NCBI RefSeq assembly: GCF_014196845.1
Contig: NZ_JACIEM010000007.1
Location: 124,001 to 188,000, forward strand
DNA length: 64,000 nt
Direction of reading: 5' to 3'
DNA from: Aurantimonas endophytica
GTDB lineage: Bacteria > Pseudomonadota > Alphaproteobacteria > Rhizobiales > Rhizobiaceae
The notes beneath the pieces were generated by a model. It had not been told where the DNA came from and did not search any database. It was given only the letters and a program-made list of their open reading frames with translations. Of this stretch, positions 1 to 64,000 are shown in pieces (within the stretch, counting starts at the first letter, position 1; each line of letters begins with the position of its first letter). The translations under genes and the position numbers were made by a program.

Positions 1-701
1 ATCGTGTAAATTTCAATATCCTGATCATTCGCGATTTCGGCAGCGTTCACGGGGCTCATGCGGCTGCCCGTATCCGTTCCGTCCGAAAGCAGGATCAGGA
101 GCCGCTGTTCGATATTGCTGGCCTCGAAGGTGCGGATCGCCAGGCCGATCGCATCGCCGAGCGCCGTGTGCGGCCCAGCCATGCCCACCTCCGTCTGGCT
201 TAACAGCTCGCTGATGGTCTGGAGGTCTTCCGTCAGCGGGGCCTGCACATAGGCCTTGGAACCGAACACGATGAGCGCCATGCGGTCGCCTTCGCGCCCG
301 GCGATGAAATTTTCGACGACGCCGCGAACTCCCTCCAGCCGCTGCTTTTGCGTGCCGTTGGGGGCGATGAAGTCCTTCGCGTCCATCGAGCCCGATATGT
401 CTATGGCGAGAATGACGTCCCTCGCGGATTTGTTGATTTCGACCGGCTCGCCCAAGCGCTCCGGCCGGGCCAGGGCGAGGACCAGCAGTGCCCACACCAA
501 TATGGCCGCAGCCATCTGCAGGCGCGTTCGCGACAGAACGACTGCGCCCTCGCCCGGCCTGAAGCCGGCGGTCTCGACGATCTGCCTGAAGAAGGGGAAG
601 CGCAGCGCCGGCACACGCTCGCGATGCGGCGGAAACAACAGCCATAGGAGAAGCGGCAGTGGCAGTAGAAGCAGCGCCCAGGGAAAAGCCAGCGTGATCA
701 T
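1..701 (-). CDS. VWA-domain protein, BatA-like (C-terminus beyond the window)
   Basis: Partial gene reading leftward off the window edge. The N-terminus shows a membrane helix (residues about 3-21, WALLLLPLPLLLWLLF), a second hydrophobic segment near residues 58-72, then a von Willebrand factor A domain. Its metal-binding MIDAS motif DISGS follows the stretch RDVILAI, and a later LLSDGTDTG segment fits the last MIDAS loop. The ATG at 701 overlaps the stop of the upstream DUF4381 gene (ATGA), implying translational coupling. MoxR / DUF58 / DUF4381 / VWA operons encode membrane-anchored complexes in which the MoxR AAA+ ATPase is thought to act as a chaperone for VWA proteins. The specific client is not evident here. 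Confidence 0.88.
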   Translation of the reverse strand, partial: MITLAFPWALLLLPLPLLLWLLFPPHRERVPALRFPFFRQIVETAGFRPGEGAVVLSRTRLQMAAAILVWALLVLALARPERLGEPVEINKSARDVILAIDISGSMDAKDFIAPNGTQKQRLEGVRGVVENFIAGREGDRMALIVFGSKAYVQAPLTEDLQTISELLSQTEVGMAGPHTALGDAIGLAIRTFEASNIEQRLLILLSDGTDTGSRMSPVNAAEIANDQDIEIYT

Positions 702-1171
702 GGCATCTTCTCCGGCCGGTGCCGAACGATCCAGTCTTTCGCGACTGCGTAGAGCGCCGGCTCGCGTTGCGTGGCTCGATACGGAGCGGCCGCCACCAAC
801 CGCCCGGACCCTTCCGAAAAGTCTTTCCTGGAAACCTGCGCGTCCAGAAAATACAGCCAGTCGTCGCCGGCAAGCCCCGCGACCTCGCTCCGCGGATAGG
901 CGGCGAGCGCGGTGCGCCGGAGGATTGCAGCGATCGCTGCGGGGTCATTCCTCGCCGCTTCCAGTTCCTTGATCGCATACCGGCGATAGGCGTTGGCGCG
1001 GTAACGGCGCCGCATGTGAATCGCGACGAAAATGCAGACTGCCAGGAGGATCAGCGCCAGCACCGCCCAGCCCCAGGTCTGCGGCATCATCGAGACTGGC
1101 GGCGGCTCCGATGGCTCGACCAGCCGATCGAGCAGATCGAGCAGCGTGACGGGTTGAGACTCGCCATTCAT
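698..1171 (-). CDS. DUF4381 domain membrane protein
   Basis: A 157-aa protein starting MNGESQPVTLLDLLDRL. There is one strong membrane helix at about residues 30-50 (WGWAVLALILLAVCIFVAI), followed by a basic stretch and a cytoplasmic alpha-helical region. This is the typical layout of DUF4381 proteins found between DUF58 and VWA genes. I chose the ATG at 1171 because it overlaps the stop of the upstream DUF58 gene; a longer reading of the same frame would run far into DUF58. The function is unknown beyond its association with the MoxR/VWA membrane complex. Confidence 0.85.
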   Translation of the reverse strand: MNGESQPVTLLDLLDRLVEPSEPPPVSMMPQTWGWAVLALILLAVCIFVAIHMRRRYRANAYRRYAIKELEAARNDPAAIAAILRRTALAAYPRSEVAGLAGDDWLYFLDAQVSRKDFSEGSGRLVAAAPYRATQREPALYAVAKDWIVRHRPEKMP

Positions 1172-2154
1172 CGCCTTCGCCCGGGCAGGCCCATCAGCCG
1201 CCGCATCTGCTCGACGCTGTCTTGGGCCGTCGTCAGCGGCAGCACCGGCACCCCGAGTTGCCGCTGCCAATTGAGGATCTCGGCCAGCCGGCCCTGCGCC
1301 ATATCCTTGAGCCGGCGGTGCACCGTCTTGTCGGCGGTGTCGATTTCTGCCTGCAGCATGCCGTCCGAGACGACCACTTTCACGCCCGACGGCATCTCTT
1401 CGACATACGGGTCGGAGACGAGCACGATCACCAGGTCGTTATGTTGCGACAAGCCGGTGACCAGAAGACGCGTGGTCTCGTCGACCTGATCGAAATCGCT
1501 GAACAGCAGCACCAGGTGATTGCGTGGCGCGATCCGCGCCACCGATTGCAGAACCTGGTTCATCGATATCGGCGTCACCGCAGGCTGGTTGGCGTTCAGC
1601 AACCCATTGGCGTCGCTCAGTGCCGTCAGGAAGACCGTCAGCGACTTGCGGCTGCGCCCGGGCCGGATCTCGGCAATCGCCGTGTCGCCGAATACGATTC
1701 CTCCCACCCGGTCGCCCTGGTCGAAGATGCGGAAGGCGGCAAGCGCGGCGCATTCGGCGGCGGTCACCGATTTCATGTTCAGGACCGACCCAAAGAACAT
1801 CGACATGCGTTGATCAACCACGATCAGGGCCGGACGGTCGCGCTCCTCCGTGTATACGCGGACGTGGGGCTTGCCGGTGCGGGCCGTCACTTTCCAGTCG
1901 ATGGTGCGGACATCGTCGCCTGGAAGGTAGCCGCGCAATTCCTCGAAATTCAGTCCCCGTCCGCGCAGCCGCGAGGCATGCCGGCCGTTGAGCACGCTGC
2001 GCGCGGGCTGGCGCGGCAGAAAGTCGATCCGGCGAGCACGCGCCTCCAGCGCCCGCAGATGTGCGAGATCGACATGGATGCGCGCATCCTCGACCTCAGT
2101 CGCGCCTGCCGGGCGTACGGTGCCTGCGCGTATTCGTGCCGGCCTGTCGTGCAT
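1168..2154 (-). CDS. DUF58 domain protein
   Basis: A 328-aa protein of the DUF58 family, which has a degenerate VWA-like fold and almost always sits next to moxR. Visible family features are GRGLNFEELRGYLPGDDVRTIDWKVTA in the first third (shown here only as a landmark: the GDDVRTIDW core) and LIVVDQRMSMFFGS, which corresponds to the position of a MIDAS-like loop. No membrane segment is evident. It begins 9 bases after the moxR stop and overlaps the DUF4381 start, so the four genes form one minus-strand transcription unit. DUF58 proteins are thought to be partners or substrates of MoxR ATPases; the biochemical role is not established. Confidence 0.9.
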   Translation of the reverse strand: MHDRPARIRAGTVRPAGATEVEDARIHVDLAHLRALEARARRIDFLPRQPARSVLNGRHASRLRGRGLNFEELRGYLPGDDVRTIDWKVTARTGKPHVRVYTEERDRPALIVVDQRMSMFFGSVLNMKSVTAAECAALAAFRIFDQGDRVGGIVFGDTAIAEIRPGRSRKSLTVFLTALSDANGLLNANQPAVTPISMNQVLQSVARIAPRNHLVLLFSDFDQVDETTRLLVTGLSQHNDLVIVLVSDPYVEEMPSGVKVVVSDGMLQAEIDTADKTVHRRLKDMAQGRLAEILNWQRQLGVPVLPLTTAQDSVEQMRRLMGLPGRRR

Positions 2155-2162
2155 GTTTCAGC

Positions 2163-3167
2163 TCAGGTTAGTGCGACTTGCTTGAGCAACTCGCTGACCA
2201 CTTTATTCGGGGTGACGCCTTCGCCCTGCGCCTCGAATGTAAGACCCAACCGATGGCGAAGGACATCGGGTGCAATGGCGCGCACATCCTCGGGATCGAC
2301 ATAGTCGCGACCGGCCAGCCATGCATGGGTGCGACCGCATTTGTCGAGCGCGAGCGAGGCGCGAGGGCTAGCGCCGATCTCGATCCAGCGCGCCAAGTCT
2401 TCGCCAAATTTGGAGGGAATGCGCGTGGCGTTCACCAAATCCGCCATGTAGCGTTCGATCGCTTCGGACGCGTGGATCGCGCCAATCTCGCGCCGTGCCG
2501 CGAAGACGGCATCCTGCGGAATGGCGGACGGAGTTTCGGAAACCGTCTTTGTCTGCTGCACCTCCATCGCGGCGATCTCCTCGCCGCGTACAAGACGGAT
2601 CACCTCCACCTCGTCTTCAACTGGCGGATAGGTGATGAGCACATGCATGAGGAAGCGGTCCATCTGCGCCTCCGGCAGCGGATAGGTGCCTTCCTGCTCA
2701 ATCGGATTCTGCGTCGCCATCACCATGAACAGCGGCTCCATGGTGTGGGTATTGCCCGCCACTGTGACCTGACGTTCCTCCATCGCCTCGAGAAGCGCCG
2801 CCTGCACCTTTGCCGGTGCGCGGTTGATCTCGTCCGCTAGCACGATGTTGGCGAAGATAGGGCCCGGTTCGAAGCGGAACTCGGCCTTATCGCCTGACTG
2901 GTGGTAAACCTCAGTGCCCGTCACGTCCGACGGAAGAAGGTCGGGTGTGAACTGGATGCGGCTGAATTTGGCTTCTAGATTGTGCGCGAGCGCCTTAATA
3001 GCCCGGGTCTTGGCAAGGCCCGGAAGGCCCTCTACCAGCAGATTGCCGTTAGCCAGCAGCCCAATCAGCAGCCGGTCGATCACCTCCCGCTGACCGATAA
3101 TGGCGTGCCCCATACGAGTACTGAGGTCCTTAATCTGCTCCCGCGCGTCTGTTACTTGCCCGACCAT
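2163..3167 (-). CDS. MoxR family AAA+ ATPase
   Basis: A 334-aa AAA+ ATPase of the MoxR group (AAA_3). The Walker A is GLPGLAKT (GxPGxAKT, the MoxR form), Walker B is NIVLADEINRAP, and sensor 1 lies in FMVMATQNPIEQEGTYPLPEAQ, the family's signature. I set the start at the ATG of MVGQVTDAREQ because GGAG lies 6 bases upstream; an in-frame TTG 39 bases earlier lacks such a site. MoxR ATPases are proposed chaperones that mature VWA-containing partners, and this one heads an operon with DUF58, DUF4381 and VWA proteins. The stop is followed closely by the DUF58 gene. Confidence 0.93.
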   Translation of the reverse strand: MVGQVTDAREQIKDLSTRMGHAIIGQREVIDRLLIGLLANGNLLVEGLPGLAKTRAIKALAHNLEAKFSRIQFTPDLLPSDVTGTEVYHQSGDKAEFRFEPGPIFANIVLADEINRAPAKVQAALLEAMEERQVTVAGNTHTMEPLFMVMATQNPIEQEGTYPLPEAQMDRFLMHVLITYPPVEDEVEVIRLVRGEEIAAMEVQQTKTVSETPSAIPQDAVFAARREIGAIHASEAIERYMADLVNATRIPSKFGEDLARWIEIGASPRASLALDKCGRTHAWLAGRDYVDPEDVRAIAPDVLRHRLGLTFEAQGEGVTPNKVVSELLKQVALT

Positions 3168-3406
3168 ATATGGCTCCAACCTTTGGCCAATTCGACGAGC
3201 AGCCAACCGAGCATTTCTGCCTCATCCTGATCCATTAACAGGATGCCGAAAATGGCTGCCGGAGCTATTGGAGAATTCGTGCTCGGCTTCGATGTGAGGC
3301 ACGATCAGGGGGAAGCATGATCCCTCGCCGGATGTCGACCACCCGAGCATTTCATGATCGTCGCTCTATACCTACGGGCAGCTCGCGAGCTGTACCGGTT
3401 CAAATG

Positions 3407-3433
3407 CCCGCGGGGAGGCAGTCCCCCCGCGGG
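3407..3433 (-). terminator. Hairpin downstream of the arylsulfatase gene
   Basis: A perfect 9-bp inverted repeat (CCCGCGGGG ... CCCCGCGGG) with a 9-base loop lies 18 bases beyond the stop codon of the minus-strand sulfatase. No clear U-run follows on the minus strand, so intrinsic termination is plausible but not certain. It may also act as an mRNA-stabilising stem. Confidence 0.5.
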
Positions 3434-3451
3434 AGCCAGGCTGGTAGATTC

Positions 3452-5104
3452 TCACTGCCCGTGAAAGCTACTAAAGCTGTTCTCGAGCTGCTCCTGAATC
3501 TGGTCGACCGTGAAGCTTGCCGCCCGCTGTGACGGCGGATACTCTCCGAAGGTCGATAGGAACTGCGCAACCTGAGCTTGCGCTGGGACGACTAGGAAAG
3601 CGTGCTCGAACACCCAGTCCCAATAGGTGTTAGATGTTATGTCGGCCACCTCGTACGGATCGGCGCGCAGGTCGAACATCTTCGGAATACGAAGGTTGGT
3701 GAAGGGCTCGGCCCAAATCTGCAGCGTACCTCTCGCGCGCTGCTCGGCGAAAACGAGCTTCCAGTTCTCGTACCGCATCGCGACGAGAGCACCGTCATCG
3801 TTGAAGTAGAAGAACTCGTTGCGCGCGGACTCGTCGGTTTCACCGGTCAGATACGGCAACTGGTTGTAGCCGTCGAGATGGACCTTATAGTCACGACCGT
3901 CGATTGTGGTGCCTTCGAGCAGCCGGTCTTTGATGTCCTCGTCGCCGGCGGCCGTCAGGAGCGTCGGGAACCAGTCGAGGCCGGAGAAGATGCCGTTTCT
4001 GACCGTTCCGGGCTCGATGCGTCCCGGCCAGCGGATCATGGCGGGCACGCGGAAGGCGCCTTCCCAGTTCGTGTTCTTTTCGCTGCGGAATGGGGAGGTT
4101 CCGGCATCGGGCCACGTGTTCTTGTGCGGGCCGTTGTCGGTCGTGTAGATCACGATCGTATTGTCCGCGACGCCCATCTCGTCAAGCGAACCGAGCACCT
4201 CTCCGATCAGCGCGTCGTGCTCGATCATACCGTCCGCATACTCAGTCAACGCGGTCAACCCGGGTTCGCTGCGGTTCTCCTCACGCACATGGGTTCGGGC
4301 GTGCATCCGCGTCGTGTTGTACCAGACGAAAAACGGCGTGCCCTGGTCCGCCTGGCGCTGCATGAAGTCGGTCGCGGCGGCGGCGGTCTCTTCGTCGACC
4401 GTTTCCATCCGCTGCCTGGTCAGCGGCCCGGTATCCTCGATCTCTCCATCGGCGGACGAGCGGATCACCCCGCGCGGGCCGAACTGCTCGCGGAAGGCCG
4501 GATCTCTCGGATAGTTGCGGTTCTCGGGCTCCTCCTCGGCGTTGAGGTGATAGAGATTTCCGAAGAACTCGTCGAAACCGTGGTTCGTCGGCAGGAACTC
4601 GTCCCTGTCGCCGAGGTGGTTCTTGCCGAACTGGCCGGTGGCATAGCCGAGATCCTTAAGGGCAGACGCTATGGTCACGTCGTCGGCACGCAGCCCCAGA
4701 TCGGCACCGGGCAGACCGACCTTAGACAGGCCGGTACGCAACGTCGACTGCCCGGTGATGAAAGTCGACCGGCCTGCCGTGCAGCTTTGCTCAGCGTAGT
4801 AATCGGTGAATAAAACTCCTTCTTCAGCGATTCTGTTGATATTCGGCGTCTCATAGCCCATCACCCCGAAGCTGAAGGCCGAAACGTTGGTCCGGCCTAT
4901 ATCGTCGCCGAAGATGACCAGAATGTTTGGTTTTTGCTGCTCACCTTCGGCGGCGGGCCGCTGCTGCTGCCCTGGTGTCGCAGGCTGCTGCCCTTCCGGG
5001 GCGGGCTGCTCCTGCGTGAGGCCCGAACCGGACATAAAAAGACACATCGTACCCAGCGCAATCGCCGTAGTCCGAAGCGTGGTCGTTAAAGCTGCAGTTT
5101 TCAT
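3452..5104 (-). CDS. Secreted type I (formylglycine) arylsulfatase
   Basis: A 550-aa hydrolase of sulfate esters. The N-terminus MKTAALTTTLRTTAIALGTM... is a signal peptide, followed by a Q/P/G-rich linker to about residue 58 and the sulfatase fold: metal-binding FGDDIG (about 65-70), the formylglycine motif SCTAGRS with Cys108 as the residue converted to formylglycine, and the second metal site YTTDNGPHKN. The start is the ATG at 5104, preceded by GGGAG at a good distance; an upstream in-frame start would add 37 residues before the signal peptide. It lies downstream of its activating enzyme (FGE, 5523-6515) on the same strand. An exported Cys-type sulfatase needs formylglycine formation, which the FGE next door can supply. 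The substrate cannot be told from sequence. Confidence 0.93.
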   Translation of the reverse strand: MKTAALTTTLRTTAIALGTMCLFMSGSGLTQEQPAPEGQQPATPGQQQRPAAEGEQQKPNILVIFGDDIGRTNVSAFSFGVMGYETPNINRIAEEGVLFTDYYAEQSCTAGRSTFITGQSTLRTGLSKVGLPGADLGLRADDVTIASALKDLGYATGQFGKNHLGDRDEFLPTNHGFDEFFGNLYHLNAEEEPENRNYPRDPAFREQFGPRGVIRSSADGEIEDTGPLTRQRMETVDEETAAAATDFMQRQADQGTPFFVWYNTTRMHARTHVREENRSEPGLTALTEYADGMIEHDALIGEVLGSLDEMGVADNTIVIYTTDNGPHKNTWPDAGTSPFRSEKNTNWEGAFRVPAMIRWPGRIEPGTVRNGIFSGLDWFPTLLTAAGDEDIKDRLLEGTTIDGRDYKVHLDGYNQLPYLTGETDESARNEFFYFNDDGALVAMRYENWKLVFAEQRARGTLQIWAEPFTNLRIPKMFDLRADPYEVADITSNTYWDWVFEHAFLVVPAQAQVAQFLSTFGEYPPSQRAASFTVDQIQEQLENSFSSFHGQ

Positions 5105-5311
5105 CGATGACTCCCGATTTTCACTCGCAAGGACTCGCGTCTGAAGGCGGGCGGGCCGCCTCCGGAGCGCCTTGCTGCTTTGTACATCGCCGACATTCTT
5201 GAATGAATCTTCCATGTTCTCCTGTATCTGGGATCTCCTGGATCTGTCATTGAGAAGCTCGCCGAACGCTGCGGCGCTTGCGCACTTGCTTCGGCTCTCA
5301 CGGTCATATTG

Positions 5312-5536
5312 CTAGCCAGGCGTTCCCTGCTGGCCTGTAAGATGTTCGAGAATTTCGTATTCCAGTTCCCTTATCAGTTGGCCGTCGTCCTCCGCTTTCG
5401 AATGGTCATTCTGCCAATATTCGAGCGCCCGCGTCGCGACCGCATAGTCTTCGCAAATCGCTCTGTATTCTGGGTCGCGTGCATATCGGCGATTATCCGG
5501 GTGGGCGTGACTGTCTCCGCCATCATGCACCGCCAT
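5312..5536 (-). CDS. Small hypothetical protein coupled to FGE
   Basis: A 74-aa acidic/polar protein (MAVHDGGDSHAHPDNRRYARD...). No signal peptide or membrane segment is seen. The second half is predicted helical and carries aromatic and acidic residues (YRAICEDYAVATRALEYW, then a glutamate-rich helix). Its ATG lies inside the last codons of the FGE gene, so the two overlap by 14 bases in different frames, a classic coupling arrangement. I recall similar short proteins beside FGE or sulfatase genes in alphaproteobacteria but cannot name a family. An accessory role in sulfatase maturation is inference only. Confidence 0.65.
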   Translation of the reverse strand: MAVHDGGDSHAHPDNRRYARDPEYRAICEDYAVATRALEYWQNDHSKAEDDGQLIRELEYEILEHLTGQQGTPG

Positions 5537-6515
5537 TTGGACGGACCACGCACCGGAAACCGATGTGGCTGGTCGACGTATCGACGGGTTGGGCATGACG
5601 CGCGGCAGGACGGTACCGGCGGCAGTAGTTCGGGGCGCACAGGTGGGAGCCGCCCTTCAGGACCCGGCGCGGGATGCGGATCTCCGGCTGGCGCGGGTCG
5701 TAGCTCTGGTCCTCGTTTCCGCCGCGAGGATTTTCGGGGATGCAGCAGGCTTTCGGAGCGTCGGCGGGGTGCTTCGGCCTGTACCAGTCCGAGGTCCACT
5801 CCCAGACATTGCCGATCATGTCGACGAGGCCGTAGCCGTTGGACGGAAACGCGCCGATCGGCGTTGTGCGCTTGTAGGACTGGAGGGAGAGGTTCCGGTG
5901 GGGGAACTCGCCCTGCCAGGTATTGGCCATCTGGCGACCATCCGGCTCAAGCTCGTCACCCCAAGCGAATTCGGCGCCGTCGAAACCGCCACGGGCAGCG
6001 AACTCCCATTCGGCCTCCGTCGGCAGGCTGCGGCACGCCCATGCCGCGTAGGCTTCGGCATCGGCAGAGGTCACGTGCACCACGGGGTGGTCGTCCAACC
6101 CCTTGATTGATGAGCCCGAGCCGTACGGCTTGCGCCACGTTGCGCCGAAACGGAAGCTCCACCACTGACTCCAGTTGCGAAGGTCGACCGGATGGCCAGG
6201 CGGGCTGAAGACGAGCGAACCCGCCTTTAGCATGTGCGGCAGGGCGCCGGGGTACTCACGGGGATCGGGATCGCGCTCGGCGAAGGTGACATGACCCGTC
6301 GACTCGACGAAGCGACGGAACTCGCGATTGGTCACAGGCGCCCGGTCGATCCAGAAACCGTTGACCGTCACTCGGTGCACCGGAGACTCCTCGGGATAGT
6401 GGCGGTCGGAGCCCATTCGGAAGGTGCCACCGGGAATCCAGACCATGTTCCGACCCTGGACGTCATGTGGGACAGGATCGACATCAATCCGCTGGCTGGG
6501 CGTCATGACACTCAT
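5523..6515 (-). CDS. Formylglycine-generating enzyme (FGE-sulfatase family)
   Basis: A 330-aa FGE/SUMF1-family oxidase that converts the sulfatase motif cysteine to C-alpha-formylglycine. Landmarks in order: MVWIPGGTFRMGSDRHYPEE (residues 24-43), PVTNREFRRFV, SLPTEAEWEFAARGG (163-177), GNVWEWTSDW (235-244), and RVLKGGSHLCAPNYCRRYR (284-302) with the two catalytic cysteines C293 and C298 spaced as in aerobic copper-dependent FGE. It ends HIGFRCV. The start ATG at 6515 has GGGGAG 8 bases upstream. No signal peptide is seen, consistent with cytosolic modification before export. It is first in an operon with the 74-aa protein and the arylsulfatase; the candidate operator at 6648-6667 lies upstream. 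Confidence 0.94.
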   Translation of the reverse strand: MSVMTPSQRIDVDPVPHDVQGRNMVWIPGGTFRMGSDRHYPEESPVHRVTVNGFWIDRAPVTNREFRRFVESTGHVTFAERDPDPREYPGALPHMLKAGSLVFSPPGHPVDLRNWSQWWSFRFGATWRKPYGSGSSIKGLDDHPVVHVTSADAEAYAAWACRSLPTEAEWEFAARGGFDGAEFAWGDELEPDGRQMANTWQGEFPHRNLSLQSYKRTTPIGAFPSNGYGLVDMIGNVWEWTSDWYRPKHPADAPKACCIPENPRGGNEDQSYDPRQPEIRIPRRVLKGGSHLCAPNYCRRYRPAARHAQPVDTSTSHIGFRCVVRPNGGA

Positions 6516-6647
6516 GACTTGAGCTCCCCAGATCGCGTTGGCGCGTGAGCTGGCGGATGAGAGGCAAGGACACGAGACCGTTGCATGGACGGCGCCCCTT
6601 ACGAACGTTTCCGATGCGCCATGATGGACAGGACTCGAATGCGGCTT

Positions 6648-6667
6648 CTATCGGGGTAGACCCCGAG
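6648..6667 (-). promoter_or_regulatory. Candidate operator, copy C (upstream of FGE operon)
   Basis: On the minus strand this reads CTCGGGGTCTACCCCGATAG. It matches the copy at 22932-22951 at 18 of 20 positions. It contains a 7-bp inverted repeat (TCGGGGT-AG-ACCCCGA) and lies about 130 bases upstream of the FGE start, between the FGE gene and the end of the response-regulator gene. I propose it as a binding site for a regulator shared by this cluster. Confidence 0.5.
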
Positions 6668-6696
6668 TTCGCCTCAGGTTCTTGCGACTTTTTCGC

Positions 6697-7329
6697 CTAT
6701 ACTTCGATCATGCGGTTGCGGATCGCGTAGCGGATCAGATCGGCCGTGTTCCTGGCACCGAGCTTGCGCAAGGCGGAGGCTCGGTGTGTCTCGACCGTTT
6801 TGATGCTGATGCGGAGGATCGGGCCGATCTCCTTGTTCGTCCGCCCTTCGCCAATGAGCTGGACGATGGTGCGCTCGCGTGGGGTGAGCGGACTTGCCGC
6901 CCTGCTTCGACCGTCCAGGGCGGCATCGAGAAGCGCCCCAGAAACCTTGCCAGAGATGTAGGGCTTGTGCCGGGCCAGTGTTTCGATCGCCTCGAACAGG
7001 TGACTGCGGGCATCGGCCTTGAGCAGACACCCCCTTACCCCTGCCTGGAGTGCATCGCGTATCAAGGCATCGTCGTCGTGCATGGTAAATATCAGCACTT
7101 CCGCCCGGAGGCGGCGTGCCCGGAGTTGTCTTGCCACCTCGACCCCATTCATAATCGGCATCGCGTAGTCGAGGATGACGACGTCCGGCTGGGTCGCGGT
7201 CGCGAGCTCCAGGGCCTCTTGGCCGTTGCGGGCCTCTGCCACTACCGTCCAGTCGCCCCGGGTTTCGATCAGAGCGCGCAGTCCGTCCCGGACAACGTCG
7301 TGGTCGTCGGCGATCAGGATTCGGGTCAT
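6697..7329 (-). CDS. LuxR/NarL-type response regulator
   Basis: A 210-aa two-component response regulator. The receiver domain (residues 1-120) has the acidic pocket DDH near residue 8, the phospho-acceptor Asp54 in VVILDYAMPIMNG, the switch Thr in LIFTMHDDD and the Lys in GCLLKADA. The C-terminal LuxR/GerE helix-turn-helix (about 143-205) shows LTPRERTIVQLIGEGRTNKE and ISIKTVETHRASALRKLG. It starts 33 bases after the stop of the histidine kinase gene, so the two are co-transcribed. It lies between the FGE/arylsulfatase operon and the alkylsulfatase, suggesting control of sulfate-ester genes. Confidence 0.93.
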   Translation of the reverse strand: MTRILIADDHDVVRDGLRALIETRGDWTVVAEARNGQEALELATATQPDVVILDYAMPIMNGVEVARQLRARRLRAEVLIFTMHDDDALIRDALQAGVRGCLLKADARSHLFEAIETLARHKPYISGKVSGALLDAALDGRSRAASPLTPRERTIVQLIGEGRTNKEIGPILRISIKTVETHRASALRKLGARNTADLIRYAIRNRMIEV

Positions 7330-7362
7330 TGGGCCGCCCCCGTTCTCAAGCGGTAGACGAGA

Positions 7363-9501
7363 CTACCGTGGTGGTTTGTTCCCCGCCATTGGTGCAAACC
7401 CTGAGTTCGGTTCAGGCCACTCCTCCGGGAATCGCGATACCTCGCCAACCGGCGGGGCCGACAAGGGCATCGTTGCGCTGACAGTCACGCCCTTCCGACC
7501 ACCTGTCACCGACAGCTCGCCTCCGAGTTGCCGGACCCGAGCCTGCATGCCGGGAATACCCACACCAAGCTTTGGTCGGGAGGCCGAGGACGACATTTGC
7601 GGCAACCCGACTCCGTCGTCCGCTACGCGCAGGCGAAGCATGTTGCCTTCGGTACGGGCGTCGACGGTAATCCGGGTCGCCCGGGCGTGACGGCGGACGT
7701 TCGCCAGGCACTCCTGCGTCACCCGGAGAGCCGCCCAGCACACCTGGGCGTCGGCCGCGTCGATGGTCAGATCGATGCGCGCGCGGACCGTCAGTCCTGC
7801 CCGGCGCGCGAAGCCATGGACGAAGTCGCGCAGTGTGAGCGCCAGCCCGTCGCGTTGGAGATCGGGGGGATAGAGCAGGAACGACAGCGTCCTGATCTCC
7901 CGCTGCGCCTCGTCGATGTTCGTCCCGACACTGCCCAAGGCCGCATCGATGTCGGGGTGCTCGACGGCCAATACGTGTGCGCGGGCCAGGCAAAGTCCCG
8001 CAGCAGTGAGATGCTGGGTCGTGGAATCGTGGAGCTCGACGCCAATTCGTTGTCGCTCCTCGACCTGGAGGTGCAGGAGGCGATCGGCGGTCTCGGCGAG
8101 ATCCCGCTTCGTGATGATGAGATCGGTGATGTCCTCATGGGCAACGACGACATGTACCGCTCCCTCGTGCCTGAACCTCGCCGCCCGCAGCAGGAACCAG
8201 CGATCACCGCAGGGATATTGCGTCCCGAACTCCAAACGCTCGCCGGACAGGAGGGCGGAAAGGCCATCGGCGACCAGTAGGGCAGCCTTCTCGTTGGGCC
8301 CCGCAGAACGGCAGACATCGACGTAGTTGAGGCCGACGCCGTGTCCGGGCGAGGTGTATTCGTTACGCTTCGCGAAGCTGTGCCATGCCCGATTTACCGA
8401 GATTACCGTTCCGCTGGCGTCCAAAATAGCGATATGAGCCGAAAGCGCGTCGAGCGATGCCTTGAGCAGGCCCTTGGCGCGCCGTTCCTCGCCCTTATGA
8501 ACGAGGAGCTGGCCAGATAAGACGCTGAGTGCAGCCTCGGCCTGGCGCGCCGTGAATACGGTTGCCAATCCTCCGGCTATCATCAACAGGGCCGCGGGCG
8601 CTATCATCTGCCAGAGCGCGCCGACCAAGGGTGCCCGGAGATCCGCGAGCGGCATCGCGACGGTCGTTGTCCAATTCGTCGCCCCCGAACGGCGGAATGC
8701 AATTAGGACGGGGACACCCCGGTCGTCCACAGCCTCGACCGCTCCTTCGATCGTGCTGGCGGGGCCAGCGTCGGTCAGGTGCGCGACCAGCTCGGCAGGG
8801 GCCTCAATGTCGAACCCTTTCTGCCCGTCGCGTTCGGTCGCGATCGGCAGGAACTTGCGGTCGTACAGGCCCTTTGTCCAGCCAACGGGGACCGCTTGGT
8901 CGGCCAAGATCTGACTGAGCCGAGCCTGCGAAAGGAATGTCGTGATGAAGCCCGTCATCCGCCCTTCCGCGTCGTCGAGCCGCAGGCTCAGGGCAATGAC
9001 CGTTTCCCCTTTCACCAAGCCTAGCATGCGGCCGGAGACGCTCCACCGCCGGTCCCGGATCCGGTCGAGTTGCTCCTGATAGTTCGCGAAGTCCGTGTGA
9101 CGCGGCAGCGTCGTCCCAAACGGACGCAGAGTATTGACGAGTTGCCGCTCGAGATCGTTGAGGTTTAGCCACGAGCCCTCAGGAACAGGCGTTGCCTTGA
9201 ACTGGTCGTAAACTGCTTTGGCATCGCTCGATAGCAACGCCGGAGACTTCGACAGTCCCTTTAGGAGGTAATTTAGCGCAGCCACTTCCTGATCGAGAGC
9301 GAAGGACAGCGCTACTGAAGCTTGGCCGGCACGGTGCCGGATCTCATCTTGCTCCGCAATCACGCGTGAGACCAAGAGGATCGCCGCGAGGACGCAGGCG
9401 ACGAGGACTATGGCGGTGAACACCAAGGCGACCTGCCCCCCCAAGCGGGGCAGCGAACCCTTAAACGCTCGCCGGGACGATGGGGCGGCGCCCTCCATCA
9501 T
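7363..9501 (-). CDS. Membrane sensor histidine kinase (HisKA_3, NarX/DesK type)
   Basis: About 712 aa from the chosen start. Order: cytoplasmic tail, TM1 (VALVFTAIVLVACVLAAILLV), a ~270-residue extracytoplasmic sensor region, TM2 (MIAPAALLMIAGGLATVF), a PAS-like domain (IAILDASGTVISVNRAWHSF), a HisKA_3 dimerisation box with phospho-His at about residue 490 (ERQRIGVELHDSTTQHL), and a HATPase with N-box ECLANVRRHA and G1 DDGVGLP. The start is uncertain: MMEGAAPSSRR directly before TM1 is preferred, but the frame stays open to 9648 and no candidate has a strong ribosome-binding site. It pairs with the LuxR-type regulator just downstream. The ligand is unknown; position among sulfatases suggests a sulfated or sulfur-related cue. 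Confidence 0.9.
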   Translation of the reverse strand: MMEGAAPSSRRAFKGSLPRLGGQVALVFTAIVLVACVLAAILLVSRVIAEQDEIRHRAGQASVALSFALDQEVAALNYLLKGLSKSPALLSSDAKAVYDQFKATPVPEGSWLNLNDLERQLVNTLRPFGTTLPRHTDFANYQEQLDRIRDRRWSVSGRMLGLVKGETVIALSLRLDDAEGRMTGFITTFLSQARLSQILADQAVPVGWTKGLYDRKFLPIATERDGQKGFDIEAPAELVAHLTDAGPASTIEGAVEAVDDRGVPVLIAFRRSGATNWTTTVAMPLADLRAPLVGALWQMIAPAALLMIAGGLATVFTARQAEAALSVLSGQLLVHKGEERRAKGLLKASLDALSAHIAILDASGTVISVNRAWHSFAKRNEYTSPGHGVGLNYVDVCRSAGPNEKAALLVADGLSALLSGERLEFGTQYPCGDRWFLLRAARFRHEGAVHVVVAHEDITDLIITKRDLAETADRLLHLQVEERQRIGVELHDSTTQHLTAAGLCLARAHVLAVEHPDIDAALGSVGTNIDEAQREIRTLSFLLYPPDLQRDGLALTLRDFVHGFARRAGLTVRARIDLTIDAADAQVCWAALRVTQECLANVRRHARATRITVDARTEGNMLRLRVADDGVGLPQMSSSASRPKLGVGIPGMQARVRQLGGELSVTGGRKGVTVSATMPLSAPPVGEVSRFPEEWPEPNSGFAPMAGNKPPR

Positions 9502-9738
9502 GCAATCGACACCCAGCCGCAGGGCCAACGCAACGGACACTGGGGGCGCGACTGGAACCCACAACATCTCGAACCAGGTTAAACCCTCGCCCGACGCCTG
9601 TCGATCACCCGTCCAGACAAGAGTTAATTCTCTTTCAACGCGTTGCATTCGATGCCGCGGCGGGCGGCCGGACTGACCGGCAGTGGTTCGGCGACCCGTT
9701 CAGCGCAGGCTCAGGTCTCAGGGTCTACCCGCGCGACC

Positions 9739-9758
9739 CTCAGGATTTTCCCGACTGG
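9739..9758 (+). promoter_or_regulatory. Weak operator-like copy D (upstream of alkylsulfatase)
   Basis: The stretch CTCAGGATTTTCCCGACTGG matches the 22932 copy at about 14 of 20 positions, keeping the CTC, GG, TTTTCCC and final G. It lies in the divergent gap between the kinase and the alkylsulfatase, about 275 bases before the alkylsulfatase start. This is the weakest of the four copies. Confidence 0.3.
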
Positions 9759-10033
9759 TTTTCCGTTGGGAAGCCGAACGATACTGCCAGGCATAGCCGC
9801 CAGGAGAAGCACCCATCTGGCGGATGCGGATCTACCAGGCGCGCCAACGATGCGTAGTCGCCTCCTCCGATACTCGCTTGCGCCCCTTTTACGGCATGGG
9901 GCGCCGCGGCCGTAGTCTAGAGCGATCCGCTGCCCTCATGGAACGACGGTCCGGCAAAGCAGACAGACTTCGGCTCCGTCACGAAAGGCTGAGGAACGAC
10001 GCCAACACGCGAAACGACAGAAGGGAAATTCAA

Positions 10034-12019
10034 ATGCGGAAATCCTATCTCTCCAGCATCTCGGCGATCGCGATTTTGGCTACCGGGCTTGCAAGCCCGG
10101 CACTCGGTCAGGATCAGGACGCTCGGAAGGATGCAACCGCGGCAACCACGGCTGCCAACGCGGAACTTCTGAACGAGCTGCCGTTTGACGACACTTCCGA
10201 TTTCGAAAACGCCAAGCGTGGTTTGATCGCTCCTTTGCCGACCGACATGATTGAGGGGCAGGACGGGAACGCCGTCTGGAATCCGCAGCAATACGACTTC
10301 ATAACGGAGGGTGGCGAAGCGCCGGACACTGTAAATCCTAGCCTCTGGCGTCAGTCGCAACTGATCAACATCAGCGGTCTCTTCGAGGTAGTGCCGGACG
10401 GCATCTACCAAATCCGCAACCTCGATCTGTCGAACATGACAATCCTCGAGGGCGAGGAAGGGATTACCGTGGTCGATCCTCTCGTCTCCGAGGAGACGGC
10501 AAGGGTCGCCTTAGAACTCTACTACGAGCATCGAGGCCGGAAGCCGGTGAAGGCGGTGATCTACACCCACAGCCACGTCGACCACTACGGTGGCGTGCGA
10601 GGTGTCGTCGACGAAGCCGACGTGGAGTCGGGCGATGTCAAGATTTACGCGCCCGAGGGCTTCCTCGAAGCGGCGGTGGCCGAGAACGTATTCGCTGGCA
10701 ACGCTATGAGCCGCCGGGCAAGCTACATGTATGGCAACCTGCTGCCCGCTGACGAGAAGGGCCAGGTGGGTGCCGGCCTCGGCACCACTACCTCCGCGGG
10801 CACGGTCACGTTGATCCCACCCACGGACATCATCTCGGAGACGGGCCACACTGAGACGATCGACGGCCTTACCTACGAGTTCCTCATGGCGCCGGGCTCA
10901 GAGGCGCCCGCGGAGATGCTTTGGTACGTCCGGGAGTACAAAGCGATCGAGGCGGCCGAGGACGTTACGCACACACTGCACAACACGTATTCGTTGCGCG
11001 GCGCCAAGATCCGCGAGCCGCTGCCCTGGTCCAAGTACATCAACACCGCGCTGCAAATGTGGGGCGACGAGGCTGAGGTAATCTTCGCACAGCACCACTG
11101 GCCGACCTGGGGCAACGAGAACGTCGTCGAACTTATGGAGAGCCAGCGCGATCTCTACCGCTACATCAATGACCAGACGCTTCACATGGTCAACCAAGGA
11201 ATGACCATGCGGGAGATCGCGGATGCGTTCGAGCTGCCCGAGAGCCTCGCCAACGTCTGGGCGAACCGCGGCTACTACGGCTCAATTTACCACAATGTCG
11301 CTGCTACTTACGTCCTTTATCTTGGCTGGTTCTCGGGCAACCCGGCGACCCTCCACGAATTGCCGCCGGAGGAAGCGAGTCAAAAATACGTCGAGTTCAT
11401 GGGTGGCGCTGATGCGATCATCGAGAAGGCCAAGCAGTCCTATGAACAGGGAGAATATCGCTGGGTGGCACAGGTCCTCAATCACGTCGTCTTCGCCGAC
11501 CCCGACAACCAGGCAGCTAAGGACCTCGAGGCTGACGCGCTCGAGCAGCTTGGCTACCAGGCCGAGTCGGGGCCGTGGCGGAACTTCTACTTGACCGGGG
11601 CCAAGGAGCTGCGAGACGGCGTCGAGGAGCTGCCAACGCCGAACACGGCAAGTCCGGACACGGTTCGCGCTATGACACCGGAAATGTTCTTCGACTATCT
11701 GAGCATCCGCCTCGACAGCGGGGCGGCGGCCAATGCCGAGATCACGCTGAACGTCGACCTCGGCAACGAGGGCGGGCAGTACGTCCTCGAGTTGCAGAAC
11801 GGTGTGCTCAACAACACCGCCGACACGCAAGCCGATGATGCGGACGCGACCTTGACGCTGTCGCGCGACACGCTGAACCGGATGATTCTTGGCGAGGCGA
11901 CAGCACCGGATCTCGTCAGCTCGGGCGACATTCAGCTCGAGGGCGAAGCCACCAAGCTCGAGGAACTAGTATCCTATCTCGGCACGTTCGAGTTCTGGTT
12001 CGGTATCGTAACGCCCTAG
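10034..12019 (+). CDS. Secreted alkylsulfatase, SdsA1-like (type III, MBL fold)
   Basis: A 661-aa protein that would hydrolyse linear alkyl sulfates such as SDS to an alcohol and sulfate. It has a signal peptide (MRKSYLSSISAIAILATGLA...), then a metallo-beta-lactamase domain with the zinc motif THSHVDHYGG at residues 178-187 and a further metal-binding segment around IFAQHHWPTWG. A helical dimerisation region follows, then a C-terminal SCP2-like domain (NAEITLNVDLGNEGGQYVLEL...). Length and order match the SdsA1 family. I chose the ATG at 10034 because it begins the signal peptide and has AAGGGA upstream; the frame is open from 9824. It is divergent from the two-component pair and may be its target. 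Confidence 0.93.
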   Translation: MRKSYLSSISAIAILATGLASPALGQDQDARKDATAATTAANAELLNELPFDDTSDFENAKRGLIAPLPTDMIEGQDGNAVWNPQQYDFITEGGEAPDTVNPSLWRQSQLINISGLFEVVPDGIYQIRNLDLSNMTILEGEEGITVVDPLVSEETARVALELYYEHRGRKPVKAVIYTHSHVDHYGGVRGVVDEADVESGDVKIYAPEGFLEAAVAENVFAGNAMSRRASYMYGNLLPADEKGQVGAGLGTTTSAGTVTLIPPTDIISETGHTETIDGLTYEFLMAPGSEAPAEMLWYVREYKAIEAAEDVTHTLHNTYSLRGAKIREPLPWSKYINTALQMWGDEAEVIFAQHHWPTWGNENVVELMESQRDLYRYINDQTLHMVNQGMTMREIADAFELPESLANVWANRGYYGSIYHNVAATYVLYLGWFSGNPATLHELPPEEASQKYVEFMGGADAIIEKAKQSYEQGEYRWVAQVLNHVVFADPDNQAAKDLEADALEQLGYQAESGPWRNFYLTGAKELRDGVEELPTPNTASPDTVRAMTPEMFFDYLSIRLDSGAAANAEITLNVDLGNEGGQYVLELQNGVLNNTADTQADDADATLTLSRDTLNRMILGEATAPDLVSSGDIQLEGEATKLEELVSYLGTFEFWFGIVTP

Positions 12020-12030
12020 GCGTCGCCAGT

Positions 12031-12069
12031 TGGCCTGCTTCCGCGGCTGTTGCTGCCGGAAGCAGGCCA
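12031..12069. terminator. Perfect 13-bp hairpin after the alkylsulfatase
   Basis: TGGCCTGCTTCCG and its exact reverse complement are separated by 13 bases and begin 11 bases after the alkylsulfatase stop. No T-tract follows, so it is a candidate factor-assisted terminator or mRNA 3' stabiliser rather than a textbook intrinsic terminator. Confidence 0.5.
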
Positions 12070-12197
12070 CGAGGCCCACCTGGCACAAAGGATAGCCGGA
12101 AGGGAAAAATCCGTCGACCCTTGGGCCGTGTCGGCTTGGATGGGAGCACGCCTCAATCGGATGTGAGAAGCGGCGGACCTGAAACGGGGGAAGTTTG

Positions 12198-13091
12198 ATG
12201 CATCATCTTATGCGACGGCTCACCGGAGGATTGGCGATCTACGCCATTATGGCCGTCTCAGGTGTGGCGGCTCTTGCTGCGGACGTACCTACAGTCCCGC
12301 CCGCTGACGGCCCGGTGCCCACGGCCTCTTCATGGAGCTTTCGCTTCGTGCCGTATGGCTGGGTCATCGCCATGGACGGTACGCAGACGGTGCGGGGACG
12401 TTCGGTGAGCGTTGATGCGAGCTTCATCGACATCCTAGAGAAGAGCGACAGCCTTCTGGCCTTGATGGGCACCTTCGAGGCGCGCCGGGGCCCGCTCGCC
12501 TTCTACAGCGACGTGGTCTGGACCAAGATCGGCGTGGAGAGCAGCAATGTCCGCAACCGGGCGCCGGCGCCCGGCGTGGCCGGAGAACTCGGTACGTCCG
12601 TCAGCCTCGACATCGAGATGGCCATCGTCGAGGGAGGGGTCGCGTATGAGGTAGCCCGCTCGGGCGGACTGGCACTCGATGTCCTTGGCGGGGCCCGGTA
12701 TTGGCATCAAGAGGCTGCCGTCTCCTCTGAGATTTCCGCCTCGGTGGATGTCGGGGACCTGGAGCTTTCCGGTTCCCGGGCTTTTGCCCGCTCCGGATCC
12801 GTAGACTGGATCGATCCGGTGATCGGCGCCCGCGTGCGCCATGAGGTGGCGCCGGGGCATGAACTCTTCCTGCGCGGGGACATCGGCGGCTTCGGCGTCG
12901 GCAGCGACTTCTCCTGGCAGGCTGTCGGCGGCTACGGCTTCGAGTTCGGCACCTATCAGGGAGTAACGTTTTCTGGTGTGCTCGGTTACCGGGCGCTCTC
13001 CGTGGACTACTCCGAGGGACAGGGACCGGAGCGGTACGAGTTCGACATGCTCCAGCATGGAACGATCCTGGGCATCAGCGCCCGATTTTGA
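12198..13091 (+). CDS. Outer-membrane beta-barrel protein
   Basis: A 297-aa exported protein. A signal peptide (MHHLMRRLTGGLAIYAIMAVSGVAALAA) precedes a chain of alternating hydrophobic/polar strands rich in Gly and aromatic residues. It ends in phenylalanine (GTILGISARF), the usual C-terminal signature of a beta-barrel recognised by BAM. The ATG at 12198 has GGGGGAAG just upstream; an in-frame TTG lies directly before it. Neighbours are the alkylsulfatase upstream and exported DUF proteins downstream. Ligand and function are unknown; a porin or surface-adhesin-like barrel is possible. Confidence 0.8.
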   Translation: MHHLMRRLTGGLAIYAIMAVSGVAALAADVPTVPPADGPVPTASSWSFRFVPYGWVIAMDGTQTVRGRSVSVDASFIDILEKSDSLLALMGTFEARRGPLAFYSDVVWTKIGVESSNVRNRAPAPGVAGELGTSVSLDIEMAIVEGGVAYEVARSGGLALDVLGGARYWHQEAAVSSEISASVDVGDLELSGSRAFARSGSVDWIDPVIGARVRHEVAPGHELFLRGDIGGFGVGSDFSWQAVGGYGFEFGTYQGVTFSGVLGYRALSVDYSEGQGPERYEFDMLQHGTILGISARF

Positions 13092-13381
13092 TGCCCGTTC
13101 GGACTACAGCCGCATCCGAGGCGGACCCCGATCAGCCACCGAGCAGGACTGCCACCCCTACGCGAGATCGAATGGCTTCTTGCGTTCACTCAAGGGCGAA
13201 ACTGAAACCCGAGCGGAGCGGCACAGGCGGCAACCGCGATTAGTACTGGAAACGCCGCTGGAACAGGGCGCCACCACTAGGCGTCGATTCGGTAGGCGGG
13301 GCAGTCTAGGTCGACGGAGACTACGCAAGTCGGCATCTCGGATCCGCCGGCCAATAAGACATCGGCACAGGAGACAACGAG

Positions 13382-14203
13382 ATGATGGATGTTACCAACG
13401 TTTCGACAGTGGTCAGACAGACGTGGCGAGGCATCATGACGGCCTTCAACACGGCAACAATAGCCTCGTTCTTTGTCTTGGTGGGCCTCTCCAGCGCAGC
13501 GAGGGCAGAGGATGGCCGTGCGTTGCTGAGAGATATGTCCGATTATATGGCGGATCAGCAGGCCTTCTCCTTCACCTACCGATCCAGCATCGGTGTCGTC
13601 ACCGAGGATTTCCAGAAGCTTCAATTCGTTAGCTCGGGAGCAGTGACCGTCAACCGTCCCGACAAGCTTTGCGCCACTCGTACGGGAGGCTTCGCGGACA
13701 TCGAGCTTCTCTTCGATGGCCGCACGTTGACCGTAGTCGGTAAGAATCTTGAGGCTTATGCGCAGTTCGAGGCCGAAGGTACATTGGACGACACGCTTGA
13801 CCTCCTTTACAATGCTGGCGCAAACGCGCCCGGCGCCGACATTGTCTCTTCCGACATTTACAGTCTGCTGATGAAGGATGCGTCTGGCGTAGAGCACGTG
13901 GCAAGCGCGAACGTTGGCGGCATCCCATGCGAGTACCTGACCATTCGCAAGAGTGACGTGGGCCTTCAAATCTGGATCGAAGTGGGGGAACGGCCGATAC
14001 CGCGCCGCTATGTGATCACCTCAAAGCACGTTTCCCAAGCTCCCGAGTACATCCTGGAGATCGACGAGTTCGGTTCGGGCACGTTGCTTGAAGCGGCCGA
14101 GTTCCGTTTTGAAGCAAACGAAGGAATGCGGAAGGTCGATATGAGCGCGCTGGTGGCGATAGACGGATTGCCCAACCCATCGGAAGCCGGAGACATTGAA
14201 TGA
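13382..14203 (+). CDS. DUF2092 family periplasmic protein
   Basis: A 273-aa exported protein with an uncleaved-looking polar N-terminus and then a signal segment (FNTATIASFFVLVGLSSAARA). The body resembles DUF2092 proteins: ALLRDMSDYMADQQAFSFTY near the start and a lipoprotein-carrier-like (LolA/LppX-type) strand pattern with LCATRTGG, LLFDGRTLTVVGKN and RRYVITSK. These proteins are predicted periplasmic and have no settled function; a lipid- or hydrophobic-ligand-binding fold is inference. Two adjacent ATGs (13382, 13385) follow a GGAG. Its stop overlaps the start of the next small gene (ATGA). Confidence 0.82.
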   Translation: MMDVTNVSTVVRQTWRGIMTAFNTATIASFFVLVGLSSAARAEDGRALLRDMSDYMADQQAFSFTYRSSIGVVTEDFQKLQFVSSGAVTVNRPDKLCATRTGGFADIELLFDGRTLTVVGKNLEAYAQFEAEGTLDDTLDLLYNAGANAPGADIVSSDIYSLLMKDASGVEHVASANVGGIPCEYLTIRKSDVGLQIWIEVGERPIPRRYVITSKHVSQAPEYILEIDEFGSGTLLEAAEFRFEANEGMRKVDMSALVAIDGLPNPSEAGDIE

Positions 14204-14544
14204 GCAAGCTGAGAAGGTGCCTATTTCTGCCACTTGCGTTCATGTTCGGGCTCGGCGATTTGGAGATCGATCGTAGTACTTCAGCCGGAATTGACGTGGC
14301 TATCGGCACGCCCGCCCAAGCCCGTATCGGGCGGCCGCTTACGCCGCTCTCGTACGCGGGTGTAGCTCGCCGGACAGCCCGTCGAACCATACGGCGTCAA
14401 ACGGCTCTGCCTGCTGGGTGTATCTACGGACCATATCGCGGTGGTTACTACTATAACTGCGGCGGCGATTATTACATTAAAAACGGCGGACTTTACGTTC
14501 AAGTGTTCGTTGATTGGCCTGGGCGGAAAGAGGAATCCGAATAG
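14200..14544 (+). CDS. Small secreted hypothetical protein
   Basis: A 114-aa protein overlapping the DUF2092 stop by four bases (ATGA), hence probably translated with it. The N-terminus MSKLRRCLFLPLAFMFGLG looks like a signal peptide. The mature part is basic, then Tyr/Gly-rich with two cysteines (CIYGPYRGGYYYNCGGDYYI) that could form a disulfide. I do not recognise a named family. The pairing suggests joint work in the periplasm with the DUF2092 protein. Confidence 0.7.
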   Translation: MSKLRRCLFLPLAFMFGLGDLEIDRSTSAGIDVAIGTPAQARIGRPLTPLSYAGVARRTARRTIRRQTALPAGCIYGPYRGGYYYNCGGDYYIKNGGLYVQVFVDWPGRKEESE

Positions 14545-14794
14545 CGGGAATGACCTGCATAGTTTATCCCCTCATGAGCCGACGGCCCTGCTTCTTGAGT
14601 TGCTGCGCCAACTGATCAAGGAAGGCTATTCGGGTCAAATTACATTGAGCCAGTTCCAGCGGTTCCAAGATGTCCGCGACCAACTGGAGAAGGACGGGTT
14701 CAAGTTCGGGCTGCCGTCAGGCAATTGAAGCATCGGTCGCAGACCGCCAGAGGCACAACCGGCGGCCTGCGAATCCCAGCAACGGAGAAGAGCC

Positions 14795-15787
14795 ATGTTC
14801 GACATCGGACGCACTATCGCCAAACTTGCAGCCGCGGGCGCTCTGATGCTCGCGTTGGCGTTTTCAGCAACTGCGCAGGATCTGCTATCCTGGAATGAGG
14901 GGACGGCCAAGAAGAGTATCGTGGATTTCGTCACCGCTGTGACGACCGACGGAGGCGCCGACTATGTCGAGCCGGCCAACCGCATCGCCGTTTTCGACAA
15001 TGACGGCACGCTGTGGAGCGAGCAGCCGATGTATGTGCAACTCGCCTTCGCACTGGACCGAGTAAAGACCCTCGCTCCCGACCATCCCGAATGGAAGGAA
15101 ACCGAGCCGTTCAAGTCGGTACTCGCCGGAGACATGAAGGGCGTGGCCGCATTCGGCATCAAGGGCCTGGTCGAGATCGTCGCCGCCACGCATTCGGGCA
15201 TGACCAGCGACGAGTTCACCGCTATCGCCAAGGATTGGATCGCGTCCGCGACGCACCCGACGACCGGCAAGCCCTATACGTCGATGATCTATCAGCCAAT
15301 GCGGGAACTCATCGACTATCTCAAGGCGAACGATTTCCGGGTTTTCATAGTGTCCGGCGGCGGCATAGAGTTCATGCGGCCCTGGACGGAAGTTACATAC
15401 GCCATCCCTCCCGAGAACGTCGTCGGCTCGTCCATCAAGACTAAATACGAGATGCATGATGGCAAGCCGGCCGTCGTGCGGCTCCCGGAGATCGAGTTCA
15501 TCGATGACGGCGCAGGCAAACCTGTCGGCATTCAGAAATTCATCGGCAAGCGCCCCATCGCGGCCTTCGGCAATTCGGACGGCGACTTCCAGATGCTGGA
15601 GTGGACAACCGGCGGAGAAGGCCGCCGCTTCGGGCTGATCGTTCACCATGACGATGCCGACCGCGACGTCGCCTACGACCGCGATTCGACGTTCGGCAAG
15701 CTCGACAGGGGCCTCGACGACGGCCCAAGGCAGGGCTGGACCATCGTCAGCATGAAGAACGACTGGAAGCAGGTGTTTCCGGAGTAG
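14795..15787 (+). CDS. Periplasmic HAD-superfamily phosphatase
   Basis: A 330-aa exported HAD hydrolase. A signal peptide (MFDIGRTIAKLAAAGALMLALAFSATAQ) precedes HAD motif I FDNDGTLW (nucleophile and acid/base Asp near residues 68 and 70), motif II VFIVSGGG, and motif IV AFGNSDGDFQML. This set matches exported HAD phosphatases of the serine-phosphatase-like type. The ATG at 14795 follows GGAGAAGAGCC. It lies among DUF2092, DUF3300 and DUF2950 genes, a combination I recall as recurring in proteobacterial genomes, sometimes with sulfatases. The substrate is unknown. Confidence 0.85.
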   Translation: MFDIGRTIAKLAAAGALMLALAFSATAQDLLSWNEGTAKKSIVDFVTAVTTDGGADYVEPANRIAVFDNDGTLWSEQPMYVQLAFALDRVKTLAPDHPEWKETEPFKSVLAGDMKGVAAFGIKGLVEIVAATHSGMTSDEFTAIAKDWIASATHPTTGKPYTSMIYQPMRELIDYLKANDFRVFIVSGGGIEFMRPWTEVTYAIPPENVVGSSIKTKYEMHDGKPAVVRLPEIEFIDDGAGKPVGIQKFIGKRPIAAFGNSDGDFQMLEWTTGGEGRRFGLIVHHDDADRDVAYDRDSTFGKLDRGLDDGPRQGWTIVSMKNDWKQVFPE

Positions 15788-16167
15788 GGCGTGGAATAAG
15801 GCTTGAATGCAGGAAAGTTGCGCTGACGTCGTTGCGGTTGTCGTGCCGGCGAACGACCAGATGTGGTTGGCCAGCCGCCGCCGCTCGATATTCTGGCGAG
15901 GATGCCGGAGGGAAAGGAGATCTATGGAGATTTGAAAAATTCATACGAAGAAACCTATCTCTCGACGAAAGTCGAACCTTTGTGTGTAGTGGAATTGGCG
16001 CGCAAAATCGCAGTACGGTATTGAGAAATCGTGATGTGGCGGCGATGTATCGCTGTGCGTGTCCAATAGTTTACCGCGGGGATGAAGTTACCCGCTGATT
16101 GTTTTAAATTTATTCAGAACCTCGGGGAGGTTGTTTAGGATCAGCGTGGACCGCAGAGGAGGCAACG
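15788..16167. other. Intergenic region, no gene seen
   Basis: About 380 bases between the HAD phosphatase and DUF3300 genes, visibly more AT-rich in its second half. It probably carries the DUF3300 promoter. A palindrome AACCTCGGGGAGGTT at about 16118-16132 shares only the CTCGGGG half of the cluster's operator-like element. Confidence 0.4.
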
Positions 16168-17643
16168 ATGGCAAAGCAGATCCGGGCGCATCGAAAGTCC
16201 CGCGTACACTCAGCAGTTGAAATGAGGGCGACCACAATGAGGAATCGAAGGTTTGTTTCGGCCGGTGCCATGGCCATCGCCATCCTCCTGGCAGCCAATG
16301 GCTCCGACATGACCACGATCGCTCAGGAGCAGACGGCTGCCGCCGACCCGGGCGCGGCTGCTGCGCAGGCGCCGGAGCCGCTGAGCGCCGACGAATTAGA
16401 AGTGCTGGTGGCGCGCATCGCGCTCTATCCGGACGAACTGATCGCGTTGATCTCGAGTGCCTCGCTCTATCCGCTGCAGATCGTGGAGGCGGCGCGTTTC
16501 CTTGACGAACATGCCAAGGATAGCAGCCTGCAGGCCAAGGAGAGCTGGGACGGCAGCGTGATCTCGCTGCTTAACTATCCCGAGATAGTGAAGATGATGA
16601 GCGTTGATCTCGACTGGACGCAGGCGCTCGCCGATGTGCTCGCCTACCAGCAGAAGGACGTGCTCATCGCCATCCAGCAACTGCGCGAGGAGGCGGTGGC
16701 CAAGGGCATCATCAAGACTGACGACAAGGTCAAGGTGGAGAATTCGGGCGGTAACATCATCATCCAGCCGGCGAGCCCGGAGACGGTTTATGTACCACGC
16801 TACGAGCCGCAGATGCTGTACGAGCCGAACTATGTTGCGGCGCCGATCGCCTACTATCCCGACCCCTATCCCACCTATTGGTATCCGACAGCGCCCTTCT
16901 TCGCCGCGGCGGTCACCGGCGTGGTGTGGGCGGCCGCGGTCGACTGGGACGATTGGGACTTGTGGGGCGGCCACTGGGACGGCGGCGATATCGACGTTGA
17001 CTGCAACAATTGCTTCAACAACCGCTATTTCGATGGCAATATCAACTTCAACGACGTCGACTGGAAGAATGTCGACCGCTCGAAGCTTAACTTCGACCGC
17101 GACCAGTTCGCCAAGTTCGACCGCACCAACATCAAGAACCGGGTCGCGACCAACCGCGCCAATTCCATCGGCAACCGGGCGAGCGAGATCAAGCGCGACC
17201 GTACCTCGAATTTGTCAAACCTGACGGTCAAAGCCCACGATATACGCAAGAGCACGCTGGACGGCCTCAAGAAGCCGGGGGGCGCACAGGCAAGGGCTCG
17301 TCCGAACGTCCAGCGGCCGGCGGCGCGCCCGAATGTCCCACGGCCGACGGCGCGCCCGGACGGGAACCGGCGCGAGGCTTCGCGTCCGAATGTGCAACGG
17401 CCCGCCAACGTCCACCGCCCGGCCGGCAAGCCGAAAATGGCGCACAAGGTCGACCACAGGCCGAAACACCACGGGGCGCTGGGTCACCCGCATCGCGGCA
17501 AGGTAACGAAGGTGCATTCCAACCGCGGTCACCATGCTATGGGCGGCGGTCATCGCGGCGGTGGAAGAGCCGTTCACCATGCCGGGGGCAGACGAACCAT
17601 GCATCATGGCGGCGGACATCGCGGCGGCGGCCGCAGGCGTTGA
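16168..17643 (+). CDS. DUF3300 domain exported protein
   Basis: A 491-aa exported protein. After a basic leader, a signal-like segment (FVSAGAMAIAILLAANG) is followed by the DUF3300 domain: LSADELEVLVARIALYPDEL, LYPLQIVEAARFL, SWDGSVISLLNYPEIVKMM and PETVYVPRYEPQ. Then comes a Trp/Asp/Asn-rich stretch and a long basic tail of RPN(V)QRPA-type repeats ending His/Gly/Arg-rich (HHGGGHRGGGRRR). The ATG at 16168 has GAGGAGG five bases upstream; a later start at MRNRRF would give a shorter signal peptide. DUF3300 function is unknown. The basic tail could bind nucleic acid, acidic polymers or peptidoglycan, but that is inference. DUF2950 follows directly. Confidence 0.88.
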   Translation: MAKQIRAHRKSRVHSAVEMRATTMRNRRFVSAGAMAIAILLAANGSDMTTIAQEQTAAADPGAAAAQAPEPLSADELEVLVARIALYPDELIALISSASLYPLQIVEAARFLDEHAKDSSLQAKESWDGSVISLLNYPEIVKMMSVDLDWTQALADVLAYQQKDVLIAIQQLREEAVAKGIIKTDDKVKVENSGGNIIIQPASPETVYVPRYEPQMLYEPNYVAAPIAYYPDPYPTYWYPTAPFFAAAVTGVVWAAAVDWDDWDLWGGHWDGGDIDVDCNNCFNNRYFDGNINFNDVDWKNVDRSKLNFDRDQFAKFDRTNIKNRVATNRANSIGNRASEIKRDRTSNLSNLTVKAHDIRKSTLDGLKKPGGAQARARPNVQRPAARPNVPRPTARPDGNRREASRPNVQRPANVHRPAGKPKMAHKVDHRPKHHGALGHPHRGKVTKVHSNRGHHAMGGGHRGGGRAVHHAGGRRTMHHGGGHRGGGRRR

Positions 17644-17648
17644 AATCG

Positions 17649-18635
17649 ATGAGGATCAGGACAATGAACGTGATCCTTTACAAGCTGCACACGACCTGCA
17701 TCGCTGCCCTTACGGTCGGCCTAGCAGGCGCACTGCCGGCTCTGACACGCGCGCAAGAGCCTGACCAGGCGACCCGGCAAGCCGCGCCGGAAGGCATCTT
17801 CGCCTTCGAGGCCGAGGACGAGCCCCCGCTTTTCGACGATGCGGCGCCCGCGATCGACGCCCTCAAGAAGGCACTGGCCGATAACGACTTCGACGGCCTG
17901 GCCAAGCTGCTCGGACTCGACGTCGTCAAACTCAAAGAGGCGGAAGGCGTAACGGACACTTTCGTGCAAATCCGCAACGGCGCGGCCAAGCAGGTGGTGG
18001 TCGAAGACATCGAGAACGGCAAACTGCTGCAAATCGGCGAAAAGCTTTGGCCGTTCCCGTTTCCGCTCCTGAAAGGGGAAGACGGCAAATGGGCCTTTGA
18101 TACCCAAGCGGGCCTGGAGGAAATCGTCAACCGCCGCGTTGGCGAGAACGAGCTGGAGGCAATCGCTACGATGCGCGCCTATGTCGAGGCGCAGAAGGAC
18201 TATGCCGGACAGGACCGCGACGGTGACGGGGTCGAGGAATTTGCGCAGAAGCTGATCAGCACCGAGGGCACCACCGACGGTCTCTACTGGCCGGCGGATG
18301 ACGTCAACGACGAAAGTCCGGCGGGCGACCTTAGCAAGGCGGATGTGGATGACGCCGCGCAGGGCGACGGTTATTTCGGCTACCGCTTCAAGATCCTGAC
18401 CGGTCAGGGCGACCGGATCGCAGGCGGCGCCTACGACTACGTGATCAACGGCAACATGATCGGCGGCTTCGCGCTCATCGCCTGGCCCGTCAGATATACA
18501 GAGACCGGCGTGCACACGTTCGCGGTCAACCAGCACGGCATCATCTACGAAGCCGATCTCGGCCCGGCGACCGAAACGATCGTCAAATACATCAACCGCT
18601 TCGATCCCGACGATAGCTGGAGCGTCGCCGACTAA
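17649..18635 (+). CDS. DUF2950 family exported protein
   Basis: About 328 aa, exported (signal LHTTCIAALTVGLAGALPALTRA). The DUF2950 domain is clear: FDDAAPAIDALKKALADND, LLQIGEKLWPFPFPLLKG, WAFDTQAGLEEIVNRRVGENEL, YFGYRFKILTGQG and GGFALIAWPVRY. It follows DUF3300 with essentially no gap, a pairing I recall as frequent in proteobacteria. The start is uncertain: ATG at 17649 or 17664 (the latter preceded by AGGATCAGGACA). Function unknown; proposed envelope-associated. Confidence 0.88.
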   Translation: MRIRTMNVILYKLHTTCIAALTVGLAGALPALTRAQEPDQATRQAAPEGIFAFEAEDEPPLFDDAAPAIDALKKALADNDFDGLAKLLGLDVVKLKEAEGVTDTFVQIRNGAAKQVVVEDIENGKLLQIGEKLWPFPFPLLKGEDGKWAFDTQAGLEEIVNRRVGENELEAIATMRAYVEAQKDYAGQDRDGDGVEEFAQKLISTEGTTDGLYWPADDVNDESPAGDLSKADVDDAAQGDGYFGYRFKILTGQGDRIAGGAYDYVINGNMIGGFALIAWPVRYTETGVHTFAVNQHGIIYEADLGPATETIVKYINRFDPDDSWSVAD

Positions 18636-18639
18636 TGGG

Positions 18640-18875
18640 GTGGCCTAACCCCTGAAAAGTGGTCCTACCTGAGGTAGGCTTTTGAGTCTTTGGAGGATGT
18701 CAGGAATGCCGAGGAAGAAGCACCAGCCCGAAGAGATTGTCGCGAAGCTGAGGCAGGTCGACGTGTTGTTGTCGCAGGGCGTCCTGTGGCGGAAGCGATC
18801 CGCACAATTTCCGTAACGCCGTTCACCTACTACCTCTATGGACGGCTCTCCCGTTGCAAGCGGGCTTTGATCTGA
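18640..18875 (+). mobile_element. IS3-family OrfA remnant, frameshifted
   Basis: From the ATG at 18706 (after GGAGGATGTCAGGA) the sequence encodes MPRKKHQPEEIVAKLRQVDV, the N-terminus of an IS3-family OrfA helix-turn-helix protein. The frame breaks after LLSQG. The continuation VAEAIRTISVTPFTYYL lies in another frame up to about 18875, consistent with a one-base deletion in CAGGGCG. The rest of OrfA and all of OrfB are absent. The CTACCTGAGGTAG dyad at 18664-18676 may belong to the IS end. This is a non-functional fragment. Confidence 0.75.
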
Positions 18876-19066
18876 TCCGCGTGGTCCGTTGCAAACATCT
18901 ATCCGGCGTCACCCTGTGCCGGGGCGCCCAAATGGCAAATCCGCTCGCGCACGCCTCTACAGCTGGTAGGCCTCGAAGGCCTCGATAGTAGTCAGGCTCT
19001 TTGCGCGCCGGTCCGACCTGTGCGTCTCATTTCTCCGTCAGCTCGCAATCATGATGGGCAGGCTCT

Positions 19067-19965
19067 TCAGGCGGCGACGCGGTATGGTTCGCCCGTGCGA
19101 AGCACGGCCCAGATGATCCGCGCGTTCTTGTTGGCGACGGCAACCGTTGCTCGGTTGAAGCCGCGTCGCTCCCGAAGTTGATTGACCCACTGGTTCAGTG
19201 AGTCGGCCTTGTTCACGCAGGCTCTCACCACGGCTCTGGCGCCATGGACTAGAAGGCTGCGCAGATGCTGATTACCGCGCTTGGAGATACCCATCAGCAG
19301 GGTACGATCGCCGCTTGAAAACTGGCGCGGCACCAGGCCGACCCAAGCCGCGAGATGACGGCCGCTCTTGAACTCGGCGCCGTTGCCGACGGCCGCGATG
19401 ATGGCCGTGGCGATCTTCGAACCAACGCCTTCGATCCTGGCGACACGCTGGCAAGGTTCGCTCTCGCGAAACACCCGTTCGATCTTCTTGTCGAACGATG
19501 TGATGTGGCGGTCGAGATCGCGGAAGAGATCGTAGAGCTCGTGGATGGCCTCGCGGGCCATCGGCGTCAGCTCGTTGCTGAAGTCAGTCAGGATGTCGGG
19601 GATCAGCCGCCGGGCACAGGTGATGCTCTTGGGCATCGCCAAACCGCGGTCGAGCAGAAGACCCCTGATCTGGCTAACAACGGCCGTGCGATGGTTCACT
19701 ATGCGCTGGCGAGCCCGGTGCAAAGCTTGGATGTCCTGCTGCTCGATCGTCTTTTTCGGCACCAGCGGGATGTGGGGCTGCCTGGCGGCGGTGCAGATCG
19801 CCTCGGCACCGTTGCCGTCGTTCTTACGCCGACGCGCGAAAGGCTTCACATACTGCGGGCTGACGATCTTCACCCGATGTCCGAGAGCCTCAAACTTGCG
19901 GCCCAGGTAAAGCGCCGGTGCAGGCCTCGACGACGATCGTGCAGGGCTGGTTTGCGCATGTCTAT
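19067..19965 (-). pseudogene. IS110-family transposase, N-terminally truncated
   Basis: The C-terminal three quarters of an IS110-family DEDD transposase is readable: FEALGHRVKIVSPQYVKPFA, a KNDGNGAEAIC segment, IEGVGSKIATAIIAAVG (Transposase_20 helix-hairpin-helix), and LLMGISKRGNQHLRSLLVHGA with the conserved Ser-containing end region. The normal KNDAADA motif is altered. At about 19930 the frame is shifted: VVEACTGA is in a different frame from LGRKFEALGH. The N-terminal RuvC-like half is missing beyond about 19965, so the copy is dead. It abuts the stump of an arylsulfatase gene on the other strand. Confidence 0.82.
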
Positions 19966-19977
19966 TATCCCGGCACC

Positions 19978-20512
19978 TCCGGTTCCGGAGGGGGTGGCCA
20001 TGAATATACGGGGGGGGGGATCGTACAAGATCCTCGTTGACGTCGAAACCACCGTACCCGACTGCTCTGGCGTGATCTTCGCGCACGGCTCCCGTTTCGG
20101 TGGTCACAGCCTTTTCATCAAGGATAGGAAGCTCCACTACATCTACAATTTCCTCGGCATCAAGCCGGAGCAGAAGTTCGTCTCCGAGGAACTCGCGCCG
20201 GGAAGCTACACCCTCGGCATGGAGTTCATCCGCGACAAGGCCGGCCAGTACGGCGAATCTCTCGGCAAGGCGAAGCTCTACGTCAACGACCAGATCGTGG
20301 CGCAGGGCGAGATGAAGACGCAACCCGGCAAGTTCACGCTGTCTGGCGACGGCCTGTGCATCGGCCGCGACAGCGGCGATGCTGTGAGCAAGGAATCCGC
20401 CACGCCTGCTGCGTTCAAGGGTGGGGTCATCAAGTTCGTCGCCATCACCGTGGAGGCGGCGCAGTATCTCGATCTTGAAAAGCTGACAGCTGCCGCGATG
20501 GCGGTTGACTGA
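19978..20512 (+). pseudogene. C-terminal stump of a second arylsulfatase
   Basis: The open frame from about PEGVAMNIRGGGSYKILVDV to the stop at 20512 matches the C-terminal beta-sandwich found after the catalytic domain in long arylsulfatases: GVIFAHGSRFGGHSLFIKD, LHYIYNFLGIKPEQKFVS, YTLGMEFIRDKAG and KLYVNDQIVAQGEM. The whole catalytic domain, including the CxPxR site, is missing; IS110 remnant sequence begins just upstream. A run of ten Gs at 20010-20019 lies inside the remaining frame. It probably records loss of a second type I sulfatase by IS insertion and deletion. Confidence 0.75.
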
Positions 20513-20578
20513 GAACCTTCTGCAGACGCGCCGGGCGGGTTCTCGCAGAGCCGCCCGGTGCCCAGGAGGCAAGTCCAG

Positions 20579-20907
20579 ATGGCACCCGTCCCCCGCCTCC
20601 GACTTCCGACGAGATTTCCGTCGAGCTGTCATCACTCCGCACCGGCATGTCGTTCCAGCGGACCCGGATGAGCGCAGACCGCATCTTGATGTCGGTGATC
20701 CGCACATCGCTGTCGCTGATCGGCTTCGGCTTCACGATCTTCCAACTCTTCCAGAAGCTGCGCGACATGTGCCCGCTCGCTCATGCCGAAGCGCCGCGGA
20801 ACTTTGGCATATGCCTCGTGGCGCTCGGTATCGCCATGCTGACCAGTCCGAGCCATGAAGCTTTGCGCAACCTGAGCACAAGCCGGCTTGGCCTGCGAGC
20901 GGAATGA
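20579..20907 (+). pseudogene. DUF202 (YidH-type) membrane protein, frameshifted and shortened
   Basis: The ATG at 20579 follows an excellent AGGAGG, giving MAPVP. The DUF202 body (TSDEISVELSSLRTGMSFQRTRMSADRILMSVIRTSLSLIGFGFTIFQ; landmark FQRTRMSADR) is in the next frame, consistent with a missing C in a run of five Cs. The first helix pair is present (ISLIGFGFTIF and ICLVALGIAML), but the region after ALGIAML is shortened compared with family members. The product is probably non-functional unless the shift is a sequencing error. Homologues are small inner-membrane proteins of unknown function. Confidence 0.65.
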
Positions 20908-20922
20908 TCCGGAGGACGGCGC

Positions 20923-22763
20923 TCAAACCTGCCCGGGCGAGTTAACGGTCCGGGGCACCAACCGAATACCGTTTTCGTTGAAGGCGTTCTGCACGCCCTC
21001 GAGCACAGCCTTGCGGATGCCGAACTGCCTGCCGGCCTTGGCCTTGAATTTGCCCCTGATCAGCAGGGTGCCGTCCTCGACCGCGGCGATGCCCTGGCTC
21101 TTGAACGGCTCGATCAGGTCCGGCTTCAAGATCGGATTCGCCGCGATGTCGTTGCCGATCTGCTTGAACAGCTTGCGCACCTTCTCGACGTCGGTCTCGA
21201 GGGCTACGCGAAACGCCAGTTTCTCGATCACCAATCCCGACTGTAGTTCTGGATCTTTCCAATCTGGCCGTAGGGAACGGTGGCCAGGGCGCCGCGCGAA
21301 TGGCGCAACGTGACCGCGCGCGCCGAAATCTTCTCGACGGTTCCCTTGGCACCCGATGTTTCGATGTACTCACCGAGGCGGAAAGCGTCGTTGAGCAGGA
21401 AGAAGAGACCCGACACGAGATCCTTCACGAGGGTCTGCGAGCCTAGGCCGATGGCCAGCCCGAAGACGCCAAGGCCGGTGACGAGGGGCCAGACGTTCAC
21501 CTCAAGAATCAGGAGAATGGTAAGGGCCGACAGGATCAGGATGCCTGTCTTGGCCAAGCCGGCGAGAAGCGGAAGCAGGGTCTCCAGTCGCGTATGAGCC
21601 GGGGGGGGCGTGGCCTTCGGCGCCGGGCACCTGATGTTCTCGGCGATCGAGGCGCCGGACCGCGACGGCAACCACGTTCCACAGGAATGCCCCCACCAGA
21701 ACCACCAGACCGATCTGAAGCGCCTTGGCGCGGATGACGCTCACATCGACCTCGAGCGCCGTCAAGCCAGGCAGCGCCCATTCGTATCCGAGCAGGACTA
21801 TCACGAGAGAAAGGAACGCAAACCGCGCCATCCGTCGCAGCGCCGCCGGCAACAGGGAGCCGGAGCCAGAGCCCGCGCGTTCTTTCCGCTGCGCCCAGGC
21901 AGCAATCGCGCTGTCGACGTGAGGCGCCACGAGCACCAGCAACAGGGTCGCGATCATCGCAAGGCTCGGCAAGGGGCGACCAAGCGTCAAGGCAAGCTGG
22001 AGGCTCAGGGCAGTCCCGGCCAGGGCAAGAACTGCCAGAGCCGGCCATGCGTGCGCGAACCCGGCGCGCCGGGGAGATACGGGTGCAGGACCTGCCACGG
22101 CGTGCCGGACTGCCCAGTTGAATCGGCAGTAGGCGAAGACGAGAATGAACGTTCCGGGAAGGGTGATCAGGAAGGTGCCGAAAAGATCGCGAAGCCCGGG
22201 CCGGCGCTCCAAACGGTCATCGTCGAGAGTGCTGCAAGGCCGAACAGGCCCCAGGCGATACCGAAGGAGAGGGTGTCGGCAAAGGCATGAAGCTTTGACC
22301 CCAGACGGGGCGCCTTGATGGCGCTGCTCATCAGCCCTGCCAGGAATTGGCGCACCATGAGGGCGAGGATCGCAGCAAGGCCCCACACTTGCGCTATATG
22401 GCGTTCGCTTGCCCCCGGCAGCGCGATCCGCGCGAACATGATGACAGTAATGACCGCAAGCACACCTCCTGCGAGCCTTGCTATTTCGGGATGGGCGGCC
22501 ATGTATCCCGCGTCCCGCATCAACAGTGTCCGAAAGCCGAGGAATGTCATGCTGGCCAAAGCGGCCGCGATAAGTGCGACGACGGCAATCCCCGCAATCC
22601 GTGTCCATCGGCGGCGAGAACCCTCAGGGACGCGCTCCACTCCGTGCCGACCTCGGCCAGGTTCGTCAGCCGGGCGTTGAGTCCTGCTGTAAAAAGGCCT
22701 GCGCAACTCCGTCGAGGCGTCCGACAATGGCTGTGGCGCCTTCCGACACGTCGTCCACATCAT
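20923..22763 (-). pseudogene. MscS-family mechanosensitive channel, three frameshifts
   Basis: A long MscS-type channel can be pieced together from three frames on the minus strand. From MMWTTCRKAPQPLSDAS (start near 22763) to about 22190 there are several TM helices. From about 22190 to about 21660 further helices follow (LFGTFLITLPGTFILVFAY; FLSLVIVLLGYEWALPGLTAL). From about 21670 comes the conserved channel core NVWPLVTGLGVFGLAIGLGS, QTLVKDLVSGLFFLLNDAFR and LRHSRGALATVPYGQI, ending NYSRDW plus stop, then VIEKLAFRVALETDVEKV in a third frame to 20923. Each break is explained by a 1-base indel (for example TTGG(G)TGATC at 21232). Either pseudogene or sequencing error. An intact product would gate ions on membrane tension. 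Confidence 0.78.
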
Positions 22764-22985
22764 GCTCCCATCAGCAACCACCTCGCCTTGCTGGCGAGGC
22801 GGTCGCAAGTCTTGCCCGTTCCCTTGATCCCGGCCAATCGGGGTTTGCCCATAGCCGGCGTCGGGAATTCCCTGATCTGCTCTCGATATTCATGATGATA
22901 AAGCGGGGGCATCCTTCCTCACTGCACGAGCCTCGGGGTTTTCCCCGATAGGCAGCGCTGCTGCGGGGCCGTACTCTTGGCGTAT
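22750..22985 (+). repeat. Diverged upstream-region repeat, copy 1
   Basis: This stretch resembles 24880-25115 in order and wording. Both carry TTGCTGGCG(A/T)GGCGGTCG-like and CCAAT...GG segments, then CCTCGGGGTTTTCCCC(G/A)ATAGGCAG, GCTGCTGCGGG and CTTGGCGT at near-equal spacing. The second half (22931-22985) is much better conserved than the first. It overlaps the start of the MscS pseudogene and precedes the 136-aa secreted protein. Confidence 0.5.
22932..22951 (+). promoter_or_regulatory. Candidate operator, copy A
   Basis: CTCGGGGTTTTCCCCGATAG, the reference copy. It holds a GGGG-TTTT-CCCC hairpin/dyad and is followed by GGCAG, GCTGCTGCGGG and CTTGGCGT, which are also conserved after copy B. 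It lies about 190 bases upstream of the secreted-protein gene at 23141 and between it and the divergent MscS pseudogene, so it could serve either. Confidence 0.5.
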
Positions 22986-23140
22986 GGTCAACCGCGGGCA
23001 TGTGCATAGGCAACCGCCGTGTCGGGCACGAGCGGTCTCGCGAAGCGGCGGCCGGTAATCGTTCGGTCGTTAGCGGCTGTTGCCGCGGCGACCGACAGGA
23101 TGCGACGTTCGTCGACAAGCAAGGGATCCGGACGAGTAAG

Positions 23141-23551
23141 ATGTTGAACAACCGCTCCGTCCTCGTCCTTGCCGCGATGGCCGCGTCGGCGACCTTGGCC
23201 CATGCTGCCTCGCTCGAAGCCTTGCAGGGGGCATGGGTCGAGGTGCAGTCCGAGTGCGGCGACATCTTCGAAGGGCAGGGCGGCGAGCTCGCCTTTCGGG
23301 ACAAGGGGTCGTCGCTGAACACCGGGCTCATCATTTCCGGCAGCCGCATCGAAGGTCCCAATGCCACCTGCACGGCGGAGAGGGTTCATGAAGGAGATCA
23401 GGGCCTGATGACCGTGCTCATGACCTGCGCCACGCAGATCATGTCCGGCGGCATCTCGACCTCTTTCCGGGTCATCGACGCGGACCATTTCGAGCGTTAC
23501 GAGAACGCCTTTCCCGACATCGCCGTGCGCTACCAGCGATGCGAGCCGTAG
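23141..23551 (+). CDS. Small secreted hypothetical protein
   Basis: A 136-aa exported protein: signal peptide MLNNRSVLVLAAMAASATLAHA, then SLEALQGAWVEVQSECGDIF and a compact beta-rich domain with four to five cysteines (ECG, ATCTAE, TCATQ, RCEP) likely to form disulfides. The ATG at 23141 is chosen because it starts the signal peptide; the frame is open further upstream. The domain is lipocalin-like in feel (a GxW near the start), but I cannot assign a family. The next gene begins inside its last codons. Confidence 0.7.
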   Translation: MLNNRSVLVLAAMAASATLAHAASLEALQGAWVEVQSECGDIFEGQGGELAFRDKGSSLNTGLIISGSRIEGPNATCTAERVHEGDQGLMTVLMTCATQIMSGGISTSFRVIDADHFERYENAFPDIAVRYQRCEP

Positions 23552-24788
23552 CGATGGCGTCGCGCCCGCTGGGGGCGGTCGCGCTTCTGCTCGTTTTCGC
23601 GGGGTGCTCCGGACGTCCCGAAGGCGTCCTGAAGCGCTGGCGGCTGCTCTCCCGGTTCCCGGGGCCAACGAAATCTCGATGCTGGTGGCGACCACGCGCG
23701 CGCCGGTCGACGATCCCGCCTTCCTGTATTCCGGGGAGCGCGGCGCGAGGGTATCACTGACCGACATCGGGGTGTCGATACCGCCCGCCACGGTCCGCCG
23801 AGTGGGTGAGGTGCAGTGGCCACGAAGGTTGCCGCCGGATCCCCGCACGGAATTCGCGGTTCTGCGAGCGGCGCCTGTCGACATCAGCGACAGCCGCAGG
23901 TGGATGGACGAGCATCTCCATGCCAAGCGCAACGTGCTGATCTTCGTGCACGGCTTCAACAATCGTTACGAGGACTCCGTCTACCGCTTCGCGCAGATCG
24001 TCCACGATTCCGGCGGCGACGTAACCCCCGTGCTGTTCACCTGGCCATCACGAGCCAGCGTCTTCGATTACAGCTAGGACAAGGAGAGCACCAACTACTC
24101 GCGCGACGGTCTCGAATTGGTGCTCCGCGCGGTCGCCACTGACCCCAACGTGGGAGAGGTGACGGTGATGGCCCGCTCCATGGGCACATGGCTGGCGGTC
24201 GAGGCGCTGCGCCAGATGGCGATCCGGGACGGCCGCATCGCCCCGAAAATCCGTAACGTCATCCTCGCGTCGCCGGATATCGACATCGACGTTTTCCGCG
24301 AGCAGTGGGTCCAGTTCGGCGAGGAGAAGCCGAAGTTCACCGTCTTCGTGTCGACCGACGACAGGGCGCTGAAGGTTTCGCGGCTCATCTCCGGCGACAG
24401 GGCGCGGCTCGGGGCGGTCGACCCGTCGGTCGAGCCTTACCGCACCGAGTTCGAAAGGGCTGGCATCGACGTGATCGATCTCACGACCTACGACAGCGCC
24501 GACTACCTCAATCACTCGAAGTTCGCCGAGAGCCCGGAGATCGTCAGGCTGATCGGACAGCGCCTGCTGGACGGACAGCCCATCACCGATTCCCGGGTGG
24601 GCATCGGCGATACCATCGGCGCCGTGGCGGTGGGGGCGACGCAAGCCGTCGGCCACACCGCGGCCGCGGCGGTCAGCATACCGCTGGCGGTGGTCGACCC
24701 GACGACCCGCCGCAATCTCGGCAGCCAGATGAACGCGGTGGCTGAAAGCACCGGCGCCACGCTTGACATCGCGCAGCCCGGAAGCTGA
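23539..24788 (+). pseudogene. DUF900-type alpha/beta hydrolase lipoprotein, broken
   Basis: The gene begins as a lipoprotein (LGAVALLLVFAGCSGRPEG, lipobox FAGC). The frame then shifts near 23630, after which ISMLVATTRAPVDDPA, VDISDSRRWMDEHL and NVLIFVHGFNNRYEDSVYR (DUF900 oxyanion region) are read in another frame. A TAG at 24075-24077 interrupts between VFDYS and DKESTNYSRDGLE, where a Tyr codon is expected. Translation resumes in frame: VTVMARSMGTWLAVEALRQM carries the nucleophile-elbow-like sequence (ARSMG), then DIDIDVFREQW and the rest to 24788. Two independent lesions make a real pseudogene more likely here than sequencing error. Family members are exported serine hydrolases of unknown substrate. 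Confidence 0.78.
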
Positions 24789-25453
24789 TCAAGGAACCGG
24801 AATGCCGTCGCCTATGCGCTCGCATCTGACGAGTCAAAGAGTGCATATGGGTCGACCGTGAACGACGGAAGGGGCACCTTTCGACAAATCGTCCCATACT
24901 GCTTCCTTGGGCTTTGCGCCCCCTGCTGGCGTGGCGGTCGTCTCGCCCATGCCCCGGTTATCGACCAATGACGGCTTCGCCCCTTGTCAGCATGCGGGCT
25001 TCCCGATCTGCCCGTGCTCATGGCAAAGATAGGCGCGTCCCTTTGCCCTCACGCATTACCTCGGGGTTTTCCCCAATAGGCAGAAGCTGCTGCGGGATTG
25101 TAGGCTTGGCGTCTGGTGAGTCGGAGGTATCCGCCCATGCACCCGTCCCGTCGGGCAAGGCCGTACCCACAACGCGGCGTCCGGACATCGGCTCATTCGG
25201 CAACTGTCGTTGCGCTGGCAATTTCCACGCCGCGAATTTCGGAGCCGTGCCGACTGTCGACACGCCAAGGGGTGGTGATCTCCCTCTGCATCGGCGCCGA
25301 TAGAGCGTGATGACTACCTCCGGCGCCTCGAGTTATCGGCCAAAGGCGACGACGTTCCTCCAACAAGTCCAAGGCCATCAAGCGCGAGAGCACTGGCGGA
25401 CGGCATGATCGTTTCCTGCCCGGAAACGGGTGATGAGAAGAAGGACTCCGAGA
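24789..25453. other. Long intergenic region with repeat copy 2
   Basis: About 665 bases without a convincing gene. The part 24880-25115 is a diverged repeat of 22750-22985 and includes operator copy B; the remainder shows no recognised feature. It probably carries the promoter of the transporter-like gene at 25454. Confidence 0.5.
25060..25079 (+). promoter_or_regulatory. Candidate operator, copy B
   Basis: CTCGGGGTTTTCCCCAATAG, 19 of 20 identical to copy A, with the same conserved extension (GGCAG, GCTGCTGCGGG, GTA, CTTGGCGT up to 25113). It lies about 375 bases upstream of the transporter-like gene. Confidence 0.5.
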
Positions 25454-26260
25454 ATGATATCAACGGCCCGCCACCTCCTGTCGACCCTGACGGTTTTTGC
25501 CTTTGTGCTGGGAAGCTCCGCTGCCGCGCAGGAGGCTGACCTTGCAAAGCAGTTGTCGAACCCGATCGCCTCCCTGGTAAGCGTCCCATTCCAGTTCAAC
25601 TACGACGGCGGCTTCGGTCCGGACGATGGCGACCGGGTGACGCTGAACATCCAGCCGGTGATCCCGATAACGCTGAACGAGGACTGGAACCTGATCTCGC
25701 GCACGATCGTGCCCGTCATCTGGCAAAACGATGTCGCTGGGCGCTCGGGCGACCAGTTCGGCCTGGGCGATACCGTCCAGAGCCTGTTTCTCTCGCCCAA
25801 AGCGCCGGGTCCGGGTGGCGTGATCTGGGGCGTCGGACCGGTATTTCTGCTGCCGACCGGCACCGATCCCTTGCTTGGCGGCGAGAAATGGGGCGCCGGC
25901 CCCACCGGCGTGGCGCTGAAGCAGTCAGGCCCCTGGACCTATGGCGTGCTGGCCAATCAAATCTGGTCGTTCGCAGGGGAGGGCGACCGCGATGATGTCA
26001 ACGCAACCTTCCTTCAGCCCTTCGTCTCTTATACGACCCCAGACGCTTGGACCTTCGCCCTCAATACCGAGACGACCTATGACTGGGAGCATGAAGCCTG
26101 GTCCGTGCCGGTGAACTTCACGGTCAGCAAATTGGTTAAGTTCGGCGACCAGCCGGTCAGCTTGCAGGCTGGTGTCCGCTATTGGGCAGAAAGTCCGGAA
26201 GGCGGAGCGGAGGGCGTCGGCTTTCGCACCTCCGTCACTTTCCTGTTTCCGAAGACTTAG
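25454..26260 (+). CDS. Outer-membrane transporter-like protein (PF13557-type)
   Basis: A 268-aa exported protein with a signal peptide (MISTARHLLSTLTVFAFVLGSSAAA), then ADLAKQLSNPIASLVSVPFQ, a signature of the family named transporter / phenol-degradation MetA-like (PF13557). Further landmarks are DEDWNLISRTIVPVIWQ-like (seen here as NEDWNLISRTIVPVIW), GLGDTVQSLFLSPK and GVGPVFLLPTGTD. It ends in strands (FRTSVTFLFPKT) consistent with a beta-barrel. The ATG at 25454 has AAGGA upstream; starts at 25430/25433 would add a basic leader. Channel-like proteins of this family are implicated in uptake of hydrophobic compounds. The ligand is unknown. Confidence 0.85.
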   Translation: MISTARHLLSTLTVFAFVLGSSAAAQEADLAKQLSNPIASLVSVPFQFNYDGGFGPDDGDRVTLNIQPVIPITLNEDWNLISRTIVPVIWQNDVAGRSGDQFGLGDTVQSLFLSPKAPGPGGVIWGVGPVFLLPTGTDPLLGGEKWGAGPTGVALKQSGPWTYGVLANQIWSFAGEGDRDDVNATFLQPFVSYTTPDAWTFALNTETTYDWEHEAWSVPVNFTVSKLVKFGDQPVSLQAGVRYWAESPEGGAEGVGFRTSVTFLFPKT

Positions 26261-26372
26261 GGAACGTCGAAAAGCGGCGGCGGCGCAAGAACTCGCCTCG
26301 CTGAACGGTTGCCTCGCAACGTCCATCGGCCGATCGCCAACGCCGTCGGCGCCTTATGACGCGGTACCAATC

Positions 26373-26933
26373 GTGATCAAGCTGGCTGCGCTTTTTGCCC
26401 GACCCCTGCTCAGCAAGTTTCGGCTTCCCGACACGGCGAAGGATAAGATTGCCACTGTTAACACATTCCTGGCTGGCGGCTCCGGCGACGAATGGGTCCC
26501 GCTTGCGAGGCAGGATGCGACCCTGCCGATCGTGAACCAAATCAAAGCCAGATCCATCACATGCGGACGGGGGAGCCGTGATCACGAAGATCGAGCGGTT
26601 CGTTGGATCCAATTCGACTGGCCGGAGCAACAGGTAGATGATTGTACTTTTCACAAGTCACGCTGGCGCGTCTACCAGAACGGCCTGATTTGTCTCGAAC
26701 TGGTCGCCAGCAAGGATGCGACAGGTGTGGATATGCGCGATCTCGTGGGCCACCGTCTCGAGCTTCGCGATAACAGCGGTTTTCTCATTGGCATTTGGTC
26801 GGCGGCGTTCTCGATCCAGAGGCGTACAGAGCGGGTAGTCTTCAGTGCCGCAGCAATTGACAAGTTTCTTCCGCTCGTCTTGCACTTTGACAACATCGAC
26901 GATGTACAGGACGGTAGCGCATATAGGATCTGA
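26373..26933 (+). CDS. Hypothetical protein
   Basis: An open frame readable as about 186 aa from a GTG (VIKLAALFARPLLSKFRLPD...). The composition looks protein-like (RWIQFDWPEQQVDDCTF, RVYQNGLICLELVASKDATG, HRLELRDNSGFLIGIWSAAF) with no signal peptide or membrane helix. I do not recognise a family. The start is uncertain: no strong ribosome-binding site is seen and the frame is open further upstream into the preceding gene's end. Confidence 0.45.
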   Translation: MIKLAALFARPLLSKFRLPDTAKDKIATVNTFLAGGSGDEWVPLARQDATLPIVNQIKARSITCGRGSRDHEDRAVRWIQFDWPEQQVDDCTFHKSRWRVYQNGLICLELVASKDATGVDMRDLVGHRLELRDNSGFLIGIWSAAFSIQRRTERVVFSAAAIDKFLPLVLHFDNIDDVQDGSAYRI

Positions 26934-27083
26934 CGGACAGAGGTGGTGACTGCCAACCAGTGCAAGTCCTCGTGCGGCAGGGTTTCTCGAAGGAGACGGC
27001 GTTGCCCACGATGCGATTGCGGCGCGCCAGTTCCCGGCACTCAGGTCCCTACTGCGGACGACAACGCGACCAGTATAGTTTAT

Positions 27084-27818
27084 TTATTTCGATACAAACG
27101 GCCGCAGACGCAAACGGCTGCGATGCCCTTCCGGGGCAAGTGCTCCGGAAGGCGACTTGCCCTTAAAATATGTCTTTTGCCATTGATCCTGCGCGGCTTT
27201 CGAGGCTGGATCTGCCAGCGCAGCATTGAACGTGTAGCGGCTTCCAGCCCACAATTTGTGTTCGCTTTCCAGATCGGGATTTTCCGATAGGGGACAGAGG
27301 GCGGGACGCAACTCCTCAAGGTGGCCGCGTCCCACTGGAAAAAGGTGACAAATCGGTTCGTCGACGTCGAAATTTACTGGGTGATGGGGCCGCGTGAACT
27401 GCCAGTTCATCGTGAACGTGTACGGCGACCAGTCGGTTTCGATCACGCCAGAAAGCGCGGAGATCGCGTCTTTCGGTCGATTGATCGGACCTGTGACGAA
27501 CAAATTCACGCCTGGATCGGTCTTGAACAGGCAAGGGACGTGAAGTGTCAGGATACCACTGCCGAAGTGGCTGACGGCAGTTGTTACAACGCCAGATTCA
27601 CTTGTAATTCGTACCGAATCTTTGGCTTTCTGCCCATTCCATACCGCTGAGAAGGCTGCGGTACATAAAATCTCCCAGCCATGCGAATTAGCGATGTTCA
27701 ACGGCAGGCAACGGTAGGCGAAGCGCTGCTCGCTATCGTCCATCCATTGTCGTTCGAGGGGCGCTGGCCGAATGCGGAGTTCATGTCCGTCAATGACGTA
27801 GGCGATCAGTTCATTCAT
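27084..27818 (-). CDS. DUF6065 family protein
   Basis: A 244-aa cytosolic protein. From the chosen ATG: MNELIAYVIDGHELRIRPAP, then RQWMDDSEQRFAYRCLPLNI and ANSHGWEILC, HFGSGILTLHVPCLF, PGVNLFVTGPINRPKDAISA and PYTFTMNWQFTRP. This run of motifs is what I know as DUF6065. The function is unknown; homologues often sit in secondary-metabolite or oxygenase neighbourhoods, which is not obvious here. An upstream in-frame start would add 27 residues without family similarity. Confidence 0.75.
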   Translation of the reverse strand: MNELIAYVIDGHELRIRPAPLERQWMDDSEQRFAYRCLPLNIANSHGWEILCTAAFSAVWNGQKAKDSVRITSESGVVTTAVSHFGSGILTLHVPCLFKTDPGVNLFVTGPINRPKDAISALSGVIETDWSPYTFTMNWQFTRPHHPVNFDVDEPICHLFPVGRGHLEELRPALCPLSENPDLESEHKLWAGSRYTFNAALADPASKAAQDQWQKTYFKGKSPSGALAPEGHRSRLRLRPFVSK

Positions 27819-28010
27819 GTACAAACGCTCGGAATGAGGAGGAGATACGACGTTTCTCGCGGCAATCAAATTTATTGACCGGGTCTCGCCGAACGGCAAG
27901 TCCTCCTATTCATTCGGTGACGTCGTCAGACGCTGGAACGTCGTTCCAGGCCCGCGCCATATGTTCCTTAATATTTTCAGTTGGCGCCGAGAGTACTTTC
28001 GGAGACCATC

Positions 28011-31205
<3,195 letters not shown>

Positions 31206-31787
31206 GCGACACGCTCCTGGGAAGCCAATCCTTTCTGCAAGCTTGCCTTGGAGTGATCACGCGTCAATATTTGACCGCTCGAAGGATGCTGTAACGAATG
31301 ACTAGTTGCATCCGCGCAACATCGGTGGACTATGAAAAGCTGCAGCTGTCCAAGGCGCTTCTATCGGCGTGTACATATGGCCGAGCAAGAAATAGACCGA
31401 GGTAATCGATCTGGCGCATTATCTGCGAACGTGAGAGACTCGCCATCCGCGACGCTGCATTCTATCTTGACCGCATCGTCTGCGTTTATCCCCGCTCGTG
31501 CGGCTGCGTAAACCAGCATCCAAACTTCTCGGCAGCCGCCTTGAAGTATTTTTTTGGTAGGATGCGGAGTTGACGTGGTCGGGCGGACGGCGAGATTCTA
31601 GTCAGATTAGGGATACCTTCTGATTGCAGTAAGGGGCCGGCAACAGATCGTCCGCTTTTGGCGGGCGAAAGAAAAGCTGCCGTCCGGCTCTCATTGCAGC
31701 CACTTCTGAGAAGCTCCGCGGTTCCTGAAGCCACCTTCCTTCCGCAACTACGAGCGGTCGGGCCCGCGAAAGAGTCACGTGCCCCTT
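31206..31787. other. Intergenic region, no gene seen
   Basis: About 580 bases between the autotransporter start and the end of the cyclopropane synthase gene. It must contain the autotransporter promoter; I see no RNA gene, repeat or believable coding frame. Confidence 0.4.
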
Positions 31788-33077
31788 TCATTCGGTTTGA
31801 CGGGCCAACTCCACGTTGTTGCCTGCGAAACTAAAATCGATTCCATTTCCGTCGTGGGCATCGATCAACTGGTAAGCTTGCGTCGCTTCAGAGATATAGT
31901 CGCGACTGATCGGCACCGCGTCGCGTTCGCGGCCGATCTGGATCTGAACGACGTTGCCCGACCCGTACATGAAGACGCACTCGCATGCCGAGAGATAGAA
32001 CTCCCACATCCGTGCGAATCGCTCGTCGTACAGCTTCACCACCTCCGCCCGGTTTGCCGCAAAGCGTCGCCGCCATTCCCGCAGTGTAAATCCGTAGTGC
32101 TTGCGCCAAACCTCCACGTCGAGGACCCACAGGCCTGAGAGTTCGATCGCCGCGGTGATTTCCGACAGCGAGGGGCTGTAGCCTCCCGGGAAGATGTATT
32201 TGCGGATGAACGGCCCGGTTATGCCCGGCGGCGACTTGGTGCTGATGGAATGGATCAGCGCGACGCCATCCGGCAATAACCGGTCCCGGACCGTCCGGAA
32301 GTATCCGTCGAGATGATGTGCGCCGACATGCTCCAGCATGCCGACCGACACGATCCGATCGAACTTCTTGTCCATCTCGCGGTAATCCCGGACCTCGAAC
32401 CGGACGCGATCGGCGAGGCCCATCGCCTCCGCACGGGCCGTCGCGACCCTCGCCTGGTCCGGCGACAGCGTCACGCCCAGCACCTCGACCCCGGCCACCC
32501 GCGCCATGTAGAGGGCAAGTCCGCCCCAGCCGCAGCCGATGTCGAGGACGCGCTGACCGTCGGCGAGATTCAGCTTCGCGGCGACATGGCGCATCTTCGC
32601 CGTCTGGGCCTCTTCCAGCGACTCGTCGCCTCTCGGGAAATAGGCACAGGAATATTGCGTGGCGTCGTCCAGAAACAGCCGGTACAGGTCGTCGCCGAGT
32701 TCGTAGTGGTGCTTGACGTTGGCCCGCGAGCGGGAGACCGGGTTGTGCTGGTGAAGCCGCTTGGCGCGCCGCGCCACCGTACGCCAGAACGCCTGCCCGG
32801 CACTGAGATCGAAGCTTCGCTTGTTGGCGAAAAAGACCTCGAGAAAATCGTGGACGTCGCCCTCTTCTACAATGAGCGCCCCGTCCATGTAGGCCTCAGC
32901 AGCTTTCAGTTCGGGGTTGAAGGCGATCTTCCAGTCATAGGCCGGATCGTTGATGCGGATCGTCGCCGCTGGCCCCGACTCCGTCCCGCCGAATGTCTCC
33001 ACCTCGCCCCGGGGACCGATGACGGTGAGGCGCCCCTTGCGCACCGCCCTTCGCAACAACAGCGGGAGAAACCTCAT
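31788..33077 (-). CDS. Cyclopropane-fatty-acyl-phospholipid synthase
   Basis: A 429-aa SAM-dependent methyltransferase that adds a methylene bridge to unsaturated acyl chains of membrane phospholipids. The N-terminal lipid-binding region (AYDWKIAFNPELKAAEAYMD) is followed by HYELGDDLYRLFLDDATQYS, motif I VLDIGCGWGGLALYMA (SAM binding), MLEHVGAHHLDGYF, and IHSISTKSPPGITGPFIRKY with FPGGYSPSL further on. Length and motif order match CFA synthases. It is divergent from a FabF-like gene 460 bases away, so a lipid-related pair is possible. Confidence 0.93.
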   Translation of the reverse strand: MRFLPLLLRRAVRKGRLTVIGPRGEVETFGGTESGPAATIRINDPAYDWKIAFNPELKAAEAYMDGALIVEEGDVHDFLEVFFANKRSFDLSAGQAFWRTVARRAKRLHQHNPVSRSRANVKHHYELGDDLYRLFLDDATQYSCAYFPRGDESLEEAQTAKMRHVAAKLNLADGQRVLDIGCGWGGLALYMARVAGVEVLGVTLSPDQARVATARAEAMGLADRVRFEVRDYREMDKKFDRIVSVGMLEHVGAHHLDGYFRTVRDRLLPDGVALIHSISTKSPPGITGPFIRKYIFPGGYSPSLSEITAAIELSGLWVLDVEVWRKHYGFTLREWRRRFAANRAEVVKLYDERFARMWEFYLSACECVFMYGSGNVVQIQIGRERDAVPISRDYISEATQAYQLIDAHDGNGIDFSFAGNNVELARQTE

Positions 33078-33541
33078 CCATCGATCCCCGTAATGCCGCT
33101 GCCGGCGAGTAGAGCGCTACTGGTATATTAAGTGTTGGCGCGAAGCGCTTGGCAACAGGAAGTGCCTCGATAACGACGCGTTCGGTCCGTTGCGCGATCA
33201 GGAGTTATTTCCGTTTCGGGAGAATTTGCTCCCTCTCAGCCGCAGGCTTTGTCGCGATATCCGGAGAACCGCGCGTTGCCCTTTTCGTGTCCTGTTTCCG
33301 TCAAGCAATGAGAACGACAGGCGCTGAGCCTTTCGCACATTGAGCCACGCAACGGAGTTGCAATGGGGCGATTTTGGCTCGTCTATCGTCGATTGCCCTT
33401 CTGGAAGGCAATCGCGGGTGCCAAAGCAGCCGGCTTGCTTTATGAGAGCGGGGCCGCGGAAGCGCGCCTCCTTCCACCGATCTTTCTCCTTCCAACACGA
33501 TTATGGATCGCTCGCCCACGGTCCACTGCTCGGGTGTGCTC
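33078..33541. other. Divergent intergenic region
   Basis: About 460 bases separating the CFA synthase (minus) and FabF-like (plus) genes; expected to hold both promoters. No RNA or convincing small gene was found. Confidence 0.4.
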
Positions 33542-34822
33542 ATGTTCTCGGATGACCCCAAACGTATTGTCGCCACTGGCATGGGTGTCGTGTCGCCTTT
33601 GGGCGTCGGTGTCGAGACGGCCTGGGAGCGCCTCGTGTCGCATCGATCCGGCATCCGCCGCCTTCCCGACGCGGCGGTACCGGATGTCGCGTCGAAGATC
33701 GCCGCGATCGTGCCGGAACTGACGGAGGACGCAGCCGGCTTCGATATCGAGGGTCTGGTCCCGTTCAAGGACCGCAAGAAGATGGACCGGTTCATCCACT
33801 TTTCGCTTGAGGCGGCTCGCCAGGCGATCGGTCAGGCCAATTGGCATCCGGACGAAGACGGCAAGGATCGCACCGCGACGATCGTGGCCTCCGGGATCGG
33901 CGGTTTTCACAGCATGCTGGATGCCGTGACGACCGTTCAGACGCGAGGCGCAAGGCGTCTGTCGCCCTTTACGGTCTCGTCCTTTCTGGTCAATCTCGCC
34001 GCTGGCCAGATCTCGATCCAGTATGGGTTCAAAGGGCCATTGGGTGCGCCCGTCACGGCTTGCGCCGCTAGTGTCCAGGCGATCGGCGACGGGATGCGGC
34101 TGATTCGGAGCGGGGAGGTCGACGTCGTGGTGTGCGGTGGCGCGGAGGCCTGCATCAACCGCGTCACGCTCGGCAGCTTCGGTGCTGCTCGGGCGTTGTC
34201 GACGGGCTTCAACGACCGGCCAGAACTCGCATCGCGGCCCTTCGATCGCGCCCGGGACGGGTTCGTGATGGGGGAGGGCGCCGGCATGCTCGTCCTGGAG
34301 AGCCTGGCCCATGCCCGCGAGCGCGGGGCGACGCCGCTGGGGGAGCTCATCGGTTATGCGACCACCGCAGACGCGCATCATCCCACCGCCGCGCGGTCGG
34401 ACGGCGCCGGCGCCCAGCGGGCCATGCGGCTCGCCCTAGGCATGGCGCGCGTCCCGCCGGAGGAGGTCGATTACATCAACGCCCATGCAACCTCGACGCA
34501 GATCGGCGACGCCAGCGAGTTGGCAGCCATCAAGGCGGTGTTCGGCACGAAGGCCGGGCCTGCCATCTCGTCGACCAAGTCCGCCAGCGGCCATCTCCTG
34601 GGAGCGGCCGGCGTGTTCGAAGTCATCGTTACGCTCCTGGCGCTGAGGGATGGCCGTCTTCCGCCCAATCTGAACCTCACGGACCCTGACGAAATGGCCG
34701 ACGGCCTCGATCTGGTCGGGCCGACCACGCGCTCGTCCGACGCCCGGATCGCTCTCTCCAATGCCTTCGGCTTCGGCGGCGTCAACGCCTCGATCGTCCT
34801 GAAGCGCTGGATGGACGAGTAA
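33542..34822 (+). CDS. fabF: Beta-ketoacyl-ACP synthase II (FabF-like)
   Basis: A 426-aa condensing enzyme that extends acyl-ACP with malonyl-ACP. Catalytic Cys174 lies in PVTACAASVQAIGDG, the first His in DYINAHATSTQIGD, the second in KSASGHLLGAAG, and the Gly-rich FGFGGVNASIVL is near the end. The ATG at 33542 (MFSDDPKRIVATG) matches the usual FabF N-terminus; the frame is open 13 codons further up. It stands apart from any acpP or fab cluster, so it is probably an accessory paralogue. Its neighbour encodes a membrane-lipid cyclopropane synthase. Confidence 0.93.
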   Translation: MFSDDPKRIVATGMGVVSPLGVGVETAWERLVSHRSGIRRLPDAAVPDVASKIAAIVPELTEDAAGFDIEGLVPFKDRKKMDRFIHFSLEAARQAIGQANWHPDEDGKDRTATIVASGIGGFHSMLDAVTTVQTRGARRLSPFTVSSFLVNLAAGQISIQYGFKGPLGAPVTACAASVQAIGDGMRLIRSGEVDVVVCGGAEACINRVTLGSFGAARALSTGFNDRPELASRPFDRARDGFVMGEGAGMLVLESLAHARERGATPLGELIGYATTADAHHPTAARSDGAGAQRAMRLALGMARVPPEEVDYINAHATSTQIGDASELAAIKAVFGTKAGPAISSTKSASGHLLGAAGVFEVIVTLLALRDGRLPPNLNLTDPDEMADGLDLVGPTTRSSDARIALSNAFGFGGVNASIVLKRWMDE

Positions 34823-35191
34823 GACGCCGGATGCCGGATGCCGGGGCCCTGACCGGCAATCCGCAGACCACTCGGGTTAGGAATCATTTTCAATTGCCGG
34901 AAGGGGCCGATTGCGGACAGGCAACTTTAGACCGCCCCTGCGCAAATAGCTGCCGTTCCGCTCGCGACCCAAATGGCCACGGTTCACAAGGCACCCCCAC
35001 TCTAGTCTAGGCATGCGAGGACACATGGGCCGGACCTTATCCCCTCGGGCAGGAGGTCTGGCGCCTTAAGGTTGTCGTACTGCAGCATGAGAAGCGCCAG
35101 CATCGGAAAAAGCCGCGAACCATCTTACACGCAGTCCGATGTGCCTAAACCTAACCGCCGCCTGTCCGGTGAGAGGCGGAGTTCACTTGAT
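34823..35191. other. Intergenic region, nothing recognised
   Basis: About 370 bases between convergent ends of the FabF-like gene and the E2-E1-JAB operon. No gene, RNA or clear terminator hairpin with a T-run was recognised. Confidence 0.4.
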
Positions 35192-35914
35192 TCACGCCCT
35201 CCTCATTAGCGTCTCGAGGCTCAGGACAAGCTGTCGGGCATAGATATGCGATGCATCGAGCATTGCCTTTCTTCTCACCCCGAATATGAAGTAGAGAAGG
35301 TGAAGCAGCGACAGGATACCCAATAAAACAAGCTTCCCCTCACTCAACGCAGCAAACTCCGCTTGCCAGTAAACAATTGCAGCAGCGGCGGCCAGGGATA
35401 GGAAGTTGAGTGTGATGCCGACCGACTTAAGCCCGAGAAGGTTACGATAGTAGCCATAGGCGATGTTTTCGGTGAACAGGAGCCGGAAGGCTTGGGTGTC
35501 GCGTGTGTTCTCGCGAAGCCACCCGTAGGCTTGGTCGTAGAACGCCTGCGCCTCGTCCGGGTGGTTCTTTTCGTCTTCGGCGGTGGGCGGCTTCAAGCCC
35601 AATTGCACGGCGAGGTAGGAACGGTATCGTTCCTTCTGCGACGCCGGAAGGGTTCTATCGGCATGGGTGAGCTCACGGTTCCGAGGCTTTCCGCCGGTGT
35701 CGGCGAAGATCACCTCCTCCTTCGCTCGACCAAACCTTCGAGCGAGATTGGCGGCCGCGAAGAAGAGTACCATCACGGCCACCGTCGCGACCGCTTCCGG
35801 TAGGCCCGGATCGACCCAGCTCGCGCAGAGCAGGCAAAGGACGACCGCCGGAGCCACCGCCAGGACCGCCGGGAAGAGCCGGGCCTTAAGGGAATAGGTG
35901 TCCAAGAAATCCAT
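35192..35914 (-). CDS. Four-helix membrane protein of the E2-E1-JAB operon
   Basis: A 240-aa protein beginning MDFLDTYSLKARLFPAVLAV. It has two N-terminal helices (about 13-32 and 38-58), a ~100-residue cytosolic region rich in charged and aromatic residues (DEKNHPDEAQAFYDQAYGWL, RNLLGLKSVG), and two C-terminal helices (about 163-185 and 190-210), ending in a short amphipathic tail. No known domain is recognised. Its ATG lies 2 bases after the E2-E1-JAB stop with GGGGG upstream, so it is co-translated. A two-plus-two helix membrane protein at the end of a defence-like operon is a candidate membrane-acting effector or anchor, reminiscent in layout of SLATT or S-4TM effectors, but no homology is claimed. 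Confidence 0.8.
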   Translation of the reverse strand: MDFLDTYSLKARLFPAVLAVAPAVVLCLLCASWVDPGLPEAVATVAVMVLFFAAANLARRFGRAKEEVIFADTGGKPRNRELTHADRTLPASQKERYRSYLAVQLGLKPPTAEDEKNHPDEAQAFYDQAYGWLRENTRDTQAFRLLFTENIAYGYYRNLLGLKSVGITLNFLSLAAAAAIVYWQAEFAALSEGKLVLLGILSLLHLLYFIFGVRRKAMLDASHIYARQLVLSLETLMRRA

Positions 35915-35916
35915 GG

Positions 35917-38160
35917 TCAGCCCCCATTCGTTCCGGTGATGGCAAGGAAACGTGTAGGCGTGCAGATCAGCAGCACCGCTGGCGGTGGACGCTCCTCCGC
36001 AAGTGACTTGGCGGTCTTCCAGTCGAGCGCGGATGCACCCTGCTCGGCTAGATGGCTGTGCCATGTGCCCACGTCGAACAAGCTACCGCCGCTTTCGCGG
36101 AACCGTCGATCGACCATCTTCTTCAAGCCCGCAGTGCCAAGCTGGAATAGGCTAGCAGTGCGCGTGCTGTCTGCAGGGGCTGGTAGAATGTCCACCACCG
36201 TGATCACGCGACGCCGCGAATTGCAGGTGCCGATCATCAGGCCGCCTGTTTCAACGGTAGGATAGGCCGCGATCTCGCTACGGATTCGGTTCACGACATC
36301 GTCCGAGACGTCGAGGGTCCAACTGCCGCCTTCGACCGGAACGCGATGGAAGGCGGGGACAGTCATTCGGCGCCAACACGTCGACAGCCCCGTTCGCTCC
36401 CTCACGCCGATTGCCACCTGCCCTTTGCTAGAGGAGTCGGGGCCGACGATGCGGGTGAGCTCCTCAGTTGCCATCGCAGTCGAGGCGGAAAGCCGCGCGT
36501 CGTCCATGGGCATGGTCAAGGAACCACACCCTTCTCCAATCTGAACCTGGGCCAAGCCCGTCGCCGGATCGAAGAGCAGCTGCCGTTCTCGCTTAGAAAC
36601 GGTGGCGTAAAGGCTTGCCTCGAGTTGCGTGAGGGTCGGGTTGCCGTCCTTGCCTTCGACAAAGACGAACGCACCATCTCCGCGACCGAACAACGCAACT
36701 TCGGCGACCCTTGCCGTGATCTTGCCGCCGGCGCATCCGACCAAGGCCTCTCGCACGAGCCGCGAGGCCGTGGTGTTGACAACCAGTTCGGTCTGCATCG
36801 GGATAAAGCGCTTTAGCTCGTCGGGCTTATCGAGCGCTGGGATAATGTTGCCGACATAGGATCGGGGGGAAGCCCCGATCTGACCAAGTTCATCCGCGAG
36901 CTCTGGGGCTTTGAACCGAGGAAAGGGCCCTCGAGCAAGCGCGTGCCGCGCCATGTTATGCGGCTGCAACAGGTCGTTGTCCGAGACAGCAAGGATGGAT
37001 GCGCCTGTCCGGGCAAGGTGCATCGCCAATTTCGATCCGACGCTGCCGCAGCCGATCACGCTCGTCTTGGGAATCTCCGGTGCGTTGCTGATGCTGCGGA
37101 ACAGTACCGCCGACGGCATGTCGACTTGCCGCAAGGGGTAAACCTGTTCGGCGGCACGCAACGCCGGTGGCGGCTCCACTGCCTTTGGCCGGTGGAACTT
37201 GAACCAGTAAGCGAGGAGTTCGATGCTGGACTTGCGTCCGGTCAGCGCGAACGGTCTGCGAACGCACAAGATGACGGCCACGGGCAGTGGTGCCGACGTC
37301 CATTTGGTCTCGAATCGTCGCTCGAGATCCCTCAGAAAGCGACGGAACTGGTCTCCCATGCCATAGATTGCGGCTCGGGCCTCAAGTTGACCGATCGTGG
37401 TGATATCATCGGCGAGGATTTCGTCGCTGACGGCTTTGTGGTTCGGCCAGAGCACTGTGGTGACGGTCTGGCCAGGCTCCCTCAGCGTCTCGAAAACGAA
37501 GGGGAACGTCGCGTCGGGCCCGATCTTGGGTGCAAGTTCGCCGCTGACCCAAAAGCCCGGTGTTTCCTCGTCGACCTCGTATAGTTTACCGAGGTAGCGC
37601 GAGCGCAGCCAGACTTCGCCTGCGTCTTTGGCGATCCGCGAAATGATCAGCGACTCGCGATCGACGAAAACCGGCGCGAGCACAGTCGCACGATTAATCG
37701 GTTCCCAACCGGACCGTTCATCGGCTAGGCGGCCGATTGCAGCCCGTTTGAGCCAGACGCACATCTGTTCGACGATGGCCATGATGCCAGCATCGACGAG
37801 ATCGTGCTGTGCAAAGAATTCGTCGGGTGAACCGTCCACGAGGCAAGGCACTGGTCCCGATTTGTCTTTGCCGGGAGCTAGATGGTGCGTCGCGGGCGGA
37901 AAATCCGGCCGTAGCCGAAATCCGGGACAGCGCCGAGGATAGCCGTCGCGCAGCACCACCTCGACAGGTTCGACCGCACGCACACCGGTGTCACTATATC
38001 CGACGAGGCGTGCTGCGTTGGGCAACTCCACGGCGACATCCAGGGCGAGGACCGCCTTTTCGTCGCCCACGTCGCCGAGACTGGCGCTGACGACATAGGG
38101 ATAGGCGGAAGCGACCCGCAGAAAGTGCTCCGCGTGTCGAAGGAGCTCTGCCTTTGCCAC
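35917..38160 (-). CDS. E2-E1-JAB triple-fusion ubiquitin-like conjugation enzyme
   Basis: A 747-aa single chain. Residues about 1-140 are E2-like, with THHLAPGK followed by PVPCLVDGSPDEFF, where Cys106 is the likely catalytic cysteine. A linker domain runs to about 360. The E1/ThiF Rossmann domain has SVIGCGSVGSKLAMHLARTG (GxGxxG at 370-375), VSDNDLLQPHNMARH (Asp394/Asp396, Arg405) and a candidate E1 cysteine Cys545 in GEGCGSLTM. The C-terminal JAB/MPN+ domain has Glu637 in VETGGLMIG and the zinc motif TWHSHLAEQGASALD (His701, His703, Ser710, Asp713). All three active sites look intact. It starts at GTG 38160, 11 bases after the metallohydrolase stop. Separate E2-E1 (Cap2) and JAB (Cap3) proteins serve type II CBASS; here they are fused. 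Confidence 0.9.
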   Translation of the reverse strand: MAKAELLRHAEHFLRVASAYPYVVSASLGDVGDEKAVLALDVAVELPNAARLVGYSDTGVRAVEPVEVVLRDGYPRRCPGFRLRPDFPPATHHLAPGKDKSGPVPCLVDGSPDEFFAQHDLVDAGIMAIVEQMCVWLKRAAIGRLADERSGWEPINRATVLAPVFVDRESLIISRIAKDAGEVWLRSRYLGKLYEVDEETPGFWVSGELAPKIGPDATFPFVFETLREPGQTVTTVLWPNHKAVSDEILADDITTIGQLEARAAIYGMGDQFRRFLRDLERRFETKWTSAPLPVAVILCVRRPFALTGRKSSIELLAYWFKFHRPKAVEPPPALRAAEQVYPLRQVDMPSAVLFRSISNAPEIPKTSVIGCGSVGSKLAMHLARTGASILAVSDNDLLQPHNMARHALARGPFPRFKAPELADELGQIGASPRSYVGNIIPALDKPDELKRFIPMQTELVVNTTASRLVREALVGCAGGKITARVAEVALFGRGDGAFVFVEGKDGNPTLTQLEASLYATVSKRERQLLFDPATGLAQVQIGEGCGSLTMPMDDARLSASTAMATEELTRIVGPDSSSKGQVAIGVRERTGLSTCWRRMTVPAFHRVPVEGGSWTLDVSDDVVNRIRSEIAAYPTVETGGLMIGTCNSRRRVITVVDILPAPADSTRTASLFQLGTAGLKKMVDRRFRESGGSLFDVGTWHSHLAEQGASALDWKTAKSLAEERPPPAVLLICTPTRFLAITGTNGG

Positions 38161-38171
38161 GGCTTTCTTAC

Positions 38172-39371
38172 CTACCCGCGGCCTTGCACCCCATGCCCTC
38201 GCACCACCGTGGGGATTGCCGAAATGCCAATCGTCGCTGCAACCTTCTTCGCCGCAACCCGATGACTGAACGAAGGACCGGCGTGGGAGATCGTGAACTC
38301 GATGGGACGCGAGTTTTCCGCCCAGTATTCCTCGGTGCAGTGAAAACGATCGGGAGCCGTGATCGACACGTACTCGCGCTTGGCGCGCTCGTGCGGCGGG
38401 TTAGTCTCTTCCTTTTTGATCGGGTTGCAACTGGCGACGATATGAGCACCTTCCCGGGTCTGAGACAAAGCATTGCGAGCGTCCGGCGAGACCTTCACGT
38501 CCTCGCCCATCTGCGACCAGCGATCATGGCTGAGTGTACGCCACGAGCAGTGGTGTGGCGTTTCCATGACATCATAGCTAAGCCAGTCTACGTTGTCGTC
38601 CTTGTGCCGGCGCCATAGGCGGTCCCAGATTTCGACGCTTGCATCACCCCCTGAAAGAAAGTGGCAGGCATCGTCTGTTCCATCGGCCATGATAGAGAAC
38701 CGGAGGATCACCGATGAGTTGTTTTTCGAGAAGAGCTCGATCAGTTCCTCGGCGTCCTCCTGTTCCGGGTCGATGTAAACCGGAGCCAGCAAGCGCGCCT
38801 CGAACTGGCCGTCTTCCACGCGGTTCGCTGAGGTGATCAAATCGTCCTGCAGGACGACGATCTCTATGATGTCATCCGTCTTGCCGTCGCGGTCCTTGCC
38901 CAGGATCAATATCCGCTCGCCGTCGCCAGTTCCGGCCAAACCCTTCTCCTTGAACAAAGCGACGCGCCTGCGCGCTTCCTTCGCCCATGCTTTGGCATCA
39001 TCACCCAATTTGTGCTGCGAGCTCGCTCGACGAAACACGATCGGCGAGGACCACATCTCGTGAATGACGATCCGGTCGTTGTTCTCGTCGTCCGGGTACT
39101 TGTCGAGTGGTCCGAGATGAAAATGGTTGCGCAGGCCGCTGACGTGGTCGACGTCGGGATGCGAGATCAGAAAGGCGTCGACGTAAGGGCGGTCATCCTC
39201 ATCTCGCGGAAGCCGATCCTTCAAATCCTGCGCGACATCATGAACATCCTCGTCCTCGCCGTCAGCAGACCCCCTGATATTGACGTCGATGAGAATGTTC
39301 TGGCCATTGTCGAGAGTGATGAGTGCCATGTCCCCGTTGCCTACGGGATAAAACGTAAGTCCAGCCGCCAT
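38172..39371 (-). CDS. Metallo-beta-lactamase-fold hydrolase of the E2-E1-JAB operon
   Basis: A 399-aa cytosolic protein (no signal peptide) with the ComEC/Rec2-like MBL pattern. It opens LTFYPVGNGDMALITLDNGQ and NILIDVNIRG. The metal motif AFLISHPDVDHVSGLRNHF has the HxDxDH arrangement, a later CHFLSGGDAS supplies a further ligand Asp, and VMETPHHCSW carries the last histidines. The ATG at 39371 has AGAGGGG upstream and opens the three-gene operon. MBL enzymes of this kind cleave phosphodiesters or similar bonds; the substrate is unknown. Association of MBL proteins with E2/E1/JAB modules has, as I recall, been noted in comparative genomics of prokaryotic ubiquitin-like systems. Confidence 0.87.
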   Translation of the reverse strand: MAAGLTFYPVGNGDMALITLDNGQNILIDVNIRGSADGEDEDVHDVAQDLKDRLPRDEDDRPYVDAFLISHPDVDHVSGLRNHFHLGPLDKYPDDENNDRIVIHEMWSSPIVFRRASSQHKLGDDAKAWAKEARRRVALFKEKGLAGTGDGERILILGKDRDGKTDDIIEIVVLQDDLITSANRVEDGQFEARLLAPVYIDPEQEDAEELIELFSKNNSSVILRFSIMADGTDDACHFLSGGDASVEIWDRLWRRHKDDNVDWLSYDVMETPHHCSWRTLSHDRWSQMGEDVKVSPDARNALSQTREGAHIVASCNPIKKEETNPPHERAKREYVSITAPDRFHCTEEYWAENSRPIEFTISHAGPSFSHRVAAKKVAATIGISAIPTVVRGHGVQGRG

Positions 39372-40266
39372 TTATCTGTCACCCCTCTCATACATATTAT
39401 CTACTACCTGGGCATGTCGTGATCGCATCGATCCGATGCCATAGCTCCGTCGCACCAAGTCGCGTTTTGCGTCGCAATCATGTCGTTTTGGCCGATGCTC
39501 TAGCAAGGTCAGGATCAGACCTTTTCAAGGTGATGCCTGCGCATACTTAATGGCACGCCGAACTCGACCGCGCCAGAAAGACACGCGCTCGCACAGGGGG
39601 AGGCGAACAGGTCGATGCAATTTCTCTGGAACGCCTCTTTCCATGAGCGAAGTAAGCTGTCCCAAAGGTCGTAGAAAAGTCGAAACCCGCTAGTTCACAA
39701 GTCTAGCACAGAGCTGCCTTTTGGGTATACCTCGCGGAGACCAAGCGAATTGCCGTCTTGTGAATATGCAAAGAAAGTAGGAAAAGACAAAAGGCAAAAA
39801 ATTTACCGAAAACGGATCGAGCCGCGATCGATCCAGCCCAAGACTGGAACTTACGGGTCATTGGCAGTTCGACTTTCATGTGGCTTGGGTAGCGTCCGCT
39901 TTCGGGAAGCCGAAAGCGCCGCCCCGAACGACCGGGATGGGCGCACTGCTGCCGTATCCCAGCGAGCATATCACAACAAGACGGCCAACAATCCCGCGAG
40001 CGAGGTTGGACGTGGGGAGAGTTCGCCGTCCGACGAAAAAACGAACTCGGCGAGGCTTGGGCATGCGCCAACATGCAGAAGATGCAGGCGTTTCCGGTTC
40101 CGTACTTTTCGGGTGCAGTGCAGAGCCTCGGAGAATATCCGGAGGAGAGAGAGCCTGACGGGCTCCCACGGCCAACGCGCAGTCAATAGGTTGCAAGCCA
40201 GAGCCTGCAGATCAGGGCCCGTGCTCACAGCCACTGCGCATCAGAGGGCGTTCGACTGTGAGATGA
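39372..40266. other. Accessory intergenic region, no integrase seen
   Basis: About 900 bases, visibly less GC-rich than the flanking core, between the MBL gene and the tRNA cluster. Open frames exist on both strands but none has a plausible start, family signature or coding-like composition. No integrase or recombinase remnant is recognisable. Confidence 0.4.
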
Positions 40267-40300
40267 TGGCGAGGCGGAAGAGATTCGAACTCCACGACCC
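40267..40300 (-). other. tRNA 3'-end-like fragment
   Basis: On the minus strand this reads GAGTTCGAATCTCTTCCG followed by CCTCGCCA: a T-loop TTCGAAT, an acceptor-like strand CCGCCTC, a discriminator G and CCA. No matching 5' half lies nearby. It resembles the 3' piece left when an element integrates into a tRNA gene (perhaps tRNA-Ser). Confidence 0.4.
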
Positions 40301-40318
40301 TCGCATCGACAAAGAAGG

Positions 40319-40403
40319 TGGTGCGGGTGGCCGGGGTCGAACCGGCACTCCTCTCGGAACTGGATTTTGAATCCAGCGCGTCTACCAATTCCACCACACC
40401 CGC
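40319..40403 (-). tRNA. tRNA-Leu (anticodon CAA)
   Basis: An 85-base tRNA on the minus strand including encoded CCA. Acceptor stem GCGGGTG / CACCCGC; D-arm GTGGTGGAATTGGTAGACGC; anticodon arm CTGGA-TTCAAAA-TCCAG with anticodon CAA; a variable arm as expected for a class II tRNA; T-arm GCCGG-TTCGACC-CCGGC. Confidence 0.95.
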
Positions 40404-40560
40404 ACATTTGCCGCCGACTCTAGCCGTCGCTCTCTGCACCTATACTGCACCTAGAGCGATTTCTAAACTCTGGCAGCGTAAACTCCTATCTCTCTAACCC
40501 GCTCAACTCACTGCACTTTCTGCCCGCTGCAAAACCTGTGGATATGGTAGACAAACCACT

Positions 40561-40599
40561 TTTTGAGTCCGGCGCGTCTACCAGTTCCACCACACCCGC
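40561..40599 (-). other. 5' half of a second tRNA-Leu (integration scar)
   Basis: Thirty-nine bases on the minus strand match the first half of the intact tRNA-Leu with three differences: GCGGGTGTGGTGGAACTGG, then TAGACGCGCCGGACTCAAAA. The match stops in the anticodon loop; the rest of the tRNA is absent. Breaks inside an anticodon loop are typical of tyrosine-recombinase attachment sites. It separates core genes on the right from the accessory region on the left. Confidence 0.7.
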
Positions 40600-40812
40600 A
40601 CGCTGCAGCTCGCCGGCGCAAGGCGCCGCGTGGCTGCTGCAAATCCCCGTACATGATCCGCCGGTCATTTTCCAGCGAAAGCCGGAGGCTCGTGCGTGGC
40701 CGATGAGCGACGGGTCCGGGAAGTCGATGCGCCGCCGCCCGAAGTCATTTGCGTTCATGCGGGGTTCGGCTTAAGCGCTCGCCCTGTTGCCGATCCCTCC
40801 AGGAACCGCCTT

Positions 40813-41394
40813 ATGCTCCGCCGCCTCTACGACTGGGTCATGTCGCTCGCCGCGACACGCCATGCCGAGCGCGCTCTCGCCGGGGTGTCCTTCATCGAGA
40901 GCTCGGTGTTTCCGATACCGCCGGATGCGCTGCTGATCCCGATGGTCATCGCCGACCGGGCGAAGTGGTTCCGGATCGCGATGATCTGCACGGTCTCCTC
41001 GGTGCTGGGCGCCTTCCTCGGCTACGCCATCGGCGCGCTCGCCTTCGATCTGATCGGGCGCCCGGTCCTGGAGCTCTACGGCAAGGCCGATGCGTTCGAC
41101 CAGATGGCCGCGCGCTACAACGACTGGGGCGGCTGGGCGGTGCTGTTCGCGGCGCTGACACCCTTTCCCTACAAGGTGCTGACGATCTTTTCCGGCGCCA
41201 CGCACCTCAATCTCCTGACCTTCACCGTCGTCTCTATCATCGGGCGCGGCGCGCGCTTCTTCCTGGTGGCCTGGCTGCTCCAGCGCTACGGTGCGCCGAT
41301 CCAGGGCTTCATCGAGAAGAATCTCGGCCTTCTCTTCACCCTGTTCATGGTGCTGCTGATCGGCGGCTTCCTCGCCGTGCGCTATCTTTTCTGA
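40813..41394 (+). CDS. YqaA/DedA-like inner-membrane protein
   Basis: A 193-aa polytopic protein of the DedA/SNARE-associated superfamily, YqaA branch. Start MLRRLYDWVMSLAATRHAER; the family segment ESSVFPIPPDALLIPMVIAD is followed by several TM helices (ICTVSSVLGAFLGYAIGAL; WAVLFAALTPFPYKVLTIFS; LFTLFMVLLIGGFLAVRYLF). DedA-family proteins are implicated in lipid scrambling and envelope homeostasis; the YqaA role is less clear. It is the first core gene right of the tRNA scar, and dsbB follows 8 bases later, suggesting an operon. Confidence 0.88.
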   Translation: MLRRLYDWVMSLAATRHAERALAGVSFIESSVFPIPPDALLIPMVIADRAKWFRIAMICTVSSVLGAFLGYAIGALAFDLIGRPVLELYGKADAFDQMAARYNDWGGWAVLFAALTPFPYKVLTIFSGATHLNLLTFTVVSIIGRGARFFLVAWLLQRYGAPIQGFIEKNLGLLFTLFMVLLIGGFLAVRYLF

Positions 41395-41402
41395 CGGTCC
41401 CG

Positions 41403-41936
41403 ATGCAACTCCTCGCCCAGTTCCAGCGCCCCACCGGTTTTCGCCAGTCGCTGGCGGCCAGCTTCCTCCTCGTCGGCATGGCCGCGACCGTGGGCACGGC
41501 GCTGATCTTCGAGCATGTCGGGGGTTACATCCCCTGCGCCCTCTGCCTTGAGCAGCGCATCCCTTATTACGTGGCGATCCCGGTGGCGCTGGTAGCCTTC
41601 GTCGCCGCTGCCGGCCGGGCGCCGGCAATGTTCACGAGACTGCTGATCCTCGCCATCGGCGCGATCATGCTGGTCTCGCTCTATCTCGCCGTGGTGCATG
41701 CCGGGGTCGAGTGGGGCTTCTGGCCAGGGCCCGCCGACTGTGCCCAGGTCGCAGGCGGCGATCTCCTGGGCGGCGACCTTCTCGCCACGATCGACGCCAT
41801 CCGCCCGCCCGCCTGCGACGAGGCGGCGGGCCGTTTCCTCGGCCTCTCCTTCGCCGGCTGGAACGCCGTCGCATCCGCGCTGTTTGCGGCGGTGGCGCTC
41901 CGCGCGGCTTTCGCGCGGGCCGACCGCTTCGCCTGA
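41403..41936 (+). CDS. Disulfide bond formation protein DsbB-like
   Basis: A 177-aa four-helix membrane protein that would reoxidise a periplasmic DsbA and pass electrons to quinone. The first periplasmic pair is PCALCLEQR (Cys45/Cys48). The second pair is in the long second loop, ADCAQVAGG and PPACDEAA. TM helices flank both. The ATG at 41403 fits the N-terminus of the alphaproteobacterial family. It is co-directional with the DedA-like gene. Confidence 0.9.
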   Translation: MQLLAQFQRPTGFRQSLAASFLLVGMAATVGTALIFEHVGGYIPCALCLEQRIPYYVAIPVALVAFVAAAGRAPAMFTRLLILAIGAIMLVSLYLAVVHAGVEWGFWPGPADCAQVAGGDLLGGDLLATIDAIRPPACDEAAGRFLGLSFAGWNAVASALFAAVALRAAFARADRFA

Positions 41937-41944
41937 GCGGCCGG

Positions 41945-43132
41945 TCAGCCCTGCCGCGTCGCCCGGCGGAACGCCATTGCCGCGGCGGCCGCATAGCCGC
42001 CCATGGCGCCATCGACGAAATGCAGATGGTCACTGCGACTTGCCACCGGCACGAAACAGGTCATCAGCGCCGCCTGCTGGCGATGCGTGCCGGCAAAGGC
42101 AACGCCCTCTGCCTCGGCCTTGGCGAGGCGAGCGGTGATGCGGTCGGCCAGTTCCAGCGTGCAATCCAGCGTCATGCGCAGCCCGTCGTCGAACTTCCTG
42201 AAATCGCTGTTGCCGGCGAGCTCGACCCGATAGCGGTCGGGCTCGAAGGCGCCGACCCGCACGCCGCTGCGAAACGTCAGATGGGCGAGCAGGCTGCGCA
42301 GGCCGACCGACAGCTGCGATAGCCAGAGCGGCCGGCCTGTCGAGGCGGCGGCGGTGCGCGCCTCGATCGCCAGACCGGCCGTCGGCCAGTGCAAAGGCGG
42401 CCCGCCGGGGGGAACCGGATTGGCGTCATCGCCGCCTTCTGCCGCCATCGCGAGAAGGTCATGCACCAATGTGGCGAAGTCCGCGCCCGGCTCGGCGGCG
42501 GGGACGGCAATGACCGAGAGCACCAGCCCGCGCTTCGCCGGCATTGCCGAAAACCGGCAGGACAGGCCGTCGAGATCGGGCCGTGCAGCCTCGCCTTCGG
42601 CCGCGGGGATACGGTACTGCCCCTGCTTCATGCACCGCTCCGCAAAGGCCAACCCGCCGCCGTCGAACATCGCATAGGCGACGCCGCCGGACGGCGTGAA
42701 TCGCGCGACGCGGACATCGCGCCCACTGGCGCGGATTTCCGCGACGCTGACCATGGCGGTGCGGAGCTCGAAGCCGAAGGCCTCGCCGGCCCAGCCGGCA
42801 ACGGCGGCAAGGGTCTGGCGCCCGGTCCCCGATTCGCTGGCGGGCAAGGCGAAGCCCGCACCATCGCCACTGAACACGAACGGGAAGTCGCGGCCGCCCA
42901 GCGCATTCGCCAGCGCCGCGATCACCGCCGCGGCAACGGTGTTCACCGCCTTGTAGCCGCCATTCACGACGGCCTCGGTGGAGCGCACGATATCGGCAAC
43001 GCCGATGACCCAGTCTGCCGGCAAGGGCGCATAGACCGCCGGGTCGGCCAGACGGCGGAAATCCTGCAGCCGCGGCAGCGCCTCGTAGAAGGCGAGATCG
43101 GTGGTTTTGTTGCTGATATTCTGGACCGTCAC
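41945..43132 (-). CDS. DUF3095 family protein
   Basis: A 395-aa cytosolic protein. From a GTG start (VTVQNISNKTTDLAFYEALP) with CGGAG upstream it shows WVIGVADIVRSTEAVVNGGY and NTVAAAVIAALANALGGRDF, FPFVFSGDGAGFALP, and FDDGLRMTLDCT near the end. These are landmarks of DUF3095, which resembles class III nucleotide cyclase folds; a cyclase activity is not proven. The frame stays open to 43285, but the extra residues look non-coding. The next gene on the strand encodes a GGDEF protein, so a signalling context is likely. Confidence 0.85.
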   Translation of the reverse strand: MTVQNISNKTTDLAFYEALPRLQDFRRLADPAVYAPLPADWVIGVADIVRSTEAVVNGGYKAVNTVAAAVIAALANALGGRDFPFVFSGDGAGFALPASESGTGRQTLAAVAGWAGEAFGFELRTAMVSVAEIRASGRDVRVARFTPSGGVAYAMFDGGGLAFAERCMKQGQYRIPAAEGEAARPDLDGLSCRFSAMPAKRGLVLSVIAVPAAEPGADFATLVHDLLAMAAEGGDDANPVPPGGPPLHWPTAGLAIEARTAAASTGRPLWLSQLSVGLRSLLAHLTFRSGVRVGAFEPDRYRVELAGNSDFRKFDDGLRMTLDCTLELADRITARLAKAEAEGVAFAGTHRQQAALMTCFVPVASRSDHLHFVDGAMGGYAAAAAMAFRRATRQG

Positions 43133-43214
43133 GATGGCGGTACTCCGAGGCGAGGCGGCCGGCCCACTCCTACCACGCCCGCCGATGCCGGCGAAGCGCC
43201 TGCCGGCCAGCTTG

Positions 43215-44357
43215 CTAGGCCGCCATCTCCTGCCTGTCGCGTTCGGTCGCCATGGCCGGATCCCGCTGCGCCCGCTTGGCCGCATACATTGCGTCGTCCG
43301 CCTCGCCGATCAGCCGGTCGATGTCGACCCTGCCCGCGGGGATGCGGGCGATCCCGATGCTGGCGCCGATCGTCACGCTGGCATTGGCGAGGCGGAAGGG
43401 CTCGTCGAGACTGTCGCGGATGCGGGTCGCCAGCGTCTCGGCTCCGGTCAGGGCTTCGGCGGTCCGGCTCTCGCAGACGATGACGAACTCATCGCCGCCG
43501 AAGCGGGCGAGCAGGTCCCTTTCGCCGATACAGCGGCGCAGCCTGACCGCCAGCTGGGCAAGCAGCTCGTCGCCGGCCTGATGCCCGTGCTCGTCGTTCA
43601 CCGGCTTGAACCGGTCGAGATCGATGAAGAGCAGCGCTCGCGAACCGGCCGCACAGCGTTCGGGATCATCGATCTGGCGGAGCAGCGAGTTGCGGTTCAG
43701 GAGCCCGGTGAGCGGATCGGTGGTGGCGAAGCGCTCCAGCGACCGCCGGCTTTCCAGCATCTCCCGGATCGTCAGATATTGCCGTCGCAGATTGATCATC
43801 AGCGCCACCACGGCGAGTACCAGGTTGAGGCCCAGTATCGTCAGATCGAAGCGGCCGGAGGTCAGGCACACCAGGGTGATGGGCAACAGGGTCAGGGTAA
43901 CCTGCGTCATCGCGACGGCGGGCCGGACCGCGACGTACATGACCAGCCCATAGGCATTCGCGATCAGGAAGCCGCCACACCAGGCGAAGACGTAGGGATC
44001 GCCGGAATACATGGCGACGACGACGAGAAGGCCATTGGTCAAGCTGTAGGGGATGCCTCCCAGCGCGTAGAGGTTCTGCCAGCGCCGCGCGCCAAGCCGG
44101 TCGAGCCAGCGCCGCCTGCGAAAGCGATAGGCGAGCCCGAACCCGATGCGGGCATAGCCGATGCAGCACCCAAAAACGGCAAGGAAGACGAAAAGCGGAT
44201 CGCTGGTGCGGAAACCGGCGAAGACGGCGATCAGATGCAGGCCGACGACAGAGGCGATGAGGGGCACGAGCGAGCCGTACATCAGCTCGATCATCTCCGC
44301 GAACACCGGAAGTACGACGTCGTCGCCGCGTATCCACCGTTTCAATCGCTTGCGCAT
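43215..44357 (-). CDS. Membrane-bound GGDEF diguanylate cyclase
   Basis: About 380 aa from MRKRLKRWIRGDD. Six TM helices occupy the N-terminal half (GSLVPLIASVVGLHLIAVFA through VLAVVALMINL), then a linker (LTIREMLESRRSLERFATTD) and a GGDEF domain with DPLTGLLNRNSLL, FIDLDRFKPVNDEHGHQAGD and the active-site ARFGGDEFVIVC. The usual RxxD inhibitory site five residues before GGDEF is absent (GERD instead), so product inhibition by that route is unlikely. Product: c-di-GMP. The first 24 residues of the longer open frame are probably not translated. Confidence 0.9.
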   Translation of the reverse strand: MRKRLKRWIRGDDVVLPVFAEMIELMYGSLVPLIASVVGLHLIAVFAGFRTSDPLFVFLAVFGCCIGYARIGFGLAYRFRRRRWLDRLGARRWQNLYALGGIPYSLTNGLLVVVAMYSGDPYVFAWCGGFLIANAYGLVMYVAVRPAVAMTQVTLTLLPITLVCLTSGRFDLTILGLNLVLAVVALMINLRRQYLTIREMLESRRSLERFATTDPLTGLLNRNSLLRQIDDPERCAAGSRALLFIDLDRFKPVNDEHGHQAGDELLAQLAVRLRRCIGERDLLARFGGDEFVIVCESRTAEALTGAETLATRIRDSLDEPFRLANASVTIGASIGIARIPAGRVDIDRLIGEADDAMYAAKRAQRDPAMATERDRQEMAA

Positions 44358-44520
44358 GGTGTCCCCCAGATCACACTGGCGACAATACCACTTTACGACT
44401 GAAGGTTGCCTCGCGGACTGAATTTCCACTGTACTTCAGTGTTACAGGCTTAACCACTTCCTGCGATGGGCGCGAGGATTGCGAATATTGGCATGTAACC
44501 CCTCTAGCAGAGGGTGTTGA

Positions 44521-45081
44521 TCACTCCGGATCCAGTTCGGAGTCCCAGTAGAGATAGTCGACCCAGCTCTCGTGGAGATGGTTGGGCGGGAACAACCGGC
44601 CGTTGTTGTGCAGATCGTGGACGGTCGGCTGATAGGGCTTCTGCTGCGGGATCATTCCGGCCGCCTTCGGCATCAGCCCACCCTTGCGCAGATTGCAGGG
44701 GGAGCAGGCGGCGACGACGTTGTCCCATGTCGTCAGGCCGCCGCGGGACCGCGGCACGACGTGGTCGAAGGTCAGTTCATGCGGCGAGCCGCAATACTGG
44801 CACTGGAAACGGTCGCGCAGGAAGACGTTGAATCTCGTGAAGGCCGGATGCCGGGCCGGCTTCACATAGGTCTTGAGGCAGACCACCGAGGGCAGCCGCA
44901 TCGAGTAGGTGGGGCTGCGGACAGCCCGGTCGTATTCCGCCAGGATGGTCACGCGGTCGAGAAATACCGCCTTGATCGAATCCTGCCAGGACCATAGCGA
45001 AAGCGGATAGTAGCTGAGCGGCCGGAAGTCGGCGTTCAGGACGAGCGCTGGGGATAACTCTTGAGTGACAGCAATCGTCAC
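44521..45081 (-). CDS. HNH endonuclease family protein
   Basis: A 186-aa protein. The HNH core is FQCQYCGSPHELTFDHVVP followed by RSRGGLTTWDNVVAACSPCN: two CxxC zinc knuckles, the DHV catalytic His and the following Asn. The N-terminal region PALVLNADFRPLSYYPLSLW is the form common in alphaproteobacteria. The start is probably GTG at 45081 because AAGGAG precedes it; an ATG 24 bases earlier is also in frame. It may be a housekeeping rather than phage-derived HNH; the target is unknown. Confidence 0.9.
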   Translation of the reverse strand: MTIAVTQELSPALVLNADFRPLSYYPLSLWSWQDSIKAVFLDRVTILAEYDRAVRSPTYSMRLPSVVCLKTYVKPARHPAFTRFNVFLRDRFQCQYCGSPHELTFDHVVPRSRGGLTTWDNVVAACSPCNLRKGGLMPKAAGMIPQQKPYQPTVHDLHNNGRLFPPNHLHESWVDYLYWDSELDPE

Positions 45082-45252
45082 CTGCCAATCTCCTTGCCTC
45101 TGCATGTCCCGATGGCCGGAACACGGGGACTATCGTGCTCTATCGTGTCGCCTTTGTGAAGCCTCGGACTGAGGCCGTGCAGGGGGTTGCGCCCCATGCT
45201 GGCGGGGCCGGGAAAACCGGGGCGGCAACGGGCTGTGGATAACTTTGGGAAG

Positions 45253-45906
45253 CTACGCCGCGGCGCCGGCGATCGGCACGGCATCGCGCCGCGTCACGGC
45301 GGCATAATACGACCAGAACAGCCGGGCTGCGACCGAGCGGTGCGGCGACCACGCCGCTGCCAGGGTCGACACGTCGCGCGCCGTGGGGCGGCTCGCAAGA
45401 CCGAAGGCGTGGCCGACGGCCACTTGCAGCGCGAGGTCGCCGGCGGGAAATACGTCCGGGTGACCGCCGCAGAACAGCAGATAGCACTCCGCCGTCCACG
45501 GTCCGATGCCGCGCACCGCGACCAGTTCGGCGATCGCTGCCTCGGCGGGTGCGGCGCCGATGCGGCGAAAGTCGAGGCTGCCGGTCTCGATCGCTTGCGC
45601 GACCGCAAGCAGCGTCTGCTGTTTGGGCCGGGACATGCCGGCACGGCGAAACGCTTCGTCGGACGCGGCGAGGATCGCCGGCGCACTGTCGACGGCGATC
45701 TCCACGGCCAGCCGCGCGAGGATCGCATCGGCGCTGGCCCGCGATACCTGCTGGCCGACGATGATGGCGACGAGGCCGGCAAGTCCGCCCTGCCGGCGCC
45801 GCAGCGGCACGGTGCCGGCACGCTCGATCACGGCTTCCAGCCGGACGTCGGCGGCGCGAAGCGCCGCAAGACCGGCCGCGATATCGGCCTCGGTCGAAAT
45901 GGTCAT
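45253..45906 (-). CDS. DNA-3-methyladenine glycosylase II (AlkA-type HhH-GPD)
   Basis: A 217-aa base-excision repair glycosylase. The helix-hairpin-helix VAVRGIGPWTAECYLLF and the catalytic Asp in PDVFPAGDLALQVA are evident, with LVAIIVGQQVSRASADAILA before them. The short form lacks the AlkA N-terminal domain. The ATG at 45906 has GGGAGG upstream. It is divergent from gluQ-RS, 73 bases away. Confidence 0.92.
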   Translation of the reverse strand: MTISTEADIAAGLAALRAADVRLEAVIERAGTVPLRRRQGGLAGLVAIIVGQQVSRASADAILARLAVEIAVDSAPAILAASDEAFRRAGMSRPKQQTLLAVAQAIETGSLDFRRIGAAPAEAAIAELVAVRGIGPWTAECYLLFCGGHPDVFPAGDLALQVAVGHAFGLASRPTARDVSTLAAAWSPHRSVAARLFWSYYAAVTRRDAVPIAGAAA

Positions 45907-45979
45907 GCCGCTGCCTCCCGTCACTTTCCCCTCGCAATCGGACTCTAGATGCGCAGCCAGAACGAGGGAACCGATCCGA

Positions 45980-46912
45980 ATGAACGACACGCCGGACGTC
46001 TTCCGCTTTGCCCCCAGTCCAAACGGTGAACTGCATCTTGGCCATGCCTTCTCGGCGCTGCTCAATCACCGGCTGGCGCGCGAATCGGGGGCGGATTTCC
46101 TGCTGCGGATCGAGGACATCGACAGGGCGCGCTGCACGCCGGCCTTCGAGCGGCAGATCGAGCAGGATCTGTTCTTTCTCGGCGTCGACTGGGACGGGCC
46201 GCCGCGCCGGCAGTCGGAGCATTTTGCCGACTATGCGGCGGCGCTGGAAGCGCTGGCGGACGAGGAACTGATCTATCCGGGCTTCATGTCGCGCGGCGAG
46301 ATCCGGGGTTTCGTCGAACGGTTCGAGGCGGAGGAGGGGACGAAGTGGCCGCTCGATCCGGACGGCGCGCCGGTCTATCCCGGCCTCGACCGGCAGCTGT
46401 CGACCAAAGAGCGCGAGCGCAAGATGAGCGATGGCGAGCGTTTCGCCTGGCGGCTCGACATGGAGAAGGCGATCGAGCTTGTGCCCGCGCTCGCCTGGCA
46501 GGAAAGCGGGGAGTCGCCGGCGGGCGACAGCGGCGAGATCGTCGCCCGGCCGCTGGAATGGGGCGACGTCGTGCTCGCACGCTTCGACACGCCGACCAGC
46601 TACCATCTCGCCGTCGTCGTCGACGATGCGCTGCAGGGCGTCACCGACGTCGTGCGGGGCCGCGATTTGTTCTATGCGACCAGCGTCCACCGGCTGCTGC
46701 AGGCACTGCTCGGCCTGCCGGCGCCGCGCTATCATCACCACGCGCTGATCCTCGGGCCGGACGGGCGCAAGCTGTCCAAGAGCCTGCGCGACACCTCGAT
46801 CCGCGCGCTGCGCGAGGCGGGGCTGACGGCGGAGGACATTCGGCGGATGGTCGGGTTTGCCGGCCGCTCGGCGTCGGAGAGCTTCAGCCGAGGACGATCA
46901 GCCAAAGGCTGA
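45980..46912 (+). CDS. gluQRS: tRNA glutamyl-Q(34) synthetase GluQ-RS
   Basis: A 310-aa GluRS paralogue lacking the anticodon-binding domain; it glutamylates queuosine at position 34 of tRNA-Asp. The class I signatures are FAPSPNGELHLGHAFSALLN (HIGH) and GRKLSKSLRD (KMSKS), with FLLRIEDIDRARC and LARFDTPTSYHLAVVVDDAL between. The shortened length and absence of the C-terminal domain separate it from true GltX. It ends convergent with an AEC transporter, overlapping it by 29 bases. Confidence 0.95.
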   Translation: MNDTPDVFRFAPSPNGELHLGHAFSALLNHRLARESGADFLLRIEDIDRARCTPAFERQIEQDLFFLGVDWDGPPRRQSEHFADYAAALEALADEELIYPGFMSRGEIRGFVERFEAEEGTKWPLDPDGAPVYPGLDRQLSTKERERKMSDGERFAWRLDMEKAIELVPALAWQESGESPAGDSGEIVARPLEWGDVVLARFDTPTSYHLAVVVDDALQGVTDVVRGRDLFYATSVHRLLQALLGLPAPRYHHHALILGPDGRKLSKSLRDTSIRALREAGLTAEDIRRMVGFAGRSASESFSRGRSAKG

Positions 46913-47843
46913 GGGTGATCACCGACAGCACCGTCGAGACCAGGATGGTGGTGGCGGCGAGGCGTTCGCCGGAGCCGAAATGCACCGCCAGCAGATAGGC
47001 GTTGACGCCGACCGGCGAGGCGGCGGTGATGACCGCGCCCTTCAGCCAGAGCGGCGGCAGGCCGAAGGCGGTGCCGGCGGCGAAGACGAGGGCCGGCATG
47101 ACCAGCAAGGACAAAGTCGAGACGATGGCCGACGACAGGATGTCGCCGCGCAGGCCGTAGCGGGTCAGCGACATGCCGAGCGAGAACAAGGCCAACGGGC
47201 CGGCGGTGCCGGCGAGCAGCCGCGTCACCTCGTCGAGATGGGATTCGAGCTCCAGGCCGGTCAGCCGCCAGGCGGCGCCGGCGAGGATGCCGATGACAAG
47301 GGCGCTGGTGGCGAGGTTCTTCGCGACGCGGGCGAGGGTGCGGGCGAGCGAGACGGTCGGGGGCGCGGTGCCGGCCGCGCGGGCGTCGAGCAGCGCGGCG
47401 CGCTCGATCAAGAGCGACGAGGCGATCATCATGACCGGCAGATGAATCGAGATGATCAGCAGCAGCGGCTCGAGGCCGGCGTCGCCATAGGCGCGCTGGA
47501 GGGCGGGAATGGCGACGAAGACGGTGTTGGCGAAGCTCGCCGAGATGCCGGCGATGACGCCGCGGCGGTGGTCGGATGCGGTGAAGCGGCGCACGAGCAG
47601 CGTGGCGGCGGTCCAGGTGATCGCGACGGCGCCGAAATAGGCGAGCCAGAGAAAGAGCGGGTTGGCGGCGCCGAAATCGGCGGTGGCGAGGGTGCGGAAC
47701 AGGAGGAGCGGCACGGCGACGACGAAGACGAAGCGGGCGAGGGCGTCGCCGGTGGCGGCGGGGAGGAGCTTGGCCCTGGCCATCAGGAAGCCGATGGCGA
47801 TCAGGCTGAAGATCGGGACGATGACGTTGAGGATGGTCTGCAT
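46884..47843 (-). CDS. AEC family transporter
   Basis: About 319 aa with ten predicted helices in two inverted halves. It starts MQTILNVIVPIFSLIAIGFL and carries FANTVFVAIPALQRAYGD and PVGVNAYLLAVHFGSGERLA, characteristic of the auxin-efflux-carrier superfamily. The family exports or exchanges auxin-like compounds, malonate or other carboxylates; the substrate is not evident. An in-frame ATG nine codons earlier is possible. Its 3' end overlaps gluQ-RS on the opposite strand. Confidence 0.9.
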   Translation of the reverse strand: MQTILNVIVPIFSLIAIGFLMARAKLLPAATGDALARFVFVVAVPLLLFRTLATADFGAANPLFLWLAYFGAVAITWTAATLLVRRFTASDHRRGVIAGISASFANTVFVAIPALQRAYGDAGLEPLLLIISIHLPVMMIASSLLIERAALLDARAAGTAPPTVSLARTLARVAKNLATSALVIGILAGAAWRLTGLELESHLDEVTRLLAGTAGPLALFSLGMSLTRYGLRGDILSSAIVSTLSLLVMPALVFAAGTAFGLPPLWLKGAVITAASPVGVNAYLLAVHFGSGERLAATTILVSTVLSVITLSLWLIVLG

Positions 47844-48044
47844 GCGGGGCCCGCCGGCAAGGGGTCCCATGGTCGATAGACCCCCGGCGGGGCGAAACGC
47901 AAATCGGCGGCGGCCGCAACGTCGGGCAGGAAAGACGGGAAGCTGGGTTCCGGCGGGGCGCTTCGCCTGCTATCGGGACGCCGTCGGCCGTCCGGCCGGT
48001 CCCGTCACGGCGCCGCAAAGGCGCCGCCCGCGAAAGCGCCCATC

Positions 48045-48935
48045 TTGAAACGGCTTCTCGTCTTCTTCCCCGCTTTGTTCGTGCTGCTCTGGTCGACCGG
48101 CTTCATCGGCGCGCGCTATGCGATGCCGCATGCCGAGCCGTTCACGTTCCTCACCATGCGCTACGCCCTGGCGCTGGCGCTGCTCGGGGCGCTGGCGGTG
48201 ATGACCTCGGCGCCGTGGCCCAGATGGCGGCCGGCGAGCCATGCGATGATCGCCGGCAGCCTGATCCACGGCGTCTATCTCGGCGGCGTGTTCTATGCGG
48301 TGCGGCACGGGCTCAATGCCGGGATCGCGGCGCTGATCGTCGGGCTGCAGCCGATCCTGACGACGATTCTGGCCGCCAGCTTCCTCGGCGAGAAGGTCCG
48401 GCCGCGTCATTATGTGGGCCTGGCGCTCGGGCTTGTGGGCGTCGCGCTGGTGATCCTGCCGAAGCTCGGCGGCGCCGGGGCGTACGGGTTCCAGACGCTG
48501 GCGCCGGTGTTCCTGTCGGCGATCGCCATCTCGGTCGGCTCGGTCTGGCAGAAGCGCTTCGTCGGCGGGGTGGATCTGCGCACCGGCACGGCCCTGCAAT
48601 ATCTCGGCGCGCTGGTCCCGACGCTGATCCTGGCGCTCGCCACCGAGACGATGGTGGTCGACTGGACGGGCGAGCTGGTGTTCGCGCTGGTCTGGCTGGT
48701 GCTGGTGCTGTCGATCGGGGCGATCTTCCTGATGCTGTATCTGATCCGCGAGGGCGCGGTGTCGCGGGTGGCGTCGCTGATGTACCTGGTGCCGGGCGTC
48801 ACGGCGGTGATGGCGTATCTCCTGTTCGGCGAGACGCTGCAGCCGGTGCAACTCGCCGGCCTCGCGCTGGCCGGGATCGGCGTCGCGGCGGCGACGCACC
48901 AGCGGGGGCCCAAGGTGCTGCCGCCGCCCTCCTGA
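48045..48935 (+). CDS. EamA/DMT family transporter
   Basis: A 296-aa, ten-helix drug/metabolite transporter of the EamA (RhaT) family with the duplicated five-helix unit: LLWSTGFIGARYAMPHAEPF in the first half, YLVPGVTAVMAYLLFGETLQ in the second. A TTG at 48045 directly before KRLLVFFPA is the only sensible start, as no ATG lies nearby. The substrate is unknown. Confidence 0.9.
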   Translation: MKRLLVFFPALFVLLWSTGFIGARYAMPHAEPFTFLTMRYALALALLGALAVMTSAPWPRWRPASHAMIAGSLIHGVYLGGVFYAVRHGLNAGIAALIVGLQPILTTILAASFLGEKVRPRHYVGLALGLVGVALVILPKLGGAGAYGFQTLAPVFLSAIAISVGSVWQKRFVGGVDLRTGTALQYLGALVPTLILALATETMVVDWTGELVFALVWLVLVLSIGAIFLMLYLIREGAVSRVASLMYLVPGVTAVMAYLLFGETLQPVQLAGLALAGIGVAAATHQRGPKVLPPPS

Positions 48936-49030
48936 GCGCGGCCGATCGCCGCCCGCCGGGCTTGCGCCTCGCGCCGTGGCGCGAGCTGCCTATATGAAGA
49001 ACTCAGCATCGAAACCGCCGAAAGGCCGGC

Positions 49031-49219
49031 ATGTCCGATTTCCTCACCTATCTCGCCCTCCTCGTGATGATCGCCACGGCCGGCGTGCTGCTCGCCGGGC
49101 TGTTCAACATGATGCGGGCCGGCGACGGCAACCGCTCGCAGAAGCTGATGCGCGCCCGCGTCATGCTGCAGGGCGTCGCGGTGATCCTCATCGTCGGCGT
49201 GCTGCTGCTGGCGCGGTAA
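49031..49219 (+). CDS. Twin transmembrane (HIG1-type) small protein
   Basis: A 62-aa protein with two helices (LTYLALLVMIATAGVLLAGL and QGVAVILIVGVLLLAR) joined by a polar loop containing RSQKLMRARV, the HIG1 pattern also called twin transmembrane protein. HIG1 proteins associate with respiratory complexes in eukaryotes; the bacterial role is open. In many Hyphomicrobiales, as I recall, it is next to the PduO gene; here a restriction island separates them. Confidence 0.88.
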   Translation: MSDFLTYLALLVMIATAGVLLAGLFNMMRAGDGNRSQKLMRARVMLQGVAVILIVGVLLLAR

Positions 49220-50034
49220 CCTCTCCTTCGGCTTTGGGTCTGGGCGTCTGCCGTTGGCGGCGCTCGGCGGGTTGCGCGCGCACCCTCATCCGGCGCTTCG
49301 CGCCACCTTCTCCCCGCTGGGGAGAAGAAGGGAGCCCGTTCCGGCGCCGTTTTCGCAGACGCCATTTCTTTGGCGACGCTGGCGGAAGCTCGCCATTCCT
49401 CTCCCGCTTGCGGGAGAGGGTGGATGCGAGCGGGAGCGAGCAGACGGGTGAGGGTGTTTGCCACCAACCTTTCTCCATAGCCCGGGGTCCCCGCCAGCGA
49501 CGAGCGCAGCGAGGGGGAGGGGCAGCGAGTCTCTGTCCCGTCCGTCGCGGCTTCGCCGCTCACTGACGGGCCCCTGGCCGTTTCGTCTTCGACGAAACAG
49601 GCTGCGGGATGCCGCAGGCCAACCCTGCGACGTATTTAGCGTCATGCGGTTCGCCTCCGGCATCCCGCGCGGCGTTTGACCATCCCCTCGCCACGTGATC
49701 CGCCCGGAGGCGGCTAGCGTGTGGCCGGCTCTTCGCGCCCGGGGGCGCTCAAGCGGACCGATCCGCAGCCCTCTCATAGTGGAGGACGGTCCGGCGGCTC
49801 GAAGGGCGGTCCGGGCCGAAGCTTCTCCGGAAGAAGCCCCGTCGCGGCCGCCGCCCGCCGGCCCCCGAACGATCCCGGTGATCATTCGCGCCCGTTTCGC
49901 GGGCCGGCGGTGAGGGGAGTATGCGGGGGGTGTGGGAGGTGGGGATAAGTTTTTTTCGAGTTACACAACCCACTGGACGAGAGGTGCAGCCTAGTTCATT
50001 ATATATTTAAATAATGGCAATTAAGGCGTGTGTC
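49220..50034. other. Repeat-filled gap before the restriction island
   Basis: About 800 bases holding the REP-like repeat at 49281-49455, a hairpin GTTTCGTCTTCGACGAAAC at 49579-49597, and at the right end an abrupt change to AT-rich sequence (TATATATTTAAATAATGG near 50000). That change marks the left boundary of the restriction island and probably its promoter. Confidence 0.55.
49281..49455. repeat. REP-like palindromic intergenic repeat
   Basis: ACCCTCATCCGGCGCTTCGC...CACCTTCTCCCC followed by GGGGAGAAG, and then CTCTCCCGCTTGCGGGAGAG...GGGTGAGGGTG in opposite sense. This wording is typical of abundant dispersed palindromic repeats in Rhizobiales genomes. No coding potential. Confidence 0.7.
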
Positions 50035-50223
50035 ATGTCTCGCAACGAAGACGAGCAGGTCGTTCAATTCATGGTCTCTCCAAGAATCAAAAAAGCAATT
50101 AAATCGCTTGCGTTGGAGCGGGACGAAACGATTCGGACCTTGATCCTTCGGTCTCTAAGGGATTCTGGTCTGCATTTAGACGATGAAGAGCTCATTGATC
50201 GGCGAAAGGGCGTCGCTCGATGA
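50035..50223 (+). CDS. Small RHH-like protein heading the restriction island
   Basis: A 62-aa protein (MSRNEDEQVVQFMVSPRIKK...). A short beta strand (VVQFMVS) followed by two helices (RIKKAIKSLALERDETIRTL) suggests a ribbon-helix-helix DNA-binding fold, as in antitoxin or controller proteins. Its stop overlaps the methyltransferase start (ATGA). The ATG at 50035 has AAGG upstream; an ATG seven codons earlier lacks one. It may act as an autoregulatory controller; no target is identified. Confidence 0.65.
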   Translation: MSRNEDEQVVQFMVSPRIKKAIKSLALERDETIRTLILRSLRDSGLHLDDEELIDRRKGVAR

Positions 50224-51266
50224 GCGCCAGCAATGCGCCCGCCTCGGTCGTGGATATCTTTTGCGGAGCTGGCGGGCTCTCCTACGGATTCCTCGATGAA
50301 GGGTTCAGTGTTGTGGCTGGCATCGACGTCGATGAGGGCTGCCGTCATCCATACACAAAAAATCTTGGAGCCCCATTTCTTCGACGGGACGTCGCCGAAA
50401 TAGAGGCAAAAGAGATCTGCGATTTGTTCGTGCCCAACCTTCCGAGGGTTTTGGTCGGCTGCGCCCCCTGCCAGCCCTTCTCAAGCTACAACCAAAAAAA
50501 CGACGATCCAAAATGGCAGTTGCTGCGAGAATTCGCTCGGCTGATAGTAGATATCCAGCCAGATATTGTTTCCATGGAGAATGTTCCCCGCCTCCTAACT
50601 TTTAAGGGTGGGTTGGTTTTCCAGGAGTTTGTTCGGACGCTGCGAGCCGCAGGCTACGAGGTCAATTTCGATATTCTTTACGGGCCCGATTTCGGGATGG
50701 CGCAGTCGCGATCCCGTCTCGTTCTTCTAGCTGCCAAGGGCGTGGGGCCTGAACTCCCCATGCCAACACATAAAGATGGCTATCGGACGGTTGCAGACGA
50801 GATAGCAGATTTATCTCCCTTGGGCGCGGGAGAAGTGGATCCAACGGATCGCTTACACCGAACGAGCAAGTTGAGCGAAGTAAATTTACAAAGAATTCGT
50901 GCCTCGAAGCCCGGCGGAACCTGGCGAGATTGGCCTAGAGACCTTATTGCAGGATGTCACCAAGAGGAGCGTGGTCGGGGCTACTCCTCCGTGTATGGGC
51001 GCATGGTTCTTGATAAGCCTTCTCCCACAATCACCACGCAGTTTTATGGGTTCGGTAACGGTCGATTTGGTCACCCTATACAAGACCGTGCTCTCTCCCT
51101 CAGAGAAGGCGCCATGCTCCAAGGTTTTCCTCGAGATTATTCATTCTTACCCGATGAAACAGAGGTTTCCTTTAAGACGATCGGGCGAATGATCGGAAAC
51201 GCCGTGCCTGTACAGCTGGCGCGGGCAATCGCACGCGCTGTTCAAAAGCATTTGGCGGGAAATTAA
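50220..51266 (+). CDS. C5-cytosine DNA methyltransferase (Dcm-type)
   Basis: A 348-aa m5C methyltransferase. Motif I VVDIFCGAGGLSYGF, motif IV VGCAPCQPFSSY with the catalytic Cys, motif VI SMENVPRLL, motif VIII AQSRSRLVLLA, and motif X IGRMIGNAVPVQLARAIARA. The target-recognition region (between VIII and IX) is fairly short. Codon and base usage are visibly more AT-rich than in the flanks. Its stop overlaps the ATPase start (TAATG). The recognition sequence cannot be read from the sequence; Vsr downstream suits m5C-to-T repair. Confidence 0.95.
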   Translation: MSASNAPASVVDIFCGAGGLSYGFLDEGFSVVAGIDVDEGCRHPYTKNLGAPFLRRDVAEIEAKEICDLFVPNLPRVLVGCAPCQPFSSYNQKNDDPKWQLLREFARLIVDIQPDIVSMENVPRLLTFKGGLVFQEFVRTLRAAGYEVNFDILYGPDFGMAQSRSRLVLLAAKGVGPELPMPTHKDGYRTVADEIADLSPLGAGEVDPTDRLHRTSKLSEVNLQRIRASKPGGTWRDWPRDLIAGCHQEERGRGYSSVYGRMVLDKPSPTITTQFYGFGNGRFGHPIQDRALSLREGAMLQGFPRDYSFLPDETEVSFKTIGRMIGNAVPVQLARAIARAVQKHLAGN

Positions 51267-53260
51267 TGTCTCAATTGCGCAAGCTTCAGATGAAGATCAG
51301 CCTAAATGCTCTCGAGCATCTTGGCATGAACCTCTACAGTAACGTTCCCGCCGTCTTATCAGAGGTCGTGGCGAACGCTTGGGATGCGGATGCGGCTAAG
51401 GTGAAGATCCAACTCGACAAGAGCGCAGAGCGGATCGTTATCGACGATGACGGAACGGGCATGACCCGTGACGAAGTCATTGAGCGGTTCCTCACAGTAG
51501 GATTTCGGCGGCGCACTACTCTTGGCGACCAGACCGAAAAAGGTCGTCGACCTATGGGGCGTAAAGGCATCGGCAAGCTGTCGACCTTTTCCATCGCGCG
51601 GGTTGTGGAAGTCTATACGGAACGGGGCGGTGAGCGGACCTCGTTCCAGATGGATCGGGAGGCAATACGAGAAAAGATTGAGAACGCAGACAACGAGCTT
51701 TACGAACCGGTCGAACTGCAAGATTGGCCTGCGGACCATCCGGGCGGAACGCGGATCGTGCTCTCAGACCTAGCAAAGAGTTTGACCAAGCTCACTGACG
51801 CTGGATTGCGAAGGCGGGTCGCCCGGAGATTTTCGATTATCGGACCGAGGCACGGCTTCGTCGTATCTGTGAATGGGAAGGATATCACAGCTGCAGACCG
51901 CGGATACCATGGAGCCTTAGAATACCTTTGGATTTATGGTAAGCAAAATGAGGTCGTTACGCTTGCTAATAACTTGAAGCGTACGGCGGACGACCGGACT
52001 GCAAATGTGGCGGAACGCCTTAAGAGTTCTAGTCTTTCCTTAAAAGGTTGGATTGGTACTGTCGAAAGCCCAGGTCAATTAAAAGATGAGGAAGGCGACA
52101 ATCTCAACCGTATCGCTATTTTCATGCGGGGAAAGCTCGCGCAAGAAGATATGCTTGATGACTTTGGGCAGAAAGAGATTTATGCAGACTATCTGATTGG
52201 AGAGCTTCATTGTGATGAGCTGGATCTGGCGGCTGAGGCGGATATTGCGACGAGTAGTCGTCAGTCACTTAAGCAAGATGATCCGCGTTATGAAACTCTG
52301 AGATCTACGGTTCTTTCTGAGCTCCGTTACATAGCCAGCCAATGGAGCGAGCGACGCCGCGAAGATGGCACGAAATTTGCGCGCACAGTGCCGGCGGTGG
52401 CGGAGTGGCTCGACAGCTTAGAGGGGGATACTAAGAAGCAGGCTCAAAAGTGGGTTGGGCGGCTGAATGAGATTCGCTCTGACAAAGACAACGACCGAAA
52501 GGAGCTTCTCAAGGCGTCGATTTTAGCGTTTGAGAGTTATCGTCAGCGCCAGCAGTTGAGCATGCTGGATAAGATGAGTGTTGACAGTGTCGCGGCTGTT
52601 CTCCCGATTTTCAAAGATATCGACTCTTTAGAACTTAGCTACTACGGGCAGATTGTCAATTTGCGCCTCGGCGTGGTCCGTAAGCTTCAAGAGATGATGC
52701 GCACAGACGTAAAAGAAAAGATCATACAACAGCATGTTTTTGATCATCTTTGGCTAATCGATCCTTCTTGGGAGCGCGCTAAAGGGACAGAAAATCTTGA
52801 GACAAAGATTGGAGAATTTCTGAAAGGGGACACGGCTAAGTTAAACAGCGCCGAGAAAAAGGGGCGGATAGATATAGCCTATCGAACTGCTTCTGGATCC
52901 CATGTCATCATTGAATTGAAGCGGGCTTCTGTCGCGACATCAGTTGATAAGCTAGCTGCTCAGGTTCGGAAGTATCGTAATGGCGTGCGAAAAATCATCG
53001 AGGAAAGCGACTATGCCGGCTGGCCGATTCAGATCGTTTGCTTGGTCGGCAATCCGCCTCCTGAGTGGAATGAGCGAAATGGACAACAGGAGGTAAAGGA
53101 AACACTAGCGACGGTGGACGCTAGATTGGTGTTCTACGACCAGCTGGTCGACAACGCACAGAGGTCCTATGCGGACTATCTTGAGGCGCATAAAAAAACA
53201 GATCGCCTGTGGGATGTTTTCAAGTCGATCGACGACTTTGTGCCGACGCAGCAATCATAA
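51266..53260 (+). CDS. MORC/MutL-like GHKL ATPase with C-terminal nuclease-like domain
   Basis: A 664-aa protein. N-terminal GHKL ATPase: N-box AVLSEVVANAWDADA, G1 IDDDGTGM and G2 RRPMGRKGIGKLSTFSIA, as in MutL/MORC/Hsp90 ATPases. A long central helical region follows. Near the C-terminus GRIDIAYRTASGSHVIIELKRAS has the D...ExK pattern (Asp, then Glu-x-Lys) of PD-(D/E)xK nucleases. This fits the MutL-like ATPases that Iyer, Abhiman and Aravind described within restriction-modification operons as relatives of eukaryotic MORC. I infer it to be the restriction subunit. Confidence 0.88.
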   Translation: MSQLRKLQMKISLNALEHLGMNLYSNVPAVLSEVVANAWDADAAKVKIQLDKSAERIVIDDDGTGMTRDEVIERFLTVGFRRRTTLGDQTEKGRRPMGRKGIGKLSTFSIARVVEVYTERGGERTSFQMDREAIREKIENADNELYEPVELQDWPADHPGGTRIVLSDLAKSLTKLTDAGLRRRVARRFSIIGPRHGFVVSVNGKDITAADRGYHGALEYLWIYGKQNEVVTLANNLKRTADDRTANVAERLKSSSLSLKGWIGTVESPGQLKDEEGDNLNRIAIFMRGKLAQEDMLDDFGQKEIYADYLIGELHCDELDLAAEADIATSSRQSLKQDDPRYETLRSTVLSELRYIASQWSERRREDGTKFARTVPAVAEWLDSLEGDTKKQAQKWVGRLNEIRSDKDNDRKELLKASILAFESYRQRQQLSMLDKMSVDSVAAVLPIFKDIDSLELSYYGQIVNLRLGVVRKLQEMMRTDVKEKIIQQHVFDHLWLIDPSWERAKGTENLETKIGEFLKGDTAKLNSAEKKGRIDIAYRTASGSHVIIELKRASVATSVDKLAAQVRKYRNGVRKIIEESDYAGWPIQIVCLVGNPPPEWNERNGQQEVKETLATVDARLVFYDQLVDNAQRSYADYLEAHKKTDRLWDVFKSIDDFVPTQQS

Positions 53261-53262
53261 TC

Positions 53263-53700
53263 ATGGGTAGAATTGACGAGCTTTCCGTTGATCCCTTGCG
53301 TTCGCGCATCATGCGGAGCGTAGGATCGAAAAAGACCAAGCCGGAAATGTTAGTCAGACGGGCCCTTCACACCATCGGTTACCGTTTCCGGACTAATTCA
53401 AAAGCACTGCCTGGCTCGCCGGATCTGGCCTTCACTGCTCGCAAGAAGGCTATTTTCGTTCACGGGTGCTTTTGGCACCGTCATTCGAATTGTCGCCTTG
53501 CAACGACACCCAAGACGCGTGCTGAATTTTGGGAAAACAAGTTTAGTCACAACGTGGAGCGAGATGCTCGAAAAGTAGCTGAGCTTGAAAGTCTGGGTTG
53601 GGAGGTCATTGCCGTTTGGGAGTGCGAAACGCGTCAGATGGACACCGTTTTGCCGCGCGTTGTCGAATTCTTGGGCAAGCCGAGGGTTATGGAGCGCTAA
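53263..53700 (+). CDS. vsr: Very short patch repair endonuclease Vsr
   Basis: A 145-aa T:G mismatch endonuclease that nicks 5' of the T arising by deamination of m5C. Family landmarks: RSRIMRSVGSKKTKPEMLVR, YRFRTNSKALPGSPDLAF (catalytic Asp in SPDLAF), AIFVHGCFWHRHSNCRLATT (zinc/His residues) and WENKFSHNVERDARKVAEL. The ATG at 53263 lies 2 bases after the ATPase stop, completing a four-gene operon. It limits mutation at the cognate methylation site. Confidence 0.95.
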   Translation: MGRIDELSVDPLRSRIMRSVGSKKTKPEMLVRRALHTIGYRFRTNSKALPGSPDLAFTARKKAIFVHGCFWHRHSNCRLATTPKTRAEFWENKFSHNVERDARKVAELESLGWEVIAVWECETRQMDTVLPRVVEFLGKPRVMER

Positions 53701-53765
53701 CCAGCCGCACCACCCCCTGTCTCGCATCCTCCCGCGCCCTACGTCGCCGGAAAACCGGAGACAGC

Positions 53766-54332
53766 ATGGTCAAGCTCAACAAGATTTACACGCGCACCGG
53801 CGATGCCGGGGAGACCGGGCTCGGCAATGGCGAGCGGCGGCTGAAATCGGATCTGCGGGTCGAGACCTATGGGACGGTGGACGAGCTGAACGCGGTGATC
53901 GGGCTGGCGCGCCTCTCCGCCGAGCCCGAACTCGATGCGATGCTGGCGCGGATCCAGAACGAATTGTTCGATCTCGGCGCGGAGCTGGCGACGCCGCTGA
54001 CCGGCGAGCCTCTCGGCTACGAGCCGCTGAAGATCATCGCCTCGCAGGTCGAGCGGCTGGAGCGCGAGATCGACGCGATGAACGCGAAGCTGGAGCCGCT
54101 GAAGAGCTTCGTGCTGCCGGCAGGGTCGGCGGCGGCGGCGCATCTGCATCTGGCGCGCACCGTGGCGCGGCGGGCCGAGCGGCTGATGGTGGCGCTGGGG
54201 CGGGTCGAGACCGTCGAGGCCGTGGCGCTCGCCTATGTCAACCGGCTGTCGGACCATCTGTTCGTGGCGGCGCGCATCGCCAACGAAGACGGGCGGGCGG
54301 ACGTGCTCTGGGTGCCGGGGCAGAGCCGGTAG
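53766..54332 (+). CDS. PduO-type cob(I)yrinic acid a,c-diamide adenosyltransferase
   Basis: A 188-aa ATP:co(I)rrinoid adenosyltransferase making adenosylcobalamin. MVKLNKIYTRTGDAGETGLG is the PduO N-terminal ATP-binding signature; YGTVDELNAVIGLAR and SFVLPAGSAAAAHLHLARTV, then RLSDHLFVAARIAN, complete the family. It follows the restriction island and precedes etfB, consistent with the usual core order. Confidence 0.95.
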   Translation: MVKLNKIYTRTGDAGETGLGNGERRLKSDLRVETYGTVDELNAVIGLARLSAEPELDAMLARIQNELFDLGAELATPLTGEPLGYEPLKIIASQVERLEREIDAMNAKLEPLKSFVLPAGSAAAAHLHLARTVARRAERLMVALGRVETVEAVALAYVNRLSDHLFVAARIANEDGRADVLWVPGQSR

Positions 54333-54607
54333 CGGGCAGGCGGACGGGCGCCGTGGCCGGCGGGGCGGCGGTGTCAGCCGGGGGCCGTGCGGCGGGGTTC
54401 GTCGGCGCGGGACGGCCGGGGGCGGATGCGGCGCGAAAGCGGGGCTTGAAAGATGCGGGCCGGGGCGTCACTAAGCCGGCAGGCACAGACGTCGCTTTGA
54501 CGATTACGTAAGAATCCGATATCGCGTCGGGCAGATAAAGGCCTCGGCCGAAGCGCTGCGCCAGGCCTGGGCGGCCCGCTGCGGGCCGAGCAAGGGAGAG
54601 CATCCGC

Positions 54608-55357
54608 ATGAAGGTCCTCGTCGCCGTCAAGCGCGTGGTCGACTACAACGTCAAGATCCGGGTCAAGCCGGACGGCACGGGCGTCGACCTCGCCAACGTC
54701 AAGATGAGCATGAACCCGTTCGACGAGATCGCCGTCGAGGCGGCGATCCGGCTGAAGGAAGCCGGCACGGTCACCGAGATCGTCGCCGTCTCCGTCGGGC
54801 CTCAGCAGGCGCAGGAGACGATCCGCACGGCGCTCGCGATGGGCGCCGACCGCGGCATCCTGGTCAAGACCGACCAGCCGACCGAGCCGCTGGCCGTGGC
54901 GAAGATCCTGAAGGGCGTGGTCGAGGAGGAGAAGCCCGACCTCGTCATCGTCGGCAAGCAGGCGATCGACGACGACTGCAACCAGACCGGCCAGATGCTG
55001 GCGGCGCTGCTCGGCTGGAGCCAGGGCACCTTCGCCAACAAGATCGAGGTGGCGGACGGCCGCGCGGTGGTGACGCGCGAGGTGGACGGCGGGCTGCAGG
55101 TGGTGGACCTGGTGCTGCCGGCGATCGTCACCACGGATCTCAGGCTCAACGAGCCGCGCTACGCCTCGCTGCCGAACATCATGAAGGCGAAGAAGAAGCC
55201 GCTCGAGGAGAAGACGCCGGAGAGCTACGGCGTCGACATTTCGCCGCGGCTGGAGATCATCAAGACCGCCGAGCCGAAGGGCCGCGACGCCGGCATCAAG
55301 GTGGCGAGCGTCGACGAGCTGATCGACAAGCTCAAGAACGAAGTCGGCCTGCTCTAA
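54608..55357 (+). CDS. etfB: Electron transfer flavoprotein subunit beta
   Basis: A 249-aa ETF beta subunit. [19 protein letters not shown], then [18 protein letters not shown], the signature [20 protein letters not shown] and [16 protein letters not shown], ending with [17 protein letters not shown]. It pairs with EtfA to form the FAD/AMP dimer that passes electrons from acyl-CoA and related dehydrogenases to ETF-quinone oxidoreductase. About 275 bases upstream contain no gene I can support. Confidence 0.97.
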
Positions 55358-55380
55358 AGCGCCCTTCCAGGAGACAATCG

Positions 55381-56310
55381 ATGACCACGCTTCTCATCGC
55401 CGAACACGACAATGCGGCGCTTTCGGAACAGACGGCCAAGGCGCTGACCGCCGCCGCGCAGCTGGGCGGGGACGTGCATGTGCTCGTCGCGGGCTCGGGC
55501 TCGGCCGCGGTGGCGGAGGCTGCCGCGAAGCTCGCCGGCGTCGCCAAGGTGCTGCATGCCGATGGCGCGCCCTACGCCAACCAGCTGGCCGAGCCGCTGG
55601 CCGACCTCGTGGTGGGGCTGGCGGCGGGCTACGATGCCATCGTCGTGCCGGCGACGACCGGCGGCAAGAACGTCGCGCCGCGCATCGCCGCGCTGCTCGA
55701 CGTGATGCAGGTGTCGGACGTCACCAGCGTCGAGGGGCCCGACACGTTCGTGCGGCCGATCTATGCCGGCAACGCCATGCAGACGGTGAAGTCGCGCGAC
55801 GCCAAGAAGGTGATCACGGTGCGCACCTCGGCGTTCCAGGCGGCCGGCGAGGGCGGCTCGGCGCCGGTGGAAACGGTGGCGGCGGCGGGGGATCCGGGCC
55901 TGTCGCGCTTCGTCGAGGACCGGCTGGCGCACAGCGAGCGGCCGGAGCTGACCAGCGCCAAGATCATCCTCTCCGGCGGGCGGGCGCTCGGCTCGAAGGA
56001 GAAGTTCGAGGAATATCTCTTGCCGCTCGCCGACAAGCTGGGCGCGGCGATCGGCGCCTCGCGCGCCGCGGTGGACGCCGGCTACGCGCCGAACGACTGG
56101 CAGGTCGGCCAGACCGGAAAGGTGGTGGCGCCCGACCTCTACATCGCCGTCGGCATCTCCGGCGCCATCCAGCACCTCGCCGGCATGAAGGATTCCAAGG
56201 TGATCGTGGCGATCAACAAGGACGAGGAGGCGCCGATCTTCCAGGTCGCCGATTACGGCCTGGTCGGCGACCTGTTCCAGATACTGCCGGAGCTGAAGGA
56301 CAAGCTCTGA
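55381..56310 (+). CDS. etfA: Electron transfer flavoprotein subunit alpha
   Basis: A 309-aa ETF alpha subunit. Domain I begins [20 protein letters not shown]; the C-terminal FAD-binding domain carries [40 protein letters not shown] and [20 protein letters not shown]. It starts 23 bases after etfB in the same operon. Confidence 0.97.
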
Positions 56311-56379
56311 CGCGGCTTTGACGGGGTTTCGCCGCCCCGATAGGCTGGCAGCGGGGCGCGAGAGGAACGGGAATCCGCG

Positions 56380-57261
56380 ATGGTTACGGGCATCGAGAAG
56401 ATCGGCATCGTCGGCGCCGGGCAGATGGGCGCGGGGATCGCCCATGTATCGGCGCTCGCCGGCTACGCGGTAACGCTCTACGACATCTCGGACGACAGGC
56501 TGAAGGAAGGCCTCAGGCGCCTCGGGGCGTCGCTGGACCGCAAGCTCGGCTCGGAGAAGATCACCGAGGCCGAGCGCGCCGCGGCGCTCGCACGGGTGGT
56601 GACGACGACGGATCCGGCCGATCTCGGCGGCCTCGACCTGGTCATCGAGGCGGCGACCGAGGACGAGACGGTCAAGCGCAAGATCTACCGCGAGATCTGC
56701 CCGCATCTCAGCCCCGAGACGATCCTGGCCACCAACACCTCGTCGATCTCGATCACCCGCCTGGCCGCCTCCACCGACCGGCCCGAGCGGTTCATGGGCA
56801 TCCATTTCATGAACCCGGTGCCGGTGATGATGCTGGTCGAGCTGGTGCGCGGCATCGCCACGGAGGACCCGACCTTCGAGGCGGCGCGGGAATTCGTCGC
56901 CTCGCTGGAGAAGACGATCACCGTGTCGGAGGACTTTCCGGCCTTCATCGTCAACCGCATCCTTTTGCCGATGATCAACGAGGCGATCTACGTGCTCTAC
57001 GAGGGCGTCGGCTCGGTGGAGTCGATCGACACGGCGATGAAGCTCGGCGCCAACCACCCGATGGGCCCGCTGCAGCTCGCCGACTTCATCGGCCTCGATA
57101 CCTGCCTGTCGATCATGCAGGTGCTGCATGACGGGCTTTCCGATTCCAAGTACCGGCCATGCCCGCTGCTGGTGAAATATGTCGAGGCCGGCTGGCTCGG
57201 CCGCAAGACCGGCCGCGGCTTCTACGACTATCGCGGCGAGACGCCGGTCCCGACACGGTAG
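56380..57261 (+). CDS. 3-hydroxybutyryl-CoA dehydrogenase
   Basis: A 293-aa NAD(P)-dependent 3-hydroxyacyl-CoA dehydrogenase. Rossmann motif IGIVGAGQMGAGIAHVSAL, DLVIEAATEDETVKRKIY, the catalytic His in ERFMGIHFMNPVPVMMLVEL, and AFIVNRILLPMINEAIYVLY in the dimerisation domain; C-terminal KTGRGFYDY. It lies 69 bases after etfA and probably uses ETF-linked acyl-CoA metabolism as context (polyhydroxybutyrate or fatty-acid turnover). Confidence 0.95.
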   Translation: MVTGIEKIGIVGAGQMGAGIAHVSALAGYAVTLYDISDDRLKEGLRRLGASLDRKLGSEKITEAERAAALARVVTTTDPADLGGLDLVIEAATEDETVKRKIYREICPHLSPETILATNTSSISITRLAASTDRPERFMGIHFMNPVPVMMLVELVRGIATEDPTFEAAREFVASLEKTITVSEDFPAFIVNRILLPMINEAIYVLYEGVGSVESIDTAMKLGANHPMGPLQLADFIGLDTCLSIMQVLHDGLSDSKYRPCPLLVKYVEAGWLGRKTGRGFYDYRGETPVPTR

Positions 57262-57315
57262 GGGGGGTCGGGCGGCGCCGGTTCCGCGGCTTCCCCCTGC
57301 CGGGCCTGACCTGTT

Positions 57316-58224
57316 TCAGGTGACCTGACCGTGCTCGGCGAGGAAGTCCAGCAGCACGCGGGCCCGGGCCGGCAGGCCGGCGGAGCGGCCGATGAAGACG
57401 GCATGGAACGCTTCCTCGTCGCCCGGATTGAGCGCCTCCAGCAGGGGTGCCAGCCGGCCGGCGGCGATGTCGCCGCGGACCGTGAAGGCGGCGAGCCGGG
57501 CCGGGCCGATGCCGGCGAGCGCCAGCTGCCGCAGGCCCTCGCCGTCGTTGATCCGGACCTGCCCGACGCTCGGCAGCACCGTCACCTCGCCATCTCCCTT
57601 GCGCAGCGGCCAGCCGCTCGTCGCCCGGGCGTAGCTGAAGCCGAGCCGGCTCAGCCCCTCGATGTCCGCAAGGGTCTGGGGCAGGCCGTGCCGGTCGATC
57701 CATGCCGGCGCGGCGACGATTGTCATCCGCGTCGCGCCCAGCCTGCGCGCCATCAGGCCCGAACTCGGCATCGGTCCCGCCCGGATCGCGATATCGGTGC
57801 GGTCGCTGAGGAGATCGACGACCTGGTCGGTCTGGACGAGGTCGAGATCGATGCCCGGATAGCGCGCGAGAAAGGCGGGAAGCACCGGCGCCAGGACGTG
57901 GCTGAGATAGGAGGCGCTCGAGTTGACGCGCACCCGCCCGGCGGGCCGCTCGCCGGCACCGGCCGCGCGCTCCGCCTCCTCGAGGTCGGCGAGGATCGTC
58001 AGCGCTCGTTCGTAAAATGCCTGACCCTCCGCAGTCAGCTGGAACCGCCGGGTCGTGCGGTGGACGAGGCGCGTGCCGAGCCGCGCCTCCAGCCGGGCGA
58101 CGAGCTTCGAGACCGCTGAGGCGGAGACGCCGGCGGCGCGCGCGGCGGCGGAAAAGCCCGCCTGCTCGACGACGCGGACGAAGACCTCCAGCTCGGCGAA
58201 GCGATTGACGTCGGGGCGCGGCAT
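57316..58224 (-). CDS. LysR-family transcriptional regulator
   Basis: A 302-aa LysR regulator: winged HTH at the N-terminus (FVRVVEQAGFSAAARAAGVS, ASAVSKLVARLEARLGTRLV, RTTRRFQLTAEGQAFYERA), then a periplasmic-binding-like effector domain. It is divergent from an MFS exporter gene with about 100 bases between, the usual regulator/target arrangement. Confidence 0.93.
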   Translation of the reverse strand: MPRPDVNRFAELEVFVRVVEQAGFSAAARAAGVSASAVSKLVARLEARLGTRLVHRTTRRFQLTAEGQAFYERALTILADLEEAERAAGAGERPAGRVRVNSSASYLSHVLAPVLPAFLARYPGIDLDLVQTDQVVDLLSDRTDIAIRAGPMPSSGLMARRLGATRMTIVAAPAWIDRHGLPQTLADIEGLSRLGFSYARATSGWPLRKGDGEVTVLPSVGQVRINDGEGLRQLALAGIGPARLAAFTVRGDIAAGRLAPLLEALNPGDEEAFHAVFIGRSAGLPARARVLLDFLAEHGQVT

Positions 58225-58323
58225 TCGTGAGGTGAATTCCCAGATGTTGTTCCTGCCGGCAGCCTACTTCATCAGCGTGGGAGCTGTCATCTGAGAGGCC
58301 TGTTCAACGGTCAGGCCATCGTC

Positions 58324-59505
58324 ATGCCCCTTGCTCTCTACGCCCTCACCGCTGGTGCCTTCGGCATCGGCGTCACCGAATTCGTCATCATGGGCCTGTT
58401 GCTGGAGGTGGGCGCCGATCTCGGCGTCTCGACCAGTGCCGCCGGCTTCCTGATCTCCGGCTATGCGCTCGGCGTCGTCGTCGGCGCGCCGCTGCTGACC
58501 ATCCTGACCAGCCGCTGGCCGCGCAAGACCGTGCTGCTGGCGCTGATGGCGATCTTCATCGTCGGCAATCTCGCCTGCGCGCTGGCGCCGACCTACGGCA
58601 TGCTGATGGCCGCGCGGGTGCTGACCGCCTTTGCCCACGGCACGTTCTTCGGCGTCGGCTCGGTGGTGGCAACCCGCCTGGTGCCGGCGGACAGGAAGGC
58701 ATCCGCCATCGCGCTGATGTTCACGGGCCTGACCGTCGCCACGGTGCTCGGCGTTCCCTTCGGCACCTGGCTCGGCCAGGCCGCCGGCTGGCGCGCCACC
58801 TTCTGGGCGGTCACCCTAGTCGGCATCGCCGCCTTCGCGGTCCTCGCCCTTGCCGTGCCGCAGGACGGCAAGCCACCATCGGCCGGCGACTGGCGGGCCG
58901 ACGTCAGGGCCCTCGGGCGACGGCCGGTGCTGCTCGGACTACTCACCACCGTCCTCGGCTATGCCGGCGTCTTCGCCGTCTTCACCTATATCGCCCCGAT
59001 CCTGACCCAGATCACCGGCTTCGGGGAGGCGGCGATCTCACCGATCCTGCTGCTGTTCGGCGGCGGGCTGGTCGTCGGCAACCTCGTCGGCGGCAAGCTT
59101 GCGGACAGGGCTCTCGTGCCGGCGCTGCTCGGCAGCCTCGCAACGCTCGCGCTGGTCCTCCTGGCGATGGGGCCGGCCCTCAACAGCGCCTGGACGGCGC
59201 TCATCGCCGTGACGTTGCTCGGCGCAACGGCCTTTGCCACGGTGCCGCCGCTGCAGATGTGGGTGCTGTCCAAGGCGGACGGCGCCGGCGAGAGCCTCGC
59301 CTCGTCCTTCAACATCGCCGCCTTCAATCTCGGCAATGCGCTCGGCGCCTTTGCCGGCGGGCTGGTGATCGATTCGGGACCGGGTCTCGGTTACGTCACG
59401 TGGACAGCGGCGCTGTTCCCGCTCATCGCCCTCGGCATCGCCGTCCTCGCGGTACGGCTCGACCGCGCGAGTGGCCGCCCCGCCGAGGTCGGGTATGTCG
59501 GATAG
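58324..59505 (+). CDS. MFS exporter, AraJ/sugar-efflux type
   Basis: A 393-aa, twelve-helix major facilitator. MPLALYALTAGAFGIGVTEF and VIMGLLLEVGADLGVSTSAA are typical of the DHA1 AraJ-like group; SRWPRKTVLLALMAIFIVGN follows helix 2-3 and the second half includes GKLADRALVPALLGSLATLA. Probably controlled by the divergent LysR regulator. The substrate is unknown. Confidence 0.92.
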   Translation: MPLALYALTAGAFGIGVTEFVIMGLLLEVGADLGVSTSAAGFLISGYALGVVVGAPLLTILTSRWPRKTVLLALMAIFIVGNLACALAPTYGMLMAARVLTAFAHGTFFGVGSVVATRLVPADRKASAIALMFTGLTVATVLGVPFGTWLGQAAGWRATFWAVTLVGIAAFAVLALAVPQDGKPPSAGDWRADVRALGRRPVLLGLLTTVLGYAGVFAVFTYIAPILTQITGFGEAAISPILLLFGGGLVVGNLVGGKLADRALVPALLGSLATLALVLLAMGPALNSAWTALIAVTLLGATAFATVPPLQMWVLSKADGAGESLASSFNIAAFNLGNALGAFAGGLVIDSGPGLGYVTWTAALFPLIALGIAVLAVRLDRASGRPAEVGYVG

Positions 59506-59511
59506 CGGTGC

Positions 59512-60186
59512 CTAGACCCCCGGCGCCGCGCTCTGCCGCACGACGTCGATCAGCCGCACGGCATCCGGGCTCGCCCACTCCGCCGGGCCGTTGATCGCGG
59601 CGCGGGCGCAGCCGTCGGGGCCGACGACGAGGGAGATCGGCAGGCCGAAGGCGACGCCCTGGCCCTTGAGGTCGTTGAAGACGCCCATCGTCTCGTCGCG
59701 GTAGAAGGGCAAAGCGGTCAGGCCGGTCTCGGTGTAGAAATCCTTCGGCTTCTGCGGGTCGCCCATGTCGACATTGATCGGCACGACGGCGAAATCCTCG
59801 CCGCCCTCGTCGCGCTCCAGCGCGTCGAGGGCCGGCATCTCCTCGCGGCAGGGGCCGCACCAGGTCGCCCAGAGATTGACCAGGACGGTGCTGCCGGCAA
59901 AATCGGCAAGGCTCGCCGCGTTGCCGTCGCCGTCCTTGAAGGCGATGGCGGAGACGTCGAAGGGCTTGTCGAGCGGCGCCACGGCCGCGACCTCGCCGCG
60001 GGCGTTCTGGTCGAGCGCCGCGGAAAGCGCCTCGTCGACCGTGCAGCGGTCGGCGACTTCGTTGCCAGACCCCGTTTCGCTCACGTATAGGACGGCTCCC
60101 CCCGCCGCGACGCCGCACAACAGCGCCACTGCCGCGACGAGACCCAGCCGCCGCCCGTTCGAAGCCTTCGGTGTTTCGTCGGACAT
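59512..60186 (-). CDS. tlpA: TlpA-type membrane-anchored thioredoxin
   Basis: A 224-aa protein with an N-terminal signal anchor ([20 protein letters not shown]) and a thioredoxin domain containing [20 protein letters not shown] (WCGPC active site) and [20 protein letters not shown]. TlpA reduces CuA-site or ScoI proteins during cytochrome oxidase assembly in the periplasm. The ATG at 60186 is 25 bases from argH on the other strand; this tlpA/argH divergence is common in Hyphomicrobiales. Confidence 0.92.
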
Positions 60187-60211
60187 GTCGTCGAGAGCCT
60201 TTCGGGATTCC

Positions 60212-61615
60212 ATGAGCGATAAGATCAGCAACGAGATGTGGGGCGGTCGTTTCGCCTCGGGGCCTGCCGCGATCATGGAGGAGATCAACGCGTCGATCGA
60301 TTTCGACAAGCGCCTATATGGCGAGGATATCGACGGTTCGAAAGCCCATGCGACGATGTTGGGCGCGCAGAAGATCATTTCGGCCGAGGATGCGGCGCTG
60401 ATCTGCGATGGGCTGGAGACGATCCGGGGCGAGATCGCCGGCGGCAAATTCGCCTTCTCGCGCCAGCGCGAGGACATCCACATGAATGTCGAGGCGCGGC
60501 TCGCCGAACTGATCGGACCGGCCGCCGGGCGGCTGCACACGGCGCGCTCGCGCAACGACCAGGTGGCGGTGGATTTCCGCCTGCACGTGAAGTCGGCGCT
60601 GGGCGCACTCGCCGAAGCGCTGGAGGCGTTCATCGCGGCGCTGCTCGACAAGGCCGACGCGCATGCCGGCACCGTGATGCCGGGCTTCACGCATCTGCAG
60701 GTGGCGCAGCCGGTGACCTTCGGCCATCACTGCCTTGCCTATGTCGAGATGGCGTCGCGCGACCTGTCGCGCTGCCGCGACGCGCTGACGCGGCTCGACG
60801 AATGCCCGCTGGGCGCCGCGGCGCTCGCCGGCACCGGCTTTCCCATCGACCGGCACGCGACGGCGGCGGCGCTCGGCTTTCGCGAGCCGACGCGCAACTC
60901 GCTGGATTCGGTGTCCGACCGCGACTTCGCGCTGGAGTTCCTGTCGATCGCGGCGATCTGTGCCACGCACCTCTCGCGCCTTGCCGAGGAGATCGTCATC
61001 TGGGCGACGCCGCAATTCGGCTTCATCCGCCTGTCCGACGCGTTCTCCACCGGCTCCTCGATCATGCCGCAGAAGCGCAATCCGGACGCGGCGGAGCTGG
61101 TGCGGGCCAAGCCCGGCCGCATCAACGGCGCGCTGATCTCGCTGCTGACGGTGATGAAGGGCCTGCCGCTGACCTATTCGAAGGACATGCAGGAGGACAA
61201 GGAACAGGTCTTCGACGCGATCGACTCGCTGTCGCTGGCGCTGGCGGCGGCGACCGGCATGGTCCGCGACATGACGGTGAACGTCGAGGCGATGCGCCGC
61301 GCCGCCGGCCACGGCTATGCGACGGCCACGGATCTCGCCGACTGGCTGGTGCGCGAGGCGGGCCTGCCGTTCCGCGAGGCCCATCACGTCACCGGACGGG
61401 CGGTGGCGAGCGCCGAGGCGCAGGGCGTCGGGCTGGAGGAGCTGCCGTTCGAGGCGCTGCACGCGATCGACCCGCGCATCACGAAAGACGTCTATTCGGT
61501 GCTCGGCGTCGACGCGTCGGTGGAAAGCCGCACCAGTTTCGGCGGCACGGCGCCGGACAATGTCCGCGCGCAGATCGCCTACTGGCGGGAGCGGCTGGGC
61601 GAGGCGGCGCGATAG
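60212..61615 (+). CDS. argH: Argininosuccinate lyase
   Basis: A 467-aa fumarase/aspartase-superfamily enzyme cleaving argininosuccinate to arginine and fumarate. [20 protein letters not shown] at the N-terminus, [20 protein letters not shown], the conserved [20 protein letters not shown] signature loop, and [20 protein letters not shown]. The ATG at 60212 gives the standard N-terminus. A small lipoprotein and lysA follow. Confidence 0.98.
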
Positions 61616-61699
61616 TCGCGACCGGGTGGTGATTTCTTCGGCGGGAACGGCTATCACGGCGGTGGCGAAGCGCCACAATCGGCAGCGGACAGCGCGGGC

Positions 61700-62011
61700 A
61701 TGGGCGACATGACGGATCGATCGAAACGGGCGGCGACGACGCTCCTGGTGATGGCGGGCGCCGCGCTGCTTGGCGGCTGCGGGGTCAAGAACATGCCCGT
61801 GGCGCCGGCTTCCGACGGGACATCGGCGGTGGTCGCCGAGGGCGAGGACGGGCGCGGCAACTCGATCATCGGCAGCGGCAGCGGCGCCTCCACCGTCAGC
61901 AGCCAGCGCATCTCCGCGATCCAGAACGACAATATCGTCAGTGCGGCGGAGGTCACCCGCAACCCCGCATCCGCCGGCTCCAGCTTCATCCTCGACCCGC
62001 TGCTGAACTGA
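61700..62011 (+). CDS. Small LptM-like lipoprotein
   Basis: A 103-aa lipoprotein: signal with lipobox LLGGCGVKNMP (Cys near residue 27), then a low-complexity Gly/Ser/Ala-rich chain ending ILDPLLN. An ATG three codons in is an alternative start. Short lipoproteins between argH and lysA are the rule in Rhizobiales and related proteobacteria; some (LptM) help LPS-export machinery maturation. Function here is inference by position. Confidence 0.82.
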   Translation: MGDMTDRSKRAATTLLVMAGAALLGGCGVKNMPVAPASDGTSAVVAEGEDGRGNSIIGSGSGASTVSSQRISAIQNDNIVSAAEVTRNPASAGSSFILDPLLN

Positions 62012-62045
62012 TCGCCGCCTTCCATCCTCGCATAACCGTGGCGAC

Positions 62046-63320
62046 ATGAACCATTTCGAGATCCGGGACGGCGCCCTCCACGCCGAGGGCGTGCCCGTGG
62101 AGCGCATCGCGCACGACGTCGGCACGCCGTTCTACTGCTATTCCTCCGCGACGCTGACGCGCCACTACGAGGTCTTCACCCGGGCTTTCGCCGACATCGA
62201 CGCGCTGGTCTGCTACGCGACGAAGGCCAATTCCAACCAGGCGGTGCTGGCGACGCTGGCGCGGCTCGGCGCCGGCGCCGACGTCGTCTCGGGCGGGGAA
62301 TTGCTGCGGGCGCTGCGCGCCGGCATCGCGCCGCAGAAGATCATGTTCTCCGGGGTCGGCAAGACCGTCCCGGAGATCGACCTGGCGCTCGCTGCGGGAA
62401 TCTTCTGCTTCAACGTCGAATCCGAGCCGGAGCTCGAGGCGATCGCCGCCCGCGCGGTGGCCGCCGGGCTTACCGCGCCGGTGTCGTTCCGGATCAACCC
62501 GGATGTCGACGCCCGCACCCACGCGAAGATCTCCACCGGCAAGAAGTCCGACAAGTTCGGCATCGCCTTCGACGACGCCATCGGCATCTACGACCGGGCG
62601 CGGGCGCTGCCGGGGATCGCGGTGTGCGGCATCGACATGCATATCGGCAGCCAGATCATCGATCTCGAGCCCTTCGACCAGGCCTTCGGCCGCCTCGCCG
62701 GGCTGGTGCGGCAGCTGCGCGAGGCCGGCCACAGCATCTCGCATGTCGATCTCGGCGGCGGGCTCGGCGTGCCCTACAAGCGCGACAACGCGCCGCCGCC
62801 GCTGCCCACCGCCTATGCCGAGATCGTCAAGCGCCACGTGCGCGACCTCGACTGCCGGGTGGTGTTCGAGCCGGGCCGGCTGATCGCCGCCAATGCCGGC
62901 ATCCTGGTGACCCGCGTGCTCTACGTGAAGGAGGCCGGCGACAAGGTCTTCGTCATCGTCGACGCGGCGATGAACGACCTCGTGCGCCCGACGCTCTACG
63001 ACGCCTGGCACGACATCCACCCGGTGATCGAGCAGCCGGACGGCGCGCGCATGGTCGCCGACGTCGTCGGGCCGGTGTGCGAGAGCGGCGACTTCTTCGC
63101 CAGGGACCGCGACCTGCCGAAGGTCAAGGCGGGCGACCTCGTCTATCTCGCCTCGGCCGGCGCCTACGGGGCGGTGCAGTCGGGCACCTACAATTCCCGG
63201 CCGCTGATCGCCGAGGTGCTGGTCAGGGACGACGATTTCTTCGCGGTGCGGCCGCGCCAGACGATCGACGAGCTGATCGCGCTCGACCGGCTGCCGCCCT
63301 GGCTGGACGAGACGGCGTAG
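62046..63320 (+). CDS. lysA: Diaminopimelate decarboxylase
   Basis: A 424-aa PLP enzyme of the alanine-racemase fold making L-lysine from meso-DAP. PFYCYSSATLTRHYEVFTRA, CYATKANSNQAVLATLARLG (PLP Lys in ATKAN), DIHIGSQIIDLEPF-like (here GIDMHIGSQIIDLEPF), VDLGGGLGVPY, and VGPVCESGDFFARDRDLP (active-site Cys). It follows the small lipoprotein by about 35 bases. Confidence 0.98.
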   Translation: MNHFEIRDGALHAEGVPVERIAHDVGTPFYCYSSATLTRHYEVFTRAFADIDALVCYATKANSNQAVLATLARLGAGADVVSGGELLRALRAGIAPQKIMFSGVGKTVPEIDLALAAGIFCFNVESEPELEAIAARAVAAGLTAPVSFRINPDVDARTHAKISTGKKSDKFGIAFDDAIGIYDRARALPGIAVCGIDMHIGSQIIDLEPFDQAFGRLAGLVRQLREAGHSISHVDLGGGLGVPYKRDNAPPPLPTAYAEIVKRHVRDLDCRVVFEPGRLIAANAGILVTRVLYVKEAGDKVFVIVDAAMNDLVRPTLYDAWHDIHPVIEQPDGARMVADVVGPVCESGDFFARDRDLPKVKAGDLVYLASAGAYGAVQSGTYNSRPLIAEVLVRDDDFFAVRPRQTIDELIALDRLPPWLDETA

Positions 63321-63415
63321 GCTGCCCGGCGCCGGGTTCACAGATGCGTCACCCGCCTCGTCTTCGCCGTAAAAACGGTTAAGGTTCTCAGGTCTACGAG
63401 GAACGAGAGCTGGCC

Positions 63416-64000
63416 ATGACGCAGGACGACCGGCGCAAGGACTTCCCGCGGCCCGGGCGTCTCGCCCTGACGCGCAGGCTCTCGGCCGCCGCCCTCGTCG
63501 TCGAGCGCGTGTGGCCGCTGGTGGTGGCCTTCGTCTGCCTCGCCGCGCTGTTCCTCACCTTCTCCTGGTTCGGGCTGTTCGCCGCCATGCCGTTCGCCGC
63601 GCGCGTCGCCGTGCTGGCGGTGCTGGCCGGGCTGGCGCTGTTCGCGCTGTGGCGGAACCGCCATGTGCGCTGGCCGGACGATTCGGAGGTCGATGCGCGG
63701 ATCGAGCTGGTCAGCCGGCTGCAGCACCAGCCGCTGCGCACGCAGGACGACCATGCCGCGACCGCCGATCCGTTCGCGCTGGCGCTGTGGCACGAGCACC
63801 AGCGGCGCATGGCGGCGCAACTCCGCAATCTCAGCGGCGGCTCGCCCCGCACCCAGACCGAGCGGCTCGACCCGTTCGGCCTGCGCGCGATGGTGGCGCT
63901 GCTGTTCGTCACCGCCTTCGCCTTCTCCTTCGGGCCGGGCGGCGGCCGGATCGTCGACGCGTTCGGGACGATCGACGTGCCCGGCGCCGTCACGGCGCGG
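63416..64000 (+). CDS. DUF4175 / TIGR02302 membrane protein (N-terminal part)
   Basis: The first 195 residues of a gene running off the right edge. MTQDDRRKDFPRPGRLALTR, two TM helices (VWPLVVAFVCLAALFLTFSW; VAVLAVLAGLALFALWRN), then SEVDARIELVSRLQHQPLRT and PFALALWHEHQRRMAAQLRN, the start of the TIGR02302/DUF4175 family. It follows lysA, the usual rhizobial order. Family function is unknown. Confidence 0.9.
   Translation, partial: MTQDDRRKDFPRPGRLALTRRLSAAALVVERVWPLVVAFVCLAALFLTFSWFGLFAAMPFAARVAVLAVLAGLALFALWRNRHVRWPDDSEVDARIELVSRLQHQPLRTQDDHAATADPFALALWHEHQRRMAAQLRNLSGGSPRTQTERLDPFGLRAMVALLFVTAFAFSFGPGGGRIVDAFGTIDVPGAVTAR

Follow-up and report, generated by a model that had tools for sequence, protein, structure and literature searches.

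A palindromic repeat in a sulfatase gene cluster of Aurantimonas endophytica is the probable operator of the cluster's own two-component regulatory pair

Results

The window, by which we mean the whole 64-kb stretch of Aurantimonas endophytica DNA that was analysed, contains a gene cluster in which a gene for an FGE-sulfatase family protein (formylglycine-generating enzyme-like; 5523..6515, minus strand; PF03781, E 2.1e-82) has a sulfatase gene downstream of it (3452..5215, minus strand; PF00884, E 7.8e-50), and in which a plus-strand alkylsulfatase gene (9824..12019) encodes an SdsA-like domain set (PF14863, PF14864 and PF00753). Further along lie a DUF3300-DUF2950 pair, with DUF3300 first (16168-18635); an IS110/IS116-type transposase gene within the cluster (19067-20707) and, near it, an ORF (21502-22608) that matched no Pfam family; a gene for a small, probably exported protein (23000..23551, plus strand; likely start 23141); a DUF900 alpha/beta hydrolase gene (23604-24788), which an in-frame stop splits into two ORFs that both match the family; and a gene for a transporter-like, probably exported protein (25430..26260, plus strand). 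DUF2092 and HAD genes are also part of the cluster.

Between the FGE and alkylsulfatase genes, on the minus strand, are genes for a response regulator (6697..7329; PF00072, E 3.1e-27; PF00196, E 6.6e-18), the proposed binder of the repeat described below, and a membrane histidine kinase (7363..9648). The regulator, described in the original prediction as LuxR-type, is not a quorum-sensing LuxR protein; its predicted receiver domain and C-terminal GerE/LuxR helix-turn-helix, together with the adjoining gene for a HisKA_3 kinase, place it in the NarL/FixJ family. VraR and NarL are among its PDB matches (E about 1e-30), whereas it scores below the cut-off of the MctR equivalog NF052445 (178.1 of 300 bits), and the operator words and target genes of the named NarL/FixJ members are, to our knowledge, unlike those of the present regulator. 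The kinase has a periplasmic dCache-like domain, PAS_4 (below Pfam's cut-off), HisKA_3 (PF07730, E 2.9e-10) and HATPase_c (PF02518 present). A comparison of its sensor domain with the PDB by sequence returned nothing meaningful; an AlphaFold model of the domain, which spans 250 residues and is flanked by two hydrophobic segments judged by eye to be membrane helices, was built with 37 homologous domains (pLDDT 91.1, pTM 0.85) and matched solved dCache domains in Foldseek. The first PDB match was 3lif, the extracellular domain of the histidine kinase rpHK1S-Z16 (E 6.7e-11, TM 0.63/0.65), to which the predicted fold is alike at a sequence identity of 15%. The periplasmic part of the kinase is thus predicted to be a double-Cache sensor between two membrane helices.

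The repeat CTCGGGGTTTTCCCC occurs exactly at 22932(+) and 25060(+), with two mismatches at 6653-6667(-) and with three at 9739(+); with up to three mismatches the window has eight matches against 2.69 expected, and eight was reached by one of 100 shuffles. All four copies that had been described are present, and the identities given for them (19/20 between 22932 and 25060, 18/20 between 6648(-) and the former, copy A) were right by eye, but a site at 7389-7408(-), upstream of the regulator gene, had been overlooked. The copy at 9739 is weak and proved to be the second member of a tandem pair whose first member is 9714-9733. Copies A and B (22932 and 25060) are real but, having arisen by a single duplication, are not independent sites: they belong to a duplicated block running from the dyad into the leader (132 bp, 73%, E 2e-17; upstream likeness weaker), the two paralogous promoter-plus-leader blocks (22930-23060 and 25058-25190) standing before two different exported-protein genes, with long leaders of roughly 157 and 340 nt up to the likely ATGs.

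For a view of the motif from other genomes, we used 300 bp upstream of 64 alphaproteobacterial regulator homologues and left the window aside. The homologues came from the best 80 of 264 genome stretches that encode a regulator relative, with eight plasmid records added. The best motif from a de novo search by expectation maximisation (30 seeds, both strands) was GTTTCAGGGTTTtcCCc, estimated to be present in 91% of the 64 upstream regions. Its strong matches lie mostly 60 to 165 bp upstream of the regulator homologues (in L117 at -275), those of at least 14 bits all have the same orientation, and many regulator loci carry two copies 22 bp apart. The repeat word as originally described gave eight matches in a loose scan of the 80 homologous loci (reversed control, 0), a low number because the family consensus has TCAGGG; that consensus was recovered by regular expressions and then by the unbiased search, and CTCGGGG is a local variant of the family motif TCAGGGTNTNCCC. 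For regulator promoters the count with the resulting matrix was 47 of 92 hits, which is partly circular because regulator promoters had supplied the training set; most of the loci are from Microvirga, so counts across loci are not independent events.

When both strands of the window were scanned with this cross-genome matrix, the first five matches were at 7389(-), 22929(+), 25057(+), 6651(-) and 9714(+), and all lie in the sulfatase cluster, which supports the proposal of a shared operator and regulon at the level of sequence. The same five lead with a matrix from which the six closest regulators were removed, the site at 7389-7408(-) being the top or second match of the cross-genome matrix; after column shuffling, not one of 500 matrices reached five window matches of 14 bits, and a Markov null predicts 0.64 matches above 14 bits per 64 kb, or, scaled, about 50 per 5 Mb. 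The putative autoregulatory dyad (7389..7404, minus strand; 21.1 bits) sits within the final codons of the kinase gene, with a -10 word TAGTCT at 7360-7365. Upstream of the FGE and sulfatase genes the dyad (6651..6666, minus strand; 15.4 bits) is followed by a -10-like CATCAT (6621-6626). On the alkylsulfatase side, divergent from the kinase gene, the distal operator of the plus-strand tandem pair (9718..9733; 14.5 bits) is joined, 22 bp further on, by the weak proximal one (9740..9755; match at 9736, 8.4 bits) with a -10-like GATACT (9780-9785). Copy A (22933..22948, plus strand; 21.0 bits; -10 TACTCT, 22972-22977) stands before the small exported protein gene and the split DUF900 hydrolase gene, and copy B (25061..25076, plus strand; 19.5 bits; -10 TAGGCT, 25101-25106) before the transporter-like protein gene. 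Most cluster genes are without a site, none being recognisable at the DUF2092, HAD, DUF3300 and DUF2950 genes, so that the DUF3300-DUF2950 pair has no operator of its own. A weak element at 22837 scored below 6 bits with the cross-genome matrix and was not counted.

Alignment of 89 non-redundant promoter-proximal sites on the dyad brought out a single additional conserved feature, a -10 hexamer starting at +31 (z of the mean score 6.1 among the 82 offsets from 8 to 89; 45% of sites above 2 bits). TAnnnT occurs at this offset in 22 of the 89 sites, with seven at the next best offset and a mean of 0.66 over offsets. In the window, TAGTCT and TACTCT start at +31, and TAGGCT, CATCAT and GATACT (sites 25057, 6651 and 9736) at +32. 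Placing the hexamer from -12 to -7 puts the centre of the dyad at -43.5; the operator sites showed no consensus -35/-10 pair. The fixed distance from operator to -10, with no -35 box, is the arrangement of a class II-like activator, as judged from sequence. Some NarL/FixJ-family members activate from sites near -40. Gene calls by a longest-first heuristic left 44 of 107 sites without a downstream gene; that tally was set aside and starts based on tblastn were used instead.

The site in front of the regulator gene is conserved together with its -10 TAGTCT in the two nearest orthologues, those of Microvirga subterranea (L034) and M. brassicacearum (L035). The latter also retains the alkylsulfatase-side tandem pair (9714/9736); its FGE-proximal site is missing, and FGE there comes after the regulator and has no separate site. 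Among 27 FGE homologues in regulator loci, 11 have a site of at least 14 bits upstream and 14 one of at least 12 bits, the other 16 lacking a 14-bit site; 350-bp stretches drawn at random from these loci, a stricter null since the loci contain sites, gave 1.55% and 2.0% at 14 and 12 bits, respectively (4000 draws). For the small exported protein, four homologues (32-37% identity) were examined, of which two carry a site upstream (25.7 and 21.0 bits), a third scoring 11.8 bits, and at 14 bits no site was found before any of 18 transporter homologues in relatives (from 19 non-own places, with the fragment L169 left out). Nor did any of 10 FGE homologues on plasmids, chosen for spread among 15 of 213 matching records, reach 14 bits; the best, at 11.3 bits, is in Microvirga, and has regulator homologues elsewhere in its genome, the regulator having been sought within 4-kb flanks in these controls. 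On a Bradyrhizobium japonicum plasmid among the control loci (L180), a 22.3-bit match at 4946(-) lies antisense within coding sequence at an FGE/sulfatase junction. More distant regulators likewise have no 14-bit site upstream, neither the 12 of 33-39% identity nor the 24 of distant groups (Acidobacteria, Verrucomicrobia and others); a Hyphomicrobiaceae locus outside the distant-group count (L104) has one of 14.1 bits. In many bacteria of soil and root nodules, related regulators appear to carry the same site before their own genes.

The own genome, of 5.04 Mb, contains 20 places that match TCGGGGTNTNCCCCRATAG when three mismatches or fewer are allowed (reversed pattern, 7). Three are copies with zero mismatches, all in the sulfatase cluster; the remaining 17 have three mismatches each, one of them being the 7389 site, and beyond the three cluster copies no place lies within two mismatches. 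A looser pattern has nine matches, three in the cluster (reversed control, 3), and four of its six off-cluster matches, which by position overlap open frames, score 15.1 to 19.9 bits; a stricter pattern has four, three of them in the cluster. Across 99 relatives the stricter pattern has 111 matches against 44 reversed, about 1.1 per genome, and in the 59 of these relatives that were checked no close regulator homologues were found. In eight genomes with regulator homologues there are 21 strict-pattern matches against 8 reversed, and one of the eight has zero. The specificity of the pattern is limited and lone matches mean little, so the argument rests on the clustering of sites. A 3.4-Mb genome of the same order (G036) has nine operator-pattern matches, mostly TCGGGGTCTGACCCC, which may be an unrelated repeat. 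Neither of the two refuting tests named beforehand, the genome-wide scan and the comparison of orthologous promoters, refuted the original prediction: the three exact copies are all in the sulfatase cluster, and the motif came first in the de novo search in front of the regulator homologues and stands before 11 of the 27 FGE homologues in regulator loci.

The nearest relatives of the regulator are from Microvirga (85 and 88% identity), followed by those of Bosea, Bradyrhizobium, Sphingomonas and others, whereas the best homologue has 39% identity in 59 relatives of the own genome and 37% in the own genus (seven genomes). This disparity points to transfer, and the sequences suggest that the kinase/regulator pair was probably exchanged with Microvirga, in either direction; a search for RepC, as a sign of a plasmid origin of the contig, found none in the own genome. 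Several paralogous kinase/regulator pairs per genome share one operator word in the Microvirga loci L034-L089, making cross-talk possible. With the caveat that flank lengths vary with contig, among loci with a sensor at least 50% like that of the window, 22 of 23 carry FGE, sulfatase or alkylsulfatase genes in the available flank, as do 6/16 with a more distant sensor, 6/25 other alphaproteobacterial loci and 0/24 distant loci. Parts of the set of FGE, sulfatase, HAD, DUF3300-DUF2950, DUF900, transporter and DUF2092 genes recur on rhizobial and Paracoccus plasmids, where these communities have no site at FGE.

Discussion

The motif, its conservation and position, its spacing to the -10 element and its co-occurrence with the regulator are results of computation, and on the DNA side the proposal has good support. 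We consider it likely that the repeat is the operator of the cluster's own dCache kinase/NarL-type activator pair, which would regulate itself and the sulfatase genes. In the mechanism that we propose, the periplasmic double-Cache domain of the kinase would sense a small molecule and the kinase would then phosphorylate the regulator (6697-7329), a dimer of which would bind the palindrome TC(A/G)GGGTNTNCCC(Y)GA with its centre about 43.5-44.5 bp upstream of the transcription start. The bound dimer would replace the -35 box and recruit sigma-70 RNA polymerase to the -10 element that starts 31-32 bases past the dyad. The regulator would in this way activate its own gene through 7389, FGE through 6651 (probably together with the sulfatase that follows), the alkylsulfatase through the pair 9714/9736, and the two probably exported proteins through 22929 and 25057. 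Here we infer binding, phosphorylation, activation rather than repression, and the signal, taking the protein side by analogy from the families to which the two proteins are assigned.

The sign of the effect is the part of this proposal most readily turned round, since a dyad in the -35 region could also block polymerase. That the same regulator instead represses from the dyad, or exerts mixed effects there, nevertheless seems unlikely to us: these promoters have no recognisable -35 box, the distance from dyad to -10 is fixed, as expected of an activator acting in place of -35, and tandem dyads occur 22 bp apart, i.e. two helical turns, in many loci. It is less probable still that the dyad is the site of a regulator other than the cluster's own. 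The background matches in relatives without a close homologue (111 in 99 genomes, reversed 44) would sit well with such a regulator, but the dyad was found de novo directly upstream of homologues of the present one and was not seen before the 12 regulators of 33-39% identity and the 24 of distant groups.

We give very little credence to the idea that GGGG-TTTT-CCCC has no part as an operator and is instead a mobile repeat or, at the RNA level, a hairpin or terminator. Its inverted-repeat form and the location of copies A and B inside a duplicated block speak for that idea. Against it, the dyad stands upstream of a spaced -10, no listed terminator-like site falls at any dyad, there are just three exact copies genome-wide, and no Rfam match was found at 22700-25500.

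The sulfatase regulators SdsB1, SftR and CysB/Cbl are LysR-type one-component regulators of alkyl- or arylsulfatase genes. The system proposed here is alike in its control of sulfatase genes, but it would exert that control through a two-component pair instead. The pair itself belongs to a known kind of system (NarL/FixJ-type two-component). A literature search of open-licence papers found no description of this operator among the papers listed, and among the matches listed for the motif words in open-licence paper texts, none was by its title on the subject. In root-nodule bacteria, DUF2950 and DUF3300 are named as candidates for plant interaction that are induced and probably secreted and whose function is unknown (PMC4653623). 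The cluster has the DUF3300-DUF2950 pair in the gene order reported there, and no operator of the present kind was recognisable before it.

A broader picture may be sketched, as a speculation that we hold only tentatively and think more apt to fail than to stand. In it, a family of paralogous dCache kinase/NarL-type pairs, of which each Microvirga genome carries several, would use one operator code. In plant-associated bacteria these pairs would make up a network that is mobile, may involve cross-talk and would govern sulfate-ester and cell-surface genes. The sensor would read a sulfated compound from plant or soil, and targets would join by capture or duplication of the operator-promoter module, a route suggested by copies A and B.

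For a cluster in which sulfatase genes occur alongside DUF3300-DUF2950, the analysis defines a putative sensor and regulator, their operator and the layout of the promoters. If the proposal is right, the regulon would be readable from genomes by the operator word and the inducer could be looked for with one reporter, and operator sharing between paralogous two-component pairs would become open to study. A gene switch that was previously unstudied is thereby made directly testable.
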